Shown in pieces: positions 1-56,539 of a stretch of DNA of 56,539 bases (within the stretch, counting starts at the first letter, position 1; every line of letters begins with the position of its first letter). Made by a program: the position numbers and the translations under genes. Source of the stretch: Gammaproteobacteria bacterium (GTDB taxonomy: Bacteria > Pseudomonadota > Gammaproteobacteria > SZUA-229); assembly GCA_029882355.1 (NCBI GenBank), contig JAOUKV010000022.1, positions 1 to 56,539 on the forward strand, in the 5' to 3' direction. The notes below the pieces were generated by a model. The model saw only the letters and a program-made list of their open reading frames with translations, made no database searches and was not told the DNA's origin.

Positions 1-1114
1 TTAGTGTACGGCGCATGCTACCGAGAAAAAGATAAATCACGCTCATCGCCAGCAGAGTTCCAGTCAACGCAGCGATTTCGGCATTTCTCAATGCGTGCCT
101 GATGAAGACGGATTGGTCGCTGACTTTATCGAGTGCTATTCCTTTGGAAATTAGATCACGCTGTGTTAACCAGTCGATGCGTTGCTTGACCAGATTGACG
201 ACTTCGATGGTATTCGCAGTTGGTTGTTTCTGGATGGATATTTTTACCCCGGGCGTTTTGTTTAAACGAATGCGTAACTGCTCTTCTTCGTGGCTATCAA
301 TAATGCTGGCGAAGTCGGATAGTTGCTGATTGCCAGATTGATCGGTATCATTTTTCCATAGGGGAAGATTCTGTATGGCTTCAATCGAGCCAAATCGTCC
401 CTGACTACGAGTGCTAATAGTTTGTGTCGCGCTTTGCAGTTGGCCACCAGGCGCGTCATAGTTTTCGCTTTGAATGATTTCAGCCACGTCAGCCACGGTC
501 ATGCCTATATTTGCCAGACTATCCTGATCGGCGACGATGGCAATCTCTCTTTCCAGACCACCGCCGACTTCGACGGCGGCGACGCCGGGTAAGTTGAGAA
601 ACCATTTTGAGAAAGTGTAATCGGCCCAGCTACGCAATTCGACAGGATTGAGTTGGTCCGAACTGAGAATGAATTCAATAATCGGTATCTGCGAAGGATC
701 GCGTTTATAAATAACCGGCGGGTCCATGGTATCCGGCAAAAAACGTTTGGCGCGATCAAGGCGGGTGCTAGCATCACGCAAGGCAATATCAATGTCGGTG
801 CCATAGGGGAAACTCAGGTTTACCTGACTTTGGCCTTCTCTGGAAAATGACTGTACCAGAATGGCGTTTTCGGTAATGGCCAGTTGTTCTTCCAGCTGGC
901 GAGTGACCTGATCTTCCATGATGGTCGCGGGCACACCCTCATCCATAATGCGAACTCGAATTTCCGGATAGATAATGTTCGGTAATAAATCAACACCCAG
1001 TCTATCCAGTGAAAAAAATCCGATCACCACAACGGTGAGCGCGAGCATGCTGATGCCTACAGGGTTATGAATCGACCAGGCGGCGAGGCCACCGGTGCGC
1101 TGAGTTTTTTTCAT
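1..1114 (-). CDS. RND efflux transporter permease subunit (3' part cut by window edge)
   Basis: The reading frame opens at the ATG whose complement is at 1112-1114 and runs off the window start, giving about 371 N-terminal residues. The start MKKTQRTGGLAAWSIHNPVG is followed by a first membrane segment (about residues 20-36) and then the long periplasmic porter domain typical of AcrB/MexB-type proteins, with phrases such as VDLLPNIIYPEIRVR and LPGVAAVEVGGG. The last visible residues (about 345-365) enter the second membrane segment. The family uses the proton gradient to pump drugs, metals or other toxic compounds through a tripartite complex. Its start overlaps the stop of the adaptor gene by 4 bp (ATGA), so the two are translationally coupled. 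The substrate cannot be judged from this fragment. Confidence 0.9.
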   Translation of the reverse strand, partial: MKKTQRTGGLAAWSIHNPVGISMLALTVVVIGFFSLDRLGVDLLPNIIYPEIRVRIMDEGVPATIMEDQVTRQLEEQLAITENAILVQSFSREGQSQVNLSFPYGTDIDIALRDASTRLDRAKRFLPDTMDPPVIYKRDPSQIPIIEFILSSDQLNPVELRSWADYTFSKWFLNLPGVAAVEVGGGLEREIAIVADQDSLANIGMTVADVAEIIQSENYDAPGGQLQSATQTISTRSQGRFGSIEAIQNLPLWKNDTDQSGNQQLSDFASIIDSHEEEQLRIRLNKTPGVKISIQKQPTANTIEVVNLVKQRIDWLTQRDLISKGIALDKVSDQSVFIRHALRNAEIAALTGTLLAMSVIYLFLGSMRRTL

Positions 1115-2232
1115 GGAGTGGTAGAGCCTGGGTTACTGTTGTCATGCTCTTCAGTAATTTCAGTATCGGCTTTATGCTCGACGATAGTCACGACCTTACC
1201 ATCCCGTAAACCGAGAAAACCTTTGGTGATAAGATTATCGCCAACTGCGATACCTGAAACTATTTCTGTCCATTCACCAAACTGAAGTCCCTTTTTAAGC
1301 GGATGTTTTTTAACAGTGCTTTTACCTTCTTCATTGCTGGCTACGATGTAAGCATAGGCACCATCAATATCATGATGTACTGCATGAGTAGGCACAACTA
1401 GACGCTCAACGGCGGGTGATTTAAAGTGGATACGTGCCATTTGGCCAGCACGTGCCTGCTCAGGAACAGGCCGTAGAACAAGTTCGATAGTACCTTTGCG
1501 TGTGGTTTCAGAAATGGCCGGGTGGATACGTTCAATGTAGGCGGTATGCTCTATGTCACCGAGGGCGTCGATAGTCAGTTGCATGGCATCGCCCTTGCTA
1601 ACCAGAGATAACCATTGATCCGAGACGTTGACCTTGATCAGCAGGCTGTCGGGTTTAATCAGGCTCAAGATATGGCTGTGTGCACTCACCGCGTCGCCGG
1701 GTTCATTGTTGCGCTGGCTGATAACACCATCAAACGGTGCCTTGATATGGGCTCGATCCATGCGCAGCTGCTGTATTTGCTGTTCAGCTTTGGCGATGTT
1801 GAGTGTGGTCAGGCTGCGTGCCACTTCTTCATCGGAAGCTAGCTTTCGGGGTAATAATTTTTTCAGGCGTTTATAGTCGATGTCCGCCTGCTGGCGTTGA
1901 GCCGTGGCTTTATCGAGTTCAGCCTTGATCATGTCGCTATCCAGTGAGACCAACAAAGCGCCTTGTTTAACGACATCACCTTCATGGAAAGGTATTTGGG
2001 TGATCTGACCTGCTTCTTCATTGTGAAGTCTTACTGAGATGGTAGCTTCAAGGGTGCCGCTCAGGATTTGTTCATGGCTGACTGGTAGCAGTTTGATTAA
2101 GCTTGTCTCAACAAGATGCACTGGCTTATTCCTGGATTTGTTGGGGGAATTCCCCGAATTATCACAGGCTGTGATCAATAACAGGCTAATCAGCGAAACT
2201 AAAACGGGTTTGAATTTTTTAGATATAATCAT
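1111..2232 (-). CDS. RND efflux periplasmic adaptor (membrane fusion protein), lipoprotein
   Basis: A 373-residue HlyD/AcrA-type membrane fusion protein. The N terminus is a lipoprotein signal ending in the lipobox LITAC, with the lipidated cysteine at residue 23. Next come a biotinyl-lipoyl-like half (VRLHNEEAGQITQIPFHEGD, about residues 67-86), a helical hairpin rich in Lys, Gln and Leu (about 105-155), the returning lipoyl half (HIKAPFDGVISQRN) and a beta-barrel domain. It should bridge the inner-membrane pump to an outer-membrane channel; no TolC-like gene is in the window, so that partner must be elsewhere. It is the first gene of the operon and is divergent from the ABC transporter, with 53 bp between them. 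Confidence 0.92.
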   Translation of the reverse strand: MIISKKFKPVLVSLISLLLITACDNSGNSPNKSRNKPVHLVETSLIKLLPVSHEQILSGTLEATISVRLHNEEAGQITQIPFHEGDVVKQGALLVSLDSDMIKAELDKATAQRQQADIDYKRLKKLLPRKLASDEEVARSLTTLNIAKAEQQIQQLRMDRAHIKAPFDGVISQRNNEPGDAVSAHSHILSLIKPDSLLIKVNVSDQWLSLVSKGDAMQLTIDALGDIEHTAYIERIHPAISETTRKGTIELVLRPVPEQARAGQMARIHFKSPAVERLVVPTHAVHHDIDGAYAYIVASNEEGKSTVKKHPLKKGLQFGEWTEIVSGIAVGDNLITKGFLGLRDGKVVTIVEHKADTEITEEHDNSNPGSTTP

Positions 2233-2285
2233 CGGCTTACTTTAACCCAATCTAGCAATCACACCAATCATCTGTAGCCTCTTTT

Positions 2286-4106
2286 ATGTTTTATCGTTTT
2301 ACTGAAAAGCCTCATAGCAATCGTAAAGATTGGAGCAATATCAAACGCCTGCTTCCTTATATATGGGAATTTAAAGGTCGAGTCGTGCTGGCACTGACCT
2401 GTCTGGTTTTATCCAAAGTGGCCGTAGTTGGCATGCCGTTGGCGCTCAAAGAAATTGTCGATTCGCTGGATCAAGGGCAGGCAGGCAATCAGGTGATGAC
2501 CTTACCGCTGATTTTATTGCTAATTTATGGCGGTCTGCGGCTGGTGAGTAGCTTGTTCAATGAGCTAAGGGATGCACTTTTTGCGCGGGTTCGCTATCAC
2601 TCAATGCGAATGATTTCACAGCGTGTGCTCAAACATTTGTATTCCCTGTCGCTCAGGTTTCATCTTGATCGGAAAACCGGTGGTATAACTCGTGATCTGG
2701 AGCGTGGCACGAATAGTCTTAGCTCGATTCTTAATTATCTGGTCTTCAACATAGTTCCAACGGCCGCTGAGTTCACTTTTGTTGCCATCATATTGCTGGG
2801 TCAATACGAAGTTCAATTTGCGATTGTTACCTTCGCAACCATCGCGGTATATATTTTATTTACATTGGCGGTGACTAACTGGCGCATGCATTTTCGTCAT
2901 GAAATGAATGCGCTGGAATCTCAGTCAAATACGCTTGCCGTCGATGGTATGTTGAATTATGAAACCGTTAAGTATTTTAATAATGAAGCTTATGAGCTGG
3001 GTCGTTTTGACGATACTTTAGCTAAGTGGGAAGAGGCTGCGATAAAAAGTCAGGGTTCAATGTCAGCACTGAATTTTGGTCAGGGTGCGGTGATTGCCGT
3101 GGGCGTCACCTTTATGATGATCTACGCTACACAAGGTGTTGTTGATGGGGTTATGACTCTGGGTGATCTGGTGTTGGTGAATGCCATGATGTTGCAGCTG
3201 TTTTTGCCGTTGAGTTTTCTGGGTGTTATTTATCGCGCATTAAAATATGCACTCGCTGATATGGATTCAATGCAAAAACTACTCGATACAAAAACTGAAA
3301 TTGATGATGTCGATGATGCAAAAGTTCTGGTAATTGACAAGGCCTATATTGAGTTTAAGCATGTTAGTTTTTCATATGGCCCAGATCGACAAATTCTTGA
3401 TGATATTTCATTTGATATTGAACCGGGTCAAAAAGTCGCCATTGTCGGGCCATCCGGCGCAGGCAAATCTACGCTTGCGAGATTGCTATTTCGTTTTTAT
3501 GACGTCAATAGTGGCTGCATTCAGATAGATGGGCAGGATATTCATTCAGTTACACAGGAAAGTCTGCGTCAAAATATCGGCATAGTTCCTCAAGATACCG
3601 TGCTCTTTAATGAAACTATTGAACACAATATTCGTTACGCAAAACTGGCTGCGAGTGACAAAGAAATTCAGCAGGCGGCTAAAATAGCAAATTTACATGG
3701 TTTTATACAAAGCTTACCTGATCAATATAAAACCATGGTTGGGGAAAGAGGCTTAAAATTATCCGGTGGTGAAAAACAAAGACTGGCGATCGCTCGAACT
3801 GTGCTTAAAAATCCAAAAATCCTGGTTTTTGATGAAGCTACATCATCACTGGATTCGCATTCTGAGCAACAAATATTGCGTTCATTGAAAGCAGTAGCAG
3901 AGCACCACACTACTTTGGTTATAGCGCATCGGCTTTCAACTATTGTCGATGCTGATAAGATTCTGGTGCTGGAAAATGGAAAAATCAAGGAGCAGGGTAC
4001 ACATCAGCAGCTACTTGATCAGCAGGGGCTGTACAAACACTTATGGGATCTTCAGCAGGAAGAAAGGGGGCACGAACTGGCGATAGAGGCAGTAAAGAGC
4101 TTGTAA
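2286..4106 (+). CDS. Atm1/ABCB7-type ABC transporter, fused permease and ATPase
   Basis: 606 residues: an N-terminal membrane domain (about residues 30-330, several hydrophobic spans) fused to a nucleotide-binding domain. The ATPase has Walker A GPSGAGKST (about 386-394), signature LSGGEKQR (about 491-498), Walker B ILVFDEA (about 511-517) and the switch histidine in VIAHRLST. The N-terminal sequence RLLPYIWEFKGRVVLAL and the block GGITRDLERGTNSLSSILN resemble the Atm1/ABCB7 heavy-metal and glutathione-conjugate exporters. It is predicted to work as a homodimer in the inner membrane. The gene stands alone, divergent from the RND operon; no clear Shine-Dalgarno sequence is seen before the ATG. 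The exact substrate is unknown. Confidence 0.9.
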   Translation: MFYRFTEKPHSNRKDWSNIKRLLPYIWEFKGRVVLALTCLVLSKVAVVGMPLALKEIVDSLDQGQAGNQVMTLPLILLLIYGGLRLVSSLFNELRDALFARVRYHSMRMISQRVLKHLYSLSLRFHLDRKTGGITRDLERGTNSLSSILNYLVFNIVPTAAEFTFVAIILLGQYEVQFAIVTFATIAVYILFTLAVTNWRMHFRHEMNALESQSNTLAVDGMLNYETVKYFNNEAYELGRFDDTLAKWEEAAIKSQGSMSALNFGQGAVIAVGVTFMMIYATQGVVDGVMTLGDLVLVNAMMLQLFLPLSFLGVIYRALKYALADMDSMQKLLDTKTEIDDVDDAKVLVIDKAYIEFKHVSFSYGPDRQILDDISFDIEPGQKVAIVGPSGAGKSTLARLLFRFYDVNSGCIQIDGQDIHSVTQESLRQNIGIVPQDTVLFNETIEHNIRYAKLAASDKEIQQAAKIANLHGFIQSLPDQYKTMVGERGLKLSGGEKQRLAIARTVLKNPKILVFDEATSSLDSHSEQQILRSLKAVAEHHTTLVIAHRLSTIVDADKILVLENGKIKEQGTHQQLLDQQGLYKHLWDLQQEERGHELAIEAVKSL

Positions 4107-4169
4107 GTCATCAAACACTAGCGAATCTGCTATCATAGATCTGTGAAATGAATCAGCATATTGGTATTT

Positions 4170-5222
4170 ATGAAATTTTTATTAACAACGCTTCTATACT
4201 CTTGTTTTCTATCTTCTGCGCAGGCCCTGCAGGTTATCAGCGAAAAAATAATTTTCCTCAATGGTGATGGAAAAAATTATGTTCGTTATGACACCACAAG
4301 AACCAGTAGTCCGAGTTATGAAATCTGGTTTAAAAAAGAAAATAGCCTGCTTCCCGAACAATATCTGAAAGACTATTTATATATTTATCCCAATGATTAT
4401 AAATGGGATACCACCACGCATGCCGCTTATGACCTGATGAAAATATCATCCGGTAATTATGCAACATTGATCCAGGGTGAGCTTCATAAAAAAACCGAAC
4501 TGAATGTTGGTAAAGATGGTGTTTATACCTATACAAATTGGGATGGCGTGACACGAATGGCGGATAACCATTTTGGTATATGGAATAAACCAGACAAGTT
4601 TACACAGTTAGTTTATGCATGGGTTTTTCCTCAAAATTTTAATATCATTAGCTATGAAGCAAATCGAAAGGGTAAATGGGTTAAACGTAATAACACGATC
4701 ACTTATTATGGCGAAAACGTAAATGATCTGGTGTTTGTTATTAAATACCAGCCGAAAACAAACTCGATGTACAAAGAATTGCTTAAGGTAATAAGTGACA
4801 AGGAACAGGCGCAGGAGCAGATTCAGCTGAAACAGGATGCGCAAGGAGTAAAAATCACACTGGCTGCGACAGTGTTATTTCCCTCCGGCAGTAGTGATTT
4901 AAGTAAGTCTGGGGCAGCGATTCTTCGACGTTTATCCAGCGCGCTGTCTAAACGGGATGATATTAATATTGTAATTGAAGGTCACAGTGATGATGTTCCT
5001 ATAAAAAATAGACTCGCCAGGAAATTCAAAACAAACTGGGAGCTGTCATCTTCAAGATCGTTAACAGTTTTACATTATATGGCTGACCATGGTGTGCAGG
5101 AATCTCGTCTCGAATCACGAGCGCTTGGTTCTTTGCGTCCCATTGCCTCCAATGATACGTCACAGGGTAGATCTAAGAATCGCCGCATTGAGATCGTCGT
5201 TGTATCGGCAAAAAAACAGTGA
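4170..5222 (+). CDS. OmpA-domain periplasmic/outer-membrane protein
   Basis: About 350 residues. I chose the ATG at 4170 over the in-frame TTG at 4161 because it begins a clean signal peptide (MKFLLTTLLYSCFLSSAQA). The middle (about residues 20-215) is not recognised; it is rich in Tyr and Trp and probably beta-structured. The C-terminal part (about 230-345) is an OmpA/MotB-like peptidoglycan-binding domain, with the typical segments VLFPSGSSDLS, IEGHSDD, NWELSSSRS and SKNRRIEIVV. It probably tethers the outer membrane or a periplasmic complex to the cell wall. It follows the ABC transporter by 63 bp but may have its own promoter. Function beyond peptidoglycan binding is not evident. Confidence 0.8.
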   Translation: MKFLLTTLLYSCFLSSAQALQVISEKIIFLNGDGKNYVRYDTTRTSSPSYEIWFKKENSLLPEQYLKDYLYIYPNDYKWDTTTHAAYDLMKISSGNYATLIQGELHKKTELNVGKDGVYTYTNWDGVTRMADNHFGIWNKPDKFTQLVYAWVFPQNFNIISYEANRKGKWVKRNNTITYYGENVNDLVFVIKYQPKTNSMYKELLKVISDKEQAQEQIQLKQDAQGVKITLAATVLFPSGSSDLSKSGAAILRRLSSALSKRDDINIVIEGHSDDVPIKNRLARKFKTNWELSSSRSLTVLHYMADHGVQESRLESRALGSLRPIASNDTSQGRSKNRRIEIVVVSAKKQ

Positions 5223-5301
5223 GAACAGTAATTTTTCTGACTAAATTTAATGTTCGATCAGCTATAACATATTTTGAGTATAAGTTAAGGAGATTTGCAA
5301 C

Positions 5302-7347
5302 GTGAAGAAATTACTTAAATACCTGTCTATTTTATTATTTCTGGTTTTATTGGCATCAGCCGCGTTTGTTTATACTTTTGATGCTAATCAATATAAAAAG
5401 GAAGTGGCTGATGTAATTGGGAGCTTGTTAGATCGACCTGTAACTATCAAGGGCGATGTTGATATATCCGTTTATCCATGGATAGGTATCAAGTTAAATG
5501 ATCTGAATATTGAAAATAAACCTGGTTTCAGCAGGACAAACTTTGCCAGTATTGGTCAATTTGATATTAGTATAAAAATCATTCCTCTCCTGCAAAAAAA
5601 GCTCGACATCGATAAGCTTGTTATGCATCAACTGTCGGTTGATTTTGAAAAAAATGCGTCTGGAGAAAATAACTGGTCTGGCTTGACTGGCAATAATACT
5701 GGCAATGATAGTGTTGAATCAGAATTCGGTCTAGCAGGACTGGTTATAGGTGGTATTGAGCTTAAAGAGGCTAGTTTTAGTTGGCTCGATGTAAGTGCAG
5801 ACAAACGCTTCAAAATATCAAAAATGAGTCTTTTGACAGAAGCAGTTGTTAAGGGTCAGCCACTACCTGTTACGTTAAAGGCCTATGTGGCAAGCAATCT
5901 GCCAGAATGGCAGGCAGCTGTTTCTGTTGAGACTAATCTTGAGTTTAACGAAGACTCACCAACCTTTGATGCAAAATCACTTAAGCTTTCAGTTAAAGCA
6001 CTGTTGCCAGGTGATGACAGGAAAAAAGTTTCTTTTGCTATGATTTCTGATAGCAGTATCAACTGGCAGGAAAAAACGGCGAAACTCACGAAAACAAAAT
6101 TTAGTATTTTTGGTTTGATTTTGAGTGGAACCTTTGATGTCGATAATATTTTTTCGGTGCCTACGATATATGGGCCCTTAAAAGTTAAGAAGTTTGAAGC
6201 TGAAAAATTAGCCAAGCGTCTTGAAATTAACCTGCCGGTAATGGCAAATCCACAAAGCCTTAAGGATATATCCTTGACGACATCCTTTAAAACTGATTTC
6301 AATAGTATGTATCTGGATGATATATCTGCCAATGTGGATAGTAGTAATGTCAAAGGTTTTGTACATATTACTGATATAAGTAATGCTGTGATTCGATATG
6401 AACTTGCGGTTGATAAAATTGCATTGCACGAATACAGGTCCGTCGAAGATCCTTCTGCTAATAATGAGATTATGATTCCAGCAGATATTATTAGAGCCAT
6501 AGATACTGAAGGCATATTTGATGTAGAAAATGTCATTATCGATGATATAGAGATAACCGGGTTACATGTAACTTCAAGCATTAAAGAGGGTGTTTTTACT
6601 GCTAATCCTGTCTCTATGTTGGTTGGGGAAAGTGATGTCAAATTTGCTATGGTGCTTGATGCTCGTTCTATACCACTAGGAAAGCTTACCGCAGAAGTAA
6701 AAAATATTGATGCCAAAACGTCGCTTAACCCACTGCTAAAGACTGTTATGGGAGAAAATGCAATCGTTTTAGATGGTATCGTCAATGCTAGTGCGAATAT
6801 ATCGACTAAAGGTGCAAGCCTGGCCAGGCAGGAAAAATCAGCCAAAGGCACAATAACTATCGATATGGAAAAGGTGGTCGTTCAGGGTATAGATCTTAAT
6901 CATGCATCACGAAAAGTTGTTGCCGATTATGCGAACAAGAATGAGTTCCGAACACGAGAGTCGTATGTGCCTGAAAACGATCCAACTCGTAATACAGAAT
7001 TTACCAGTCTTCATGCTACATTCCAGGTTTCGCATGGCAAATACCACAATAGTGATTTGTTGATGACCTCAAAGAATGCGGATATCAGCGGTTCAGGGAG
7101 TATCGATTTTATTAATAAAAAAATTGACTACAGACCTGTTATTGATATACACGTAAATAACAGAATTGATATACGCGATAAGTTAAGAGATCATCCTATG
7201 GAATATCATGTAGCTGGAGATTTCGAAAAATTAACTACTGAATTTAATATTGATAAGTACGAACTACTAGTAGGAAGACTCTTGCTGCAGGAGTCCCGAG
7301 CGCGAAGAAATAAACGTTTAAATACTAAGGAGAAAAAATTATGGTAA
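5302..7347 (+). CDS. AsmA family protein
   Basis: 681 residues. Translation starts at GTG 5302, supported by a strong Shine-Dalgarno AAGGAG at 5287-5292. A single N-terminal membrane anchor (about residues 5-25) is followed by the AsmA hallmark FDANQYKKEVADVIGSLLDR and VTIKGDVDISVYPWIGI, then a long beta-rich periplasmic region. The C-terminal AsmA-like part (about 500-650) has the typical features of an internal repeat, including GSGSIDFINKKIDYRPV. AsmA-like proteins are inner-membrane-anchored, bridge-like proteins linked to phospholipid transport and outer-membrane homeostasis in Enterobacteria. The gene runs into a shared terminator with the convergent gene downstream. Confidence 0.88.
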   Translation: MKKLLKYLSILLFLVLLASAAFVYTFDANQYKKEVADVIGSLLDRPVTIKGDVDISVYPWIGIKLNDLNIENKPGFSRTNFASIGQFDISIKIIPLLQKKLDIDKLVMHQLSVDFEKNASGENNWSGLTGNNTGNDSVESEFGLAGLVIGGIELKEASFSWLDVSADKRFKISKMSLLTEAVVKGQPLPVTLKAYVASNLPEWQAAVSVETNLEFNEDSPTFDAKSLKLSVKALLPGDDRKKVSFAMISDSSINWQEKTAKLTKTKFSIFGLILSGTFDVDNIFSVPTIYGPLKVKKFEAEKLAKRLEINLPVMANPQSLKDISLTTSFKTDFNSMYLDDISANVDSSNVKGFVHITDISNAVIRYELAVDKIALHEYRSVEDPSANNEIMIPADIIRAIDTEGIFDVENVIIDDIEITGLHVTSSIKEGVFTANPVSMLVGESDVKFAMVLDARSIPLGKLTAEVKNIDAKTSLNPLLKTVMGENAIVLDGIVNASANISTKGASLARQEKSAKGTITIDMEKVVVQGIDLNHASRKVVADYANKNEFRTRESYVPENDPTRNTEFTSLHATFQVSHGKYHNSDLLMTSKNADISGSGSIDFINKKIDYRPVIDIHVNNRIDIRDKLRDHPMEYHVAGDFEKLTTEFNIDKYELLVGRLLLQESRARRNKRLNTKEKKLW

Positions 7348-7353
7348 AGATTT

Positions 7354-7387
7354 TCCTGGCAACTGTCATAGCCAGGATTATTTTTTC
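7354..7387. terminator. Bidirectional Rho-independent terminator between convergent genes
   Basis: A 7-bp stem TCCTGGC (7354-7360) / GCCAGGA (7371-7377) with a 10-nt loop is followed on the plus strand by TTATTTTTTC. On the minus strand the mirrored A-rich side (upstream AAAGATTTT) gives a weaker U tract. It sits exactly between the ends of the AsmA gene and the M48-like gene. Confidence 0.7.
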
Positions 7388-8553
7388 TTCGAACGTTTAT
7401 GTGATTCCATATTATCTTTCAGCCAAAGAGTATCGATAAGATTAACCACACTCTTTTGTGACTCACCAAGATATTTTGCAGCCGCCACTTCGCCTGTGTT
7501 TTCTGGTAGATAGGGAGAGTCATGGCCAACGTTTTCTAGCCTTTGTAGCATAGTCGGGTAGGGTGACTTTCTGTGTGTTTCAGTTTTAAATACTTTATTA
7601 GTTAAAGATTTTATTTTGTCTTCTTTAAAATTAGTCAGTATTGCAGCAGTAATGTTGTGATATGGCGTTAATGCTGGTTTTGATTTTATTGAAGCAATTT
7701 TATTTATAGCAGGCCAATAACGTTCTTTTAGATACCACTGGTAGGTTGCATCAGCAGTTATCATTTCGCGTACATCTTCATGGGTAAATAACTCCATAGC
7801 ATAACTGTCAGCATTGAGTTCATCCTTTCTTGCGGCATAGACAGACGCTGATGTGTAAATGGATGCATACGCTGCGTAAAGCCATTTCAGGATATAACTA
7901 TCAGGGTTTTTCTGCTTACTATAGGCAAAATAGTATTGCTTCCAAATTGAGCGCAGTTGATAGATCCAGTTTGTTATTGGATTGGTTCTTTTAGAAAACT
8001 GTCCAATACGACGTGCCACCATACACTCAAACTGTCCTGGTGAAAGGCATAGTAGTACAGGAAGCCCGATAACCATGGTGTTCATCGACCATATTGGCAA
8101 GGCGAATTTAGGTATTTTCACAATATCCAGTTCATAATTTGTGGTTATCACAATACGTTGGATATCTAACTGTTTAAAATGAGCCTGATATTGTTGCACT
8201 AACTTTACTATCTCAGGCAGCTTTTCTTCTGCTACCGTAAGGCCAACGGGTGGGTCTAATTTAATTCGACTAATTCTGTAGCTGAGCAGAGATGATAAAA
8301 CCAGAACTAACATCCATATTCCTGCACCTTGCCAGTCAATAGCATCGCCCTCAAGAATGATTTCATAGATATTAGTCGCTGATAAAATGGCCAATATCGG
8401 GAATAACAATACCAGGCCATAACCAATAATCGCCAATAAGCAGACAAAGACAAAATGGACTCGATAGAATTTAGTGATTATGGAATCAGCACGCCTTGAG
8501 ATGTTGCTTAACATGCTGTTTATACGATCACGTAGTGGAGCAAATATGCTCAT
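7378..8553 (-). CDS. M48-peptidase-like membrane protein with lost zinc motif
   Basis: 391 residues, with hydrophobic spans at about 32-60 and 76-92. The layout (N-terminal membrane spans, then a cytosolic or periplasmic domain ending in RKDELNADSYAM) resembles the HtpX/Ste24-like M48 metallopeptidases. Where these carry HExxH, this protein reads ARRIGQ (residues 180-185), so both histidines and the glutamate are gone. The downstream ExxxD element is kept (E245, D249). It is therefore probably a pseudopeptidase, acting as a chaperone or regulator if functional. The frame is open and intact, which argues against simple decay. The M48 relationship is my reading of the pattern and needs a profile search. 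The start is at 8553, near an ATCTCCG/GGAGAT ribosome site. Confidence 0.65.
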   Translation of the reverse strand: MSIFAPLRDRINSMLSNISRRADSIITKFYRVHFVFVCLLAIIGYGLVLLFPILAILSATNIYEIILEGDAIDWQGAGIWMLVLVLSSLLSYRISRIKLDPPVGLTVAEEKLPEIVKLVQQYQAHFKQLDIQRIVITTNYELDIVKIPKFALPIWSMNTMVIGLPVLLCLSPGQFECMVARRIGQFSKRTNPITNWIYQLRSIWKQYYFAYSKQKNPDSYILKWLYAAYASIYTSASVYAARKDELNADSYAMELFTHEDVREMITADATYQWYLKERYWPAINKIASIKSKPALTPYHNITAAILTNFKEDKIKSLTNKVFKTETHRKSPYPTMLQRLENVGHDSPYLPENTGEVAAAKYLGESQKSVVNLIDTLWLKDNMESHKRSKKK

Positions 8554-8772
8554 TGATTATCTCCGAATTGATGGTGTCTCTTAATGAGTAGACCTATATA
8601 GTATCTGCTTTAGTATTTTTGTAAAAGCTGTAATCTGACCCTGATTACTTCATTAAGTCAGTTTCTTATAAGTATTTGGGTAGTCTAGTTTAATGAGTTT
8701 GTAGAAGAACTTCTGGAGTTTTCAGCCGTAGCAAAGAGGCACTAAGATACGAGCTGACGGCTAAATATTCAT

Positions 8773-8796
8773 GGCGTGGGCATAATTGCCCACGCC
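8773..8796. terminator. Hairpin downstream of the small membrane gene, possible terminator
   Basis: A perfect 10-bp stem GGCGTGGGCA / TGCCCACGCC with the 4-nt loop TAAT lies 15 bp past the stop of the 43-residue minus-strand gene. The following minus-strand bases (ATGAATATTT) give only a poor U tract, so it may be a weak terminator or an mRNA-stabilising hairpin. Confidence 0.45.
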
Positions 8797-8811
8797 TGAC
8801 AGCTGATTAGA

Positions 8812-8943
8812 TTAGCTGCCATCACCTTTAGATTTTTTGATCATCATATTGGCCAAATAAGCCATCATCGCGATCATAAAGGTTATTATTCCTATAGTTA
8901 ACCAGCCAGTAAGATCATTAAATAAATTGCTAAACACTGCCAT
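8812..8943 (-). CDS. Small single-span membrane protein, DUF3149-like
   Basis: A 43-residue frame from the ATG at 8941-8943 to the TAA at 8812-8814. It begins MAVFSNLFNDLTGWLTIG, has a hydrophobic span at about 16-34, and ends with a charged tail (KKSKGDGS). Size, N-terminal MAxxxxLF pattern and the single span followed by basic residues resemble the DUF3149 family of short proteobacterial membrane proteins, whose function is unknown. The ribosome site is a modest GGGGAA just upstream. It lies alone in the gap between hrpB and the M48-like gene, and a hairpin follows the stop codon. Family assignment is by resemblance only. Confidence 0.6.
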   Translation of the reverse strand: MAVFSNLFNDLTGWLTIGIITFMIAMMAYLANMMIKKSKGDGS

Positions 8944-9077
8944 CTTGTTTTCCCCGTTAATTTCGTATTTGAAGTCTAATTAATAGGCAAGAATAGACGT
9001 TGATTCAAGTCAAACGGGAAAATAAATAGGGTCTTTATTGCTTGGGTTTATAAATCGGTATTGTTTTTCTGATGCCT

Positions 9078-11684
9078 TCAAATTCGATTCATCTGTTTTT
9101 TGGTTTTACTGGTTGCCTGTGCGGTAAATGGATCATCGGGCCAGTAGTGTCTTTTGTATTTTCCGCGCAGTTCCTTTTTTACCTCATGGTAGGTGGTTTG
9201 CCAGAAACTGTTTAAATCCTGTGTCACCTGCATGGGGCGACGGGCAGGTGATAACAAATGCATCATGAGTTTGCAGTGGCCATTTAAAACACCCGGTGTT
9301 TCATATAAACCAAAAACTTCCTGAAGCCGTACGGCGAGAATGGGCTGGACAGGATCGGTGTAATCAATGGTCACGGCAGAACCACTCGGAACATCAATTT
9401 TCTCTGGCGCTAATTGCTTGATTAATTGTTGTTGATCCCAGCTGAGCTGGCTTACGAGCAGATTATGTAAGTCCAGTTTCATGCAGTGTTTAATACTGTT
9501 TTCATTGCTCAGGTGAGGTTGTAACCATACGTCGAGCTTATTAATCAGTGCCTCATCTGCAAAGTCTGGCAGGTCTACATCACTAAATTTATCTTTAAAC
9601 GTTGGTTCGTTATTAATGTGATGATTAATAAATTGTACCCGTTGCTTCAGCTGTTCTGCCTGAGCTGACCAGTTCAAACATTGCAGTCCTGTGTTTTTGA
9701 TCGCCTGTAACAGGCATTGCTGTACGGCATCTCTGGTATCGGATTTTTTGCTTTCACTAATCAGCGATTCCTGCAGAACTATTTTGCCAATGCTGCTGGT
9801 CTGTTTGGCTTCGACACGTTGTAGTGATTCATTCCATGCAATGTTTTCTTTGTGTTGAATGATATCCTGAAAATAATCCTCTAGCTGATCGACGGTGATA
9901 TCGGCGGCCAGATAAATGCAGGCTTCGCCCTGTCTGGCATCAAGGTTGGCAACGACGATATATTCATGAAGATGCTGTTGTAAATAGGGCGGAATAATCG
10001 CGCCTTTGCCATTGCTGAGTAAATAACGCGCTTCGTTGTTACTGCGTTGTTTGGCAATTCTGTCGGGGTAGGCGTAGGCCAGAAGAACGCCGCTATAATT
10101 ATTATCTGGCGTCTCTTTATTTATGTTGGCGTTGCTGCAATTTTTAAGCCGCTTAAAAAAATCATTGGTGGTTTGTAGAATTCGTTTACATTGCTGACTG
10201 TCGACGCCGTGCTGATTATTTTTAGAAAACTGAGTTTGCAGCAGCACATTGAGCCGGTCATGAATGTCGGCGCTCTTGTCTGCACTGGCCAGAAATAAAT
10301 CTTTCTCGGTGAGCAGGCTGGCGATAAGGCAGGCGTGATAAGCCTGATCCAGATTGATCGCAGATAACATCATGTGCGCCAACCTTGGGTGGGTGCCCAG
10401 TCTCAGCATGTCTTGTCCATGGGCTTTGATCTTGCCCTGATCATCAATGGCGTTGAGTTGTTGCAGTAAGGTTTTTGCCTGATTGCTGGCACTGACTGGC
10501 GGTGCATCCATCCACTGCATTTCATCAGCCTGGGTCACGCCCCAGTTGGCCAGCTCCAGCACCAGTGATGACAGGTCGCTGTGTAAAATTTCAGCTGATG
10601 CATGTTTGAGTAAACGCGACTGTTGTTGCGCCGTCCATAAACGGTAACAGACACCAGCAGATAATCTTCCGGCACGACCAGCGCGTTGCTCGGCTGAATC
10701 CTGAGAGATCGACTGTGTTATTAAACGGTTCATGCCAGAGGCGGGACTGTAATCCAGCAGGCGCTCCAGACCCGAATCAATCACACAGCTAATGCCTTCA
10801 ATGGTGATACTTGTTTCTGCGATATTAGTAGCTAATACAATTTTACGCATGGCTTTATCATGGGGCGATGTGATAGCCAAATCCTGTTGCTGTTTATTCA
10901 AACTGCCGTGCAGCGGTGCAATTAAAATATTTTGGATGGCTTCTGTTTCAAGGTGCTGTTTTATCTGTTTAGCCAGCAGATTAATTTCTTTCACACCGGG
11001 CAGAAAAACCAGGCAGTTGCCTTCATGATCATGAATAAATTTTTTGACGGTAGTGGTCAAGCATGAAAGTAATTGCTGCTGTGGATTTAAATGGTTGTTC
11101 TGGCTTATGGCTTTATCGAGATATTTAATCTCAACCGGAAAACTGCGACCTTCGCTCTGAATAATGGGTGCGTTATCGAGCAGGGTAGAGACCGCATCGG
11201 TATTGAGCGTCGCCGACATCGCCAGAATTTTTAAATCCTCGCGTAAAACCTGCTGGCTCTGCAAACACAAAGCCAGTGATAAATCAGCATGCAGACTACG
11301 CTCGTGAAATTCATCAAAAATAACCAGTGCGGTCTTTTTAAGCTCCGGATCAGCCTGCAACTTGCGCGTTAAAATACCCTCAGTGACTACCAGTATTTTT
11401 GTTTTTTCACTAAAGCAGTTATCCTGACGAATCTGGTAACCCACGGTTTCACCCACTTTTTCATTTAACAGATAGGCCATACGTGCGGCAGCGTTACGTG
11501 CGGCTAGACGTCGGGGTTCGAGCAGAATGACCTGTTTATCTTCCAGCCATGGCTGGTCGAGCAGGGCGATGGGTACAGCGGTGGTTTTGCCTGCACCTGG
11601 GGGTGCCTGGAGAACAAGACGGGTGTGGGTGGTTAGTGTGTTTTGTATGTCTGGGAGGACGGCGTTTATTGGCAGGGTTGGCAT
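9078..11684 (-). CDS. hrpB: ATP-dependent helicase HrpB
   Basis: 868 residues from the ATG at 11682-11684. The open frame extends 26 codons further upstream, but MPTLPINAVLPDI aligns with the normal HrpB start, so I place the start there. This is a DExH-box helicase: Walker A APPGAGKTT (about 27-35), DEFH (about 124-127) followed by ERSLHAD, SAT, and the motif VI region QRAGRAGR. The C-terminal HrpB-specific domain includes LSPARRPMQVTQDLNSFW and the final KRHYWPDDP. Length is near that of E. coli HrpB. Its cellular role is poorly defined; the related HrpA acts on stalled ribosomes. No Shine-Dalgarno is obvious; a TATAAT-like stretch lies just upstream of the start. Confidence 0.95.
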   Translation of the reverse strand: MPTLPINAVLPDIQNTLTTHTRLVLQAPPGAGKTTAVPIALLDQPWLEDKQVILLEPRRLAARNAAARMAYLLNEKVGETVGYQIRQDNCFSEKTKILVVTEGILTRKLQADPELKKTALVIFDEFHERSLHADLSLALCLQSQQVLREDLKILAMSATLNTDAVSTLLDNAPIIQSEGRSFPVEIKYLDKAISQNNHLNPQQQLLSCLTTTVKKFIHDHEGNCLVFLPGVKEINLLAKQIKQHLETEAIQNILIAPLHGSLNKQQQDLAITSPHDKAMRKIVLATNIAETSITIEGISCVIDSGLERLLDYSPASGMNRLITQSISQDSAEQRAGRAGRLSAGVCYRLWTAQQQSRLLKHASAEILHSDLSSLVLELANWGVTQADEMQWMDAPPVSASNQAKTLLQQLNAIDDQGKIKAHGQDMLRLGTHPRLAHMMLSAINLDQAYHACLIASLLTEKDLFLASADKSADIHDRLNVLLQTQFSKNNQHGVDSQQCKRILQTTNDFFKRLKNCSNANINKETPDNNYSGVLLAYAYPDRIAKQRSNNEARYLLSNGKGAIIPPYLQQHLHEYIVVANLDARQGEACIYLAADITVDQLEDYFQDIIQHKENIAWNESLQRVEAKQTSSIGKIVLQESLISESKKSDTRDAVQQCLLQAIKNTGLQCLNWSAQAEQLKQRVQFINHHINNEPTFKDKFSDVDLPDFADEALINKLDVWLQPHLSNENSIKHCMKLDLHNLLVSQLSWDQQQLIKQLAPEKIDVPSGSAVTIDYTDPVQPILAVRLQEVFGLYETPGVLNGHCKLMMHLLSPARRPMQVTQDLNSFWQTTYHEVKKELRGKYKRHYWPDDPFTAQATSKTKKQMNRI

Positions 11685-11971
11685 GTGGGGGATTATAGCG
11701 GAAGGTGGAAACTGAATCATTGAATGCAGAGGTGTGGAGGTGCAGGGTAGTGCCATTCTCATGACAATCCGACTTTCTGCCTATCCCTTTTAAGTAATCA
11801 TTCAAACATGATTTTTAATCCCTTGTATGAAGTAATGAATTCCTGTAAAACAACTCAATAATATTAACAAGGCAGTAAATGGTCAAGGGATAGACAGAAA
11901 TCTGCCTATCCCCGAAAAATCGGTCTTCTGTCTAATGCACTGTTATGCTTTAAAACCAAAGAGGATGTTGA
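11685..11971. other. Gene-free stretch with a strong hairpin and a possible cassette junction
   Basis: No gene seen. At 11887-11912 the bases GGGATAG-A-CAGA-AA-TCTG-C-CTATCCC form a near-perfect hairpin with a single A/C mismatch. The arm TCTGCCTATCCC also occurs at 11774-11785. GTTATGC at 11942-11948 resembles the right-hand core box of integron attC sites of the Vibrio type, but no matching left half was found, so it is only suggestive. AGAGGA before the ATG at 11972 is a good ribosome site. Confidence 0.4.
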
Positions 11972-13150
11972 ATGACACTATTTAAATCTATAAGGGAAAT
12001 GGATCAGAGGTTTTCATGGTCGTTTCTCGGTTTTATGGTGGCGATTATAATAGGCTCTGTGACCATATATATTGAATTTTTCAAGGAAAATAAACCTGAC
12101 CTTAATTACATAATAACTGCCAACACCAGCGTTCTTGATATAAGAGAGAATCTTGGTAGTTTGGATGTTCTCTATCACGGGAGTAGTTTAAGCAAAAATA
12201 AAAAGGATCTTCGGTTAATAACTTTTGATGTAATAAATCAAGGTGACACCTCAATTCTTTCAAACTTCTATGACCCCAATGACCCCGTCGGTTTTTCTAT
12301 TGTTGATGGAAAGATAGCTGACGAACCAATATTAATTGGGGCGAGTAATAGTTATTTAGAAAAGAAGCTGGTAATAGAAAAAAAATCTGATGATTCAGTA
12401 TTATTTTCTAATGTGATTTTGGAGCCCGGCGAGTTTTTCAAAATAAAAATACTAGTTCTCCATGAAATATCAAAAAAGCCTACAATCAAGTCTTTTGGGA
12501 AAGTTGCAGGCGTTAATGATATAGATGTTCTTATGGATTTCACATCTGGTAACAAACAAACATTCCTAGAGGAATCATTTGGTGGCGGAGTATACCCAAA
12601 TACTGCGCGTTTTTTTGCTTTTAGTCTTTTATTTATTTTGTTATTGGCATTAATAATTACTACGTTTATACAAATTGAAGAAATGAATGATAAAAGAAGA
12701 AAAAATAAATTAATAAAAGTGTTCAAAGAATATGATACTGATAAAATCACAGAGAAAGACAGCTTCTTTTTTGATTACTATTTGACTAGTGGTGCAGATA
12801 TTATAAAACAGCTATTTAATTTATTAACTGACCAAGAGAGACTAAACCACCTTTTAAAGGAAGATGAAAATCCTAGAAAGAAAAAACGTTCAAGACCATG
12901 GGGCTTAGATGATCAGGAATTATTCTCTGAATTAATGAGCGAGGGTTTTATTGTAGTCGATAACGATGTTGTTACTGTTAATGCTGCTAGGCTCGCTGTA
13001 ATAACTGACTTTTTCAACTACTTGAAGCGTAAAGGTGAATTTAAGAGGTCAAATAGTCTTCCTATACATACTAGAGAAATGGTTATTGAAATGGAAGAGC
13101 ATAACAAATCGTTCAACTTGACCGGCGAAAAAGACTCGTCGTCAAGTTAA
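11972..13150 (+). CDS. Unknown membrane protein in cassette-like context
   Basis: 392 residues, not recognised. There are two hydrophobic spans, at about 18-35 and 208-235. Between them lies a probably extracytoplasmic beta-rich region of about 170 residues (INQGDTSILSNFYDPNDPVG, VILEPGEFFKIKIL). After the second span the cytoplasmic part is charged and rich in lysine (RRKNKLIKVFKEYD, ENPRKKKRSRPWG) and looks helical, perhaps a winged-helix-like end (LFSELMSEGFIVVDNDVV). The gene is clearly AT-rich relative to its neighbours. Its last 17 codons lie inside a complete attC site, the normal arrangement for an integron gene cassette, so it was probably acquired horizontally. A defence or stress role is possible but unsupported. 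Confidence 0.75.
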   Translation: MTLFKSIREMDQRFSWSFLGFMVAIIIGSVTIYIEFFKENKPDLNYIITANTSVLDIRENLGSLDVLYHGSSLSKNKKDLRLITFDVINQGDTSILSNFYDPNDPVGFSIVDGKIADEPILIGASNSYLEKKLVIEKKSDDSVLFSNVILEPGEFFKIKILVLHEISKKPTIKSFGKVAGVNDIDVLMDFTSGNKQTFLEESFGGGVYPNTARFFAFSLLFILLLALIITTFIQIEEMNDKRRKNKLIKVFKEYDTDKITEKDSFFFDYYLTSGADIIKQLFNLLTDQERLNHLLKEDENPRKKKRSRPWGLDDQELFSELMSEGFIVVDNDVVTVNAARLAVITDFFNYLKRKGEFKRSNSLPIHTREMVIEMEEHNKSFNLTGEKDSSSS

Positions 13151-13164
13151 CTCAAACGTTAGGC
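13099..13164 (+). other. Integron-type attC recombination site
   Basis: A 66-bp site with the expected order. The left core box GCATAAC (13099-13105) matches RYYYAAC closely. The arms AACTTGAC (13115-13122) and GTCAAGTT (13141-13148) are perfect complements. Then follow AACTCAAAC and the right core box GTTAGGC (13158-13164), which fits GTTRRRY. The arm-to-box spacing and the unpaired bases between them match folded attC sites. It overlaps the 3' end of the 392-residue gene, and the next gene starts 11 bp beyond it. No integrase gene lies in the window. Confidence 0.75.
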
Positions 13165-13174
13165 TCACAATAAA

Positions 13175-13564
13175 ATGAATACAGCAATAACAATCTCAGC
13201 AGTGTCTAGCATTATTGCATGTGGCGCTTTCTGGGTTTCATACAGAGCATACAAACTATCGGAACAAGGCAGAATAAATGATAAATTACTAGAATTTAGA
13301 ATCAATTTTGTTGAATTAAAAAGCCGCATTGCTGAAGCACAGCGTAATTTTAATAATGTAGAATCAAGCAGCGCTATAAGTATAAAAATCAACGAAGAGT
13401 TAAATAAATTACTCGTTAGAGCAGAAAATCTTGATAAAAAAATGTACGGCGACTTATCGCATTTAAATGAAAAGAAAATAGCTGATGCTACAGTGATGTT
13501 ATCTGACATTCGCATAATAGCTGATTCCTTAAATGAAAAAATCAATAAATTACAAAAGGCCTAA
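13175..13564 (+). CDS. Unknown small membrane-anchored coiled-coil protein
   Basis: 129 residues, not recognised. A hydrophobic N-terminal segment (about 5-22, ISAVSSIIACGAFWVSYRAY) is followed by charged helical sequence with heptad-like spacing (LLEFRINFVELKSRIAEAQR to LNEKINKLQKA). It is probably an inner-membrane protein with a cytoplasmic coiled coil. It begins 11 bp after the attC site, and its stop overlaps GCCTAAC (13559-13565), which looks like the left box of another attC whose right half is missing. It therefore looks like the second cassette of a small array. There is no clear Shine-Dalgarno before the ATG. Strongly AT-rich. Function unknown. Confidence 0.7.
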   Translation: MNTAITISAVSSIIACGAFWVSYRAYKLSEQGRINDKLLEFRINFVELKSRIAEAQRNFNNVESSSAISIKINEELNKLLVRAENLDKKMYGDLSHLNEKKIADATVMLSDIRIIADSLNEKINKLQKA

Positions 13565-13590
13565 CAAGCGACTGTGGCGTCAAGTCCTTA
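13559..13590 (+). other. Truncated attC left half
   Basis: GCCTAAC (13559-13565) followed by AAGCGACTGTGGCGTCAAG resembles the left half of an attC site and sits at the stop codon of the 129-residue gene, as in cassettes. No complementary right half follows; repeat-rich sequence begins instead. A similar ACCTAAC lies at 14470-14480, just after the 122-residue gene. Both are suggestive only. Confidence 0.4.
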
Positions 13591-13658
13591 AATAAATAAT
13601 CAATAAGCCCATTCTGTTTTATTCTTCACCATTGTATTCAGGATGATAATAAACTTTC

Positions 13659-13803
13659 TCATACAGGCAGCCCGCGTAGGGCGCAATAACCGCAGGGCAT
13701 TGCGCCGTATGTCTCAACCAAACGATGAAAAGTTGAATGAGGCCATTCATTCACATATTTAACAAGACCATGTTTGACTGGATTAAAGTGAACGTAATCC
13801 AGG
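13659..13803 (-). pseudogene. Remnant of REP-associated tyrosine (IS200-like) transposase
   Basis: The minus strand from 13803 reads [20 protein letters not shown] and continues [19 protein letters not shown] before a TGA at 13659-13661. This is the C-terminal signature of the Y1 REP-associated transposases (typically NPVKHGLV...WPYSSFH). The N-terminal catalytic part is absent; upstream sequence becomes palindromic repeat, so only about 47 codons survive. These enzymes are tied to the spread of REP palindromes, several of which flank it. Confidence 0.75.
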
Positions 13804-13852
13804 GAATCAAGGGGTCAGACTCCTTGATAAAGCAACGCGGTAAGGCGCAATA

Positions 13853-13892
13853 GCACCGTAGGTACGATTAGCGCCGCGCAATCGTACGCATG
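13853..13892 (+). repeat. 40-bp palindromic repeat, copy A
   Basis: Begins GCACCGTAGGTACGATTAGC and ends ATCGTACGCATG. It matches copy B at 14496-14535 at 34 of 40 positions by my alignment. The core GTACGATT...AATCGTAC, with inner GCG/CGC, forms a hairpin with a bulged A. The substitutions between the copies are mostly transitions. Confidence 0.75.
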
Positions 13893-13944
13893 AACAATAG
13901 GTGTCAGAGAGTAATTCTTTCTAATATACTAATTTATGGTTTCT

Positions 13945-13969
13945 GGTTCCCACGCTCTGCGTGGTAACC
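13945..13969. repeat. GGTTCCCACGC-type palindrome
   Basis: GGTTCCCACGC (13945-13955) and GCGTGGTAACC (13959-13969) are near-perfect inverted arms around TCT. It is a REP-like unit of a kind common between genes in gammaproteobacteria. A small hairpin GAGC-CGAA-GCTC follows at 13981-13992. Confidence 0.6.
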
Positions 13970-13991
13970 CATACTAAGGTGAGCCGAAGCT

Positions 13992-14076
13992 CGTAGGTTG
14001 GCTAGAATGTTTTTCATGAATCCCAACATCTACATGATAATAAAACTGTTGGTTTCGTACCTCAACCCAACCTACG
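13992..14076. repeat. Inverted-repeat unit with GTAGGTTGG ends
   Basis: CGTAGGTTGG (13992-14001) and CCAACCTACG (14067-14076) are perfect 10-bp inverted arms 65 bp apart. The unit is about 85 bp long, has no coding frame and ends 24 bp before the next gene. It looks like a miniature mobile or REP-like unit. Confidence 0.55.
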
Positions 14077-14100
14077 CTACTAAACATGGAGTTATGAAAG

Positions 14101-14469
14101 ATGAATAAATTACTAGTAGTCCTACTTGGCATATTAGGTATGGGGACAGCAAATGCTGATAAACAATTTGAAGCTTCGGCTGGTTTCGACTCTGATATTG
14201 TTCAGCCATTTCTTGAGCGTTTAAACACTCAGCTTGGGCTGGGGCTTGATGTAGTCAGCTTGGTCACATTTACAAAAAGTGTCCCACATGATGATGAGCA
14301 ATCAAGGAATATTAATGTAACGTTCAAGGGTGAAAGCGAAGGATTGGAATATCGCGTTTTTAAAGACGATCCTTACGCCCCGGACTTGTACTTCTTTTCA
14401 AAATCAGAGGCACTAACCAATGCAATTTCAGAGCAGTTTGACATATTCTTCGAAGAGCGAGGAATGTAA
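14101..14469 (+). CDS. Unknown small secreted protein
   Basis: 122 residues with a signal peptide MNKLLVVLLGILGMGTANA, cleaved before DKQFEA. The mature part of about 103 residues is acidic, has no cysteines and looks mixed alpha/beta (NVTFKGESEGLEYRVFKDDP, SEALTNAISEQFDIFFEE). No family is recognised. The ribosome site GGAG at 14088-14091 is well placed. ACCTAAC just after the stop resembles an attC left box, so it may be another cassette remnant. Palindromic repeats lie on both sides. It is likely periplasmic, with function unknown. Confidence 0.65.
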   Translation: MNKLLVVLLGILGMGTANADKQFEASAGFDSDIVQPFLERLNTQLGLGLDVVSLVTFTKSVPHDDEQSRNINVTFKGESEGLEYRVFKDDPYAPDLYFFSKSEALTNAISEQFDIFFEERGM

Positions 14470-14495
14470 CACCTAACGAGAAAGCCAAGGGGGCA

Positions 14496-14535
14496 GCGCC
14501 GTAGGTGCGATTAGCGTAACGTAATCGTACGCATG
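14496..14535 (+). repeat. 40-bp palindromic repeat, copy B
   Basis: Begins GCGCCGTAGGTGCGATTAGC and ends ATCGTACGCATG, in the same orientation as copy A at 13853-13892. The changes relative to copy A slightly weaken the hairpin. The two copies bracket the 122-residue secreted-protein gene. Confidence 0.75.
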
Positions 14536-14710
14536 TATCTGCAGCTTGATACCAGTCGGACCTACGCAACCCATTGAGTAATAATTACAATCATTAAATA
14601 TAGTGCTCTTTTATTGGTTTATACGCTTCGTTTTATGAATGAAAACACCGCTTTCAGAAAACACGTTGTCTTATCTTTTTCTTTTTCTTTTCGATATTTT
14701 AATCCCTTGT

Positions 14711-14843
14711 ACAGCCTGCCTCAGTTTTCGACTTTGGTAGGGTCATAATTCATGGATGAATTATGAGGTTCGTCGAGCTGGACGCGAGCTGAACCGACGC
14801 GTAGGCAAAGTTGGAAGCTGAGGTTTCCCGCAGGGCAGGCTGT
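14711..14843. repeat. 133-bp nested palindromic element (MITE-like or structured RNA)
   Basis: The outer arms ACAGCCTGCC (14711-14720) and GGCAGGCTGT (14834-14843) are perfect complements. Inside them, 14719-14736 and 14805-14822 pair at 15 of 18 positions. In the centre-left, 14743-14766 is a perfect palindrome (TCATAATTCAT, GG, ATGAATTATGA), followed by GGTTC...GAACC arms. The whole unit can fold into a branched cruciform or RNA. It has no coding potential that I trust. Confidence 0.65.
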
Positions 14844-15059
14844 AATGGGGCGAATTTCTTTGGTGCCTTGCTTTTTTCGCAAAAGAAAGACACTCGGCAA
14901 CAAGCCGAAAACAAAAATCATGGTTGGCAAGACGAACAAACGCGGTAAGCCCCAATAAACCCACCTCACCCCAAATACCCTTCAATAAATTTACTGAAAG
15001 AGCCACTTCAAGTATGATATACGAATCAGTTTTATCCAATTAATCAAAAGAGTAATTTC

Positions 15060-15473
15060 ATGAAAAAAATAATAATCACCTTGTCACTACTAATCCCAGT
15101 GGTAAGTTTTGCGCAAACTTCACCTGACATGAGTAGCGACTATATGCAGGATATAATGAAGTCTATAGAGGAAATGGAAATCTGTATGCAGGCTATTGAT
15201 GAAAAAAAGATGGATGCGTTAAAGGATGATTCAGTTCGTATTGGAGAAGAAATTACCGCTTTGTGTAAAGATGGAAAGCGTTCGCAGGCTCAGGAAAAGG
15301 CTATTTCATACGGGAAGAAAATGCTGAACGATGCCACAATGAAAGCGATGATTAAATGTAATGAGCCGATGAAAGGAATCATGAAAGCGACACCAATAAT
15401 ACCATTTGATGTGAATGCAGAAATCAAGGATAAGCATGTCTGTGATAAGGATGATAGGTTAAATTCGTTGTGA
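15060..15473 (+). CDS. Unknown small secreted helical protein
   Basis: 137 residues. The signal peptide MKKIIITLSLLIPVVSFA is cleaved before QTSPDM. The mature part is helical and methionine-rich, with a charged stretch (MEICMQAIDEKKMDALKDDS). It contains four cysteines that could form two disulfides (in EICM, TALCKDG, MIKCNEP and KHVCDKD). No family is recognised. The protein is probably periplasmic. The gene stands alone between repeat elements, and AGAGTAA is the only candidate ribosome site. Confidence 0.65.
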   Translation: MKKIIITLSLLIPVVSFAQTSPDMSSDYMQDIMKSIEEMEICMQAIDEKKMDALKDDSVRIGEEITALCKDGKRSQAQEKAISYGKKMLNDATMKAMIKCNEPMKGIMKATPIIPFDVNAEIKDKHVCDKDDRLNSL

Positions 15474-15539
15474 ACCCAAATGTCCAGGCGATACAGCCAG
15501 CTAATTAATTGACGAATTAAAGGGGATGCTCCTTTGACT

Positions 15540-15599
15540 GTAGGTCAGGAGCCCTTTCCCGACGTTTTAGGTTTTGTCGGCATGGGGATGCCGACCTAC
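15540..15599. repeat. Nested palindrome near the cvfB-like stop
   Basis: Perfect inner hairpin GTCGGCAT-GGGG-ATGCCGAC (15576-15595) inside outer arms GTAGGTC (15540-15546) / GACCTAC (15593-15599). It is a dispersed-repeat type of unit. It could double as a terminator between the convergent genes, but it lacks a clear U tract. Confidence 0.5.
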
Positions 15600-15620
15600 T
15601 ATCTGCTTTTTGTTATCAAG

Positions 15621-16457
15621 CTATTTTTCAACCAACCGAATCCCATCCTTCTCAATACTAATAACCCTTTGCTTATACAACCCACCAATCGTCTTTTTAA
15701 ACGCGCCCTTACTCATGCCAAACATATCGGCAATCAATTTAGGATCTGATTTATCATGTACGGCTGCAAAACCGTTGTTGTTTTTTAAATGATCTAAAAT
15801 GAGTGTTGCATTTTTATCGCGAGTGACTTGTCCGCCTTCGAGGCTCAAATCAATTTTTCCGTCGGGCCTTATATGTTTAATAAAGCCCTTGATGCTTTGG
15901 CCAAAACTTAAACGCTGATGCACCTCGTTTTTATAGAGCACGCCCCAATGACTTTGGTTAACAATGGCTTTGTAACCCAGGTCGGTGCTATTGGCGATAA
16001 TTAAATCGACCTGCTGTTGTGGTTTGAAGTCATGAGGTGCTTCTTCGTCAATAAATTTGTCGATTTTAGATGAGGCTACAATTCGTCCATCGGTATCAGT
16101 GATATAGATATACACCAAATAGGATTTCCCAACTTCCAGCGGTTTATGCTGCTCAGAAAATGGCACTAATAGGTCTTTATCCAGTCCCCAGTTTAAAAAT
16201 GCACCAACACTGGTATTGTCGACTACTTCTAAATAAGCAAATTCACCGACACGGGCTTTGGGGGTTTGGGTGGTAGCGACAAGTCGATCTTCGGAATCGA
16301 GATAGAGGAAAACATTCAGATAATCGCCCTCAGCCAGGTCACTGGGCGCATATTTGGCGGGTAATAGCACTTCACCAAGATTCTCAGCATCCAGATAAAA
16401 ACCAAAATCAACGGCTTTGACTACATCTAGTTCATACGTTCTGCCAATTTTTATCAT
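15621..16457 (-). CDS. CvfB-family S1-like RNA-binding protein
   Basis: 278 residues. Three S1-like OB-fold segments are followed by a C-terminal winged-helix: MIKIGRTYELDVVKAVDFG (first), VGEFAYLEVVDNTSVGAFLN and KDLLVPFSEQ (second), YKAIVNQSHWGVLYKNEV (third), then LIADMFGMSKGAFKKTIGGL and the final KDGIRLVEK. This matches the CvfB/YitL family of S1-domain RNA-binding proteins, which affect post-transcriptional regulation in some Firmicutes; the role in proteobacteria is not well defined. The gene is alone, with palindromic repeats beyond its stop. The start is the first ATG and matches the family N terminus. Confidence 0.88.
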   Translation of the reverse strand: MIKIGRTYELDVVKAVDFGFYLDAENLGEVLLPAKYAPSDLAEGDYLNVFLYLDSEDRLVATTQTPKARVGEFAYLEVVDNTSVGAFLNWGLDKDLLVPFSEQHKPLEVGKSYLVYIYITDTDGRIVASSKIDKFIDEEAPHDFKPQQQVDLIIANSTDLGYKAIVNQSHWGVLYKNEVHQRLSFGQSIKGFIKHIRPDGKIDLSLEGGQVTRDKNATLILDHLKNNNGFAAVHDKSDPKLIADMFGMSKGAFKKTIGGLYKQRVISIEKDGIRLVEK

Positions 16458-16582
16458 TATGTGCTCTTAGAGATGAATAACTTTTGCGGTTTAGTGAATT
16501 ATACAGTTCAATTTGTACGAGTAGAGGGGATATTGGTCAAGCATAAGGTTAATTGTGCTCTCTCCTATTTTATTGAAGGATT

Positions 16583-16714
16583 ATGTCTACAAAATATCCT
16601 GGAATTGGTCTACTATCGGTGTGGTTATTATGGGTTTCCACTGTAATAAGTAAAATTAATATAAACGTACCTGGCTTCAAAGAATGGATTTCTGAGCAAG
16701 GTTGTTCGAACTGA
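16583..16714 (+). CDS. Small membrane protein upstream of a diguanylate cyclase
   Basis: A 43-residue frame from the ATG at 16583 to the TGA at 16712-16714, starting MSTKYPGIGLLSVWLLWVST. It has one hydrophobic span (about 8-23) and a short C-terminal tail ending EQGCSN. A plausible ribosome site (GAAGGA, 16575-16580) precedes the ATG, and the diguanylate cyclase ATG follows the stop by only 6 bp, which suggests co-transcription. Not recognised. It may be real or a leader peptide; I rate it moderate because short open frames arise by chance. Confidence 0.5.
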   Translation: MSTKYPGIGLLSVWLLWVSTVISKININVPGFKEWISEQGCSN

Positions 16715-16720
16715 GAACCA

Positions 16721-18319
16721 ATGACTCGATTATTAACGCAAATATTTGCCCCCGCTGAGACGAATTTTTACAACAGTAATACACATCCACACCGGAGATC
16801 AAGAAACCTGCGTCTGCTGTTTCTTGCCCCGTTGGTGTTTACCATTATCGTTCTCGTTGTGGTTTTTATTGCTCTACGTTACCAACATGCCAACGACGAC
16901 GTACAATATACCGTCTTAGGCCTGGAAAGCTCCGCACAAGATTTTTATGATGAAAGTGTTCACCATGAAATATATGCTTTACGAGGCATTATAGAAGTTA
17001 TTAGGAGGCGTAAGGACTTATCTACAGCGCTAGCAGAACAGGATCGAATAGCTTTATTGTCAAACTCTGAGAGACTATTTAAAAGTCTCAGGCACCATTT
17101 CAATATCACCCATTTTTACTTTATGGATACCGATAGAGTTAATCTGCTGAGGGTGCATACGCCAATGAGGTTTGGCGATATCATCGAACGAACTACCATG
17201 CTACGGGCGGAAGAAACCGGTGAGGTCGCAAGCGGTGTTGAGCTCGGGGCCTTGGGTACTTTCACCTTGAGAGTGGTAGCGCCCTGGTATGATGGTCAAC
17301 AAGAATTGATTGGTTATGTCGAACTTGGTATGGAGATTGATCATATACTCAACAGGCTAAAGGAATATCAGAATGTGCAGTTGGTCACTGTTATCAATAA
17401 AAAATATCTTGACCGTGAAAAGTGGATGGCTGGAATGCGTGACCTCGGACGAAAGCAGGACTGGGATCATTTTGATGACCTGGTTATCAGCACAGCCAGC
17501 GATGTAGTAATGCCGGCACTGCTGCTTGAATTTCTTGAGCGTGAGGGTTCTCTCATAGATTTTGATATAAGGGAAATGAAATATAAAAACCGCGAATACC
17601 GTATTTTTGCACTTCCTATAAAAGATGCAGACGGTCGTAATGCTGCGCAGATGATAATGAGCGCAGACGTCACTCAAATGGAAAGTGATACACGTGATGC
17701 TGTCTATACGGTTGGTCTTACCGCACTGGCACTGGGTGGCGCATTATTGGTTTTTTTCAACTGGCTGATTGGTGGCATGGCTCAGCGCCTTGAGCTTGAT
17801 GAGAAGGAGCTACGAAAATTGGCTACCCACGATGGTCTTACCAATTTGTACAACCAACGTGCCTTTTATACCATGTTGGGAGATTGTCTTCTTCGTTCGT
17901 GCCGTTACCAACGTCCTATTTCACTGCTCCTGCTTGATATTGATTACTTCAAAGCTGTCAACGACAATTATGGTCACCAGGCTGGTGATGCAGTTTTGCG
18001 CGATTTAAGTAAGCGCCTAACCAGACGTTTACGAACTACGGATCGGATATGTAGATATGGAGGTGAAGAAATAACCGTCATCCTGCCTGAAACAGACACC
18101 CAAACAGCCGAAAAGATCGCTGAAGATTTACGTCATCTCATTGAATGTGATCCCTTTTTTATTGGTGGTGAACAATATATTAATGTTACTGTTAGTATCG
18201 GTGTCGCTACTTCATCTCAACATGCAAAAGAAGTTGAACAACTCGTTGCAGGTGCCGACACCGCTTTATACCAGGCCAAGGATAATGGTCGCAATCGCGT
18301 TTGTAGCTTTCAAAATTAG
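16721..18319 (+). CDS. Membrane diguanylate cyclase with extracytoplasmic sensor domain
   Basis: 532 residues. A membrane span (about 31-51) is followed by a periplasmic sensor of about 270 residues, with helical start and Cache-like beta features (ITHFYFMDTDRVNLLRVHTP, LIGYVELGMEIDHIL). A second span (about 328-350) leads to a C-terminal GGDEF domain. The active-site loop is GGEEI (about 447-451) instead of GGDEF/GGEEF. The RxxD inhibitory site (RTTD) lies exactly five residues upstream, and DIDYFKAVNDNYGHQAGD is intact. It should make cyclic di-GMP from two GTP in response to an unknown periplasmic signal; the Ile at the last position is unusual but not expected to abolish activity. Confidence 0.9.
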   Translation: MTRLLTQIFAPAETNFYNSNTHPHRRSRNLRLLFLAPLVFTIIVLVVVFIALRYQHANDDVQYTVLGLESSAQDFYDESVHHEIYALRGIIEVIRRRKDLSTALAEQDRIALLSNSERLFKSLRHHFNITHFYFMDTDRVNLLRVHTPMRFGDIIERTTMLRAEETGEVASGVELGALGTFTLRVVAPWYDGQQELIGYVELGMEIDHILNRLKEYQNVQLVTVINKKYLDREKWMAGMRDLGRKQDWDHFDDLVISTASDVVMPALLLEFLEREGSLIDFDIREMKYKNREYRIFALPIKDADGRNAAQMIMSADVTQMESDTRDAVYTVGLTALALGGALLVFFNWLIGGMAQRLELDEKELRKLATHDGLTNLYNQRAFYTMLGDCLLRSCRYQRPISLLLLDIDYFKAVNDNYGHQAGDAVLRDLSKRLTRRLRTTDRICRYGGEEITVILPETDTQTAEKIAEDLRHLIECDPFFIGGEQYINVTVSIGVATSSQHAKEVEQLVAGADTALYQAKDNGRNRVCSFQN

Positions 18320-18366
18320 ACCTGAGTTCTGGTATTATTTAGCAATAATTTAAAAGAGTATTTAGG

Positions 18367-19197
18367 ATGCGATATTTTCATTTCATCATTGGGGTATTAA
18401 TTTTTTTTGTTAGCACTAACCTGCAGGCTAATGTGCTGGTACTGGTGCATGGTTATTTAGCTAACCCCGGTTCCTGGGAACAAAGTGGCATTAACGCTTC
18501 GCTGGAAGCACAGGGCTGGAAACGTGGAGGTCTGTTTAGTAACGGTGTCGCGGGTGTGCAATTATTCGAGACAGGTAACAAAGTAGAAAACACAGTGTAC
18601 GTGGTTGATTTACCTTCAGAAGCCCCCGTCATGGTGCAATCAGATTTTCTATTGAGCATGCTAAAGACGATTCGCCAGAAACGACCTGATGAATCTATCA
18701 TTATCGTCGGCCACTCGGCCGGGGGCGTGGTTGCAAGAATGTCCTTGATTCGTGGTGGTGCTGAAAATGTTACTGCATTGATTACCATTGCCAGCCCGCA
18801 TGTGGGTACCACGCGTGCTAATCAGGCCCTTGATGCGACTAATGAGTCTGGGCCATTTGGTATCGTTAAAAATTTATTTGGCGGTAGTGATTACGATACG
18901 CTGAAGCGCTCTCGTGGATTATTGTTTGACCTTACCCAGCCTTACCCCGGTAATATGCTGTACTGGCTAAATAATCAGAGGCATCCTGATATCAAATATA
19001 TCTCTGTGATTCGACTCAATCCTACTGGATTAACAGGTGATGATCTGGTGCCCGGTTTTAGTCAGGATATGAATAACGTCACCGCGCTTCAGGGGCTTTC
19101 ATCGGTGATCGTTACTCCGGCAGGGCATATGCTTGTAGAGCAGGATGCAAATACCATCGTCAGTATTTTAAAATCAATCGAGTCTGCTTCTAACTAA
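18367..19197 (+). CDS. Secreted alpha/beta hydrolase (lipase/esterase-like)
   Basis: 276 residues. The signal peptide MRYFHFIIGVLIFFVSTNLQA leads into an alpha/beta hydrolase fold: LVLVHGYLANPGSWE carries the oxyanion-hole HG, and VGHSAGGVVARM carries the nucleophile elbow with Ser117. TIASPHVGT follows, as in triacylglycerol lipases and PGAP1-like proteins. The likely acid and histidine are in GDDLVPGF and PAGHMLVEQD near the C terminus. It probably acts in the periplasm or outside the cell on a lipid or ester; the substrate is unknown. It sits between the diguanylate cyclase and ppnN in the same direction, with 44-47 bp gaps. Confidence 0.82.
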   Translation: MRYFHFIIGVLIFFVSTNLQANVLVLVHGYLANPGSWEQSGINASLEAQGWKRGGLFSNGVAGVQLFETGNKVENTVYVVDLPSEAPVMVQSDFLLSMLKTIRQKRPDESIIIVGHSAGGVVARMSLIRGGAENVTALITIASPHVGTTRANQALDATNESGPFGIVKNLFGGSDYDTLKRSRGLLFDLTQPYPGNMLYWLNNQRHPDIKYISVIRLNPTGLTGDDLVPGFSQDMNNVTALQGLSSVIVTPAGHMLVEQDANTIVSILKSIESASN

Positions 19198-19241
19198 AAA
19201 AGCGGCTAAAATGAACGAATGCTTATTAATAAGGATTCACA

Positions 19242-20612
19242 ATGAAATACGATGTCGTTGACGCACTAATCTCTCCCATTGGCAGGCTGGATGTACTGTC
19301 TAAATACGAAGTAGCTAAACTGCTGGATCACAGTCAGGGTGGACTATATAGCTTGTTTCGTAACTGTTCGCTGGCGGTATTGAATTGCGGCAATCACATG
19401 GACGATGGCAAAGCTCTGCTCGATCGTTATCAGTCATTTGATATTCGTGTTATTCAGGTTGAGCGGGGTATTAAGTTGCAGGTCACCGGTGCACCAGCGA
19501 TAGCCTTTGTTGATGGTGAAATTATCAAAGGTATTAACGAACATTTGTTTGCGGTGTTGCGTGATGTTATATACACCAATGAGAAGATTAACGAAAATTC
19601 CAGTTTTGATTTAACCGACCCAGAAAGCATCAGTAACGCGGTGTTTCATATACTGCGTAATGCGGAAGTGCTTCACGCCAAGACAGATCCTAATATGGTG
19701 GTGTGTTGGGGAGGGCATTCTATTTCGCGCCATGAGTACGACTACAGCAAAGTTGTCGGTTATCAGTTAGGGCTGCGTGGTATGGATATTTGTACTGGCT
19801 GTGGCCCAGGCGCCATGAAAGGCCCAATGAAAGGTGCCACTATCGGCCACGCTAAACAACGCAATAGTAACGGCCAATACCTTGGTATTACAGAGCCGGG
19901 CATTATCGCTGCTGAATCGCCTAACCCGATTGTGAATAACCTGGTCATCATGCCGGATATTGAAAAACGCCTCGAGGCTTTTGTACGTGCAGGCCATGGC
20001 ATCATCGTCTATCCCGGAGGAGCAGGTACTGCAGAAGAGATTCTATTTATCCTTGGTGTGTTATTGCATCCTGATAATAAAGATATGCCATTCCCGCTAA
20101 TTTTTACCGGGCCTGCCAATGCTGCCGATTACTTCAAAGTCATCAACCAGTTTCTTGTCGACATTCTTGGTGATGAAGTGCAGAAGTTTTACCAGGTTAT
20201 TATCGATGATCCAGAAAAAGTGGCGCGGACAATGGCCGCAGGAATGAAGCAGGTAAAAGACTATCGCAGAGAAGTAGGTGATGCCTTTTACTTTAACTGG
20301 CGTTTGAAAATTGATAAGGAGTTTCAACAGGAGTTTAAACCCACGCATGAAAATATGCGTAACCTGCAACTGCATAAAAATCAGGATCGACACCTGCTTG
20401 CAGCTAACTTACGGCGAGCTTTTTCAGGAATCGTTGCGGGTAATGTAAAAGATGAGGGCATACGTGCGATAGAACAGCACGGTCATTTTGAAATTCAGGG
20501 TGACGCTGAGATTATGCAGCGTATGGATAGTTTGTTGGCGTCATTTGTAGCGCAAACACGCATGAAGCTAGAGGGTGAGGCTTACAAGCCCTGTTATCGT
20601 ATTATTAAATAA
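19242..20612 (+). CDS. ppnN: Nucleotide 5'-monophosphate nucleosidase PpnN
   Basis: 456 residues, the usual PpnN (YgdH) length. The enzyme cleaves purine and pyrimidine nucleoside monophosphates to the base and ribose 5-phosphate, and in E. coli it is activated by (p)ppGpp. The N-terminal domain starts MKYDVVDALISPIGRLDVLS. The central LOG-like Rossmann domain has CWGGHSISRHEYDY, GPGAMKGPMKGA and the hallmark PGGAGTAEE (about 258-266). The C-terminal domain ends in MKLEGEAYKPCYRI. An upstream AAGGAT is a suitable ribosome site. It is convergent with the zinc-ribbon gene, with 4 bp between the stops. Confidence 0.95.
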   Translation: MKYDVVDALISPIGRLDVLSKYEVAKLLDHSQGGLYSLFRNCSLAVLNCGNHMDDGKALLDRYQSFDIRVIQVERGIKLQVTGAPAIAFVDGEIIKGINEHLFAVLRDVIYTNEKINENSSFDLTDPESISNAVFHILRNAEVLHAKTDPNMVVCWGGHSISRHEYDYSKVVGYQLGLRGMDICTGCGPGAMKGPMKGATIGHAKQRNSNGQYLGITEPGIIAAESPNPIVNNLVIMPDIEKRLEAFVRAGHGIIVYPGGAGTAEEILFILGVLLHPDNKDMPFPLIFTGPANAADYFKVINQFLVDILGDEVQKFYQVIIDDPEKVARTMAAGMKQVKDYRREVGDAFYFNWRLKIDKEFQQEFKPTHENMRNLQLHKNQDRHLLAANLRRAFSGIVAGNVKDEGIRAIEQHGHFEIQGDAEIMQRMDSLLASFVAQTRMKLEGEAYKPCYRIIK

Positions 20613-20616
20613 TTAT

Positions 20617-21456
20617 TTATTGGTTGATGTTCCTACAGTTATCAGGCCTAAATTCATTTTCTAGCGTTCCTTTCTGGCAATTCCAGATCAGTTTTCCTTT
20701 TGATGAACTGGGCTTGAATATAATTGTTTTACTGCTGTCGGTATCTAATACTCTGGCGCGCAGCGTCACAGTCATAACGGCGTGTTCACCGACGATCAAA
20801 GATTCAATAATCCCATTGCTGATTTTTTTCGGCAAATTGGCATCGATATTCTGACTGGGCCAGAAATTAGTCTCCAGGATTAAGGTTGTAATTTGATCGC
20901 GTGTATCGAATGCCAGTTCCAGTCCCTGAGCTATTTTTTGTTTTTTTGCATAGACATTATAAAAAGGCAGCGCTAACTGATAGGCGATTATAAAGGCAGC
21001 GATGAGAGCAACTGTGATGCCGGAATATTTTATGATGTTTTTAACATTTCTTTTGTTTTTATTATCAGTAGCCTGTGGGTCGAAGCCGCAGTGTAAGCAT
21101 GCTGCAACAGAATCTTTGACGGCACCGCATGCAAGGCAGAATATTTTTTCAGATATATCACCAAGTTCGTCCAGATTTTGATGTTTTTCTTCTGCGGTTG
21201 TCGCTTTTGGTATTTTTTCTGTAGCGGTGTTAACAACTCTAGCATTAGCTCCTGTTTTATGGATGGCCGTTAAATATTTCACAGCCATGGCTTTATTTAT
21301 ATTGTTTTTAATAACGGTCTCAGGAGACGAGAGCAATTGAGCTGCTTTTTGATCGCTAGTGTTAAATAATACGGCCAGTTTCTTGATGATCTGACTTTTG
21401 TCCTTATCAAAGGCAACTGTATTGGTGATTATTATCTTGTATGTGTTTTCGTCCAT
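20617..21456 (-). CDS. Zinc-ribbon membrane protein with a pilin-like C-terminal domain
   Basis: 279 residues with four recognisable parts. Residues 1-75 form a small domain resembling those found in other zinc-ribbon proteins (LFNTSDQKAAQLLSSPETVI, AIHKTGANARVV). A zinc ribbon with two CxxC knuckles follows (CLACG...CLHCG, about 107-124). A single membrane span lies at about 142-162. The C-terminal part looks like the globular domain of a type IV pilin: GLELAFDTRDQITTLILETN, WPSQNIDANLP, and a closing WNCQKG...FRPDNCR pair of cysteines. There is no prepilin leader (no GFTLIE), so it is unlikely to be polymerised as a normal pilin. Function unknown. The pilin assignment is by pattern only. 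Confidence 0.7.
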   Translation of the reverse strand: MDENTYKIIITNTVAFDKDKSQIIKKLAVLFNTSDQKAAQLLSSPETVIKNNINKAMAVKYLTAIHKTGANARVVNTATEKIPKATTAEEKHQNLDELGDISEKIFCLACGAVKDSVAACLHCGFDPQATDNKNKRNVKNIIKYSGITVALIAAFIIAYQLALPFYNVYAKKQKIAQGLELAFDTRDQITTLILETNFWPSQNIDANLPKKISNGIIESLIVGEHAVMTVTLRARVLDTDSSKTIIFKPSSSKGKLIWNCQKGTLENEFRPDNCRNINQ

Positions 21457-21638
21457 GTCGCTCTTATTGTTGTTTTTTTAACTAGATATCTGAAAGATAA
21501 CCCATATCGGCTGTAAAATAAACTTTTCTCATTGATTGCTATATAGCGAATGCGGAAATCATCTGAACAACAATATGTGAAATTCACTATAATTCGCACA
21601 CCGTTTTTGACTGTAGCGCAACTTACACAGGATATACC

Positions 21639-22901
21639 ATGATTTTTTCGTCTTTAGACCTGGCACCCGAGATTCAGCAGGCGCTGGATACCTGTGGTTA
21701 CAAGGAAATGACCACCATACAGGAGCTGGCGATCATCCCGGCCAGGCGTGGTAAGGATCTACTGGCTACCGCACAGACTGGTACGGGTAAAACTGCCGCC
21801 TTTGCACTGCCTGTTCTTCAGCAGTTACACAGCAATCCGAAACCGACATTGCCGGGCAGTCCCCGAGCGCTGATTCTAACGCCAACCCGTGAGCTGGCAG
21901 AGCAGTTGATGGATACTATCAAACGTTATGCGCAGTTCACGCCGATCAGCATTGCCGCTCTATTCGGCGGACTTAAAATAAGCGCGCAGCAAAAAAAGCT
22001 TAAAGCCGGTATCGATATCGTCATCGCTACCCCCGGGCGCCTGCTAGAGCACATAGAGCAGAATAATATCGATCTTGGTCAGGTCGAATTTGTGGTGCTG
22101 GATGAAGCTGATCGTATGCTAGATATGGGCTTTATCGCTGATGTACAGGCGGTACTGAAAACAGTCCCTAAAAAGCGTCAAACCATGATGTTTTCTGCAA
22201 CCATGTCGGAACCAGTCAAAAAGCTGGCTAAGCAATTATTGACTAACCACGAGGTGATTAGTGCGGCCAAACAAAATGCCATCGCCGATACCATTGAACA
22301 CGTGGTTTATCCCGTGGAAGAACTGCGTAAGGCAGAATTATTTGTCGATCTGATTGAGCAGCACAACTGGTTCAAGGTGCTAGTCTTCACCAGTACCAAG
22401 GCACAGGCCGACGAGCTTATGAATAACCTCAAACTGGTTCGTATCAAAACAGCCATCTGCCACGGCGATAAAAGCCAGGGTTCACGTCGTCGAGCTATCG
22501 CCGATTTTAAGGCCGATAAAATACAGGTGTTGATTGCGACCGAAGTCGCCGCCCGCGGTCTGGATATTCAGGGCCTTGAGCACGTGGTTAACTTCAACCT
22601 GCCTTATCTGGCAGAAGACTATGTTCATCGCATAGGCCGTACCGGACGTGCGGGCAGCAAAGGCCAGGCTATTTCTTTTGTCAGCAGGGAAGAAGAGCGT
22701 TCGCTGAAAAACATTGAAAAACTCATTGGCGAAAAAATTAAACGCATCAAAATGCGGGGTTACGCTGAGGGTAGCCGCGAAACGTTAATCAATACCGTGG
22801 CAAGAAATAACCGTCCGGCACGCACTAACAAAGTCAGTGAGACTACAATTTCAAAAAATAAAAACGGTACGGTTAAGGCTGGTAAGAAGAAAAAGAGGTA
22901 G
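21639..22901 (+). CDS. DEAD-box RNA helicase, RhlE-type
   Basis: 420 residues. The Q motif is in the N-terminal block YKEMTTIQELAI, motif I is AQTGTGKT (about 46-53), and PTRELAEQ and TPGRLLEH are intact. Motif II is DEAD (about 155-158), then SAT (about 186), ARGLDIQ and HRIGRTGRAG. A basic C-terminal tail (ARTNKVSETTISKNKNG, ending KKKKR) probably binds RNA. RhlE-like helicases remodel rRNA precursors and mRNA. A divergent promoter region (21457-21638) separates it from the zinc-ribbon gene. AGGAT is the ribosome site. Subfamily (RhlE versus others) is by overall resemblance and length. Confidence 0.9.
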   Translation: MIFSSLDLAPEIQQALDTCGYKEMTTIQELAIIPARRGKDLLATAQTGTGKTAAFALPVLQQLHSNPKPTLPGSPRALILTPTRELAEQLMDTIKRYAQFTPISIAALFGGLKISAQQKKLKAGIDIVIATPGRLLEHIEQNNIDLGQVEFVVLDEADRMLDMGFIADVQAVLKTVPKKRQTMMFSATMSEPVKKLAKQLLTNHEVISAAKQNAIADTIEHVVYPVEELRKAELFVDLIEQHNWFKVLVFTSTKAQADELMNNLKLVRIKTAICHGDKSQGSRRRAIADFKADKIQVLIATEVAARGLDIQGLEHVVNFNLPYLAEDYVHRIGRTGRAGSKGQAISFVSREEERSLKNIEKLIGEKIKRIKMRGYAEGSRETLINTVARNNRPARTNKVSETTISKNKNGTVKAGKKKKR

Positions 22902-22939
22902 GTTGGTTTAATGTGATTTTGTATGTGACCTGGCCTATA

Positions 22940-23134
22940 TTATTCCTGTTCATACACCGCCATAATGGCCTTCAATTCCAGTAATACTATTGTGCATTCC
23001 TGCTCATTTAATTCGCTGGTTTCTTTGATACTTTCTTGTCGTTCTAATATTTCAATTACTTCATTAACCCGGTCACAACCCGTGGTACAGAGTTGTTCGA
23101 TGATGTCTTGTAATTTTTGATTATTAGGAGGCAT
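22940..23134 (-). CDS. Small unknown protein downstream of zapE
   Basis: 64 residues, starting MPPNNQKLQDIIEQLCTTGC, helical and acidic, with two cysteines near residues 16-20 and one near residue 46. No family is recognised. It starts 4 bp after the zapE stop, with a GGAGG ribosome site (complement CCTCC near 23129-23133) overlapping that stop, so it is certainly in the zapE operon. Convergent with the helicase gene. Possibly a small regulator or cofactor-associated protein; no support for either. Confidence 0.7.
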   Translation of the reverse strand: MPPNNQKLQDIIEQLCTTGCDRVNEVIEILERQESIKETSELNEQECTIVLLELKAIMAVYEQE

Positions 23135-23138
23135 ATTT

Positions 23139-24218
23139 TTATGATGTTATTTGGTTGTATTTGTCTGACTGCATTTCTATCAAGCGACTGAGTGTACGTC
23201 GAAAGGCAAATTTTAGCATGTCTCCGTTGTAGAGTTTTTCAGGCGCGGCTTCGCTGCTAAATATGATTTTTACCTGTTTATCGTAGAGGGCGTCAATCAG
23301 GTAGATGAAGCGACGGGCTTTGTCGTCCATGTATTCGTTCATGATGGGCACGTTAGATAACAGCAGGGTATGGAATTGTTCGGCCAGTTGTATGTAGTCC
23401 TGTGCTGCACGGGGTGTGTTGCAGAGTACGTCAAAATCGAACCAGACGATGCCGTCACCACAGGCGATGGTTTGTACCGGGCGATTCTGAATATCGAGAA
23501 TATGGCCGTGCTTTATGCTTTTGCCTGATAGTTCATGCATTTTCTCTTCGAGTTTGATGATATCTGATTCATTGATATATTTTTTCTGTTGACTACTCAG
23601 GGTCGCTCTGTGATCGATGCCACCATTGAGGTGAATGACCTGCGTGGTGTGTTTAATCAGTTCGATGGCAGGCAGGAAGCGTTCTCTTTGCAGGCCGTTG
23701 GGGTATAGATCATCTGGTGTGCGGTTGGAGGTCATGATGACTGTGACCTGATGTTTGTTGAGTGCTTTAAGCAGGCCATGCAGTAACATGGCATCGACGA
23801 TGTTGGTAACGATGAATTCATCGAGACAGAGTACGCGGTATTGGTTAGCGAAATCGGCGGCGATGATTTCCAGTGGGTTCTTTTGATTCTTTAGTGTCGC
23901 CAGATGTTGATGCACCCCAATCATGAAATGATGGAAGTGGATACGTGTTTTTTGCTCGAAGGGCAGGCTGTTGAAAAACAGGTTCATCAGCCAGGTTTTG
24001 CCGCGACCAACATCGCCCCAGAGATAAATGCCCTGATGGGTGTGTCTTTTCTTTATGCCTAATTGAATAAGTAATTTTTCAAACCAGTTGGCTGGGCTGG
24101 TTTGTTGGTTAAGACTGTCGTAAACATTTTGAAAAGCGATAATGGCAGCCTGCTGCGCGGGATCGGGACTGTATCCATCGCGGCTAATAGCTTTCTCAAG
24201 TAGATTCGAGGGTGTCAT
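23139..24218 (-). CDS. zapE: Cell division protein ZapE (AFG1-like ATPase)
   Basis: 359 residues. P-loop ATPase with Walker A WGDVGRGKTWL (about 67-77), Walker B CLDEFIV (about 128-135), sensor TSNRTPDDLYPNGLQR and the final arginine-rich helix RRTLSRLIEM. The N terminus YSPDPAQQAAIIAFQNVYDS is typical. ZapE associates with FtsZ rings under low-oxygen or stress growth in E. coli. No E. coli-type rpsI/rplM neighbours are present. The gene heads a two-gene operon with the 64-residue protein and is divergent from pyrG. Confidence 0.93.
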   Translation of the reverse strand: MTPSNLLEKAISRDGYSPDPAQQAAIIAFQNVYDSLNQQTSPANWFEKLLIQLGIKKRHTHQGIYLWGDVGRGKTWLMNLFFNSLPFEQKTRIHFHHFMIGVHQHLATLKNQKNPLEIIAADFANQYRVLCLDEFIVTNIVDAMLLHGLLKALNKHQVTVIMTSNRTPDDLYPNGLQRERFLPAIELIKHTTQVIHLNGGIDHRATLSSQQKKYINESDIIKLEEKMHELSGKSIKHGHILDIQNRPVQTIACGDGIVWFDFDVLCNTPRAAQDYIQLAEQFHTLLLSNVPIMNEYMDDKARRFIYLIDALYDKQVKIIFSSEAAPEKLYNGDMLKFAFRRTLSRLIEMQSDKYNQITS

Positions 24219-24367
24219 TATCTTTATAATTCAATGTGTTAAGTGATATATTTAACTTTGTCTGTGGGGCTTTGTCATTACTGATTAAGCTAATCCTACC
24301 CCATCTGTGCTGGTGAGGAGAGTGATTATTAGTAGTCTATTCGTTACCTTATTGGTACATAACGCAA

Positions 24368-24396
24368 TTGTGGTGACAGGCTATTATTGATACTAT
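24368..24396 (+). promoter_or_regulatory. Candidate sigma-70 promoter of pyrG
   Basis: TTGTGG (24368-24373) and TACTAT (24391-24396) are separated by 17 bp, in the 267-bp divergent region between zapE and pyrG. The start would lie about 85 bp before the pyrG ATG. Match to consensus is moderate. Confidence 0.35.
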
Positions 24397-24446
24397 AACC
24401 GTCCAAACGAGCTTGCCCAAAATAATACCTTTGGGTGACAGCATAA

Positions 24447-26131
<1,685 letters not shown>

Positions 26132-26132
<1 letters not shown>

Positions 26133-26965
26133 TGAAGTTATGTGACTTTGAAGTAGGACTGGATCAACCAATATTTTTAATTGCCGGGCCTTGTGTAATT
26201 GAAAGCGAAGCCATGGCGATGGAGACATCAAGTAAGCTAAAAGAAATTACTGATCGTCTCGGCATCAACTTTATTTATAAATCATCTTACGACAAAGCCA
26301 ACCGTTCTTCGGGCGATAGCTTCCGTGGTCCGGGCATCGAAGAAGGTTTACGTATTTTACGAAAAGTGAAAGAAGAGGTCGGTGTACATATCTTAACTGA
26401 CGTACACGAAAACACACCGATCGATGAGGTTTCTGATGTCGTTGATGTTTTGCAAACGCCGGCATTTTTATGCCGTCAAACCGATTTTATCATCCGCGTG
26501 GCCAATTCTGGTAAAGCGGTAAATATCAAAAAGGGTCAGTTTCTTGCGCCCTGGGATATGAAACACGTGGTCGATAAAGCACGTTCAACCGGTAATCAGC
26601 AGATTATGGTTTGTGAACGTGGCGCTTCCTTTGGTTACAATAATTTAGTTTCTGACATGCGTTCATTAGCGGTGATGCGTGAAAGCAATTGTCCGGTAGT
26701 TTTTGATGCGACTCATTCAGTGCAATTACCAGGTGGGCAGGGTGCATCGTCAGGCGGTCAACGTGAACATGTACCAGTGCTGGCAAGAGCGGCGGTTGCT
26801 GCTGGTGTTTCTGGCGTATTTATGGAAACTCATCCTGATCCAGGCAAAGCGCTCAGCGATGGCCCGAATGCATGGCCGTTGGATAAAATGGAATCTTTGC
26901 TCAGCACCATGCTGGAACTGGATCGCATTGTAAAAGCCAAACCATTTGAAGAATTAACGCTTTAA
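26132..26965 (+). CDS. kdsA: 3-deoxy-8-phosphooctulonate synthase (KDO-8-P synthase)
   Basis: 277 residues. It condenses phosphoenolpyruvate with arabinose 5-phosphate to make KDO-8-phosphate, needed for the lipopolysaccharide inner core. Visible landmarks are the early [32 protein letters not shown]-like stretch ([10 protein letters not shown]), [14 protein letters not shown] and the C-terminal [14 protein letters not shown]. It lies in the pyrG-kdsA-eno order usual for gammaproteobacteria. Length is within the family range of about 270-290. Confidence 0.97.
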
Positions 26966-27021
26966 TTATTTTTTAAAACAAATACTAAACAATCATTAAT
27001 TAATATTCGATTTTTTAATAA

Positions 27022-28311
<1,290 letters not shown>

Positions 28312-28335
28312 ACGGTTAAATACTGACGGAGTGTC

Positions 28336-28668
28336 GTGAAAAAAATCATCGTTCTTCTGCTTGTGTTGTTGGTTATGTTGCAATACAAACTATGGCTGGG
28401 TGATGGTGGTATTCCTGATATCTTGCAGCTGGAAAATGAAATTGATGTTGTTCAGCTGCAAGTTGATAAATTAAAAGAACGGAACCAGGCGCTGGATGCT
28501 GAAGTGCAGGATCTTAAAAAGGGTATGGATGCAATCGAGGAGCGCGCTAGAAGTGAACTCGGTATGATCGGCAAGGACGAAGTTTATTATCAGGTGATTT
28601 CCAGTGATTCTGATAAATCAAAAGATAAAAAATCGGTTTTAGATAAGCAATCTGATTACAGCAAATAA
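28336..28668 (+). CDS. ftsB: Cell division protein FtsB
   Basis: 110 residues, starting at GTG 28336 after a GGAG ribosome site. A short cytoplasmic start and one membrane span (about 3-20, IIVLLLVLLVMLQYKLWLG) are followed by a leucine-zipper-like periplasmic coiled coil (VVQLQVDKLKERNQALDAEV) and the conserved IEERARSELGMIGKDEVYYQ. FtsB forms the FtsQBL complex that couples the divisome to septal wall synthesis. Position between eno and ispD is the standard one. The serine/lysine-rich C-terminal tail after about residue 92 is variable in the family. Confidence 0.94.
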   Translation: MKKIIVLLLVLLVMLQYKLWLGDGGIPDILQLENEIDVVQLQVDKLKERNQALDAEVQDLKKGMDAIEERARSELGMIGKDEVYYQVISSDSDKSKDKKSVLDKQSDYSK

Positions 28669-28672
28669 GCCT

Positions 28673-29383
28673 ATGACAAAACCATCCATTTGGGCTGTTA
28701 TTCCCGCTGCCGGCATAGGCCAGCGCATGCAGTCTGATATCCCCAAACAATATCTCCCACTGGCTGGTTCAACGGTACTTGAAAATACCATTCATCGTTT
28801 GTTAGCCGCTAATAAAGTGAAAGGACTGGCTATCTCTTTGCGCCATGACGACCAATACTGGGCCAGTGTGAATATTGAATCGGAGAAACCCGTGATCAAA
28901 GCTGATGGTGGTACAGAGCGTTGTGATTCTGTGCTGAACGCAATGAAGGCGTTGTCTGATCATGAGGACTTTGATGCTGATAGTGACTGGGTGCTGGTTC
29001 ATGATGCAGTGCGACCCTGTGTCAGGCTCGAAGATATTGATCGGCTTATCGAGCAGGCAATGGTTAATGAAGCGGGTGGTCTGTTGGCACTGCCAGTACG
29101 CGATACTATGAAACGTCAATCAGCCAATTCAGCAACAGTGCAGAAAACAGAAGATCGTGAAGGCCTGTGGCACGCACTGACGCCACAGTTGTTCCCTTAT
29201 AAAGTATTGCAAGATTCTTTGATCAAGGCACTGGTTGATGGTGTCACTGTCACTGATGAATCATCAGCCATGGAGTACGCAGGTTATGCGCCATTATTGG
29301 TTAAAGGCCATGAAGATAACATCAAGATAACGCGTCCCAATGATTTACGACTGGCTGAACTCTTTATAGCTGATCAGCAATAA
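28673..29383 (+). CDS. ispD: 2-C-methyl-D-erythritol 4-phosphate cytidylyltransferase
   Basis: 236 residues, standard length. It transfers CMP to methylerythritol phosphate in the non-mevalonate isoprenoid pathway. Key features are the nucleotide-binding loop IPAAGIGQRM followed by PKQYLPLAG, the ADGGTERCDSVLNAM segment, VLVHDAVRPC and the closing TDESSAMEYAGY and NIKITRPNDLRLAE. It starts 4 bp after ftsB and is followed at 12 bp by ispF, the next-but-one enzyme of the same pathway. Confidence 0.97.
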   Translation: MTKPSIWAVIPAAGIGQRMQSDIPKQYLPLAGSTVLENTIHRLLAANKVKGLAISLRHDDQYWASVNIESEKPVIKADGGTERCDSVLNAMKALSDHEDFDADSDWVLVHDAVRPCVRLEDIDRLIEQAMVNEAGGLLALPVRDTMKRQSANSATVQKTEDREGLWHALTPQLFPYKVLQDSLIKALVDGVTVTDESSAMEYAGYAPLLVKGHEDNIKITRPNDLRLAELFIADQQ

Positions 29384-29395
29384 TAGGATAAATAA

Positions 29396-29902
29396 ATGAC
29401 AGCGGATAATTCTCAATCAAAAATACCTTTTAGAATCGGCCACGGCTTTGATGTGCATGCTTTTACTGATGGTGACCATATTGTGTTGGCTGGAGTTCGC
29501 ATTGAGCATGAGCAGGGTCTACTGGCACATTCTGATGGTGATGTGGTCATACACGCGATTTGTGATGCTTTGCTGGGGTCAATTTCGGCCGGTGATATAG
29601 GTCAGCATTTTCCTGATTCAGATCCCAGGTATAAAAACATTGATAGTCGAATCTTGTTAGAGAAGGTTTATGAAAAAGTAAAGCAGGACGGCTTTCAATT
29701 ATCTAATCTTGATATCACTGTCGTTGCACAAAAGCCGACTTTGTCTTCTTATATCTCATTAATGTGTGAGAGCATTGCAAGCATACTTATGGTGCAAAAA
29801 AATCAAATTAATATCAAAGCAACCACAACAGAAAAACTGGGTTACATAGGTAGAAAAGAAGGTATTGCTGTCCACGCTGTTACGCTTGTTTTTGCCGACT
29901 AA
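29396..29902 (+). CDS. ispF: 2-C-methyl-D-erythritol 2,4-cyclodiphosphate synthase
   Basis: 168 residues. It cyclises CDP-methylerythritol 2-phosphate, releasing [14 protein letters not shown] holds the zinc-binding Asp and His, [18 protein letters not shown] is the second metal/substrate segment, and [20 protein letters not shown] is the C-terminal signature. The protein carries about 12 extra N-terminal residues ([12 protein letters not shown]) relative to most family members. The usual Enterobacteria followers truD and surE are absent; the HU-like gene comes next. Confidence 0.97.
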
Positions 29903-30079
29903 ATGCTCAATAAGTTTGCACTTTGTCTGATTAATCACCTATATGCCAATTATTACTGTATTTATAGGTAAAAAATGAACATTATGATGATTTAGGTATT
30001 TACTTTAAGGGGTTAAAGTTATAAAAATGCGCCTAGCAGTTTTAGAAGAATTATAAATTATCACCAAAGGGTAAAGATC

Positions 30080-30490
30080 ATGGCAGCAGCAAAGAAAAAA
30101 GCAGTCAAAAAGAAAGCTGTAAAAAAGAAAGCAGTAAAAAAAGCAGTCGCTCCAGCAAAAAACATTAAAGCTATTAGTACCGCTTATACAAAAACTCAAT
30201 TGTTTCTTCATATCGCTGAAGACACAGGTATAGCTAGAAAAGATGTTGCTAAAGTTTTTGAATCATTGAGTGATGTCATCGAGGGTCATGTTAAGAACCG
30301 TGGTGCAGGTGAATTCAAAATTCCTGGTTTGATGAAAGTTAAGATCAACAAGAAACCAGCAACCAAAGCACGTAAGAACGTGCCTAATCCATTCAAGCCA
30401 GGCGAGTTGATGGATGTGAAAGCCAAGCCAGCTCGTAAGGTAGTAAAAGTTCTGCCATTGAAAGGACTTAAGGATATGGCTGCAAAATAA
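30080..30490 (+). CDS. HU-family DNA-binding protein with lysine-rich N-terminal tail
   Basis: 136 residues. The first 25 are a histone H1-like tail built of KKKAV-type repeats, encoded by tandem 15-bp DNA repeats (about 30092-30150). An HU/IHF-like domain follows (TKTQLFLHIAEDTGIARKDV at the start; VIEGHVKNRGAGEFKIPGLM in the middle), ending with a basic C-terminal stretch. It is likely a nucleoid-associated protein that bends or compacts DNA. AAAGGG precedes the ATG. A strong terminator follows, so it is probably a single-gene unit. The repeat DNA could vary in number by slippage. Confidence 0.88.
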   Translation: MAAAKKKAVKKKAVKKKAVKKAVAPAKNIKAISTAYTKTQLFLHIAEDTGIARKDVAKVFESLSDVIEGHVKNRGAGEFKIPGLMKVKINKKPATKARKNVPNPFKPGELMDVKAKPARKVVKVLPLKGLKDMAAK

Positions 30491-30510
30491 GTCTATACAG
30501 ACTTGTTTTG

Positions 30511-30548
30511 AAAAACCCCTGTAGAACCTTGTTTTGCAGGGGTTTTTT
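30511..30548 (+). terminator. Rho-independent terminator of the HU-like gene
   Basis: The stem AAAACCCCTG / CAGGGGTTTT, with a 16-nt loop, is followed by a run of Ts (TTTTTT up to 30548). It starts 21 bp after the HU-like stop. Confidence 0.88.
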
Positions 30549-30562
30549 GTGTCTAATACTTT

Positions 30563-31150
30563 ATGGGTTTGACTCGATTAATTTATCTGCACGGCTTTAA
30601 TAGCTCGCCTGAATCATATAAGGCGAAGCTTTTGTATGCCCATATGGAGCAACGAGGCATACTGGATCAGTTAATTATTCCTGAAATACCGCCGGTGCCC
30701 GCCGAGGCTATGGCTATGCTGGTGGCTCTGTTTGAAGAGAATCAGGAAATTGGTGATGTCGCCGTCGCGGGTAGTTCATTGGGCGGGTTCTATTCAACCT
30801 GTCTGGCTGAGCGCTTTGGCTGCAAAGCAGCATTGATTAATCCTGCTGTGCGTCCTCATCTATTACTGAAAAAATATCTGGGTGAGAATAAAAATTATAA
30901 TACTGCAGAGACCTGGGTGCTCGATCAATCACATATCGAACAGCTTAAAGAAATGGATGTCGATGCGATTACCCGTCCAGAACGTTATTTGTTGCTGCTG
31001 CAAAAAGGTGATGAAACTTTGGACTATCGTCAGGCTTTAGAAAAATACAAAGATTGCCCGCTCGTTTTAGAAGAGGGTGGTGATCATTCATTCACCGGCT
31101 TTGAAAATCATATCGAACCTATTTTGAGATTTTGTGGAATCACTGTATGA
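30563..31150 (+). CDS. yqiA: YqiA/YcfP-family alpha/beta hydrolase
   Basis: 195 residues, the family size. The start MGLTRLIYLHGFNSSPESYK carries the oxyanion HG region. GSSLGGFYSTCLAERFG carries the nucleophile serine, INPAVRP follows, and the C-terminal GGDHSFTGFENH carries the catalytic histidine. E. coli YqiA is an esterase active on acyl-CoA-like substrates in vitro; its role in the cell is not settled. It starts 14 bp after the HU terminator with no clear ribosome site, and is followed at 31 bp by nagZ. Confidence 0.88.
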   Translation: MGLTRLIYLHGFNSSPESYKAKLLYAHMEQRGILDQLIIPEIPPVPAEAMAMLVALFEENQEIGDVAVAGSSLGGFYSTCLAERFGCKAALINPAVRPHLLLKKYLGENKNYNTAETWVLDQSHIEQLKEMDVDAITRPERYLLLLQKGDETLDYRQALEKYKDCPLVLEEGGDHSFTGFENHIEPILRFCGITV

Positions 31151-31181
31151 AAATAATAACAATTGAACAGGTAGTCATTTA

Positions 31182-32228
31182 ATGTCACTCGGCCCAATTA
31201 TGATGGACTTAATCGGTACACAGATTAGCGATACCGAAAGAGAATTATTGCTCAACCCGCAAGTGGGTGGTCTTATCCTGTTCACTCGCAATTTTGAATC
31301 CATCGAACAGATTACTGCGCTGATCTCTGAAATTCGTTCCTTGCGTACACCGCATCTACTGATCGCTATCGATCACGAAGGCGGGCGTGTGCAGCGTTTC
31401 CATGATGGGTTTACCAGGCTACCACCGGCGAGTGTATTTGGTGAGATTTATAAACACGATCATGATAAAGCGCGTGAGTGTGCTGAGCTGACCGGCTGGC
31501 TGATGGCCGCTGAGTTACGCGCCATCAATGTCGATTTTAGTTTTTCCCCAGTGCTCGATCTGGCGCATGGCGTTAGTGGTGTCATTGGTAACCGCGCTTT
31601 TCATTCCAAAGCGGATGTTGCCGCGACGCTGGCTTATGCCTTTATGCACGGTATGTCGCTGGCAGGCATGTCGGCTGTTGGCAAACATTTTCCCGGACAC
31701 GGCGGCGTCACCGAAGATTCACATCTTGCTTTACCGGTTGATCATCGTGATATGGCGACTTTGATGAAGGCCGACATCGTTCCTTTTGAAAAGATGATCC
31801 ACAATCATTTACCGGCCATTATGCCTGCGCATGTTATCTATGATCAGGTAGATGATAAACCTGCGGGTTATTCCTCCATCTGGCTGAAACAGGTATTGCG
31901 TGACCGTCTAAAATTTCAGGGTGTTATTTTCAGTGACGACTTGAGCATGGAGGCGGCGGGCATCGGTGGAAGTTATGGCGAGCGTGCTTTACTGGCACTC
32001 GATGCGGGTTGTGACATGGTGCTGGTGTGCAATCATCCTGACGGTGTTTCCGAAGTGATCACGGCTTTGGGGGATTACTCAAACCCGACCTCACAATTAC
32101 GTTTAACACGCATGCACGGCAAGCAGGTATTCGATCGTGCTGAGTTGTTAGCTAGCCGACAATGGCAACTGGCAAATAAAATGATTCTGGAGCTGGACGA
32201 CTCACCCTGGATGGAAATGGACGTTTAA
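31182..32228 (+). CDS. nagZ: Beta-N-acetylhexosaminidase NagZ
   Basis: 348 residues, glycoside hydrolase family 3, cytoplasmic. It removes GlcNAc from anhydromuropeptides in peptidoglycan recycling. Landmarks are the start GPIMMDLIGTQISDTERELL, AIDHEGGRVQRF, FSFSPVLDLAHG, the flexible catalytic loop KHFPGHGGVTEDSHLALP and the nucleophile region FSDDLSMEAAGI. Length is normal. No other recycling gene lies nearby in the window. Confidence 0.96.
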   Translation: MSLGPIMMDLIGTQISDTERELLLNPQVGGLILFTRNFESIEQITALISEIRSLRTPHLLIAIDHEGGRVQRFHDGFTRLPPASVFGEIYKHDHDKARECAELTGWLMAAELRAINVDFSFSPVLDLAHGVSGVIGNRAFHSKADVAATLAYAFMHGMSLAGMSAVGKHFPGHGGVTEDSHLALPVDHRDMATLMKADIVPFEKMIHNHLPAIMPAHVIYDQVDDKPAGYSSIWLKQVLRDRLKFQGVIFSDDLSMEAAGIGGSYGERALLALDAGCDMVLVCNHPDGVSEVITALGDYSNPTSQLRLTRMHGKQVFDRAELLASRQWQLANKMILELDDSPWMEMDV

Positions 32229-32245
32229 CGAATTAAGGTATAACC

Positions 32246-33364
32246 ATGAGTGATAATCAACAAATCAATCAGCTGCTAAGTTTTTTGCAAAACCACAACT
32301 GGATTGTTCAGGTGTTTCTGATCGTGTTAATTTCCTTGACGCTCAGTTTTATTGCGCGACGAGCCATCAACAAAATTGAAATCAAGCTGCAAAAAACCAA
32401 AAACCCGTGGGATGATTTATTAACACAATCATTGCAGAAGCCCGTTGCCTGGTTAATCTGGTTACTAGGTTTAACTTTTGCCGCTGAAATCGTACATAAA
32501 CAAAGTGGTGCCACTATTTTTGAAGCAGTCGGGCCAGTTCGTGATATTGGTGTGATTTTGATACTGACAATGTTCTTGCTTAACCTTGTCCGCGGTACTC
32601 AGAAAATACTGATAGCATCTGGCTGTGAAAGCGGTGAGAGAGATTTTGATGAGCACACCGTTGAAGCGATCTCCAAGTTAATTCGAATCTCCATTATCAT
32701 TACAAGTGCTTTGGTGATGCTGCAAACATTAGGTTTCAGTGTTTCAGGTGTGCTGGCTTTTGGTGGTATTGGTGGTATTGCTATTGGTTTCGCGGCTAAG
32801 GATCTGCTCTCCAATTTCTTCGGGGGGCTGATGATCTATATGGACAGACCCTTCAAAGTCGGAGACTGGATTCGCTCCAATGACCGCGATATAGAGGGCA
32901 CGGTTGAACATATTGGCTGGCGGCTGACTCGTATCCGAACATTTGATAAGCGTCCGCTGTATGTACCAAATTCAATTTTCGCCACCATTAGCGTGGAGAA
33001 CCCCTCAAGAATGACCAATCGCCGTATTTACGAGACTATTGGCATTCGTTATCAAGATTCATCAAAAATGGAAGCCATTGTTAAGGACGTAAAACAAATG
33101 CTGATAGATCATCCGGAAATTGATACCAAAGCTACAATGATTGTTAATTTTGTTAATTTTTCAGCCTCATCCATCGACTTTTTTGTGTATACCTTCACTA
33201 AAACAACTGACTGGGTTCTATTTCATGAGATTAAACAGGATGTCATGCTTAAAATTATTGATATAATCAACGAACATTCAGCAGAAATGGCCTTCCCAAC
33301 GACCACCTTGCATGTAGAATCAATACCTGAATCATTATCTAATCAATCCGGCGTGCAATCATGA
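32246..33364 (+). CDS. MscS-family mechanosensitive ion channel
   Basis: 372 residues. Three or four hydrophobic spans (about 17-35, 68-86, 95-115 and 138-160) are followed by the pore helix region (GFSVSGVLAFGGIGGIAIGF) and the hallmark AAKDLLSNFFGGLMIYMDRP of MscS proteins. The beta domain carries KVGDWIRS, and the C-terminal domain ends before residue 360. It opens under membrane tension to release ions during osmotic downshock. It overlaps the DsrE-like gene by 4 bp (ATGA), so the two are translationally coupled. Confidence 0.93.
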   Translation: MSDNQQINQLLSFLQNHNWIVQVFLIVLISLTLSFIARRAINKIEIKLQKTKNPWDDLLTQSLQKPVAWLIWLLGLTFAAEIVHKQSGATIFEAVGPVRDIGVILILTMFLLNLVRGTQKILIASGCESGERDFDEHTVEAISKLIRISIIITSALVMLQTLGFSVSGVLAFGGIGGIAIGFAAKDLLSNFFGGLMIYMDRPFKVGDWIRSNDRDIEGTVEHIGWRLTRIRTFDKRPLYVPNSIFATISVENPSRMTNRRIYETIGIRYQDSSKMEAIVKDVKQMLIDHPEIDTKATMIVNFVNFSASSIDFFVYTFTKTTDWVLFHEIKQDVMLKIIDIINEHSAEMAFPTTTLHVESIPESLSNQSGVQS

Positions 33365-33729
33365 GTAAAAAACTGTTAATAATTCTGGCTAATTCAGATC
33401 CTGCTAATGCGGCAGAATTAGGCGCTCCTTTATTTCAGGCTACAGTGGCGGCGGCGATGTCTCATGAAGTCGAAGTTGTGATCACTGGTAATGTTGGTGC
33501 ACTGGCCTCTACTGGCTATGCTGACAACCTGGAAATTAATCATGACACTCACCGCAGTGTTTATGATGTGATTAAAGAAGCACATAGAGCAGGTGTTGTT
33601 TTTAAAGTCTGTGCACCATCTGTACAAATCTATGGTGATGACCTTATTCCTGAAATTGAAGAAAGTGTTGGTTCGGCTTATGTTATTAGTGAAGCGATGG
33701 ACGACGACACCGTTACTTTTACTTATTAA
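33361..33729 (+). CDS. DsrE-family protein coupled to MscS
   Basis: 122 residues, starting MSKKLLIILANSDPANAAEL. It is a DsrE/DsrF-like fold: an early beta strand and loop (ILANSDPAN), GAPLFQATVAAAMSHEVEVV and FKVCAPSVQIYGDD, which has the single cysteine. DsrE proteins often carry sulfur or bind small redox partners; this cysteine is at the position often used for sulfur transfer, but no dsr genes are nearby. The 4-bp overlap with the channel gene suggests a joint role, for example redox or ligand sensing. Function unknown. Confidence 0.75.
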   Translation: MSKKLLIILANSDPANAAELGAPLFQATVAAAMSHEVEVVITGNVGALASTGYADNLEINHDTHRSVYDVIKEAHRAGVVFKVCAPSVQIYGDDLIPEIEESVGSAYVISEAMDDDTVTFTY

Positions 33730-33735
33730 GCATAA

Positions 33736-34287
33736 ATGTCTATTTCGTCTGAAGAACTTACAGCTATCCTGTCGAAGGCAGAACTAATCTATAGCAATGA
33801 GCAGGTGTCCATGGCTCTCGATACTATGGCGCTTGAGTTAAATGATCGATTGAGTGGTACGCAACCACTACTGTTATGTGTGATGAATGGTGCACTGGTT
33901 TTTGCAGGACATCTGCTAACGCGTCTTAATTGTTTTCCTCAAGTCGATTATATACATGCGACACGCTATGGTGACCATACCTGTGGTAGTACATTAGATT
34001 GGCGAGCCTACCCCAGTAATGACTTAAAAAACCGTACGGTTTTGATACTGGATGATATTCTAGATGAAGGCATTACACTGAAAGCTATCATTGAATACTG
34101 TCATAAGCAGGGAGCCAAAGAAGTGTTGTCAGCAGTTCTAGTTCAGAAAAAACATAAACGTTGTGTTGAAGGGCTTAAAAGTGATTTTGTGGGTCTTGAG
34201 GTTGAAGATAAATATGTTTTTGGTTTTGGCATGGACTACCAGTCACAACTTCGCCACCTCAATGGCATTTACGCGCTGAGTGAATAA
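33736..34287 (+). CDS. hpt: Hypoxanthine-guanine phosphoribosyltransferase
   Basis: 183 residues. It joins hypoxanthine or guanine to PRPP to make IMP or GMP. The PRPP-binding motif is VLILDDILDEGITL, and the early LLLCVMNGALVFAGHLL supplies the other pyrophosphate-binding loop. The C-terminal KYVFGFGMDYQSQLRHLNGI is typical of the bacterial enzyme. It starts 6 bp after the DsrE-like stop and runs directly into the phosphorylase gene (TAA then T-ATG). The next enzyme can supply its hypoxanthine, which explains the pairing. Confidence 0.93.
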   Translation: MSISSEELTAILSKAELIYSNEQVSMALDTMALELNDRLSGTQPLLLCVMNGALVFAGHLLTRLNCFPQVDYIHATRYGDHTCGSTLDWRAYPSNDLKNRTVLILDDILDEGITLKAIIEYCHKQGAKEVLSAVLVQKKHKRCVEGLKSDFVGLEVEDKYVFGFGMDYQSQLRHLNGIYALSE

Positions 34288-34288
34288 T

Positions 34289-35041
34289 ATGACAAAAATA
34301 GCAATTATTGGTGGTACTGGGCTGGATGAATTTTCGGCATTACAAAGTTTGCGCAGAGAAAAAATCACCACACCTTATGGCGATACATCAAATGTTTTGA
34401 TGTTCGGTACTATCGATGGTCATGAACTTATATTTCTTCCCAGGCACGGTGAGAAGCACAATGTCGCACCACATAATATTAACTACCGCGCTAATTTATG
34501 GGCGTTGAAAGATCAGGGGGTGACACATATTGTTGCGGTTAATGCTGTCGGTGGTATTACTGATAATATGTCACCGGAAAAGTTAGTCTTTCCACATCAG
34601 ATTATTGATTACACACATTCACGCCAGCATACATTTTCGGATGAAAATTCTGATTCAGTTATGCATATCGATTTTACAGAACCTTACAGCGAGTTAATTA
34701 GAGGTGTGTTAAGAAGCGTGTCTATTGATATGGCTTTTGACTTTGAGGGCGATGCGGTTTATGGCGCAGTTCAGGGGCCAAGACTTGAAACAGCCGCAGA
34801 AATTAATCGTATGCAGCAGGATGGCTGTGACATCGTTGGCATGACCGGTATGCCAGAAGCTTCTCTGGCCAGAGAGCTGGATATCGAATATGCCTGTTGT
34901 GCTCTGGTGGTAAACTGGGCTGCGGGTAAAGGTGATGATGTATACATCACCATGGATATAATCGAAAAGCATATGCAATACGGCATGATCAGTGTTTCAA
35001 AGCTGATATCAAAAGCCTTGCCCGAACTTTTAAAACTGTAG
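34289..35041 (+). CDS. S-methyl-5'-thioinosine phosphorylase (MTAP/PNP family)
   Basis: 250 residues from the ATG at 34289; the in-frame GTG at 34280 would overlap hpt and is less likely. The phosphate-binding start IAIIGGTGLDEF, LPRHGEKHNVAPHNINYRAN and the base/sugar-binding VGMTGMPEASLARELDIEYA align well with the Pseudomonas enzyme that splits methylthioinosine into hypoxanthine and methylthioribose 1-phosphate. The distinction from methylthioadenosine phosphorylase rests on overall resemblance (for instance VVNWAAGKG). It fits a polyamine/methionine salvage role, feeding hypoxanthine to the adjacent hpt product. Confidence 0.85.
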   Translation: MTKIAIIGGTGLDEFSALQSLRREKITTPYGDTSNVLMFGTIDGHELIFLPRHGEKHNVAPHNINYRANLWALKDQGVTHIVAVNAVGGITDNMSPEKLVFPHQIIDYTHSRQHTFSDENSDSVMHIDFTEPYSELIRGVLRSVSIDMAFDFEGDAVYGAVQGPRLETAAEINRMQQDGCDIVGMTGMPEASLARELDIEYACCALVVNWAAGKGDDVYITMDIIEKHMQYGMISVSKLISKALPELLKL

Positions 35042-35049
35042 AGCCGTTT

Positions 35050-35259
35050 ATGGAAATATTTGAACTTGAAGACCACGAATTTATTGAGCTGAATAATTTA
35101 TTAAAAGTGACTGGGTTCTGTGAAAGTGGTGGGCTGGCTAAGATCATGATTGGTGATGGACAGGTAAAAGTCGATGGTAAAGTTGAACTTCGTAAACGCT
35201 GTAAAATTCGCACTCATCAGGTTGTCGAGTTTAATGGTCAGTCTGTCATGATAAAGTAG
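35050..35259 (+). CDS. ybcJ: YbcJ-type S4-domain RNA-binding protein
   Basis: 69 residues, a single S4 domain. LEDHEFIELNNLLKVTGFCE, SGGLAKIMIGDGQVKVDGKV and ELRKRCKIRTHQVVEF match the E. coli YbcJ pattern, length and order. The family probably binds structured RNA; its target is not established. It starts 8 bp after the phosphorylase gene and is the last member of the 32-35 kb run. A separate diguanylate cyclase follows after 74 bp. Confidence 0.88.
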   Translation: MEIFELEDHEFIELNNLLKVTGFCESGGLAKIMIGDGQVKVDGKVELRKRCKIRTHQVVEFNGQSVMIK

Positions 35260-35333
35260 TCTGTTAATCTTGCTACCTATATACTATGTTTTTTTATATA
35301 TGTCAGCAGTGGCAGCTAGTTCAGGACTAAATA

Positions 35334-36794
35334 ATGACAAACCCCGATCCAGTTTCTGATCTCTCAATCAAACGATCTGTTGACATCTATTCTTTTGTTA
35401 TACTTATTAGCTTTGTGCTTTTTCTGTTTTGGCTGGCTGACGACAGGTATGATAATTTTGTTGACGCGCATCAGATATCGGCAAATAAGGCAGTGCAAGT
35501 CGCTGCTATGGAAATTAAGGAAATTATTAACAACAAGCGTCATGTTGTTAGTCTTTTTTCAGAAGATAACCGTGATTTGATCTTTAAGTTGTCTCAGTAT
35601 CCTGATGATGAAGAGCTGTATGATGAATTGAATCGCCGCTTAGGCAGAAATATTCCTGATTTTTTCGCATCGAATATCGTTACTTCCTCAGGCGATCTCG
35701 TTATCGGAGATTTTGATGGTAAAGTGGGCGGCTTATGTCTTACAGATATAAAACACTTTATTGATGATGGTCATCAGTTAGTTCGTGTACATCCAAATAA
35801 CGATACATACCATTATGATATTTTGACTCGGCTTCCAGATGATAAAGATGGAAAGTTGTTTTTTGTTAGCTTTAACTTAAATGAGCTATCTGATTTGTTG
35901 CATGTTATTCAGCCATCAATGCATGAACTCATGTTGATAAATGAGGGTATGCAGAATCTTATAGAAATCAACACAAATGGTGGTAGAAATGTTATCACTG
36001 ATCGTCTAGATTACAGGCTTACCAGTGATGAGATATCAAGAATAATGTCATCAACAAAAATAGAAAACTCTATGTGGAGTGTCATCGATTTCCATCAGCC
36101 CGGCTTGTTAACTCAGTACAGGATGTACATTTTTAAGGAATACCTTTTTGTCTTTTTTGTTGTGGCTATTATCGGTCTTTACATGCGGTCAGTATTGGTT
36201 GATCGTGATAGCAGACGAAATCTGGCTGAAATAAAATTGAGGCAAAGCAATGATGAAATCAGAATACTTAATGAAAAGCTTGAGCTGCTGGCAACTACTG
36301 ACGGTTTAACTGGCTTGTATAATCGCCGTTACATCGATGAACGACTTGCTATGGAATGGAGCAGGTGTCAGCGTACCGGACTCCCGATTAATATTGTGAT
36401 CATCGATATTGATTATTTTAAAAATTATAACGATCAGTATGGGCACCAGGCGGGTGATGACTGTCTCATCTCCGTTGCTAATACTATGACTTCAATATTC
36501 AAGCGATCAGGTGACATTGTCGCAAGGTACGGCGGAGAAGAATTTGTCATTGTAATGACTGATATTAATGTCGAAGCTGCTGAACTAATACTGCACCAGT
36601 TTCAAAATGCGCTGAATGAAGCCAAAATCAAACATGAATCATCTAATGTTGGAGATCATCTGACCGTCAGCATAGGTCTTGTTAATATCATACCTACACA
36701 GTCCGATTCAGTACAGGATGGGATTAGAAATGCCGATAAGGCGCTGTATGTGGCCAAGGAAAGTGGTAGAAATCAGATATACGTCCATAAATAA
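35334..36794 (+). CDS. Membrane diguanylate cyclase (second in window)
   Basis: 486 residues. Two membrane spans (about 16-36 and 268-288) enclose a periplasmic sensor of about 230 residues with Cache-like features (DFFASNIVTSSGDLVIGDFD). A short linker coiled coil (SNDEIRILNEKLELLATTDG) leads to the GGDEF domain: LTGLYNRRYIDERL, DIDYFKNYNDQYGHQAGDDC and the active loop GGEEF (about 400-404). RxxD (RSGD) lies exactly five residues upstream, so product inhibition is likely. It should synthesise cyclic di-GMP in response to an unknown external signal. It is not closely alike in sensor sequence to the cyclase at 16.7 kb. Confidence 0.92.
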   Translation: MTNPDPVSDLSIKRSVDIYSFVILISFVLFLFWLADDRYDNFVDAHQISANKAVQVAAMEIKEIINNKRHVVSLFSEDNRDLIFKLSQYPDDEELYDELNRRLGRNIPDFFASNIVTSSGDLVIGDFDGKVGGLCLTDIKHFIDDGHQLVRVHPNNDTYHYDILTRLPDDKDGKLFFVSFNLNELSDLLHVIQPSMHELMLINEGMQNLIEINTNGGRNVITDRLDYRLTSDEISRIMSSTKIENSMWSVIDFHQPGLLTQYRMYIFKEYLFVFFVVAIIGLYMRSVLVDRDSRRNLAEIKLRQSNDEIRILNEKLELLATTDGLTGLYNRRYIDERLAMEWSRCQRTGLPINIVIIDIDYFKNYNDQYGHQAGDDCLISVANTMTSIFKRSGDIVARYGGEEFVIVMTDINVEAAELILHQFQNALNEAKIKHESSNVGDHLTVSIGLVNIIPTQSDSVQDGIRNADKALYVAKESGRNQIYVHK

Positions 36795-36927
36795 TCCGGC
36801 TAAACTATGTTTTTATTCCATTCCCCGGAGTTCTTGATCAGGTGGTAGGATAGAATCCGCTGGTTTCGCTTATTATTGATAATTCCATTAACTTTCATGT
36901 TAGGCGGATTTTATTTCAGGTATTACT

Positions 36928-38682
36928 ATGACAGATAAAACTTACATCAAAGGAAAGGACTGCGATCTAGAGTCCAGTATCGAAACCATGTTTGCAAAAC
37001 TCGATGATCTAGGTATCGAGGTAGAGGAGGCGTCCTGGCTCAACCCTGTGCCGCATGTTTATTCGGTGCATATACGTGATAAAGATTGTGGCCTGATGTT
37101 TACCAATGGCAAAGGTGCAACGCGTAAATCGTGTTTAGCCAGTGCGCTGGGTGAGTATTTTGAACGGCTAAGTTGCAACTACTTTTTTGCTGATTTTTAC
37201 CTGGGTGAAAAATTCTCAAAAGGTGATTTTGTTCATTATCCTGATGAACGTTGGTTCAAAGTTGAAGACAATGAAATGCCAGAAGGGCTACTGGATACTG
37301 GGCTCTGGGACTATTACGATCCAGAAGGCGAGATTAAACCACACCAACTCTATGATATAAATTCAGGCACGGGTGAACGGGGTATTTGTGCGTTACCTTA
37401 TGAACGCCAGCGTGATAGTGAACTCTGCTGGTTTCCCGTCAGTGTGATTGGGAATATTTACGTGAGTAACGGCATGTCTGCCGGTAACACACAAAATGAA
37501 GCCAGAGTACAGGCGCTATCAGAAGTTTTTGAGCGTTACGTTAAAAATAAAATTATCGCTGAAGGTATTTGTCTGCCTGAAGTTCCGAAAGAAGTGATTA
37601 ATCGCTTTCCTAAAATTGCTGAAGCGATTGCAGAACTTGAAGGTCACGGTTATTACCTTCGTACAGCAGACGCCTCGCTGGGTGGAAGATACCCTGTGAT
37701 GAGCGTAACTCTAATTAATCCACGCAATGGTTCTGTGTTTGCTTCCTTCGGCGCACATCCCAGTTTTGAAGTCGCGCTTGAGCGTACCGTTACCGAATTA
37801 TTACAGGGCCGCAGCCTGGATCAGCTTGATGGATTTTTACCTCCCAGTTTTGATCTTGAAGAAGTTGCCGATCACCATAATCTTGAAACCCATTTTATTG
37901 ATTCCAGTGGTCTCATCGCCTTCGAATTTTTCAAAAACAAACCTGATTATGAATTTTTTGACTGGGATTACGATGCCAATACCCATGACGAATTTTCTTA
38001 TCTAAGCAAAATTATTCACGACATGGATAATGATATCTATATCTCAGAATACGAACACCTCAATGTATATGCCTGTCGCATCATTGTGCCGGGCATGTCA
38101 GATATTTATCCGGTAGATGATCTTATCTGGAATAATAATAACGAAGGTGCCCTGTTTCGTGAAGATATTCTGTCACTTAAAAATTTAGATAACGATCAAT
38201 GGCTCAGTATTCTCGATCGACTGGAAGAGGGCGGTTATAACGACCTGCAACGTGTTGCAGAATTCATTGGTATTGCCCCCGATGCAGGCACTGCCTGGGC
38301 TAGTCTTCGCATAGGAGAATTAAAAGCCATGCTGTGTCTGGCCATGGAAGATACCGAGCAAGCACTTGAATGGATCGACTGGTGTTTGCAAACAGACCAA
38401 CTGAGCGAAGCACGTTTAAGAGAATACAGTTGTATACAAGCCCTGTTAGAAATTAAATATGATGACGAACGTGATTATGAAGATTATGCCGATAGCCTTG
38501 TTTTAATGTTTGGCAAAGACAACATAGATCTCGCTAAGAAAATTGTCGATTCTGAAGAAACCTTCCATGGCTTACATAGTCCGGGTTTATCACTGGATGG
38601 ATTTATTGCACATAATAAATTATTGGATGGCTATGCCAAGCTGCATAAGTTTAAACAAAATAACTGGAATAACGGCGAGTAA
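36928..38682 (+). CDS. ycaO: YcaO protein (S12 methylthiolation accessory factor)
   Basis: 584 residues, matching E. coli YcaO along its whole length. The start has KTYIKGKDCDLESSI and ASWLNPVPHVYSVHIRDKDC. The YcaO ATP-binding segments are in ALGEYFERLSCNYFFADF and ARVQALSEVFERYVKN. The C-terminal part has IVPGMSDIYPVDDLIW and a TPR-like stretch (about 440-570). E. coli YcaO aids RimO in beta-methylthiolation of ribosomal protein S12; no precursor peptide or RiPP enzymes are nearby, so I favour this housekeeping role. Its stop overlaps the next ATG by 1 bp. Confidence 0.95.
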   Translation: MTDKTYIKGKDCDLESSIETMFAKLDDLGIEVEEASWLNPVPHVYSVHIRDKDCGLMFTNGKGATRKSCLASALGEYFERLSCNYFFADFYLGEKFSKGDFVHYPDERWFKVEDNEMPEGLLDTGLWDYYDPEGEIKPHQLYDINSGTGERGICALPYERQRDSELCWFPVSVIGNIYVSNGMSAGNTQNEARVQALSEVFERYVKNKIIAEGICLPEVPKEVINRFPKIAEAIAELEGHGYYLRTADASLGGRYPVMSVTLINPRNGSVFASFGAHPSFEVALERTVTELLQGRSLDQLDGFLPPSFDLEEVADHHNLETHFIDSSGLIAFEFFKNKPDYEFFDWDYDANTHDEFSYLSKIIHDMDNDIYISEYEHLNVYACRIIVPGMSDIYPVDDLIWNNNNEGALFREDILSLKNLDNDQWLSILDRLEEGGYNDLQRVAEFIGIAPDAGTAWASLRIGELKAMLCLAMEDTEQALEWIDWCLQTDQLSEARLREYSCIQALLEIKYDDERDYEDYADSLVLMFGKDNIDLAKKIVDSEETFHGLHSPGLSLDGFIAHNKLLDGYAKLHKFKQNNWNNGE

Positions 38683-39290
38683 TGATTGGTGTAAAAGTAA
38701 CGCATAATGCACCTTCATCTGGCCTGTTCAGGTACTGGTTAGCGCGTGCTTTCATGGCAATCATGGGCTGGAATGTTACCGGTAAATTTCCTGATGATAA
38801 AAAATTTGTTCTCATCGGTGCACCGCATACTAGCAACTGGGATTTTTTTTTGGGTCTAGCGACAATCTTCATTTTCCGAGTAAAAGCACAGTGGCTAGCA
38901 AAAGATTCGATATTTATCTGGCCAGTGGGGATTTTGTTGCGTTCGCTAGGCGGGATTCCGATTGATCGTAAAAATGCTCACGGTGTTGTTGGCCAAATGG
39001 CTGATGCATTAACCCAATCCGAACAACAGGTGATTCTGCTGGCTCCAAGCGGCACCCGAAAAAAAATGCCAAATTGGCGATCAGGTTTTTATCATATTGC
39101 ACATCAGGCAAACGTACCAATTGTTTGCGGATCTCTAGATTTCAAAACAAAGCAGGCGAATATAGGGCTGTCATTGCTGCCAACAGGCAATATTGAAAAA
39201 GACATGGATAAAATTCGTCAATACTACAAAGAAATAAATGCGAAATATCCAGAGATGGAAACGTCTGTTCGGCTAGCTGAAGAAAGCTAG
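38682..39290 (+). CDS. Lysophospholipid acyltransferase-like protein
   Basis: 202 residues, PlsC-like fold. The catalytic H(x)4D motif is in APHTSNWDFFLGL (about residues 46-53), and PSGTRKKMPNW (about 125-135) takes the place of the acceptor-binding EGTR motif. A hydrophobic N terminus could associate with the membrane. It likely transfers an acyl group to a lysophospholipid or related acceptor; the substrate is uncertain. It shares a TAATG overlap with ycaO and so is co-translated with it, although the functional reason is not obvious. Confidence 0.83.
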   Translation: MIGVKVTHNAPSSGLFRYWLARAFMAIMGWNVTGKFPDDKKFVLIGAPHTSNWDFFLGLATIFIFRVKAQWLAKDSIFIWPVGILLRSLGGIPIDRKNAHGVVGQMADALTQSEQQVILLAPSGTRKKMPNWRSGFYHIAHQANVPIVCGSLDFKTKQANIGLSLLPTGNIEKDMDKIRQYYKEINAKYPEMETSVRLAEES

Positions 39291-39337
39291 ATGCCTTTTA
39301 TACTGTTTCAAAACACTGCTTAACCATAGATTTAAAA

Positions 39338-40954
39338 ATGTTGCGACTTACTGAAATTAGACTACCTCTTGATCATTCCTCGGATGAACTTCAATCGGCG
39401 ATTCTTAATCGCTTAAAGATTACTCCAGATGCTTTACATGGCTACACCATTGCCCGTCTTGGTTACGATGCGCGTAAACGCAATGCAATTGTGGCAGTCT
39501 ATTCTCTCGATGTTGATGTCACCAATGAAGCAGAATTGCTACAACGTTTTAGTGAAGATCGTCACATTAAGCTAACTCCGGATACTGACTATAAGTTTGT
39601 TACACATGCTCCCGAAAATCTCAAAACTCGTCCGGTGATCATCGGTACTGGACCCTGTGGTTTTATGGCTGGACTTTTGCTGGCGCAGATGGGTTTCAAA
39701 CCTTTAATTCTTGAACGTGGGCAGGCAGTGCGACAGCGCACTAAGGATACCTGGGCTCTGTGGCGTGAACATAAACTTAATCCCGAATCGAATGTGCAGT
39801 TTGGTGAAGGTGGTGCGGGTACTTTCTCTGATGGTAAATTACATACACAAATTAAAGATCCGCGTTTTCTGGGTGTAAAGGTATTAAAAGAATTTGTTAA
39901 GGCTGGCGCACCTGAGGAAATCCTTCATATCAGCAAACCTCACGTTGGTACATTCCGTCTGGTGAGTATGGTTGAGAAAATTCGCGAGGAAATTATCAGT
40001 CTCGGTGGTGAATTCCGCTTCGACAGTCGCGTTACGGATATTGATATCGACGATGGGCAGATTCGTGCTGTGGTTTTGGATGGTGGTGAGCGCATCGAGA
40101 GTGATCACATTATTCTCGCTATCGGCCACAGTGCTCGTGATACTTTCAAAATGCTTTATCAGCGTGGTGTTTATGTTGAAGCCAAATCATTTTCAATTGG
40201 CTTTCGTATTGAGCATCCACAGTCCATCATTGATCAATGTCGTTATGGAAAATTTGCCGGTCATGCTGATCTTGGTGCGGCCGATTACAAACTGGTGCAT
40301 CACTGCAAGAATGGTCGCAGTGTTTACAGTTTTTGCATGTGCCCCGGTGGTACGGTGGTCGCATCCACTTCGGAAGAGGGCTGTGTAGTCACAAACGGTA
40401 TGAGCCAGTATTCACGCAACGAACGTAACGCTAACAGCGGTGTTGTAGTTGGCATCACCCCAGCCGATTTTCCCAACGATAACCCGCTGGCAGGTATCGA
40501 ACTGCAACGTGAACTGGAATCTAAAGCTTTTATTTTGGGCGGCAGTAATTACGATGCGCCGGCACAGCTGGTCGGTGATTTTGTTAAGGGACAACCATCA
40601 TCTGAGCTTGGCAGTGTGCAGCCATCCTATACACCGGGTGTGCATCTAACCGATCTGAGTAGTGCACTACCAGATTATGCGATTGAGGCTATCCGCGAAG
40701 CCTTGCCTGCCTTCGATCGCAAGATCAAAGGCTTTGCTATGAATGATGCTGTACTTACCGGTGCTGAAACACGCACTTCATCGCCGGTACGTATTAAGCG
40801 TAATCGTGATGATTATCAAAGTATTAACACCAAAGGGCTTTATCCAGCGGGTGAGGGTGCGGGATATGCTGGAGGTATTTTATCTGCTGCGGTGGATGGA
40901 ATAGAAGTTGCAGAAGCGGTGGCGTTGAGTATGAAAGCTAAATACGGTTGGTGA
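39338..40954 (+). CDS. NAD(P)/FAD-dependent oxidoreductase (COG2509-type)
   Basis: 538 residues. An N-terminal domain of about 95 residues (LRLTEIRLPLDHSSDELQSA) is followed by a Rossmann FAD-binding fold (VIIGTGPCGFMAGLLLAQMG, about 99-118) with acidic dinucleotide end ILERG. Other landmarks are FGEGGAGTFSDGKLHTQI, ILAIGHSARDTFKML, CMCPGGTVVASTSEEGCVV and the C-terminal second FAD segment YPAGEGAGYAGGILSAAVDG. This matches the family of uncharacterised FAD dehydrogenases known as COG2509. The substrate is not known. It stands alone after the ycaO pair and is convergent with the cytochrome cluster. Confidence 0.87.
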   Translation: MLRLTEIRLPLDHSSDELQSAILNRLKITPDALHGYTIARLGYDARKRNAIVAVYSLDVDVTNEAELLQRFSEDRHIKLTPDTDYKFVTHAPENLKTRPVIIGTGPCGFMAGLLLAQMGFKPLILERGQAVRQRTKDTWALWREHKLNPESNVQFGEGGAGTFSDGKLHTQIKDPRFLGVKVLKEFVKAGAPEEILHISKPHVGTFRLVSMVEKIREEIISLGGEFRFDSRVTDIDIDDGQIRAVVLDGGERIESDHIILAIGHSARDTFKMLYQRGVYVEAKSFSIGFRIEHPQSIIDQCRYGKFAGHADLGAADYKLVHHCKNGRSVYSFCMCPGGTVVASTSEEGCVVTNGMSQYSRNERNANSGVVVGITPADFPNDNPLAGIELQRELESKAFILGGSNYDAPAQLVGDFVKGQPSSELGSVQPSYTPGVHLTDLSSALPDYAIEAIREALPAFDRKIKGFAMNDAVLTGAETRTSSPVRIKRNRDDYQSINTKGLYPAGEGAGYAGGILSAAVDGIEVAEAVALSMKAKYGW

Positions 40955-40965
40955 ATTTAGCCGTG

Positions 40966-40991
40966 AAGAATCGTGAGCCTGACTGATTCTT
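40966..40991. terminator. Possible weak terminator between convergent genes
   Basis: AAGAATC (40966-40972) and GATTCTT (40985-40991) form a 7-bp AT-rich stem with a 12-nt loop. There is no good U tract on either side. Confidence 0.3.
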
Positions 40992-41004
40992 ATAATTGAG
41001 TTAG

Positions 41005-42279
41005 TTAATGTTCACGAAAGATTCGGGCGTAGATACGTTGATGGTTTTTAGTCGAGGTTTTCTTACGAGAGTCCTCCCATAAAATCAGGGTGGTTTCGCT
41101 TTTTGGGCTGTATGCAATGGCCGGGAAACGTCGAATGCCGGGCGCATCAGTATCCGTCATTACAAATTCTTCGGACATGTCTCCTTGTGGTGAAATAAAG
41201 CGTCCGTAAACATCCATATTCATCGCCGTTTGATCACGACGTAGATCGTACCAGATAACCAGGAAGCGTTGCTGTTTTTGATCGAAAATGACAGAGGGAA
41301 ATTCCTGATAATCATTTTTTACGGCAATCGGAAATGCCTTGCCGATATGCTTGCCATCGCTGGCCCTTATCAAAGCACCAAATACATCCAGTCCCATTTT
41401 TTGATAATCACGAGCAGTCGTCCAGACAACCAGAAACAGATCATCTTCCGGTGAATAGCTGGCAGCATACATTGACGGGGGCAGGCAGGCATCTTCTTCT
41501 GTATCAATCAGAATGCCGGGTTTGCCGCCATCATCAGAATTCTGAACAAAGGCGGCAAAAATACCTTTGCCTTCGAGTGTTGTAGAAAGATATTGTTGTT
41601 CATCAACAATGTCGCGCCAGACAACCAGAAAGCGTTTTCTTTTTGGATCGTAAATCAGAGAAGGTCTGTCCTGCTTGCCTTCACCTTTGGCGATCAGAAA
41701 TTCATTATCAAGCAGTTTTCCTTGATGACTTATAAAACGACCAAAAAGTTTCTCGGTATCGGCAAGACGATCATCTTTCCATGCGACCAGAAAACGTTGT
41801 TTTTCAAGATCAAAAGCGACTGATGCCTGTTTTTGTGATGTCCTTTGGTTCGTAATGGCAAAATTTGAACCGATGGCTTTGCCGTTGAAGTTTAATAGCT
41901 GAGCATAAATATCCGAATCGATATTGTTTGCATTTCGCCAGTCAGTCCAGGTGACCAGATAATGTTTATTGACAGGATCAAATGCAACAGAAGATCTACC
42001 CTGACCGCCTTTATGGTTGGATATTACGATATCTTCTGAAACTGGTGCACCCTGTGCGTCCAGTATGCGACCATAGATGTCGACATCGGTTTTTGAATTA
42101 TAGCGCACGTCTGACCAGGTAATCAGGAACTGATCATGAACCGGGTTGTAGGCCACAGTGGGCAGACTTTGCAAAGAGTCACGGGTCGATACAGGGAAGT
42201 CACTGCAGTAACCAGATACTGAAGTCAGGCTCAGGGCAACAGTAGCTAAAATGCTAAAAAAGGTAAGTTTAATATTCAT
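41005..42279 (-). CDS. Secreted repeat protein, probable beta-propeller
   Basis: 424 residues. The signal peptide MNIKLTFFSILATVALSLTSVSG ends near residue 25. The mature protein has about seven repeats of 50-60 residues, each with a pattern like PSVAFDP..KHYLVTWTDWR or FLITWSDVR...DIYGRI. The regular strands and the Trp-x-Asp ends suggest a six- to eight-bladed propeller. There is no heme motif. It is the last gene of the leftward cytochrome operon, 2 bp past the undecaheme gene, so it is probably exported with that system, perhaps as a surface binding or scaffold protein. Function unknown. Confidence 0.8.
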   Translation of the reverse strand: MNIKLTFFSILATVALSLTSVSGYCSDFPVSTRDSLQSLPTVAYNPVHDQFLITWSDVRYNSKTDVDIYGRILDAQGAPVSEDIVISNHKGGQGRSSVAFDPVNKHYLVTWTDWRNANNIDSDIYAQLLNFNGKAIGSNFAITNQRTSQKQASVAFDLEKQRFLVAWKDDRLADTEKLFGRFISHQGKLLDNEFLIAKGEGKQDRPSLIYDPKRKRFLVVWRDIVDEQQYLSTTLEGKGIFAAFVQNSDDGGKPGILIDTEEDACLPPSMYAASYSPEDDLFLVVWTTARDYQKMGLDVFGALIRASDGKHIGKAFPIAVKNDYQEFPSVIFDQKQQRFLVIWYDLRRDQTAMNMDVYGRFISPQGDMSEEFVMTDTDAPGIRRFPAIAYSPKSETTLILWEDSRKKTSTKNHQRIYARIFREH

Positions 42280-42281
42280 TG

Positions 42282-44171
42282 TTAGTAGGCTCTGTTGTTA
42301 TGCGCATTACCATGACAGTTCAAGTTACAGGTACCTGTATAAGTGCCACCGTCAGTAAACTCGGGCAAGGCAAATGAATTACCAGTTATTGTATACGGAC
42401 CACCTGTATAGGTAGAGTTTGTCTGGAAATTAATCAGGTGATTATATCTATGAGATCCATGTGGGTCGTGACAGTTAATACAGGATTTTGTTCGAGTATT
42501 AATATGCCGCTGGTGGGAAAAACCACTTAACGGTGTTACCAGTAAGGCGGCTTCAGAGTGGCACTTAAAGCACAGGACAAAATCAGTGCTACCGCTGGTT
42601 GGTACAATGGGATCAAGAGAATAAGCTTGAGCTAATAGCCCTTCATTGTTAGAACCATGTGGTCCATTAGGCCCGGTACCGCCCGCTGCCGCTGAGGTGT
42701 CGCCATTATGACAGTCAGTACAATAAATAAGATTGTTTGTGTTGGTGCTGACTTTATCGAGAGGAATGTCAGTGCGCAGGCTGGGTACTTCACTGTCATT
42801 AGCGGAATTGTTTGTGACAATTGGGTGCCAGGAAACGAGGCCGGGGTTATTATTGTTAACCTTATCACGAAGGTTATAAATTCCATCTAATCGAGTCATA
42901 CTCCAGCCTGTTGCTGTTGAACATCGCTCAGTCAGCGCACCACCGCAAGGCCCTTTCAAGGCTAGACCGTGGCACTTAAAGCATAGCTCATACTGATTGG
43001 TAACCGTACCAACCACGCCGCCATTGATATCAACACCGGGAACATCCTGGATAAGTGCATTAGCGAGTGGCGGTGTGGTATGTAAAGCTGTATTCATCGG
43101 CGCGCTAAGGTCAAACGATACCATGGGCAGGTCGCTCTGAACCTTGTGCGGGTTATGGCAGTCAGGACATTCAGCGTGGATATTCATCGTATCAGGATTT
43201 TCTGTCCCTGCAAAATCGTGATCTGGGTTGGGTGTGGTTGTTACTGGATGGCTATCCGTTTTAGCAAATTCTGCTTGAATATTGGTCGAGGCGGTATTGC
43301 CATTGTGACAGGCAAAACAGGTGTTTTCTTCCAGATATTTTGGCAGTCTTGCGGTATCTGCCGCGCTATGTGGTGTGTGGCAATTCATGCAGCTGTTTTC
43401 GGCAACATTGGCTCCACGCCACTCTACCCGGCGATCTGCCCACGGGTTCGCGCCGATAGAATTCCAGGTGGCCGTTGATTGTTCATGACTTGAACCAATC
43501 CAGCCAGTTTTGTTGTGACATTCTGTACAGATGGCACCATTTAATGAAGTGATCCGGAGAAAGGGTTTATTGGTCGCTTCATGGGGATCATGACAGGTTG
43601 TACATTCAACCCGATTTGAACTGACGCCATCAAGCGGTAGCCCAATACTTGCGGGATCAAATAATTCGCCATCATTAATCTGTAGGGTTGAATCGTAGAC
43701 AAAAGAAATCGGATGATCATCGCTTAGATCAGTGCCCAGATAACCACGTTCTGCTGGGTTCATAGGACTGGTCAGAATGGCGTCAAGCGTTTCCCCTGTG
43801 GGTGGGTTAGACAATGCACCAAGTGCGACAGTGCCATCATGGCAGGCCAGGCACAAAGTTGATTTGCCCGTCGGCTGACCGGGTGAGGCATCTAGCGTGG
43901 TGCTGCCGTATGGTGTGTAGGTCTGTCCTGAAGACAGTGTATGGTTCCAGAGCGGCGCATCCGCCATAGCTGCATGAGGCGTGTGACAGAACACACAAAT
44001 TTGGGTAACTGTGCCACTTTTTATTGTGCCTGGCCCACTGATTGATAAGTTATGGCGAGTGTTACCTACATCTTGCGCAGCCTGAACTCTGGTGTCTGTA
44101 AATATGCCTATTGCTGTAATAGCAATCAACGCAAAAATAACTATGTTAGTTTTTAGATTATCCGCCCACAT
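42282..44171 (-). CDS. Undecaheme (possibly dodecaheme) c-type cytochrome
   Basis: 629 residues from the ATG at 44169-44171; an upstream ATG gives a longer frame but would bury the signal peptide (NLKTNIVIFALIAITAIGIF). There are eleven CXXCH heme sites (CVFCH, CLACH, CTTCH, CTECH, CMNCH, CFACH, CPDCH, CFKCH, CTDCH, CFKCH, CINCH) and one C-terminal CX3CH (CNLNCH, from about residue 615). Several are doubled-CXXCH type (CTTCHDPH, CMNCHTPH, CINCHDPH). It is exported for heme attachment in the periplasm and likely functions as an electron wire near or outside the outer membrane. The start overlaps the NHL gene by 14 bp, indicating coupled translation. Confidence 0.93.
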   Translation of the reverse strand: MWADNLKTNIVIFALIAITAIGIFTDTRVQAAQDVGNTRHNLSISGPGTIKSGTVTQICVFCHTPHAAMADAPLWNHTLSSGQTYTPYGSTTLDASPGQPTGKSTLCLACHDGTVALGALSNPPTGETLDAILTSPMNPAERGYLGTDLSDDHPISFVYDSTLQINDGELFDPASIGLPLDGVSSNRVECTTCHDPHEATNKPFLRITSLNGAICTECHNKTGWIGSSHEQSTATWNSIGANPWADRRVEWRGANVAENSCMNCHTPHSAADTARLPKYLEENTCFACHNGNTASTNIQAEFAKTDSHPVTTTPNPDHDFAGTENPDTMNIHAECPDCHNPHKVQSDLPMVSFDLSAPMNTALHTTPPLANALIQDVPGVDINGGVVGTVTNQYELCFKCHGLALKGPCGGALTERCSTATGWSMTRLDGIYNLRDKVNNNNPGLVSWHPIVTNNSANDSEVPSLRTDIPLDKVSTNTNNLIYCTDCHNGDTSAAAGGTGPNGPHGSNNEGLLAQAYSLDPIVPTSGSTDFVLCFKCHSEAALLVTPLSGFSHQRHINTRTKSCINCHDPHGSHRYNHLINFQTNSTYTGGPYTITGNSFALPEFTDGGTYTGTCNLNCHGNAHNNRAY

Positions 44172-45162
44172 ACTGAAATACCTGCACTCGGCGATTATAG
44201 GAATCTGCCACATAAATTTTGTCCTGATAAATAAACAGCCCAGATGGTAACCAGAATTCGCCAGCATTCTTTCCCTGATTACCGAAGTCCATTAGGTATC
44301 GGCCTTTTTGATCAAAGATTTGAACACGATGAAATATTGCATCTACCACATAAATATGACCCTTGCTGTCTATCCCAATGCCCTTAGGCTGAGAAAAATA
44401 GCCTGACGAATCTCCGTGTTTTCCAAAGTTGCTGATATATTTTCCGTCAAGGTCAAATATCTGCACGCGGAAATTCATGGTGTCATTAACATAGAGATTG
44501 TTATTATCAAGAGCCAAATGACTTGGGAAATTGAAGTCGCCTTCTTTTTGTTTTCGGTGCCCAAATGAAAACTCTTTCTGACCTTGATCATTATAAACTA
44601 CAATTTTGTGATCAAGCGTATCCGATACATATAGTCTGCTGGTTTTATTATTAAAATAAAGCCCGGTCGGTCGTTTAAAACCTTCAATCGTACGAACGAA
44701 TTCTCCATCTTTTGTGAGTACAAAGACTTTGGCCAATTTAGAATCTGATATGTAAATCTGATTATTGCCAATGGCAACTCCGACTGGTGAAGAGAAATAT
44801 ATTTCATCAGCCTGGTTGATCTGTTTATATTCACTGCTAGACGTATTGAACAGGTGCACAGTTTTTTTGCCAGGATCAGCAACTGCAATAAGTTGTTCTT
44901 TTACGGCAATGCTATAAGGGCGAACCATACCAGTGTTAAGACTCCGCCCAGATAACCAACCCCATAAGCGTGAAAAAAATGATTCGTGAATTTCAAGATC
45001 AGTGGGATTGGCGAATTGGTATAGATACTTGATCCGGGGTTTTAGTGGTGGCGATGGCCAAATAATCTCGGACACCTTCAGCTCATCGATGACCGGTTTA
45101 TTTGGAGTTGAACAACCGGAAATTAGCAGTGCAGTGAGGCCAATCATAATGAACTGTTTCAT
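44158..45162 (-). CDS. NHL-repeat propeller lipoprotein
   Basis: 334 residues. The lipoprotein signal MKQFIMIGLTALLISGC has its lipidated Cys at 17. A short leader has IIWPSPPLKPRIKYLYQF, which is paralogous to the start of the NHL protein at 49-50 kb. Then come six NHL-like blades with motifs such as PTGLYFNNKTSRLYVSDTLD, FPSHLALDNNNLYVNDTMNF and QPKGIGIDSKGHIYVVDAIF, ending VFQYVGG. It is likely attached to the outer membrane (no Asp at +2) and used for protein or ligand binding within the cytochrome complex. Its start overlaps the barrel stop by 4 bp, and its end overlaps the undecaheme start. Confidence 0.9.
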   Translation of the reverse strand: MKQFIMIGLTALLISGCSTPNKPVIDELKVSEIIWPSPPLKPRIKYLYQFANPTDLEIHESFFSRLWGWLSGRSLNTGMVRPYSIAVKEQLIAVADPGKKTVHLFNTSSSEYKQINQADEIYFSSPVGVAIGNNQIYISDSKLAKVFVLTKDGEFVRTIEGFKRPTGLYFNNKTSRLYVSDTLDHKIVVYNDQGQKEFSFGHRKQKEGDFNFPSHLALDNNNLYVNDTMNFRVQIFDLDGKYISNFGKHGDSSGYFSQPKGIGIDSKGHIYVVDAIFHRVQIFDQKGRYLMDFGNQGKNAGEFWLPSGLFIYQDKIYVADSYNRRVQVFQYVGG

Positions 45163-47291
45163 TGAGACCGCCTTATCAGATTAAACATCAGCCTGTTATC
45201 TTCGCTATTTCTTGTTGTGCCATTCCATTGGTAGTGATTCAGACTGGCATTGAATGTGATCAAATAATAACGCCATTCAAGGTCTACACCTTCACTAATA
45301 TATTTGTCATCGTTTCCAAGACTATCATCTTGCTGCCGGTAACTCAGGTGGGGTTTAACTGTGATGCTGCTCGAGGGAATTCTTATATTCAGATTAGCAT
45401 TAGCGCTGACAGATGAAACTTCTGATATTGTGGTTTCTGACGAGCTCTGATTAGCGCTCATCGTTAATGTCGTTAGAGTTGAGAAGGCGTAGGATAAGTT
45501 CTGCTTGAAAGATCGAGATTGGGCAACATAATCGTTCAGACTGGTATGTTTGGTTTCTATACCCAGTCCCAATTTGAAAGATTCTTTTGTCAGATTGTAT
45601 GAGATACCCGACGTAGACTCTTTTGAGTTCGTTATTGGTAAAAAACCCGAAGGAAAGTAGACGTTGGTCAGGTTTTCAGGAGTCAAATTTGATGTTTGTT
45701 TGTTTTGTGATTGATTGTGGTAAATCCGTATGTTATCAAGATTAATACGGAAAAAATAGCCGTTGTGATCGGAGGTATTACCGGGTGACCAATGGCTATA
45801 ATTAATTGTCACCGCCTCATCAATACTGATGCTACCTCCGTCGATTCTATGGATTTCTGTGTAACCATTCGGAGATTGCGTGACAGTGTAATCAATATTT
45901 ATGTTATAGATTGAACTAGTAGTAGAGTTGATGACTTCGATAGTAGTAATATCAATGTATAATTGATTCAGAATAATAAGATCAATTTCAAAGTTATCAG
46001 TATAACCGAGTACATCTACTAATTGTGTTCCTCCTGATTGTTGCGTATTTAACCGGGAACCATTAATGCCGAGCGAGATAAGACTGTTTTTCATTGGTAG
46101 TTTCTTGTTATAGCTTGCACTGTATCGTGGTCCCTCAGTGGTTGACTTGCCACCAGTGCCAGCGTTATACCGACTAACATTACGTTGGTATCCTACCTGC
46201 GTTGTTAGGTTACTATAAAGCTGATGATTAAGATCAATGCTACTATTGTTATTGACAGTGTTAGTGGTTCGTTCTGTTTTACTGTAAGCATACTGGTAGG
46301 TACTGAATAATTTTTTGGTATGCTGAAGACGGAGATTTTCAGTTATCGACGTATTTTTATAAGCGCCAAAATCTTTTTGTTCTTTGTTCGCCAAACGGCT
46401 GCTAAGAGAGCTGCTCTTTCCCCAGTTAAATGCATGATTGATTTGTTCACGATTATAGCTATAGTGACGATCATAAATAAAATCGTTATAGTCCAGTCGC
46501 TCTATGTCCAGATTCATTTTACTACTACGACCACGGTAGTTTAGTCGTTTGATGCTGTCGTTGGTATGTAGCGGGTTTGCACTAAACCCTGATTCCTGAA
46601 CCCGGTCCTGTTCTCGTGTCGTGTATGAAATACTGGAGGGAAAATAAATATTTTTATGGTTGAGTGTTATCTGTTTGTTCCTCATTTCAAAGTCTGCTCG
46701 ACCACCCAATGATTCACTGGTGATACCAGTGGTTCTATCAAATCCAGCCGTTAGGCTTAAGGGTGTTTTTGCCCCATGTAGAAAGCTACTGTTAACAGCA
46801 TAGTTCAAAGTATTGCTGTCACTCTCACTAGTTGTATTATCAGTATTGATATAGTCAGACTGACTGAATGTTGGCCTTAGATCAAATGAAAGTGTTGCAA
46901 TCTTTTGGTCAAGCAGATGTATGCGTTTTTTAAAACTGAACTGCTCGCGATAGCGTAAGTCTTGTGAATCCTGAGTATTTCCAGGGCTGATTTCGGTATC
47001 GCGCCAACTACCATCAAACATAAAACGTGCATCCCAAAGCAGAGGTTCAGGTAAAAACCACTCTTCGGCTTTGGCCGTCGTTGGTATGGCTAATGTAGAA
47101 AATAGAAACAATGTGAAAGATATTTTTTGCCAGTTTACATATGTGAAAATTTGCCATATCTGGCACTTTAGGCATGGTGCAGCCAAGCTACATTCACAAA
47201 ACAGCTGCTTGTTAACATGCTCTATTGTGTCGAGAGCATGATCTAGGAACTGGGTCTTGTAGCTGCTGTTTTGTTGTGACAACGATTGCAT
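45159..47291 (-). CDS. Large outer-membrane beta-barrel candidate of the cytochrome operon
   Basis: 710 residues in the open frame. The export signal (KISFTLFLFSTLAIPTTAKA) lies at about residues 54-74, so the true start may be further downstream at a non-ATG codon; the upstream 50 residues contain CECS and CLKC, which I do not interpret. The mature part has alternating hydrophobic/polar beta strands rich in Asn, Ser, Thr and Tyr (for example ITLNHKNIYFPSSISYTTRE), like large porins such as MtrB or PioB that hold multiheme cytochromes across the outer membrane. The last residue is not a typical terminal Phe. It overlaps the neighbouring genes on both sides. Barrel identity is inferred from pattern and context. 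Confidence 0.72.
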   Translation of the reverse strand: MQSLSQQNSSYKTQFLDHALDTIEHVNKQLFCECSLAAPCLKCQIWQIFTYVNWQKISFTLFLFSTLAIPTTAKAEEWFLPEPLLWDARFMFDGSWRDTEISPGNTQDSQDLRYREQFSFKKRIHLLDQKIATLSFDLRPTFSQSDYINTDNTTSESDSNTLNYAVNSSFLHGAKTPLSLTAGFDRTTGITSESLGGRADFEMRNKQITLNHKNIYFPSSISYTTREQDRVQESGFSANPLHTNDSIKRLNYRGRSSKMNLDIERLDYNDFIYDRHYSYNREQINHAFNWGKSSSLSSRLANKEQKDFGAYKNTSITENLRLQHTKKLFSTYQYAYSKTERTTNTVNNNSSIDLNHQLYSNLTTQVGYQRNVSRYNAGTGGKSTTEGPRYSASYNKKLPMKNSLISLGINGSRLNTQQSGGTQLVDVLGYTDNFEIDLIILNQLYIDITTIEVINSTTSSIYNINIDYTVTQSPNGYTEIHRIDGGSISIDEAVTINYSHWSPGNTSDHNGYFFRINLDNIRIYHNQSQNKQTSNLTPENLTNVYFPSGFLPITNSKESTSGISYNLTKESFKLGLGIETKHTSLNDYVAQSRSFKQNLSYAFSTLTTLTMSANQSSSETTISEVSSVSANANLNIRIPSSSITVKPHLSYRQQDDSLGNDDKYISEGVDLEWRYYLITFNASLNHYQWNGTTRNSEDNRLMFNLIRRSQ

Positions 47292-47608
47292 GTATCAAAC
47301 CCAATTTTATAGGCTTCCTTGCCATTATGACATTGTCCACAGAGCTCACCCTGTTTAAATCTCTTCATACTCATATTGTTTGTTCCAACTTTCATTTTGA
47401 AGATTTTTTCATGACAAACAGAACAGCGATAACGGATACGGTGTTTCCAGTGTGGGAAGTGGGAAGAGGGTAGACCCTTAGCTGCCCCCTTTCCTTCATA
47501 AATAATATCACCAAAAATAATATCGCCGGGCGGAATGTTGCCGGCAAAAACGGGGTGATTGATGGTTAGGCTCAGCAAACATATTAGGGCTGAGGTAAAC
47601 AAGATCAT
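47243..47608 (-). CDS. Small triheme periplasmic cytochrome c
   Basis: 121 residues from the ATG at 47606-47608, with signal peptide MILFTSALICLLSLTINHPV ending at FAG. The open frame begins further upstream, but that would overlap the preceding gene by 85 bp. There are three CXXCH sites (CSVCH, CGQCH, CNRCH) with HFPHWKHRIRY before the first, resembling c7/c3-type cytochromes with bis-histidine hemes. It is probably a periplasmic electron shuttle. It ends 49 bp inside the start of the barrel frame, which itself suggests that the barrel start is further downstream. Confidence 0.85.
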   Translation of the reverse strand: MILFTSALICLLSLTINHPVFAGNIPPGDIIFGDIIYEGKGAAKGLPSSHFPHWKHRIRYRCSVCHEKIFKMKVGTNNMSMKRFKQGELCGQCHNGKEAYKIGFDTCNRCHNKTAATRPSS

Positions 47609-47631
47609 TTTATAGTGGCTATAGATCAACG

Positions 47632-48231
47632 TTATTTCCCTGCCATCGAGGTATGACAACGTGCACAATTCTCTGCAGTAGGCGCAAAAGAAACAGTACC
47701 ATGACAGAAGCCGCAATATTTACCAGCATTTATATCTTCCATGGTGATTTTTGTACCACGATAGCGAAATAGTTTAGGGTGGCAACTACTACAGTCCAGG
47801 TGCTTTGTATGTGTAGAATGTGGAAAAAAGGCGTCAGTACCTGGAAAAGGTCCCTTGAGGTAGAAATCAAACTTGAAAACAGGTTCAGGTTCGCGCGCTC
47901 CACCGATAGCACTACGTGGTTGAATAATTGACTGTTGTAATGCCAGTGCCCAATCACGCTGCCCTAGTTCATTTATGGGTAGCATTTTCTCAGCTTCTTC
48001 CCAGGATTTGGCATTTTCCATTTTTACTACCGATAACGGCACTGCCTCTGCTTTCGTTGCTTTCGCTACCTGACTATTAGCATTTACAGGTTGTTCACTA
48101 ATAGCTGTTTTAGATGGGGCAACTTTTTCTGGCGGTGGTGCTGGCAGATCAAAAAAAACAGAAAGTGTTTTCTGGCTGCAGGAGACCAATAAAAAAAGGA
48201 CAGGAAGGAGTATTACTAACCAACATTTCAT
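47632..48231 (-). CDS. Triheme lipoprotein cytochrome c
   Basis: 199 residues from the ATG at 48229-48231, chosen because AGGA is well spaced and the lipoprotein signal MKCWLVILLPVLFLLVSC begins there; the lipidated Cys is residue 18. A low-complexity spacer (LPAPPPEKVAPSKTAISEQP) leads to a C-terminal part with three CXXCH sites (CSSCH, CGFCH, CARCH). FPHSTHTKHLDCSSCH resembles the neighbouring triheme protein, so the two may be related. As a lipoprotein it is probably held at the outer membrane, near the barrel candidate, where it could pass electrons to or from the periplasmic cytochromes. Confidence 0.87.
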   Translation of the reverse strand: MKCWLVILLPVLFLLVSCSQKTLSVFFDLPAPPPEKVAPSKTAISEQPVNANSQVAKATKAEAVPLSVVKMENAKSWEEAEKMLPINELGQRDWALALQQSIIQPRSAIGGAREPEPVFKFDFYLKGPFPGTDAFFPHSTHTKHLDCSSCHPKLFRYRGTKITMEDINAGKYCGFCHGTVSFAPTAENCARCHTSMAGK

Positions 48232-48282
48232 ATCCTTCCTGTCCCACATTTGTCTCTACTTAGGTTCTTTTATGTTCTTATA

Positions 48283-48969
48283 TTACTTAATGTGGCATGT
48301 AGTGCACAACGTATCGATACCAACACGCAAGAATGTTGGATTAGTTGCTTCATGCGGGTTGTGGCAGCTGGCACATTCCACCTGATCTGAACCTGCGCCA
48401 TAAAGTTGCAAGGCCGCTTGCACCGATGCCACTGATTGAAACGCTGTGTCCTGAGTAGGGTCATAGGTAACGGATATAGGATGGTCACCAGTAAGTACAT
48501 TACCCAGATTGGTGACACCGGTAGGCATGGTGTCAGTAGTAGGCACGCCGTTCAGATTGAATGTCCAGCCCTGATCCGCACCAGCAGCAACATAGTTACC
48601 GGAACCTGCACCATTGATCAACTGATCAAAGCCAACTGTACCATCGTGGCATGTTAAACAGGCCAAAGAAATACTGGCGGGTGCGCCGGCGATGGTCATA
48701 TCCATGGTAGCACTGCTATACATGGTATAAGTAGCTGCCGAAGAGCCTCTGTTCCATAATGGCGCTGGTCCACCGGTTTCGGTGTGCGGTGAATGGCAGA
48801 AGCCGCAAACAAATGCGGTTGCTTCTGTGCTGAGATTGTTAACTTTGTCGGTCTGCGTACTGGACAGGTTGTGCTTGGTGGCAGCCACATCATCGACTGC
48901 ATATACCAGAGAACTTGACCCTATCGATAGCAAGGCAACAAGTGGTATTGTCCGAAATAGTATTTTCAT
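48283..48969 (-). CDS. Tetraheme c-type cytochrome
   Basis: 228 residues. The signal peptide MKILFRTIPLVALLSIGSSS ends near LVYA (residue 24). Four CXXCH sites are present: CGFCH (from 55), CLTCH, CASCH and CTTCH. The first and third are in doubled-CXXCH-like contexts (CGFCHSPH, CASCHNPHEATN). TGDHPISVTYDP also occurs in similar form in the undecaheme protein (DDHPISFVYDS), suggesting common ancestry with its N-terminal half. Its start overlaps the NHL gene by 4 bp. Probably a secreted or periplasmic electron carrier. Confidence 0.92.
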   Translation of the reverse strand: MKILFRTIPLVALLSIGSSSLVYAVDDVAATKHNLSSTQTDKVNNLSTEATAFVCGFCHSPHTETGGPAPLWNRGSSAATYTMYSSATMDMTIAGAPASISLACLTCHDGTVGFDQLINGAGSGNYVAAGADQGWTFNLNGVPTTDTMPTGVTNLGNVLTGDHPISVTYDPTQDTAFQSVASVQAALQLYGAGSDQVECASCHNPHEATNPTFLRVGIDTLCTTCHIK

Positions 48970-50159
48970 GATTCTTTCTCCTGATCATTGTGATCATGTT
49001 TTTGAGTGATTTTCCCTGATGCTGCCGTATCTCCATTCGCGCTATTTTTATTTAATGTTTCTAAGTTTTCTTTTTTTAGGTACTGGAATACCTGAATCCG
49101 GAAATTGTACTGGTCAGCAACATAGATTCTGTCCTGTTGATCAATGTATAGACCGGCTGGCAAGATGAAGTGTCCTGGCTCACTGCCATGAGTACCTACA
49201 TCTAGCAGAAGTGTTCCTTCATTATCGAAGATTTGAATATTATTAAATGCCGCATCTGCGACATAGATGTGCCCCAATGAGTTAACCGCAATACCTTTTG
49301 GTCGAACGAACTTCCCGCGACCATCACCATTCTCACCAAATGTTTTGTGTAGTGTTCCATCTGGCTTCAGAATTTGAATACGGAAATTCATACTATCTGT
49401 AACATAAAGATTTCCACTGCTGCTTAATGCAATATTGGTGGGCCAGTTAAATTCTTCTGGTTTTTCGCCACGCTTACCGAGAGTGTCAATATGCTCACCA
49501 GCTTTGTTATAGACCACAATATGGTGTGCTTTGCTGTCAACAACATAAACACGATTGCGTTCGTCATCTACCGCGATTCCAATTGGTCGATCTAGTTCAC
49601 CTTTTTGACCCATGGCGCGAAGAAACTCCCCATCTGTATCGAACACAACCACGCGTTGTTTGACTGAGTCAGTGACATAGATATTGCCCTGACCGTCAGA
49701 TGTGATACCCAAAGGTTTTGCAAGTATGCCTTTACCATGGGTGCCCCATATGGAAAATGATTTATTTTGTTCATCAAAAACCAGCACCTTTCCCCAGCCA
49801 CTGTCGGCAACGAAGACACGTTCTTTGTTATCCACATGAACAGCATAGGGCTTTTTTAGTTGACGCCCGGATTCGGCTGGCTGACCAAGCAGACTGCTGC
49901 GCAGGCTAGACATAGTTGATTTTGGGGTAATGATTTGATCTTCAGAATGTAATGTACGGACAAATTTGATACGTGGCTGCTCAGGAGGTAATGGCCAGAC
50001 AAGTTCGGAGGTGTCCTTGATTGTGTTGGAGCTTGTTGGAGTGGAAGTCGCACAGCCCAGCATTGCCCCTGTGCCTGTAAGAATGACAAACAACATTAAA
50101 GGGCGTACACATCCGCTAGAAAACGAATGTTGAAATAACAGTGGGTGTCCAAAGATCAT
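48966..50159 (-). CDS. NHL-repeat propeller lipoprotein (first gene of the leftward operon)
   Basis: 397 residues. The N terminus has a lipoprotein-type signal with lipobox AMLGC (Cys about residue 36); the ATG at 50159 or the in-frame ATG at 50096 could be the start. The leader LVWPLPPEQPRIKFVRTLHS is paralogous to the NHL protein at 44-45 kb. NHL blades follow, for example KPLGITSDGQGNIYVTDSVK, WPTNIALSSSGNLYVTDSMN, RPKGIAVNSLGHIYVADAAF and LPAGLYIDQQDRIYVADQYN, and a charged His/Lys-rich tail. It probably acts at the outer membrane as a binding propeller. It is the promoter-proximal gene of the leftward run. Confidence 0.9.
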   Translation of the reverse strand: MIFGHPLLFQHSFSSGCVRPLMLFVILTGTGAMLGCATSTPTSSNTIKDTSELVWPLPPEQPRIKFVRTLHSEDQIITPKSTMSSLRSSLLGQPAESGRQLKKPYAVHVDNKERVFVADSGWGKVLVFDEQNKSFSIWGTHGKGILAKPLGITSDGQGNIYVTDSVKQRVVVFDTDGEFLRAMGQKGELDRPIGIAVDDERNRVYVVDSKAHHIVVYNKAGEHIDTLGKRGEKPEEFNWPTNIALSSSGNLYVTDSMNFRIQILKPDGTLHKTFGENGDGRGKFVRPKGIAVNSLGHIYVADAAFNNIQIFDNEGTLLLDVGTHGSEPGHFILPAGLYIDQQDRIYVADQYNFRIQVFQYLKKENLETLNKNSANGDTAASGKITQKHDHNDQEKES

Positions 50160-50362
50160 AAGTGTCTAACTTTCCATGAAAAAATATGTTGCCATTTGTT
50201 TTTTCTATCTCTACAGTACTTATAACACAAAATAGCACAATAAAAAAAGGTATTTGATTTAGAATTGATCTATGTCACACCCTTAAAGTTTATAATTGTT
50301 TTACAAGTTAATAAGTGTAAGTTATTGTACCATCGAAGCTGGGCGCTCAAGGAGTTATCACG
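50160..50362. promoter_or_regulatory. Divergent control region between the two cytochrome operons
   Basis: A 203-bp AT-rich gap. Leftward, TATAAG (complement at 50219-50224) is a possible -10 element with a poor -35. Rightward there is a better promoter (separate entry). The CACACCCTTAAAG area has no operator that I recognise. Shared control of both operons is an inference from position. Confidence 0.5.
50300..50328 (+). promoter_or_regulatory. Candidate sigma-70 promoter of the rightward cytochrome operon
   Basis: TTTACA (50300-50305) and TATTGT (50323-50328) lie 17 bp apart, 34 bp before the PPIase start codon. Five of six and four of six consensus positions match. Confidence 0.4.
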
Positions 50363-51355
50363 TTGGATAAAGCTTTTACTAATCTGGTTATCAAGTATTG
50401 TTTACCGCATTATCTTATTTTTTTGATTATGATGATGTCTGCTGTGCAAGCTAATGCCTCTAAACCTGAAGTGGTGCTAATAGTGGGTGAGGAGCATTTT
50501 CTACGTTTTGAGCTTGATGAAGTTATTAACAGTTTTGTGCCCTCGGCGGTGTTTCATGGCGGCATTACTAAAGAAAAGCGTGAAAAATATATCCCACGTG
50601 CTCTGGATGTGTTGATCGATCGTGCACTGTTGTATAGAGGTGCACAGCAGTCAGGTATTCATGTTGATGCATCAGAAATCGACGCAGTTGTGGGCAAAAA
50701 TATTAAGAAATTTGGCTCGAAGGAGAAGTTTGAAGCTGCGGTTAGAGATAGTGGATTAACATTAGAGCGTTTTAAGCATCGAATTATTCAGCAAAATGCG
50801 ATTAACCAATATGTTCAAGCGAAATTGGTCGATCAATCCCGTTACAGTGAAAAAGAATTACGCGATTACTATGATGGTCACCCACAGGAGTTCCGTCAAC
50901 CTGAATCCGTTGGACTGTGGCATATCACGCTAAAAGTAAAACCAAATGCTCCTGAATCCATCTGGATAGAAAAGAAAGATCTGGCCAATGAGATAATAAA
51001 GCGCGCAAAAAATGGTGAGGATTTTGCGATGTTGGCAAGTAAATATTCAGATGACGATTATCGGGTTAAAGGTGGGTGGATTGGCTATATGCATAAGGGG
51101 CGCCTTTTGCCGGCACTTGAGGAACAGGCATTTATTTTAAAGAAAGGCGAGGTTGCAGAGCCGATTCGTTCATTGCAGGGATATCATGTGATCAAAGCGG
51201 GGGAGCGAAAACAGGCTGGGAATATTTCATTCGATGAAGCCAGTGTTGGGCTCAGGCAACGACTTGAGAAAATGCGTTTTGAGAAACTGAGATCTGAGTT
51301 ACTAAACAAGCTCAGGAAGGGTGTTGAGATTAAGGTGTTGACTGGTAAGGCATAA
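50363..51355 (+). CDS. Parvulin-type peptidyl-prolyl isomerase (SurA/PrsA-like)
   Basis: 330 residues, starting at TTG 50363 after a strong Shine-Dalgarno AAGGAG (50349-50354, 8 bp before). The signal peptide region HYLIFLIMMMSAVQANA is followed by an N-terminal SurA-like helical domain (VLIDRALLYRGAQQSGIHVD, FKHRIIQQNAINQYVQAKLV) and a parvulin domain (about 165-275: VGLWHITLKVKPNAPE, FAMLASKYSDDDYRVKGGWI, EVAEPIRSLQGYHVIKAGER). It is a periplasmic folding helper, probably for the large exported cytochromes, barrel or propellers of this cluster. First gene of the rightward operon. Confidence 0.9.
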   Translation: MDKAFTNLVIKYCLPHYLIFLIMMMSAVQANASKPEVVLIVGEEHFLRFELDEVINSFVPSAVFHGGITKEKREKYIPRALDVLIDRALLYRGAQQSGIHVDASEIDAVVGKNIKKFGSKEKFEAAVRDSGLTLERFKHRIIQQNAINQYVQAKLVDQSRYSEKELRDYYDGHPQEFRQPESVGLWHITLKVKPNAPESIWIEKKDLANEIIKRAKNGEDFAMLASKYSDDDYRVKGGWIGYMHKGRLLPALEEQAFILKKGEVAEPIRSLQGYHVIKAGERKQAGNISFDEASVGLRQRLEKMRFEKLRSELLNKLRKGVEIKVLTGKA

Positions 51356-51418
51356 CAACGGTCAATTTATCCATCATTATTTTTTGTACTACGAATTTTT
51401 CGAGACAAATAACAAAGC

Positions 51419-52420
51419 ATGGTTAAGATAAGACGATACAGCATTGATGTTAACACGGCCATACAAGCATTAGTTGGCTTGGTGATGGTGTTTACAATGT
51501 TATCGGTTGCGAATGCTGAACAATTATTAAAGCACCCAGAAAAAATACAGCACTTATTAGAACAAAAGAAAATTACCGAAAAACAGATTCCTAATCCTCA
51601 TTGGCATGCCAATGGTTGTATATCCTGTCATACAGATGAAGTAGGCAGCAATAATAATCTTAGAACAAATAATATCGTTGAGCTCTGTCACAATTGTCAC
51701 TTGACGAGCGAGTCACATTCGATAATCCACCCGGTTAATGTAACTCCTGGCAATAAAATGCTTCGTCGTATGCCTGCAGAATTATTAGAAGCCATCAAAA
51801 AATCCAGTGGAGAGGTGGATTGTCTAACCTGTCATGATGCTGTGCAAGCATGTAGTGAAGGCAGAGAAAACGTACAAACGATAAATCCGCAATTTTTTCG
51901 TGGCGGTAATTATCAGGACGATAGGACACGGTTGTGTTTTTATTGCCATGACAAAGGTCAGCATGAACGGTTTAACCCCCATAAGCAGACTGCAGCGGAT
52001 GGAAATATAAAAAAAGAACCCTGTTATGTTTGTCATAAAACCATGCCGGATGGAGAGCATGTCACTAATATTGGACAGCTCAATTTTAACGTTGAAGATG
52101 ATTACTCCTCTGTGGAGGATGATTATTCATTGATGTGTAATGGCTGCCATCCATGGAAGCCCCATCCTGGCGGATCTTTTTCATTTAAGACGAGCAAGGT
52201 AGTCGATCATCTTGTTGTTCCATCTGACAAGATCATGCGCCAGCTTCAGGATAGTAAGATTTATTTACCACTGCAACCAGGAACCCAGCGAGTTTTCTGT
52301 GGAACTTGTCACAATGCTCATGATAAAGGGGTAATCAAACGTGCCATTGCTGCTCAAGGTGCCGGAAGTAAGAATTTTCTACGAGATCAGAATTTGTGTG
52401 TGCACTGTCATGCAAAATAG
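51419..52420 (+). CDS. Octaheme c-type cytochrome
   Basis: 333 residues with a signal region near residues 15-34 (AIQALVGLVMVFTMLSVANA). Eight CXXCH sites: CISCH, CHNCH, CLTCH, CFYCH, CYVCH, CNGCH, CGTCH and CVHCH, the last at the very C terminus. Short histidine-rich segments (NPHWHANG, HERFNPHKQTAADG, PHPGGSF) could give axial ligands. A short in-frame duplication (VEDDYSSVEDDYS, about residues 222-234) lies between hemes 5 and 6. Periplasmic, soluble. It could link the inner-membrane part to the outer-membrane part of the conduit. Confidence 0.9.
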   Translation: MVKIRRYSIDVNTAIQALVGLVMVFTMLSVANAEQLLKHPEKIQHLLEQKKITEKQIPNPHWHANGCISCHTDEVGSNNNLRTNNIVELCHNCHLTSESHSIIHPVNVTPGNKMLRRMPAELLEAIKKSSGEVDCLTCHDAVQACSEGRENVQTINPQFFRGGNYQDDRTRLCFYCHDKGQHERFNPHKQTAADGNIKKEPCYVCHKTMPDGEHVTNIGQLNFNVEDDYSSVEDDYSLMCNGCHPWKPHPGGSFSFKTSKVVDHLVVPSDKIMRQLQDSKIYLPLQPGTQRVFCGTCHNAHDKGVIKRAIAAQGAGSKNFLRDQNLCVHCHAK

Positions 52421-52435
52421 AGGCACTGGAAAAAA

Positions 52436-53572
52436 ATGATAGCAAATAAAGGACGGTACAGAGGCAAATATGTTTTGGCAATTAATCTGATGCTAGTGCT
52501 GTTTTCGACTTTCTTTTTAACGCCAGCCATAGCCTTTGAGGATGACGAGGGGTGTCTTATATGCCATAAATATCCGATGATGGCTCGAGTTACTGATGAC
52601 GGGGTGCTGCGATCTTATTATGTAATGCCGCATATTTTTGGGCGCACTGTTCATCGAAATGTACCCTGTCGGGATTGTCATTCTTATATAAAGGAACTAC
52701 CTCATAAGCCGGTTACGGAGGGTGTTACCTGTAACGCTGAATGCCACTCCATCAAGAACCCAGCCACGGGCAAACAGTTTAGTCATAAGCTAATTTATGA
52801 TTCCTATATCAAGAGTACTCATGGCAGAAAGAAAGTAGCTGAAGGCCTCGATGCCGATAAGCCTTATTGTATAAGCTGTCACACCAACCCGCTTTATAAT
52901 CCTGATGAAGACAAACCGCCGAAACATATCGTCGATCGGTGCGTTATATGTCATGAAAAACGCGACTTTGTTGAGCGGTGGTATAGTCATACCAGTCGAC
53001 GAATACGTGAGGTTAAGCGTTCGTCCAAAGAAGTTTTTGAGTTATGTTCATCTTGCCATGAGAACAAGGAAATGTTGGACAGGCATGTTAAGCAGGCGAA
53101 AGAAGAAGGACGAGAGCTGGGTAAAAAATTTCCAATCGCAGCCGAATCCTATAAGGAAAGTTTTCATGGCAAGCTGACGCGTTTAGGCTTTAATAAAACG
53201 GCAAGTTGTCTGGATTGTCATGCAAGGCAGAAAGATTATTTTAGAAGTGTGCATGAAATACGGCCATCACGTGATCCTGATTCACCGACACATAAGAATA
53301 ACAAGGTTGAAACCTGTCAGCGATGTCATGTTCATGCGGATGAGAATTATGTGGCACTGGATCCTCATCCCAGTAGTAAACGGGAAGACAACTTATTCAA
53401 GTATTATGCTGAAATGATCTACAACATTGTGGGTGTTGCAGTCATTGCAATGCTGGTCGGTATGTCGCTTCTGGAAACGATAGGAAGAAGGCGTGATGGT
53501 ATTGCATGGCGACTATCTCATGGCAGTACCTGGCGAAGGAAAAGTCGAAGAGGGAGAGACCGAGTTGAATAA
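52436..53572 (+). CDS. Membrane-anchored multiheme cytochrome c (7 CXXCH + 1 CX3CH)
   Basis: 378 residues. The signal peptide ends at AIA (residue 33). Heme sites: CLICH (40), CRDCH, CX3CH CNAECH (99-104), CISCH, CVICH, CSSCH, CLDCH and CQRCH. A C-terminal membrane span (about 328-350, MIYNIVGVAVIAMLVGMSLL) and a very basic cytoplasmic tail (WRRKSRRGRDR) anchor it to the inner membrane. The cytochrome b follows after 18 bp, so the two probably form a quinol-linked complex, as seen in other cytochrome c/b pairs. The CX3CH site may need its own lyase handling or could be unused. Confidence 0.9.
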   Translation: MIANKGRYRGKYVLAINLMLVLFSTFFLTPAIAFEDDEGCLICHKYPMMARVTDDGVLRSYYVMPHIFGRTVHRNVPCRDCHSYIKELPHKPVTEGVTCNAECHSIKNPATGKQFSHKLIYDSYIKSTHGRKKVAEGLDADKPYCISCHTNPLYNPDEDKPPKHIVDRCVICHEKRDFVERWYSHTSRRIREVKRSSKEVFELCSSCHENKEMLDRHVKQAKEEGRELGKKFPIAAESYKESFHGKLTRLGFNKTASCLDCHARQKDYFRSVHEIRPSRDPDSPTHKNNKVETCQRCHVHADENYVALDPHPSSKREDNLFKYYAEMIYNIVGVAVIAMLVGMSLLETIGRRRDGIAWRLSHGSTWRRKSRRGRDRVE

Positions 53573-53590
53573 CATACAGAATCTATACAC

Positions 53591-54556
53591 TTGCAAGGTG
53601 AAGCAATGAAGTTATCAGAACACGCCAGAAACGTTATCGAAACCAGCATGAAGCATAATAGGGTTAGCGATAGTGATCGAGATGAGATTGAGCGCGTTAT
53701 CGCAAACATGCCAGATGACAGGGTGTTTTTGCAGAAAAATGTTGTTTCCGATCCGCTTGGTGATTTACCTCGATATTCTATTCATATCCGGATTCAGCAT
53801 ATGCTGACATTTTCAACATTTTTGGCATTGGCGTTTACTGGTCTGCCTATTCATTTTATTGAAGCCCTGTGGGCTGAGCCCTTTAACATGGTATTAGGTG
53901 GCGTCGAAGTTACACGTATCATCCACCGTACACTGGCAGTAGTGATGATTGCCAGCATGGTTTATCACTTATTAACCATCACGATAAAGCCTTTGCTTGA
54001 AATTAAAAATAGGTGCTTTGATATCAGACGAACAATAATCCCGTTATTTAAAGATATTAGAGACTTCAAGGAAGACATGCTTTATTCCGCCAATAAGCGT
54101 GCCCAGCGACCTGAGATGGATAAGTATATGTACAAGCAGAAGATACATTATTTCGCCGCTGGCTTCGGTAACATGGTGATGGTTGTGTCGGGTTCTTCGT
54201 TTCTGTTTCCGGAGTTTTGGGCAAGTATCCTGCCGATATCAATGGTGTCAAATTTTCAGGAGCTGATGCGTTTATCACATCCACATGAGGCATTACTGGC
54301 GTTGTTAGTGATTGCTTTTTGGCATTGGTATAACGTTCATCTGGCACCAGGTCGCTTTCCAATGCAGTGGACTTTTTTGACTGGAAAGATTACCCGTGAA
54401 CATCAGATTGAGGAGCATTTTCTTGAGTATTTGAGAAATCTGGTAGAGATACCGGAAGAGCGACAACATCTTCAGGATATATTGGATAGTCGCGGATTGT
54501 CTGAGGATGATGGTCTTATTGATAAACAGGAATCTGAGTCAGAAGATATGACATGA
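53591..54556 (+). CDS. Cytochrome b subunit (di-heme, membrane)
   Basis: 321 residues. Four main hydrophobic spans (about 75-95, 116-137, 180-205 and 235-256) contain candidate heme histidines in IHIRIQHMLTF, RIIHRTLAV, MVYHLLTI and the C-terminal ALLVIAFWHWYNVHLAPG, a phrase like those in formate dehydrogenase/hydrogenase-type cytochromes b. N- and C-terminal ends are charged and cytoplasmic. It probably exchanges electrons between the quinone pool and the membrane-anchored cytochromes encoded on both sides. Its stop overlaps the small membrane gene by 4 bp. Confidence 0.88.
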   Translation: MQGEAMKLSEHARNVIETSMKHNRVSDSDRDEIERVIANMPDDRVFLQKNVVSDPLGDLPRYSIHIRIQHMLTFSTFLALAFTGLPIHFIEALWAEPFNMVLGGVEVTRIIHRTLAVVMIASMVYHLLTITIKPLLEIKNRCFDIRRTIIPLFKDIRDFKEDMLYSANKRAQRPEMDKYMYKQKIHYFAAGFGNMVMVVSGSSFLFPEFWASILPISMVSNFQELMRLSHPHEALLALLVIAFWHWYNVHLAPGRFPMQWTFLTGKITREHQIEEHFLEYLRNLVEIPEERQHLQDILDSRGLSEDDGLIDKQESESEDMT

Positions 54557-54672
54557 TTAAACCTTTAACTCTTTGGCAAAAGATTATTGCTTATAGCTCA
54601 TTGGCGATTATTCTGGTTTTAATGGTTCTGGGTAGTTATGTAATGTGGTTAATGTGGCATCACACAGACTGA
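54553..54672 (+). CDS. 39-residue membrane protein of the cytochrome operon
   Basis: The ATG at 54553 overlaps the cytochrome b stop (ATGA), and the frame ends with TGA at 54670-54672. It begins MIKPLTLWQKIIAYSSLAII and has one hydrophobic span (about 10-33), ending WHHTD, a histidine pair at the membrane edge. The overlap with the gene before and the 16-bp gap, with AAGAGGA, before the next gene argue that it is translated. It is likely a small accessory subunit of the membrane complex, comparable in kind to the short subunits found in other respiratory complexes. No family is recognised. Confidence 0.7.
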   Translation: MIKPLTLWQKIIAYSSLAIILVLMVLGSYVMWLMWHHTD

Positions 54673-54688
54673 TAAGAGGATTTGACTA

Positions 54689-55753
54689 ATGCATGAAGTG
54701 AGTACCCAGGCGACCGTTATAATTGTTGCTGCTGTATTACTGTTTTTTATGCTGGGCATTGCCATCCTTGTCATTATCGATCACAAGGCCAGACTGCCGG
54801 GGGGGTTTACTAATGATCCTTTTAGCCTGACAGGGATGCGACGCGATCACCCTGTTGTTGCTTTTATTACTGCGACAATATTGTTGAGTATTATAGCGGC
54901 GCTGGTATTTGAGTTGACTGTTGCTGTCAGTGGGATATTAGGTGTGGACTTCATGAAAGAGGAGCATCAGATAGTGACCATTTTGAGTGAGGAACGTAAC
55001 TTAGAGCGAACTCGACATTTCCATAATTTACCTGATAAATTCCAGCCCACGCAGGGAGAAAAAAGTATTTGTTTTTATTGTCATGGTGATTTTCCGCACT
55101 CCAAGGAGCCGATGATCAGGACATTGATGAATATGCATACCCAGTTTACGGGATGTGTCTCATGTCATGTTGATGAGAAGAAGATACCAGAAAAAGATAT
55201 CCAGTTAAGATGGTTGAATTACTCAGGCATCGAGGTAAAGGGTAAACCCTTTGGTATGGATTATGATCCAGATAGCGGTGACCTGAATCAGACCGATGAC
55301 TATTTTTCCAAGATAGTGGCTTATAAGAAAAGTGCAGGTGAGGAAGTTTTACTGGAGATTGGACCTGGTGATCCTGCGCTAGTGGAATTCAATAAAGTCA
55401 AGGATAGCCTTTCCAATGCTGATAAAGAGGCATTAAAAAATCGATATCACAAGAACGTTAGACCTAATGGACGTAAATGTAGTCGTTGCCATATTAATGA
55501 ACAGGACAGTTATATTCCGTTTCGCGAGTTGGGATTTTCAGAGCGTCGAATTGATGATCTTACAAACCTCAATCTTGTTGGTTTGATTGAGAAATATAAA
55601 AGATTCTACATTACCGATTTGAAGGGTACAGGTGCCAGTGATAAAACAAAGTCAGCATCGGCAATAGATAAAGATAGAGTTAAGCAGGAACATATGAAAA
55701 AAGACCTAAGATCATGGTGGAATGAAACGTATGATTCACCCACAGGTAAATAG
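54689..55753 (+). CDS. Triheme cytochrome c with two N-terminal membrane spans
   Basis: 354 residues. Two hydrophobic spans (about 8-29 and 57-80) form an N-terminal hairpin; the rest is periplasmic. The three CXXCH sites are CFYCH, CVSCH and CSRCH (about residues 130, 156 and 267). A long stretch between hemes 2 and 3 (LRWLNYSGIEVKGKPFGMDY, LLEIGPGDPALVEFNKVKDS) carries no heme and may be a folded domain. The C terminus is charged. It most likely completes the inner-membrane quinone-linked module with cytochrome b and the seven/eight-heme protein. AAGAGGA precedes the ATG. Confidence 0.88.
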   Translation: MHEVSTQATVIIVAAVLLFFMLGIAILVIIDHKARLPGGFTNDPFSLTGMRRDHPVVAFITATILLSIIAALVFELTVAVSGILGVDFMKEEHQIVTILSEERNLERTRHFHNLPDKFQPTQGEKSICFYCHGDFPHSKEPMIRTLMNMHTQFTGCVSCHVDEKKIPEKDIQLRWLNYSGIEVKGKPFGMDYDPDSGDLNQTDDYFSKIVAYKKSAGEEVLLEIGPGDPALVEFNKVKDSLSNADKEALKNRYHKNVRPNGRKCSRCHINEQDSYIPFRELGFSERRIDDLTNLNLVGLIEKYKRFYITDLKGTGASDKTKSASAIDKDRVKQEHMKKDLRSWWNETYDSPTGK

Positions 55754-55754
55754 G

Positions 55755-56539
55755 ATGCGTCACTTTTCTTTATTCGTTATCGTATTATTGTCGATAATGC
55801 AGCTTGCTAATGCAGCAGAAATACCTACCAAAAATATAGAGCATATTGTCACCATTGCTGGTGATGCAGAATTAAGTTTACCAACGGATACTGTTGTCGA
55901 TGATTCGGGATTTATTTATGTGGTTGATAGCGGTAATGACAGAATAGCTGTGTTCGATGAGGAAGGGAAAATTCTTCGGAGTTTTGGTAAAACAGGAAAT
56001 CAGCCCGGCGAGTTTCAAGGACCAGTAGGCATTGCCATCGATACTGATGAGCGATTATATGTTGCCGACAAGGGAAATAATCGGATACAGATTTTCGACC
56101 TAAACGGTAAGCTAATTAAAACGTTCAAAACGATGTTTCAGGAGCAGGCAGTAAACCCTGTTGACGTGGCAATAAATAACGAAGGCGATCAGATATATGT
56201 TACTGGAAATGCCAATCATCGAGTCATGGTATACGACCGAGATGGAAATTTGTTACGCCATTGGGGCGGAGAGGGCGCGAATAAAGGCATGTTTCGTTAT
56301 CCCGCTACAGCGGCCGTGTCACCGGATAATAAACTTTATGTTGTCGATGTATTAAATACTCGTGTTCAGGTTTTTGAAGGCGATGGCAAGTATATTATTG
56401 ACGTAGGAAGTTGGGGCGTTTTGCCCGGTCAATTGTTTCGCCCGAAAGGCGTGGCAATAGATAATTCAGGGCTAGTATATGTCAGTGATAGTTATATGGG
56501 TGTTATTCAGGTGTTTGATAGCAACCATCGTTTCAGTCA
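55755..56539 (+). CDS. NHL-repeat secreted protein (3' part cut by window edge)
   Basis: The ATG at 55755 opens a frame that runs to the window end (261 codons visible). The signal peptide MRHFSLFVIVLLSIMQLANA has no lipobox, unlike the other two NHL proteins of the cluster. At least four blades are visible: LPTDTVVDDSGFIYVVDSGN, GPVGIAIDTDERLYVADKGN, NPVDVAINNEGDQIYVTGNA and YPATAAVSPDNKLYVVDVLN. It follows the triheme gene by one base and continues the rightward operon. Probably periplasmic or secreted. The remaining operon lies outside the window. Confidence 0.88.
   Translation, partial: MRHFSLFVIVLLSIMQLANAAEIPTKNIEHIVTIAGDAELSLPTDTVVDDSGFIYVVDSGNDRIAVFDEEGKILRSFGKTGNQPGEFQGPVGIAIDTDERLYVADKGNNRIQIFDLNGKLIKTFKTMFQEQAVNPVDVAINNEGDQIYVTGNANHRVMVYDRDGNLLRHWGGEGANKGMFRYPATAAVSPDNKLYVVDVLNTRVQVFEGDGKYIIDVGSWGVLPGQLFRPKGVAIDNSGLVYVSDSYMGVIQVFDSNHRFS

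Follow-up and report, generated by a model that had tools for sequence, protein, structure and literature searches.

Uet clusters (uetABCDEFGHIJ; Tenderiales, Gallionella) have been described in a cathode-oxidising organism, and the published accounts list an undecaheme, a tetraheme, trihemes, an isomerase, two NHL proteins and a barrel (PMC10734462, PMC12575090), presented as a porin-MHC complex (PMC10734462). OmcE of Geobacter sulfurreducens forms a filament (7TFS, named as OmcE in PMC12954529), and polymers of its type are described as sharing a histidine across subunits (PMC9473688). The osc cluster of the same species is described as having a propeller, a secretion set and a prolyl isomerase around its filament cytochrome, OmcS (PMC13194489). 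Further clusters are known from their descriptions: occ of Ca. Dechloromonas occultata, an undecaheme-bearing extracellular electron transfer cluster; PCC3, with a porin, a giant extracellular MHC, a very large periplasmic MHC of 21-27 hemes and a five-helix membrane protein with predicted b-heme binding; and an OetABI-type operon of SEEP-SRB1, with a propeller, an isomerase and 16- and 26-heme cytochromes. What part cytochrome filaments play in electron transfer is contested (PMC11077965, PMC13194489), and a 2025 review treats nanowire secretion and membrane anchoring as speculative, and anchoring and the entry points of electrons as open (PMC12307469).

The locus analysed here lies at the end of a window of 56,539 nucleotides, a whole contig from a gammaproteobacterial genome, and has the same parts list as Uet when compared by published gene content. 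The UetJ feature is represented by B, which carries 11 CXXCH motifs and shows 28-30% identity to the undecahemes of two Uet-ordered loci, L053 and L054. The features of UetA (G), UetB (I) and UetHI (C and H) are also present, and all four genes match genes of L053. The UetC feature is represented by D, whose family was matched by hhalign to L053-type barrels over its N-terminal half (99.3%, E 5.1e-20, 324 columns), a score to which generic barrel likeness may contribute. The locus differs from the published Uet in having two c7-type trihemes, E and F, instead of three (UetDEG), in having no counterpart between E and F of the TPR-type gene placed between the Uet trihemes, in the order H-G-F-E-D-C-B, with I on the opposite strand, instead of a collinear A-J order, and in the additional genes J-K-L-M-N-X. 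The L053 gene at the TPR position likewise matched no TPR family. M also has three heme motifs, but is membrane-anchored and belongs to the other module.

The locus is a variant of a known, little-tested cluster family. The kinship with the undecaheme system of Tenderiales proposed in an earlier note on this DNA is supported by the published parts list; the unusual make-up claimed there was not upheld, since the same parts occur in many genomes and match Uet. Likeness to the other clusters is by parts or description: osc resembles the locus in its parts, its filament being OmcS where an OmcE-type filament is predicted here; occ and the betaproteobacterial loci among the relatives compared may be of one kind; and X has 18 hemes against the 21-27 of the periplasmic PCC3 cytochrome, while the available descriptions of PCC3 name no OmcE-type tetraheme.

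Gene content and completion on an adjoining contig

Genes A-H and I-N form two tight divergent runs (Table 1), with a gap of 203 bp between H and I. As called, B/C, D/E and E/F overlap by 49-110 bp; the ORF starts of B, D, E and L are probably too early, and these overlaps would shorten if the true starts lay later. Three close relatives of L all begin at an internal ATG. The end of the window cuts both N and the gene set. A second contig of the same genome, C23, shares 53 bases with the final bases of the window, completes N to 314 aa and encodes directly downstream of it a 782-aa cytochrome with 18 CXXCH motifs, here called X (C23:184-2532).

Table 1 Predicted genes of the locus, with positions in the window.
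Gene	Position	Strand	Description
A	41005..42279	-	424 aa; ~60-residue repeats, secreted; accessory; absent from relatives compared
B	42282..44267	-	undecaheme, 11 CXXCH + 1 CX3CH; UetJ-like; start probably later
C	44158..45162	-	NHL propeller, lipoprotein
D	45159..47291	-	710 aa; candidate for a large outer-membrane barrel; profile UetC-like
E	47243..47716	-	triheme cytochrome, c7-type; true start probably ~47608
F	47632..48249	-	c7-type triheme, lipoprotein
G	48283..48969	-	UetA-like tetraheme; homologue of OmcE; filament subunit by prediction
H	48966..50159	-	NHL propeller, lipoprotein
I	50363..51355	+	prolyl isomerase, parvulin/SurA-type
J	51419..52420	+	octaheme; probably periplasmic
K	52436..53572	+	cytochrome, 7 CXXCH + 1 CX3CH; membrane helix at C-terminus
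L	53591..54556	+	b-type cytochrome; start probably 53606
M	54689..55753	+	triheme; 2 membrane helices at N-terminus
N	55722..56539	+	secreted NHL propeller; contig end cuts gene; rest on C23, then X

The seven cytochrome ORFs together carry exactly 39 CXXCH motifs: 11 in B, 8 in J, 7 in K, 4 in G and 3 each in E, F and M. CX3CH occurs twice, at residue 647 of B and at residue 99 of K. Positions 1-41004 of the window contain no CXXCH in stop-to-stop stretches of at least 90 aa (15,979 aa, six frames), so that the concentration in the seven ORFs is not due to chance. Pfam matches above the curated cut-off were obtained for NHL (C, H and N), a PPIC-type isomerase (I) and Ni_hydr_CYTB (L), and E matched the NCBIfam model TIGR04257 (nanowire_3heme) above its cut-off. 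The Pfam matches of A all fell below cut-off; its N-terminus is signal-like, the label of secreted repeat protein was given by eye, and BLAST against 17 related loci returned no match. The earlier note listed seven cytochromes with these motifs, a cytochrome b, three NHL propellers, a parvulin isomerase and a possible barrel, arranged as a pair of divergent runs, and this inventory was borne out; its claim of a probably complete set within the window fails with the truncation of N and the location of X on C23.

Scans with Pfam and NCBIfam found no catalytic reductase or oxidase domain in the run. Among the 10 of 14 proteins scanned, no decaheme of the Mtr/Mto/Pio type (DmsE/MtrA) scored above cut-off, the best DmsE-family score, 53.8 bits, lying below the 192.2 cut-off, in agreement with the earlier statement that an obvious decaheme MtrA/MtrC pair is lacking. 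Searches of solved structures with K, with L, with the profile of D and with a relative of X that has 24 hemes gave no match. Scans for promoters and terminators yielded fewer sites than shuffled sequences did, and a repeat search yielded nothing beyond two-copy matches.

OmcE homology and the barrel candidate

A new finding is homology to OmcE, the Geobacter filament subunit, in the tetraheme G and in B over its first third. The parts of the literature searched contain no description of UetA as OmcE-like, and the paper defining Uet may hold one. OmcE (7TFS) was the top solved-structure match of both G and B, at 4e-20 and 1.2e-29; cytochromes beyond the OmcE family came no closer than 2.9e-5 and 5.7e-5, respectively. 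In a shuffle control, all cysteines and histidines were fixed and the remaining residues permuted 500 times. Against OmcE, G gave a z of 10.9 and the N-terminal part of B a z of 16.1, so that the tetraheme likeness of G extends beyond the motifs. The test covered G, B, J, K and M; for J, K, M and the remainder of B, z stayed at or below 1.6 against OmcE and at or below 2.1 against 9yuq.

The G/B family keeps eight histidines, four in CXXCH motifs and four further, as in OmcE; assigned by conservation, these would be the set for four bis-His hemes. B has an OmcE-like domain at about residues 44-254, followed by seven CXXCH motifs additional to those of OmcE; this layout is known from sequence alone, because the AF2 model (28 sequences) reached a pLDDT of only 40. 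Polymerisation is known for OmcE and predicted for G. A homologue of OmcE need not polymerise, which counts against a filament.

D matched no family in Pfam or NCBIfam. Its predicted model has about 25 strands, each of at least 13 residues, and is that of a large barrel, the outcome on which the earlier note had staked its reading of the 710-residue protein. The best structural matches were generic large barrels, for the most part TonB receptors. Among the 50 matches listed, 6r2q_B, which we take to be the MtrB chain of the Mtr complex, gave the longest and tightest alignment (455 residues, 6.7 Å, Z 15.9) and the highest TM-scores (0.39/0.42); its Z equals that for TonB receptors, so that the fold score does not set MtrB/PioB barrels apart from others.

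The J-K-L-M-N-X module among related genomes

The genes J-K-L-M-N-X were found again in many gammaproteobacterial MAGs and in some records from other phyla. Among the carriers, one is recorded under a strain name, Noviherbaspirillum denitrificans TSA40; its locus is L101, and its genome gave two OmcE-domain matches. K adjoins L in 77 of 80 loci and M adjoins L in 79 of 80. The relatives of X have 18 or 24 hemes, and in three loci (L068, L069 and L093) a Uet-type run begins directly after X. A homologue of B was present in 9/9 genomes with a strong L match and in 40/360 of the remaining genomes (369 sampled from the same class, kinship ignored), and an OmcE-domain protein was present in all 24 L-bearing genomes chosen. 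Plasmid searches with L and B gave no match. Of the per-gene identities to relatives, only those for L and K were used, as paralogues are mixed into the values for B, C, G and H and perhaps also J and N. CbcBA of G. sulfurreducens consists of a multiheme with a membrane tail and a cytochrome b; as described, this quinone-side unit resembles the K-L part in build, M and N being extra here.

Neither G, B, D nor a UetC-like gene was present in 32 of the 80 L-bearing stretches, 14 of which are at least 15 kb long, and E, F and I are missing in many relatives. Both observations count against the reading favoured below.

A putative quinone-to-surface chain and its alternatives

The reading that we favour, at about even chances, is a Uet-related chain from quinone to the cell surface with the inner-membrane link built in, an OmcE-type filament at its end and B as base or cap. 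K, L and M would make up a cytochrome complex in the membrane, in electron exchange with quinone, and J, with 8 hemes, and X, with 18, may carry electrons across the periplasm, aided by the trihemes E and F. D would be the large barrel in the outer membrane. G would be exported and polymerised into a heme filament, and B, with its OmcE-like domain and 7 or 8 more hemes, would lie at the filament base or cap near D and link the filament to the envelope. C and H (NHL lipoproteins), N (a propeller) and I (the isomerase) may assist in folding, exporting or holding the wire. These results support the earlier view that the locus, with a barrel and a cytochrome b module of its own, probably serves extracellular electron transfer. 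A more far-reaching generalisation is put forward tentatively, as possible but short of probable: UetJ-type undecahemes would be fusions with an OmcE domain, anchoring or capping a filament of UetA-type tetrahemes, J-K-L-M-N-X would be the inner-membrane and periplasm-spanning half, and the whole would be a one-locus wire between quinone and surface for electron uptake by nitrate-using autotrophs. If true, the cap reading would show how a cytochrome filament attaches to the envelope. The locus brings together, outside Geobacter, a predicted filament subunit, its heme-extended fusion, a barrel, proteins that may aid assembly, a cytochrome with 18 hemes and a module around cytochrome b, and offers a short gene list for studying anchoring and electron uptake.

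In a conventional porin-cytochrome conduit, B, X or the trihemes would pass electrons through or beside D, and G would be a monomeric surface cytochrome. The barrel does adjoin several cytochromes, MtrB aligns best to D by length, tightness and TM-score among the 50 matches listed, and Uet was published as a porin-MHC complex (PMC10734462). However, the tie of the D Z-score with TonB receptors, the lack of an MtrA/DmsE-type decaheme above cut-off in the 10 of 14 proteins scanned, and the OmcE homology of G and the N-terminal part of B make a conduit of this kind rather unlikely. Given that homology, the conduit proposed in the earlier note need not be of the porin-cytochrome type. More improbable is that the barrel, propellers, trihemes and isomerase serve only as an assembly and export machine, with electrons reaching an OmcE-type filament by another route, as has been proposed for osc and OmcS. 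The osc set, likened here by parts, does include a propeller, a secretion set and an isomerase (PMC13194489), but trihemes and an 18-heme cytochrome within one locus suit electron carriage equally well. A purely periplasmic respiratory pathway beside an unrelated barrel gene is very improbable: J, K, M and X could each be periplasmic, but the run combines a barrel, three lipoproteins (C, F and H) and OmcE-type cytochromes with no catalytic reductase or oxidase domain detected. Close homologues in such a pathway, which the earlier note had named as contrary evidence, were not seen among the homologues compared here, whose functions are putative.

A cd1-like gene, recognised by eye beside a NapC-like protein, was considered as a sign of nitrite reduction, but NCBIfam gave no family for it (E 1e-10), and denitrification is not claimed. 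An aa3-type oxidase scored below the curated cut-off (540.9 against 670.75). The same genome encodes two RuBisCOs, NapA and a cbb3 oxidase, which makes electron uptake likelier than export, although the same parts could run either way. The favoured chain would then more likely pass electrons from a mineral, metal, partner cell or electrode to carbon fixation and to O2 or nitrate respiration. Outward flow, to extracellular Mn(III) or Fe(III), is compatible with this chain and possible, if on the unlikely side: according to the available descriptions, the undecaheme-bearing occ is tied to Mn(III) reduction and OmcE serves metal reduction, whereas the RuBisCOs, NapA and cbb3 oxidase of this genome, and the occurrence of Uet in a cathode-oxidising organism (PMC10734462, PMC12575090), point inward.

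Gene content and contig boundary

Fourteen genes were found at the locus, in two divergent runs 203 bp apart. The heme motifs counted in an earlier note (39 CXXCH in seven open reading frames, plus two CX3CH) were exact, and window positions 1–41004 contained no CXXCH (15,979 aa of stop-to-stop stretches). Pfam also backed the three NHL propellers, the PPIC-type prolyl isomerase and the single b561/Ni-hydrogenase-type cytochrome b. The proposed completeness did not hold within the window, which is one entire contig of the 62 in the source genome: N is unfinished at the contig end and the system runs past it. The first 53 bases of contig C23 are the last 53 bases of the window; there N is completed (314 aa), with X, a 782 aa cytochrome with 18 CXXCH, directly downstream. 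The locus including X totals 57 CXXCH, and the gene after X is on the opposite strand.

Coordinates of the locus and its upstream neighbours
Feature	Window position	Strand	Content
Upstream genes	36928–40954	+	By eye: YcaO-type protein, acyltransferase, FAD-dependent dehydrogenase
Genes A–N	41005–56539		
Run A–H	41005–50159	−	A repeat protein; B undecaheme; C, H NHL lipoproteins; E, F trihemes; G tetraheme
Gene D	45159–47291	−	Barrel candidate
Run I–N	50363–56539	+	I isomerase; J octaheme; K 7 CXXCH + 1 CX3CH; L cytochrome b; M triheme; N NHL propeller

OmcE homology and the candidate barrel

A search of solved structures returned 7TFS, which is OmcE (PMC12954529), as the top match for both B (1.2e-29) and G (4e-20), followed by 9yuq_N, a putative multiheme cytochrome, and the Mtr complex (5.7e-5 and 2.9e-5, respectively). 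PDB 9yuq is a second solved OmcE-like multiheme assembly, of 16 chains. In a test covering B, G, J, K and M, all Cys and His were fixed and the other residues shuffled 500 times: G gave z 10.9 against OmcE and 9.6 against 9yuq, and the N-terminal part of B 16.1 and 11.7, while the remainder of B, like J, K and M, ranged from -1.1 to 2.1. G and B are paralogues (41% identity). Their family conserves the His of four CXXCH motifs and another four in TKHN-, CHxPH-, DHP- and CHxxH-type motifs; we infer that these eight are the heme ligands. The DHP motif occurs in both G and OmcE yet is unaligned between them; it is aligned between B and OmcE. In OmcE, the neighbouring subunit supplies a His ligand to one heme (PMC9473688), a feature that G may or may not share. 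Filament formation by G is predicted from homology.

D had no family match in Pfam and NCBIfam scans. An AlphaFold2 model (28 sequences; pLDDT 72, pTM 0.59) contained approximately 25 strands of at least 13 residues between residues 85 and 708. Among the 50 matches listed (Foldseek, VIA-align), 6r2q_B, which we take to be MtrB of the Mtr complex, gave the longest and tightest alignment (455 residues, 6.7 Å, Z 15.9), a Z equalled by TonB receptors. Because the model is strand-rich and its structural matches are outer-membrane barrels, D, previously put forward as a large barrel candidate, is very probably an outer-membrane barrel, of whatever kind. At residues ~424–505, short strands break the run of long barrel strands (family consensus DYR..G.T.I.R..DG..V.VDY), which suggests a plug or exposed domain.

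Relation to Uet and direction of electron flow

The Uet cluster described in Gallionellaceae includes undecaheme UetJ, tetraheme UetA, trihemes UetDEG, isomerase UetB, NHL proteins UetHI and barrel UetC (PMC10734462). In Ca. Tenderia electrophaga, a metatranscriptome paper describes three trihemes (Tel_16515, 16520, 16530), a TPR gene (16525) and an undecaheme (16545) (PMC5371394). Gammaproteobacterial locus L053 has the order tetraheme, isomerase, barrel, triheme, triheme, 506-aa gene, triheme, NHL, NHL, undecaheme; L054 shares it without the isomerase at that place. Since the family scan gave no TPR match for the 506-aa gene, it is equated with the Tenderia TPR gene by position only. B, C, E, F, G, H and I matched L053 genes by BLAST, and D matched L053-type barrels by profile comparison (99.3%, E 5.1e-20, 324 columns). 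However, the window has two c7 trihemes (E, F) where Uet has three, nothing between them where Uet has a TPR gene, and a different gene order; the set is therefore Uet-related rather than Uet, the named Uet proteins being compared by description, not sequence (OmcE was the sole named system compared by sequence). The observation in the earlier note was confirmed and its interpretation partly supported: the locus is a variant of a known, little-tested kind of cluster, and offers a testable idea of how a cytochrome filament is anchored.

L has five invariant His (seven sequences), K is a multiheme with a C-terminal helix and M a triheme on two helices; together they look like a quinone-side unit. 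K, L and M would exchange electrons with quinone, J and X would span the periplasm, and B (OmcE-like domain, seven CXXCH and one CX3CH) would sit between envelope and filament. By description, the isomerase, propellers and trihemes resemble the osc set, for which a role in folding, secreting and shaping OmcS nanowires has been proposed (PMC13194489). What cytochrome filaments do is itself a matter of dispute (PMC11077965).

Two RuBisCO large subunits, NapA and cbb3 oxidase subunit I scored above cut-offs in the source genome (an aa3-type subunit fell below), which also encodes two NapC-type proteins. This gene set would suit an autotroph taking up outside electrons and respiring oxygen or nitrate. 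Outward flow, in reduction of metals, seems less likely than uptake, although an occ cluster that includes an undecaheme has been linked with the reduction of Mn(III).

The J–N and X module in relatives

Scanning genome contigs with an L alignment gave 115 relatives, the best 80 of which were analysed; eight (L128–L135) are paralogues (31–34% identity). Among these best 80 of 115, K adjoins L in 77 and M adjoins L in 79, while J is present in 52, N in 65 and an X-type cytochrome in 60, many stretches ending at contig ends. Most intact X-type cytochromes have 18 or 24 hemes. Carriers are chiefly MAGs labelled Gammaproteobacteria, and also Thiobacillus, Sulfurimicrobium, Sulfuritalea, Thiohalomonas denitrificans, Sedimenticola, Ca. 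Thiodiazotropha, Noviherbaspirillum denitrificans TSA40; further records bear the labels Nitrospirae/Nitrospiria, Ca. Polarisedimenticolaceae, Deltaproteobacteria and Desulfobacula. Of the 80 stretches, 48 contain at least one gene resembling G, B, D or UetC (41 of 55 among those of at least 15 kb) and 32 contain none; at L068, L069 and L093 a Uet-type run begins immediately after X.

Among 369 genomes sampled from the class, 9 carried a strong L (at least 67% identity); a B homologue (1e-20) was present in all nine vs 40 of the 360 others (Fisher p 6.5e-9, kinship ignored). An OmcE-domain protein was found somewhere in all 24 L-bearing genomes hand-chosen from the 80 loci, many since their flanks lacked wire genes. 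Conservation drops from inner to outer components: median identity to the window is 69% for L and 63% for K, and identities are 36–43% for B and 11–19% for D, save the nearest D relative (64%). In Geobacter, inner-membrane cytochromes evolve slowly and outer-surface ones fast (PMC12977616).

At L128, L130 and L132, a divergent K-L-M paralogue (L 32–33%) has c7 trihemes and a six-heme protein of 394 aa as neighbours, and these genomes carry other sets too. At L113, L115, L117, L119 and L122, in Sedimenticola-like and Polarisedimenticolaceae records, the gene for the X cytochrome is followed by that for another G-like protein, which has five motifs. The genome of L102, a Nitrospiria record, encodes, at L140, a G homologue 53% identical to window G, far closer than most gammaproteobacterial relatives, hinting at transfer between phyla.
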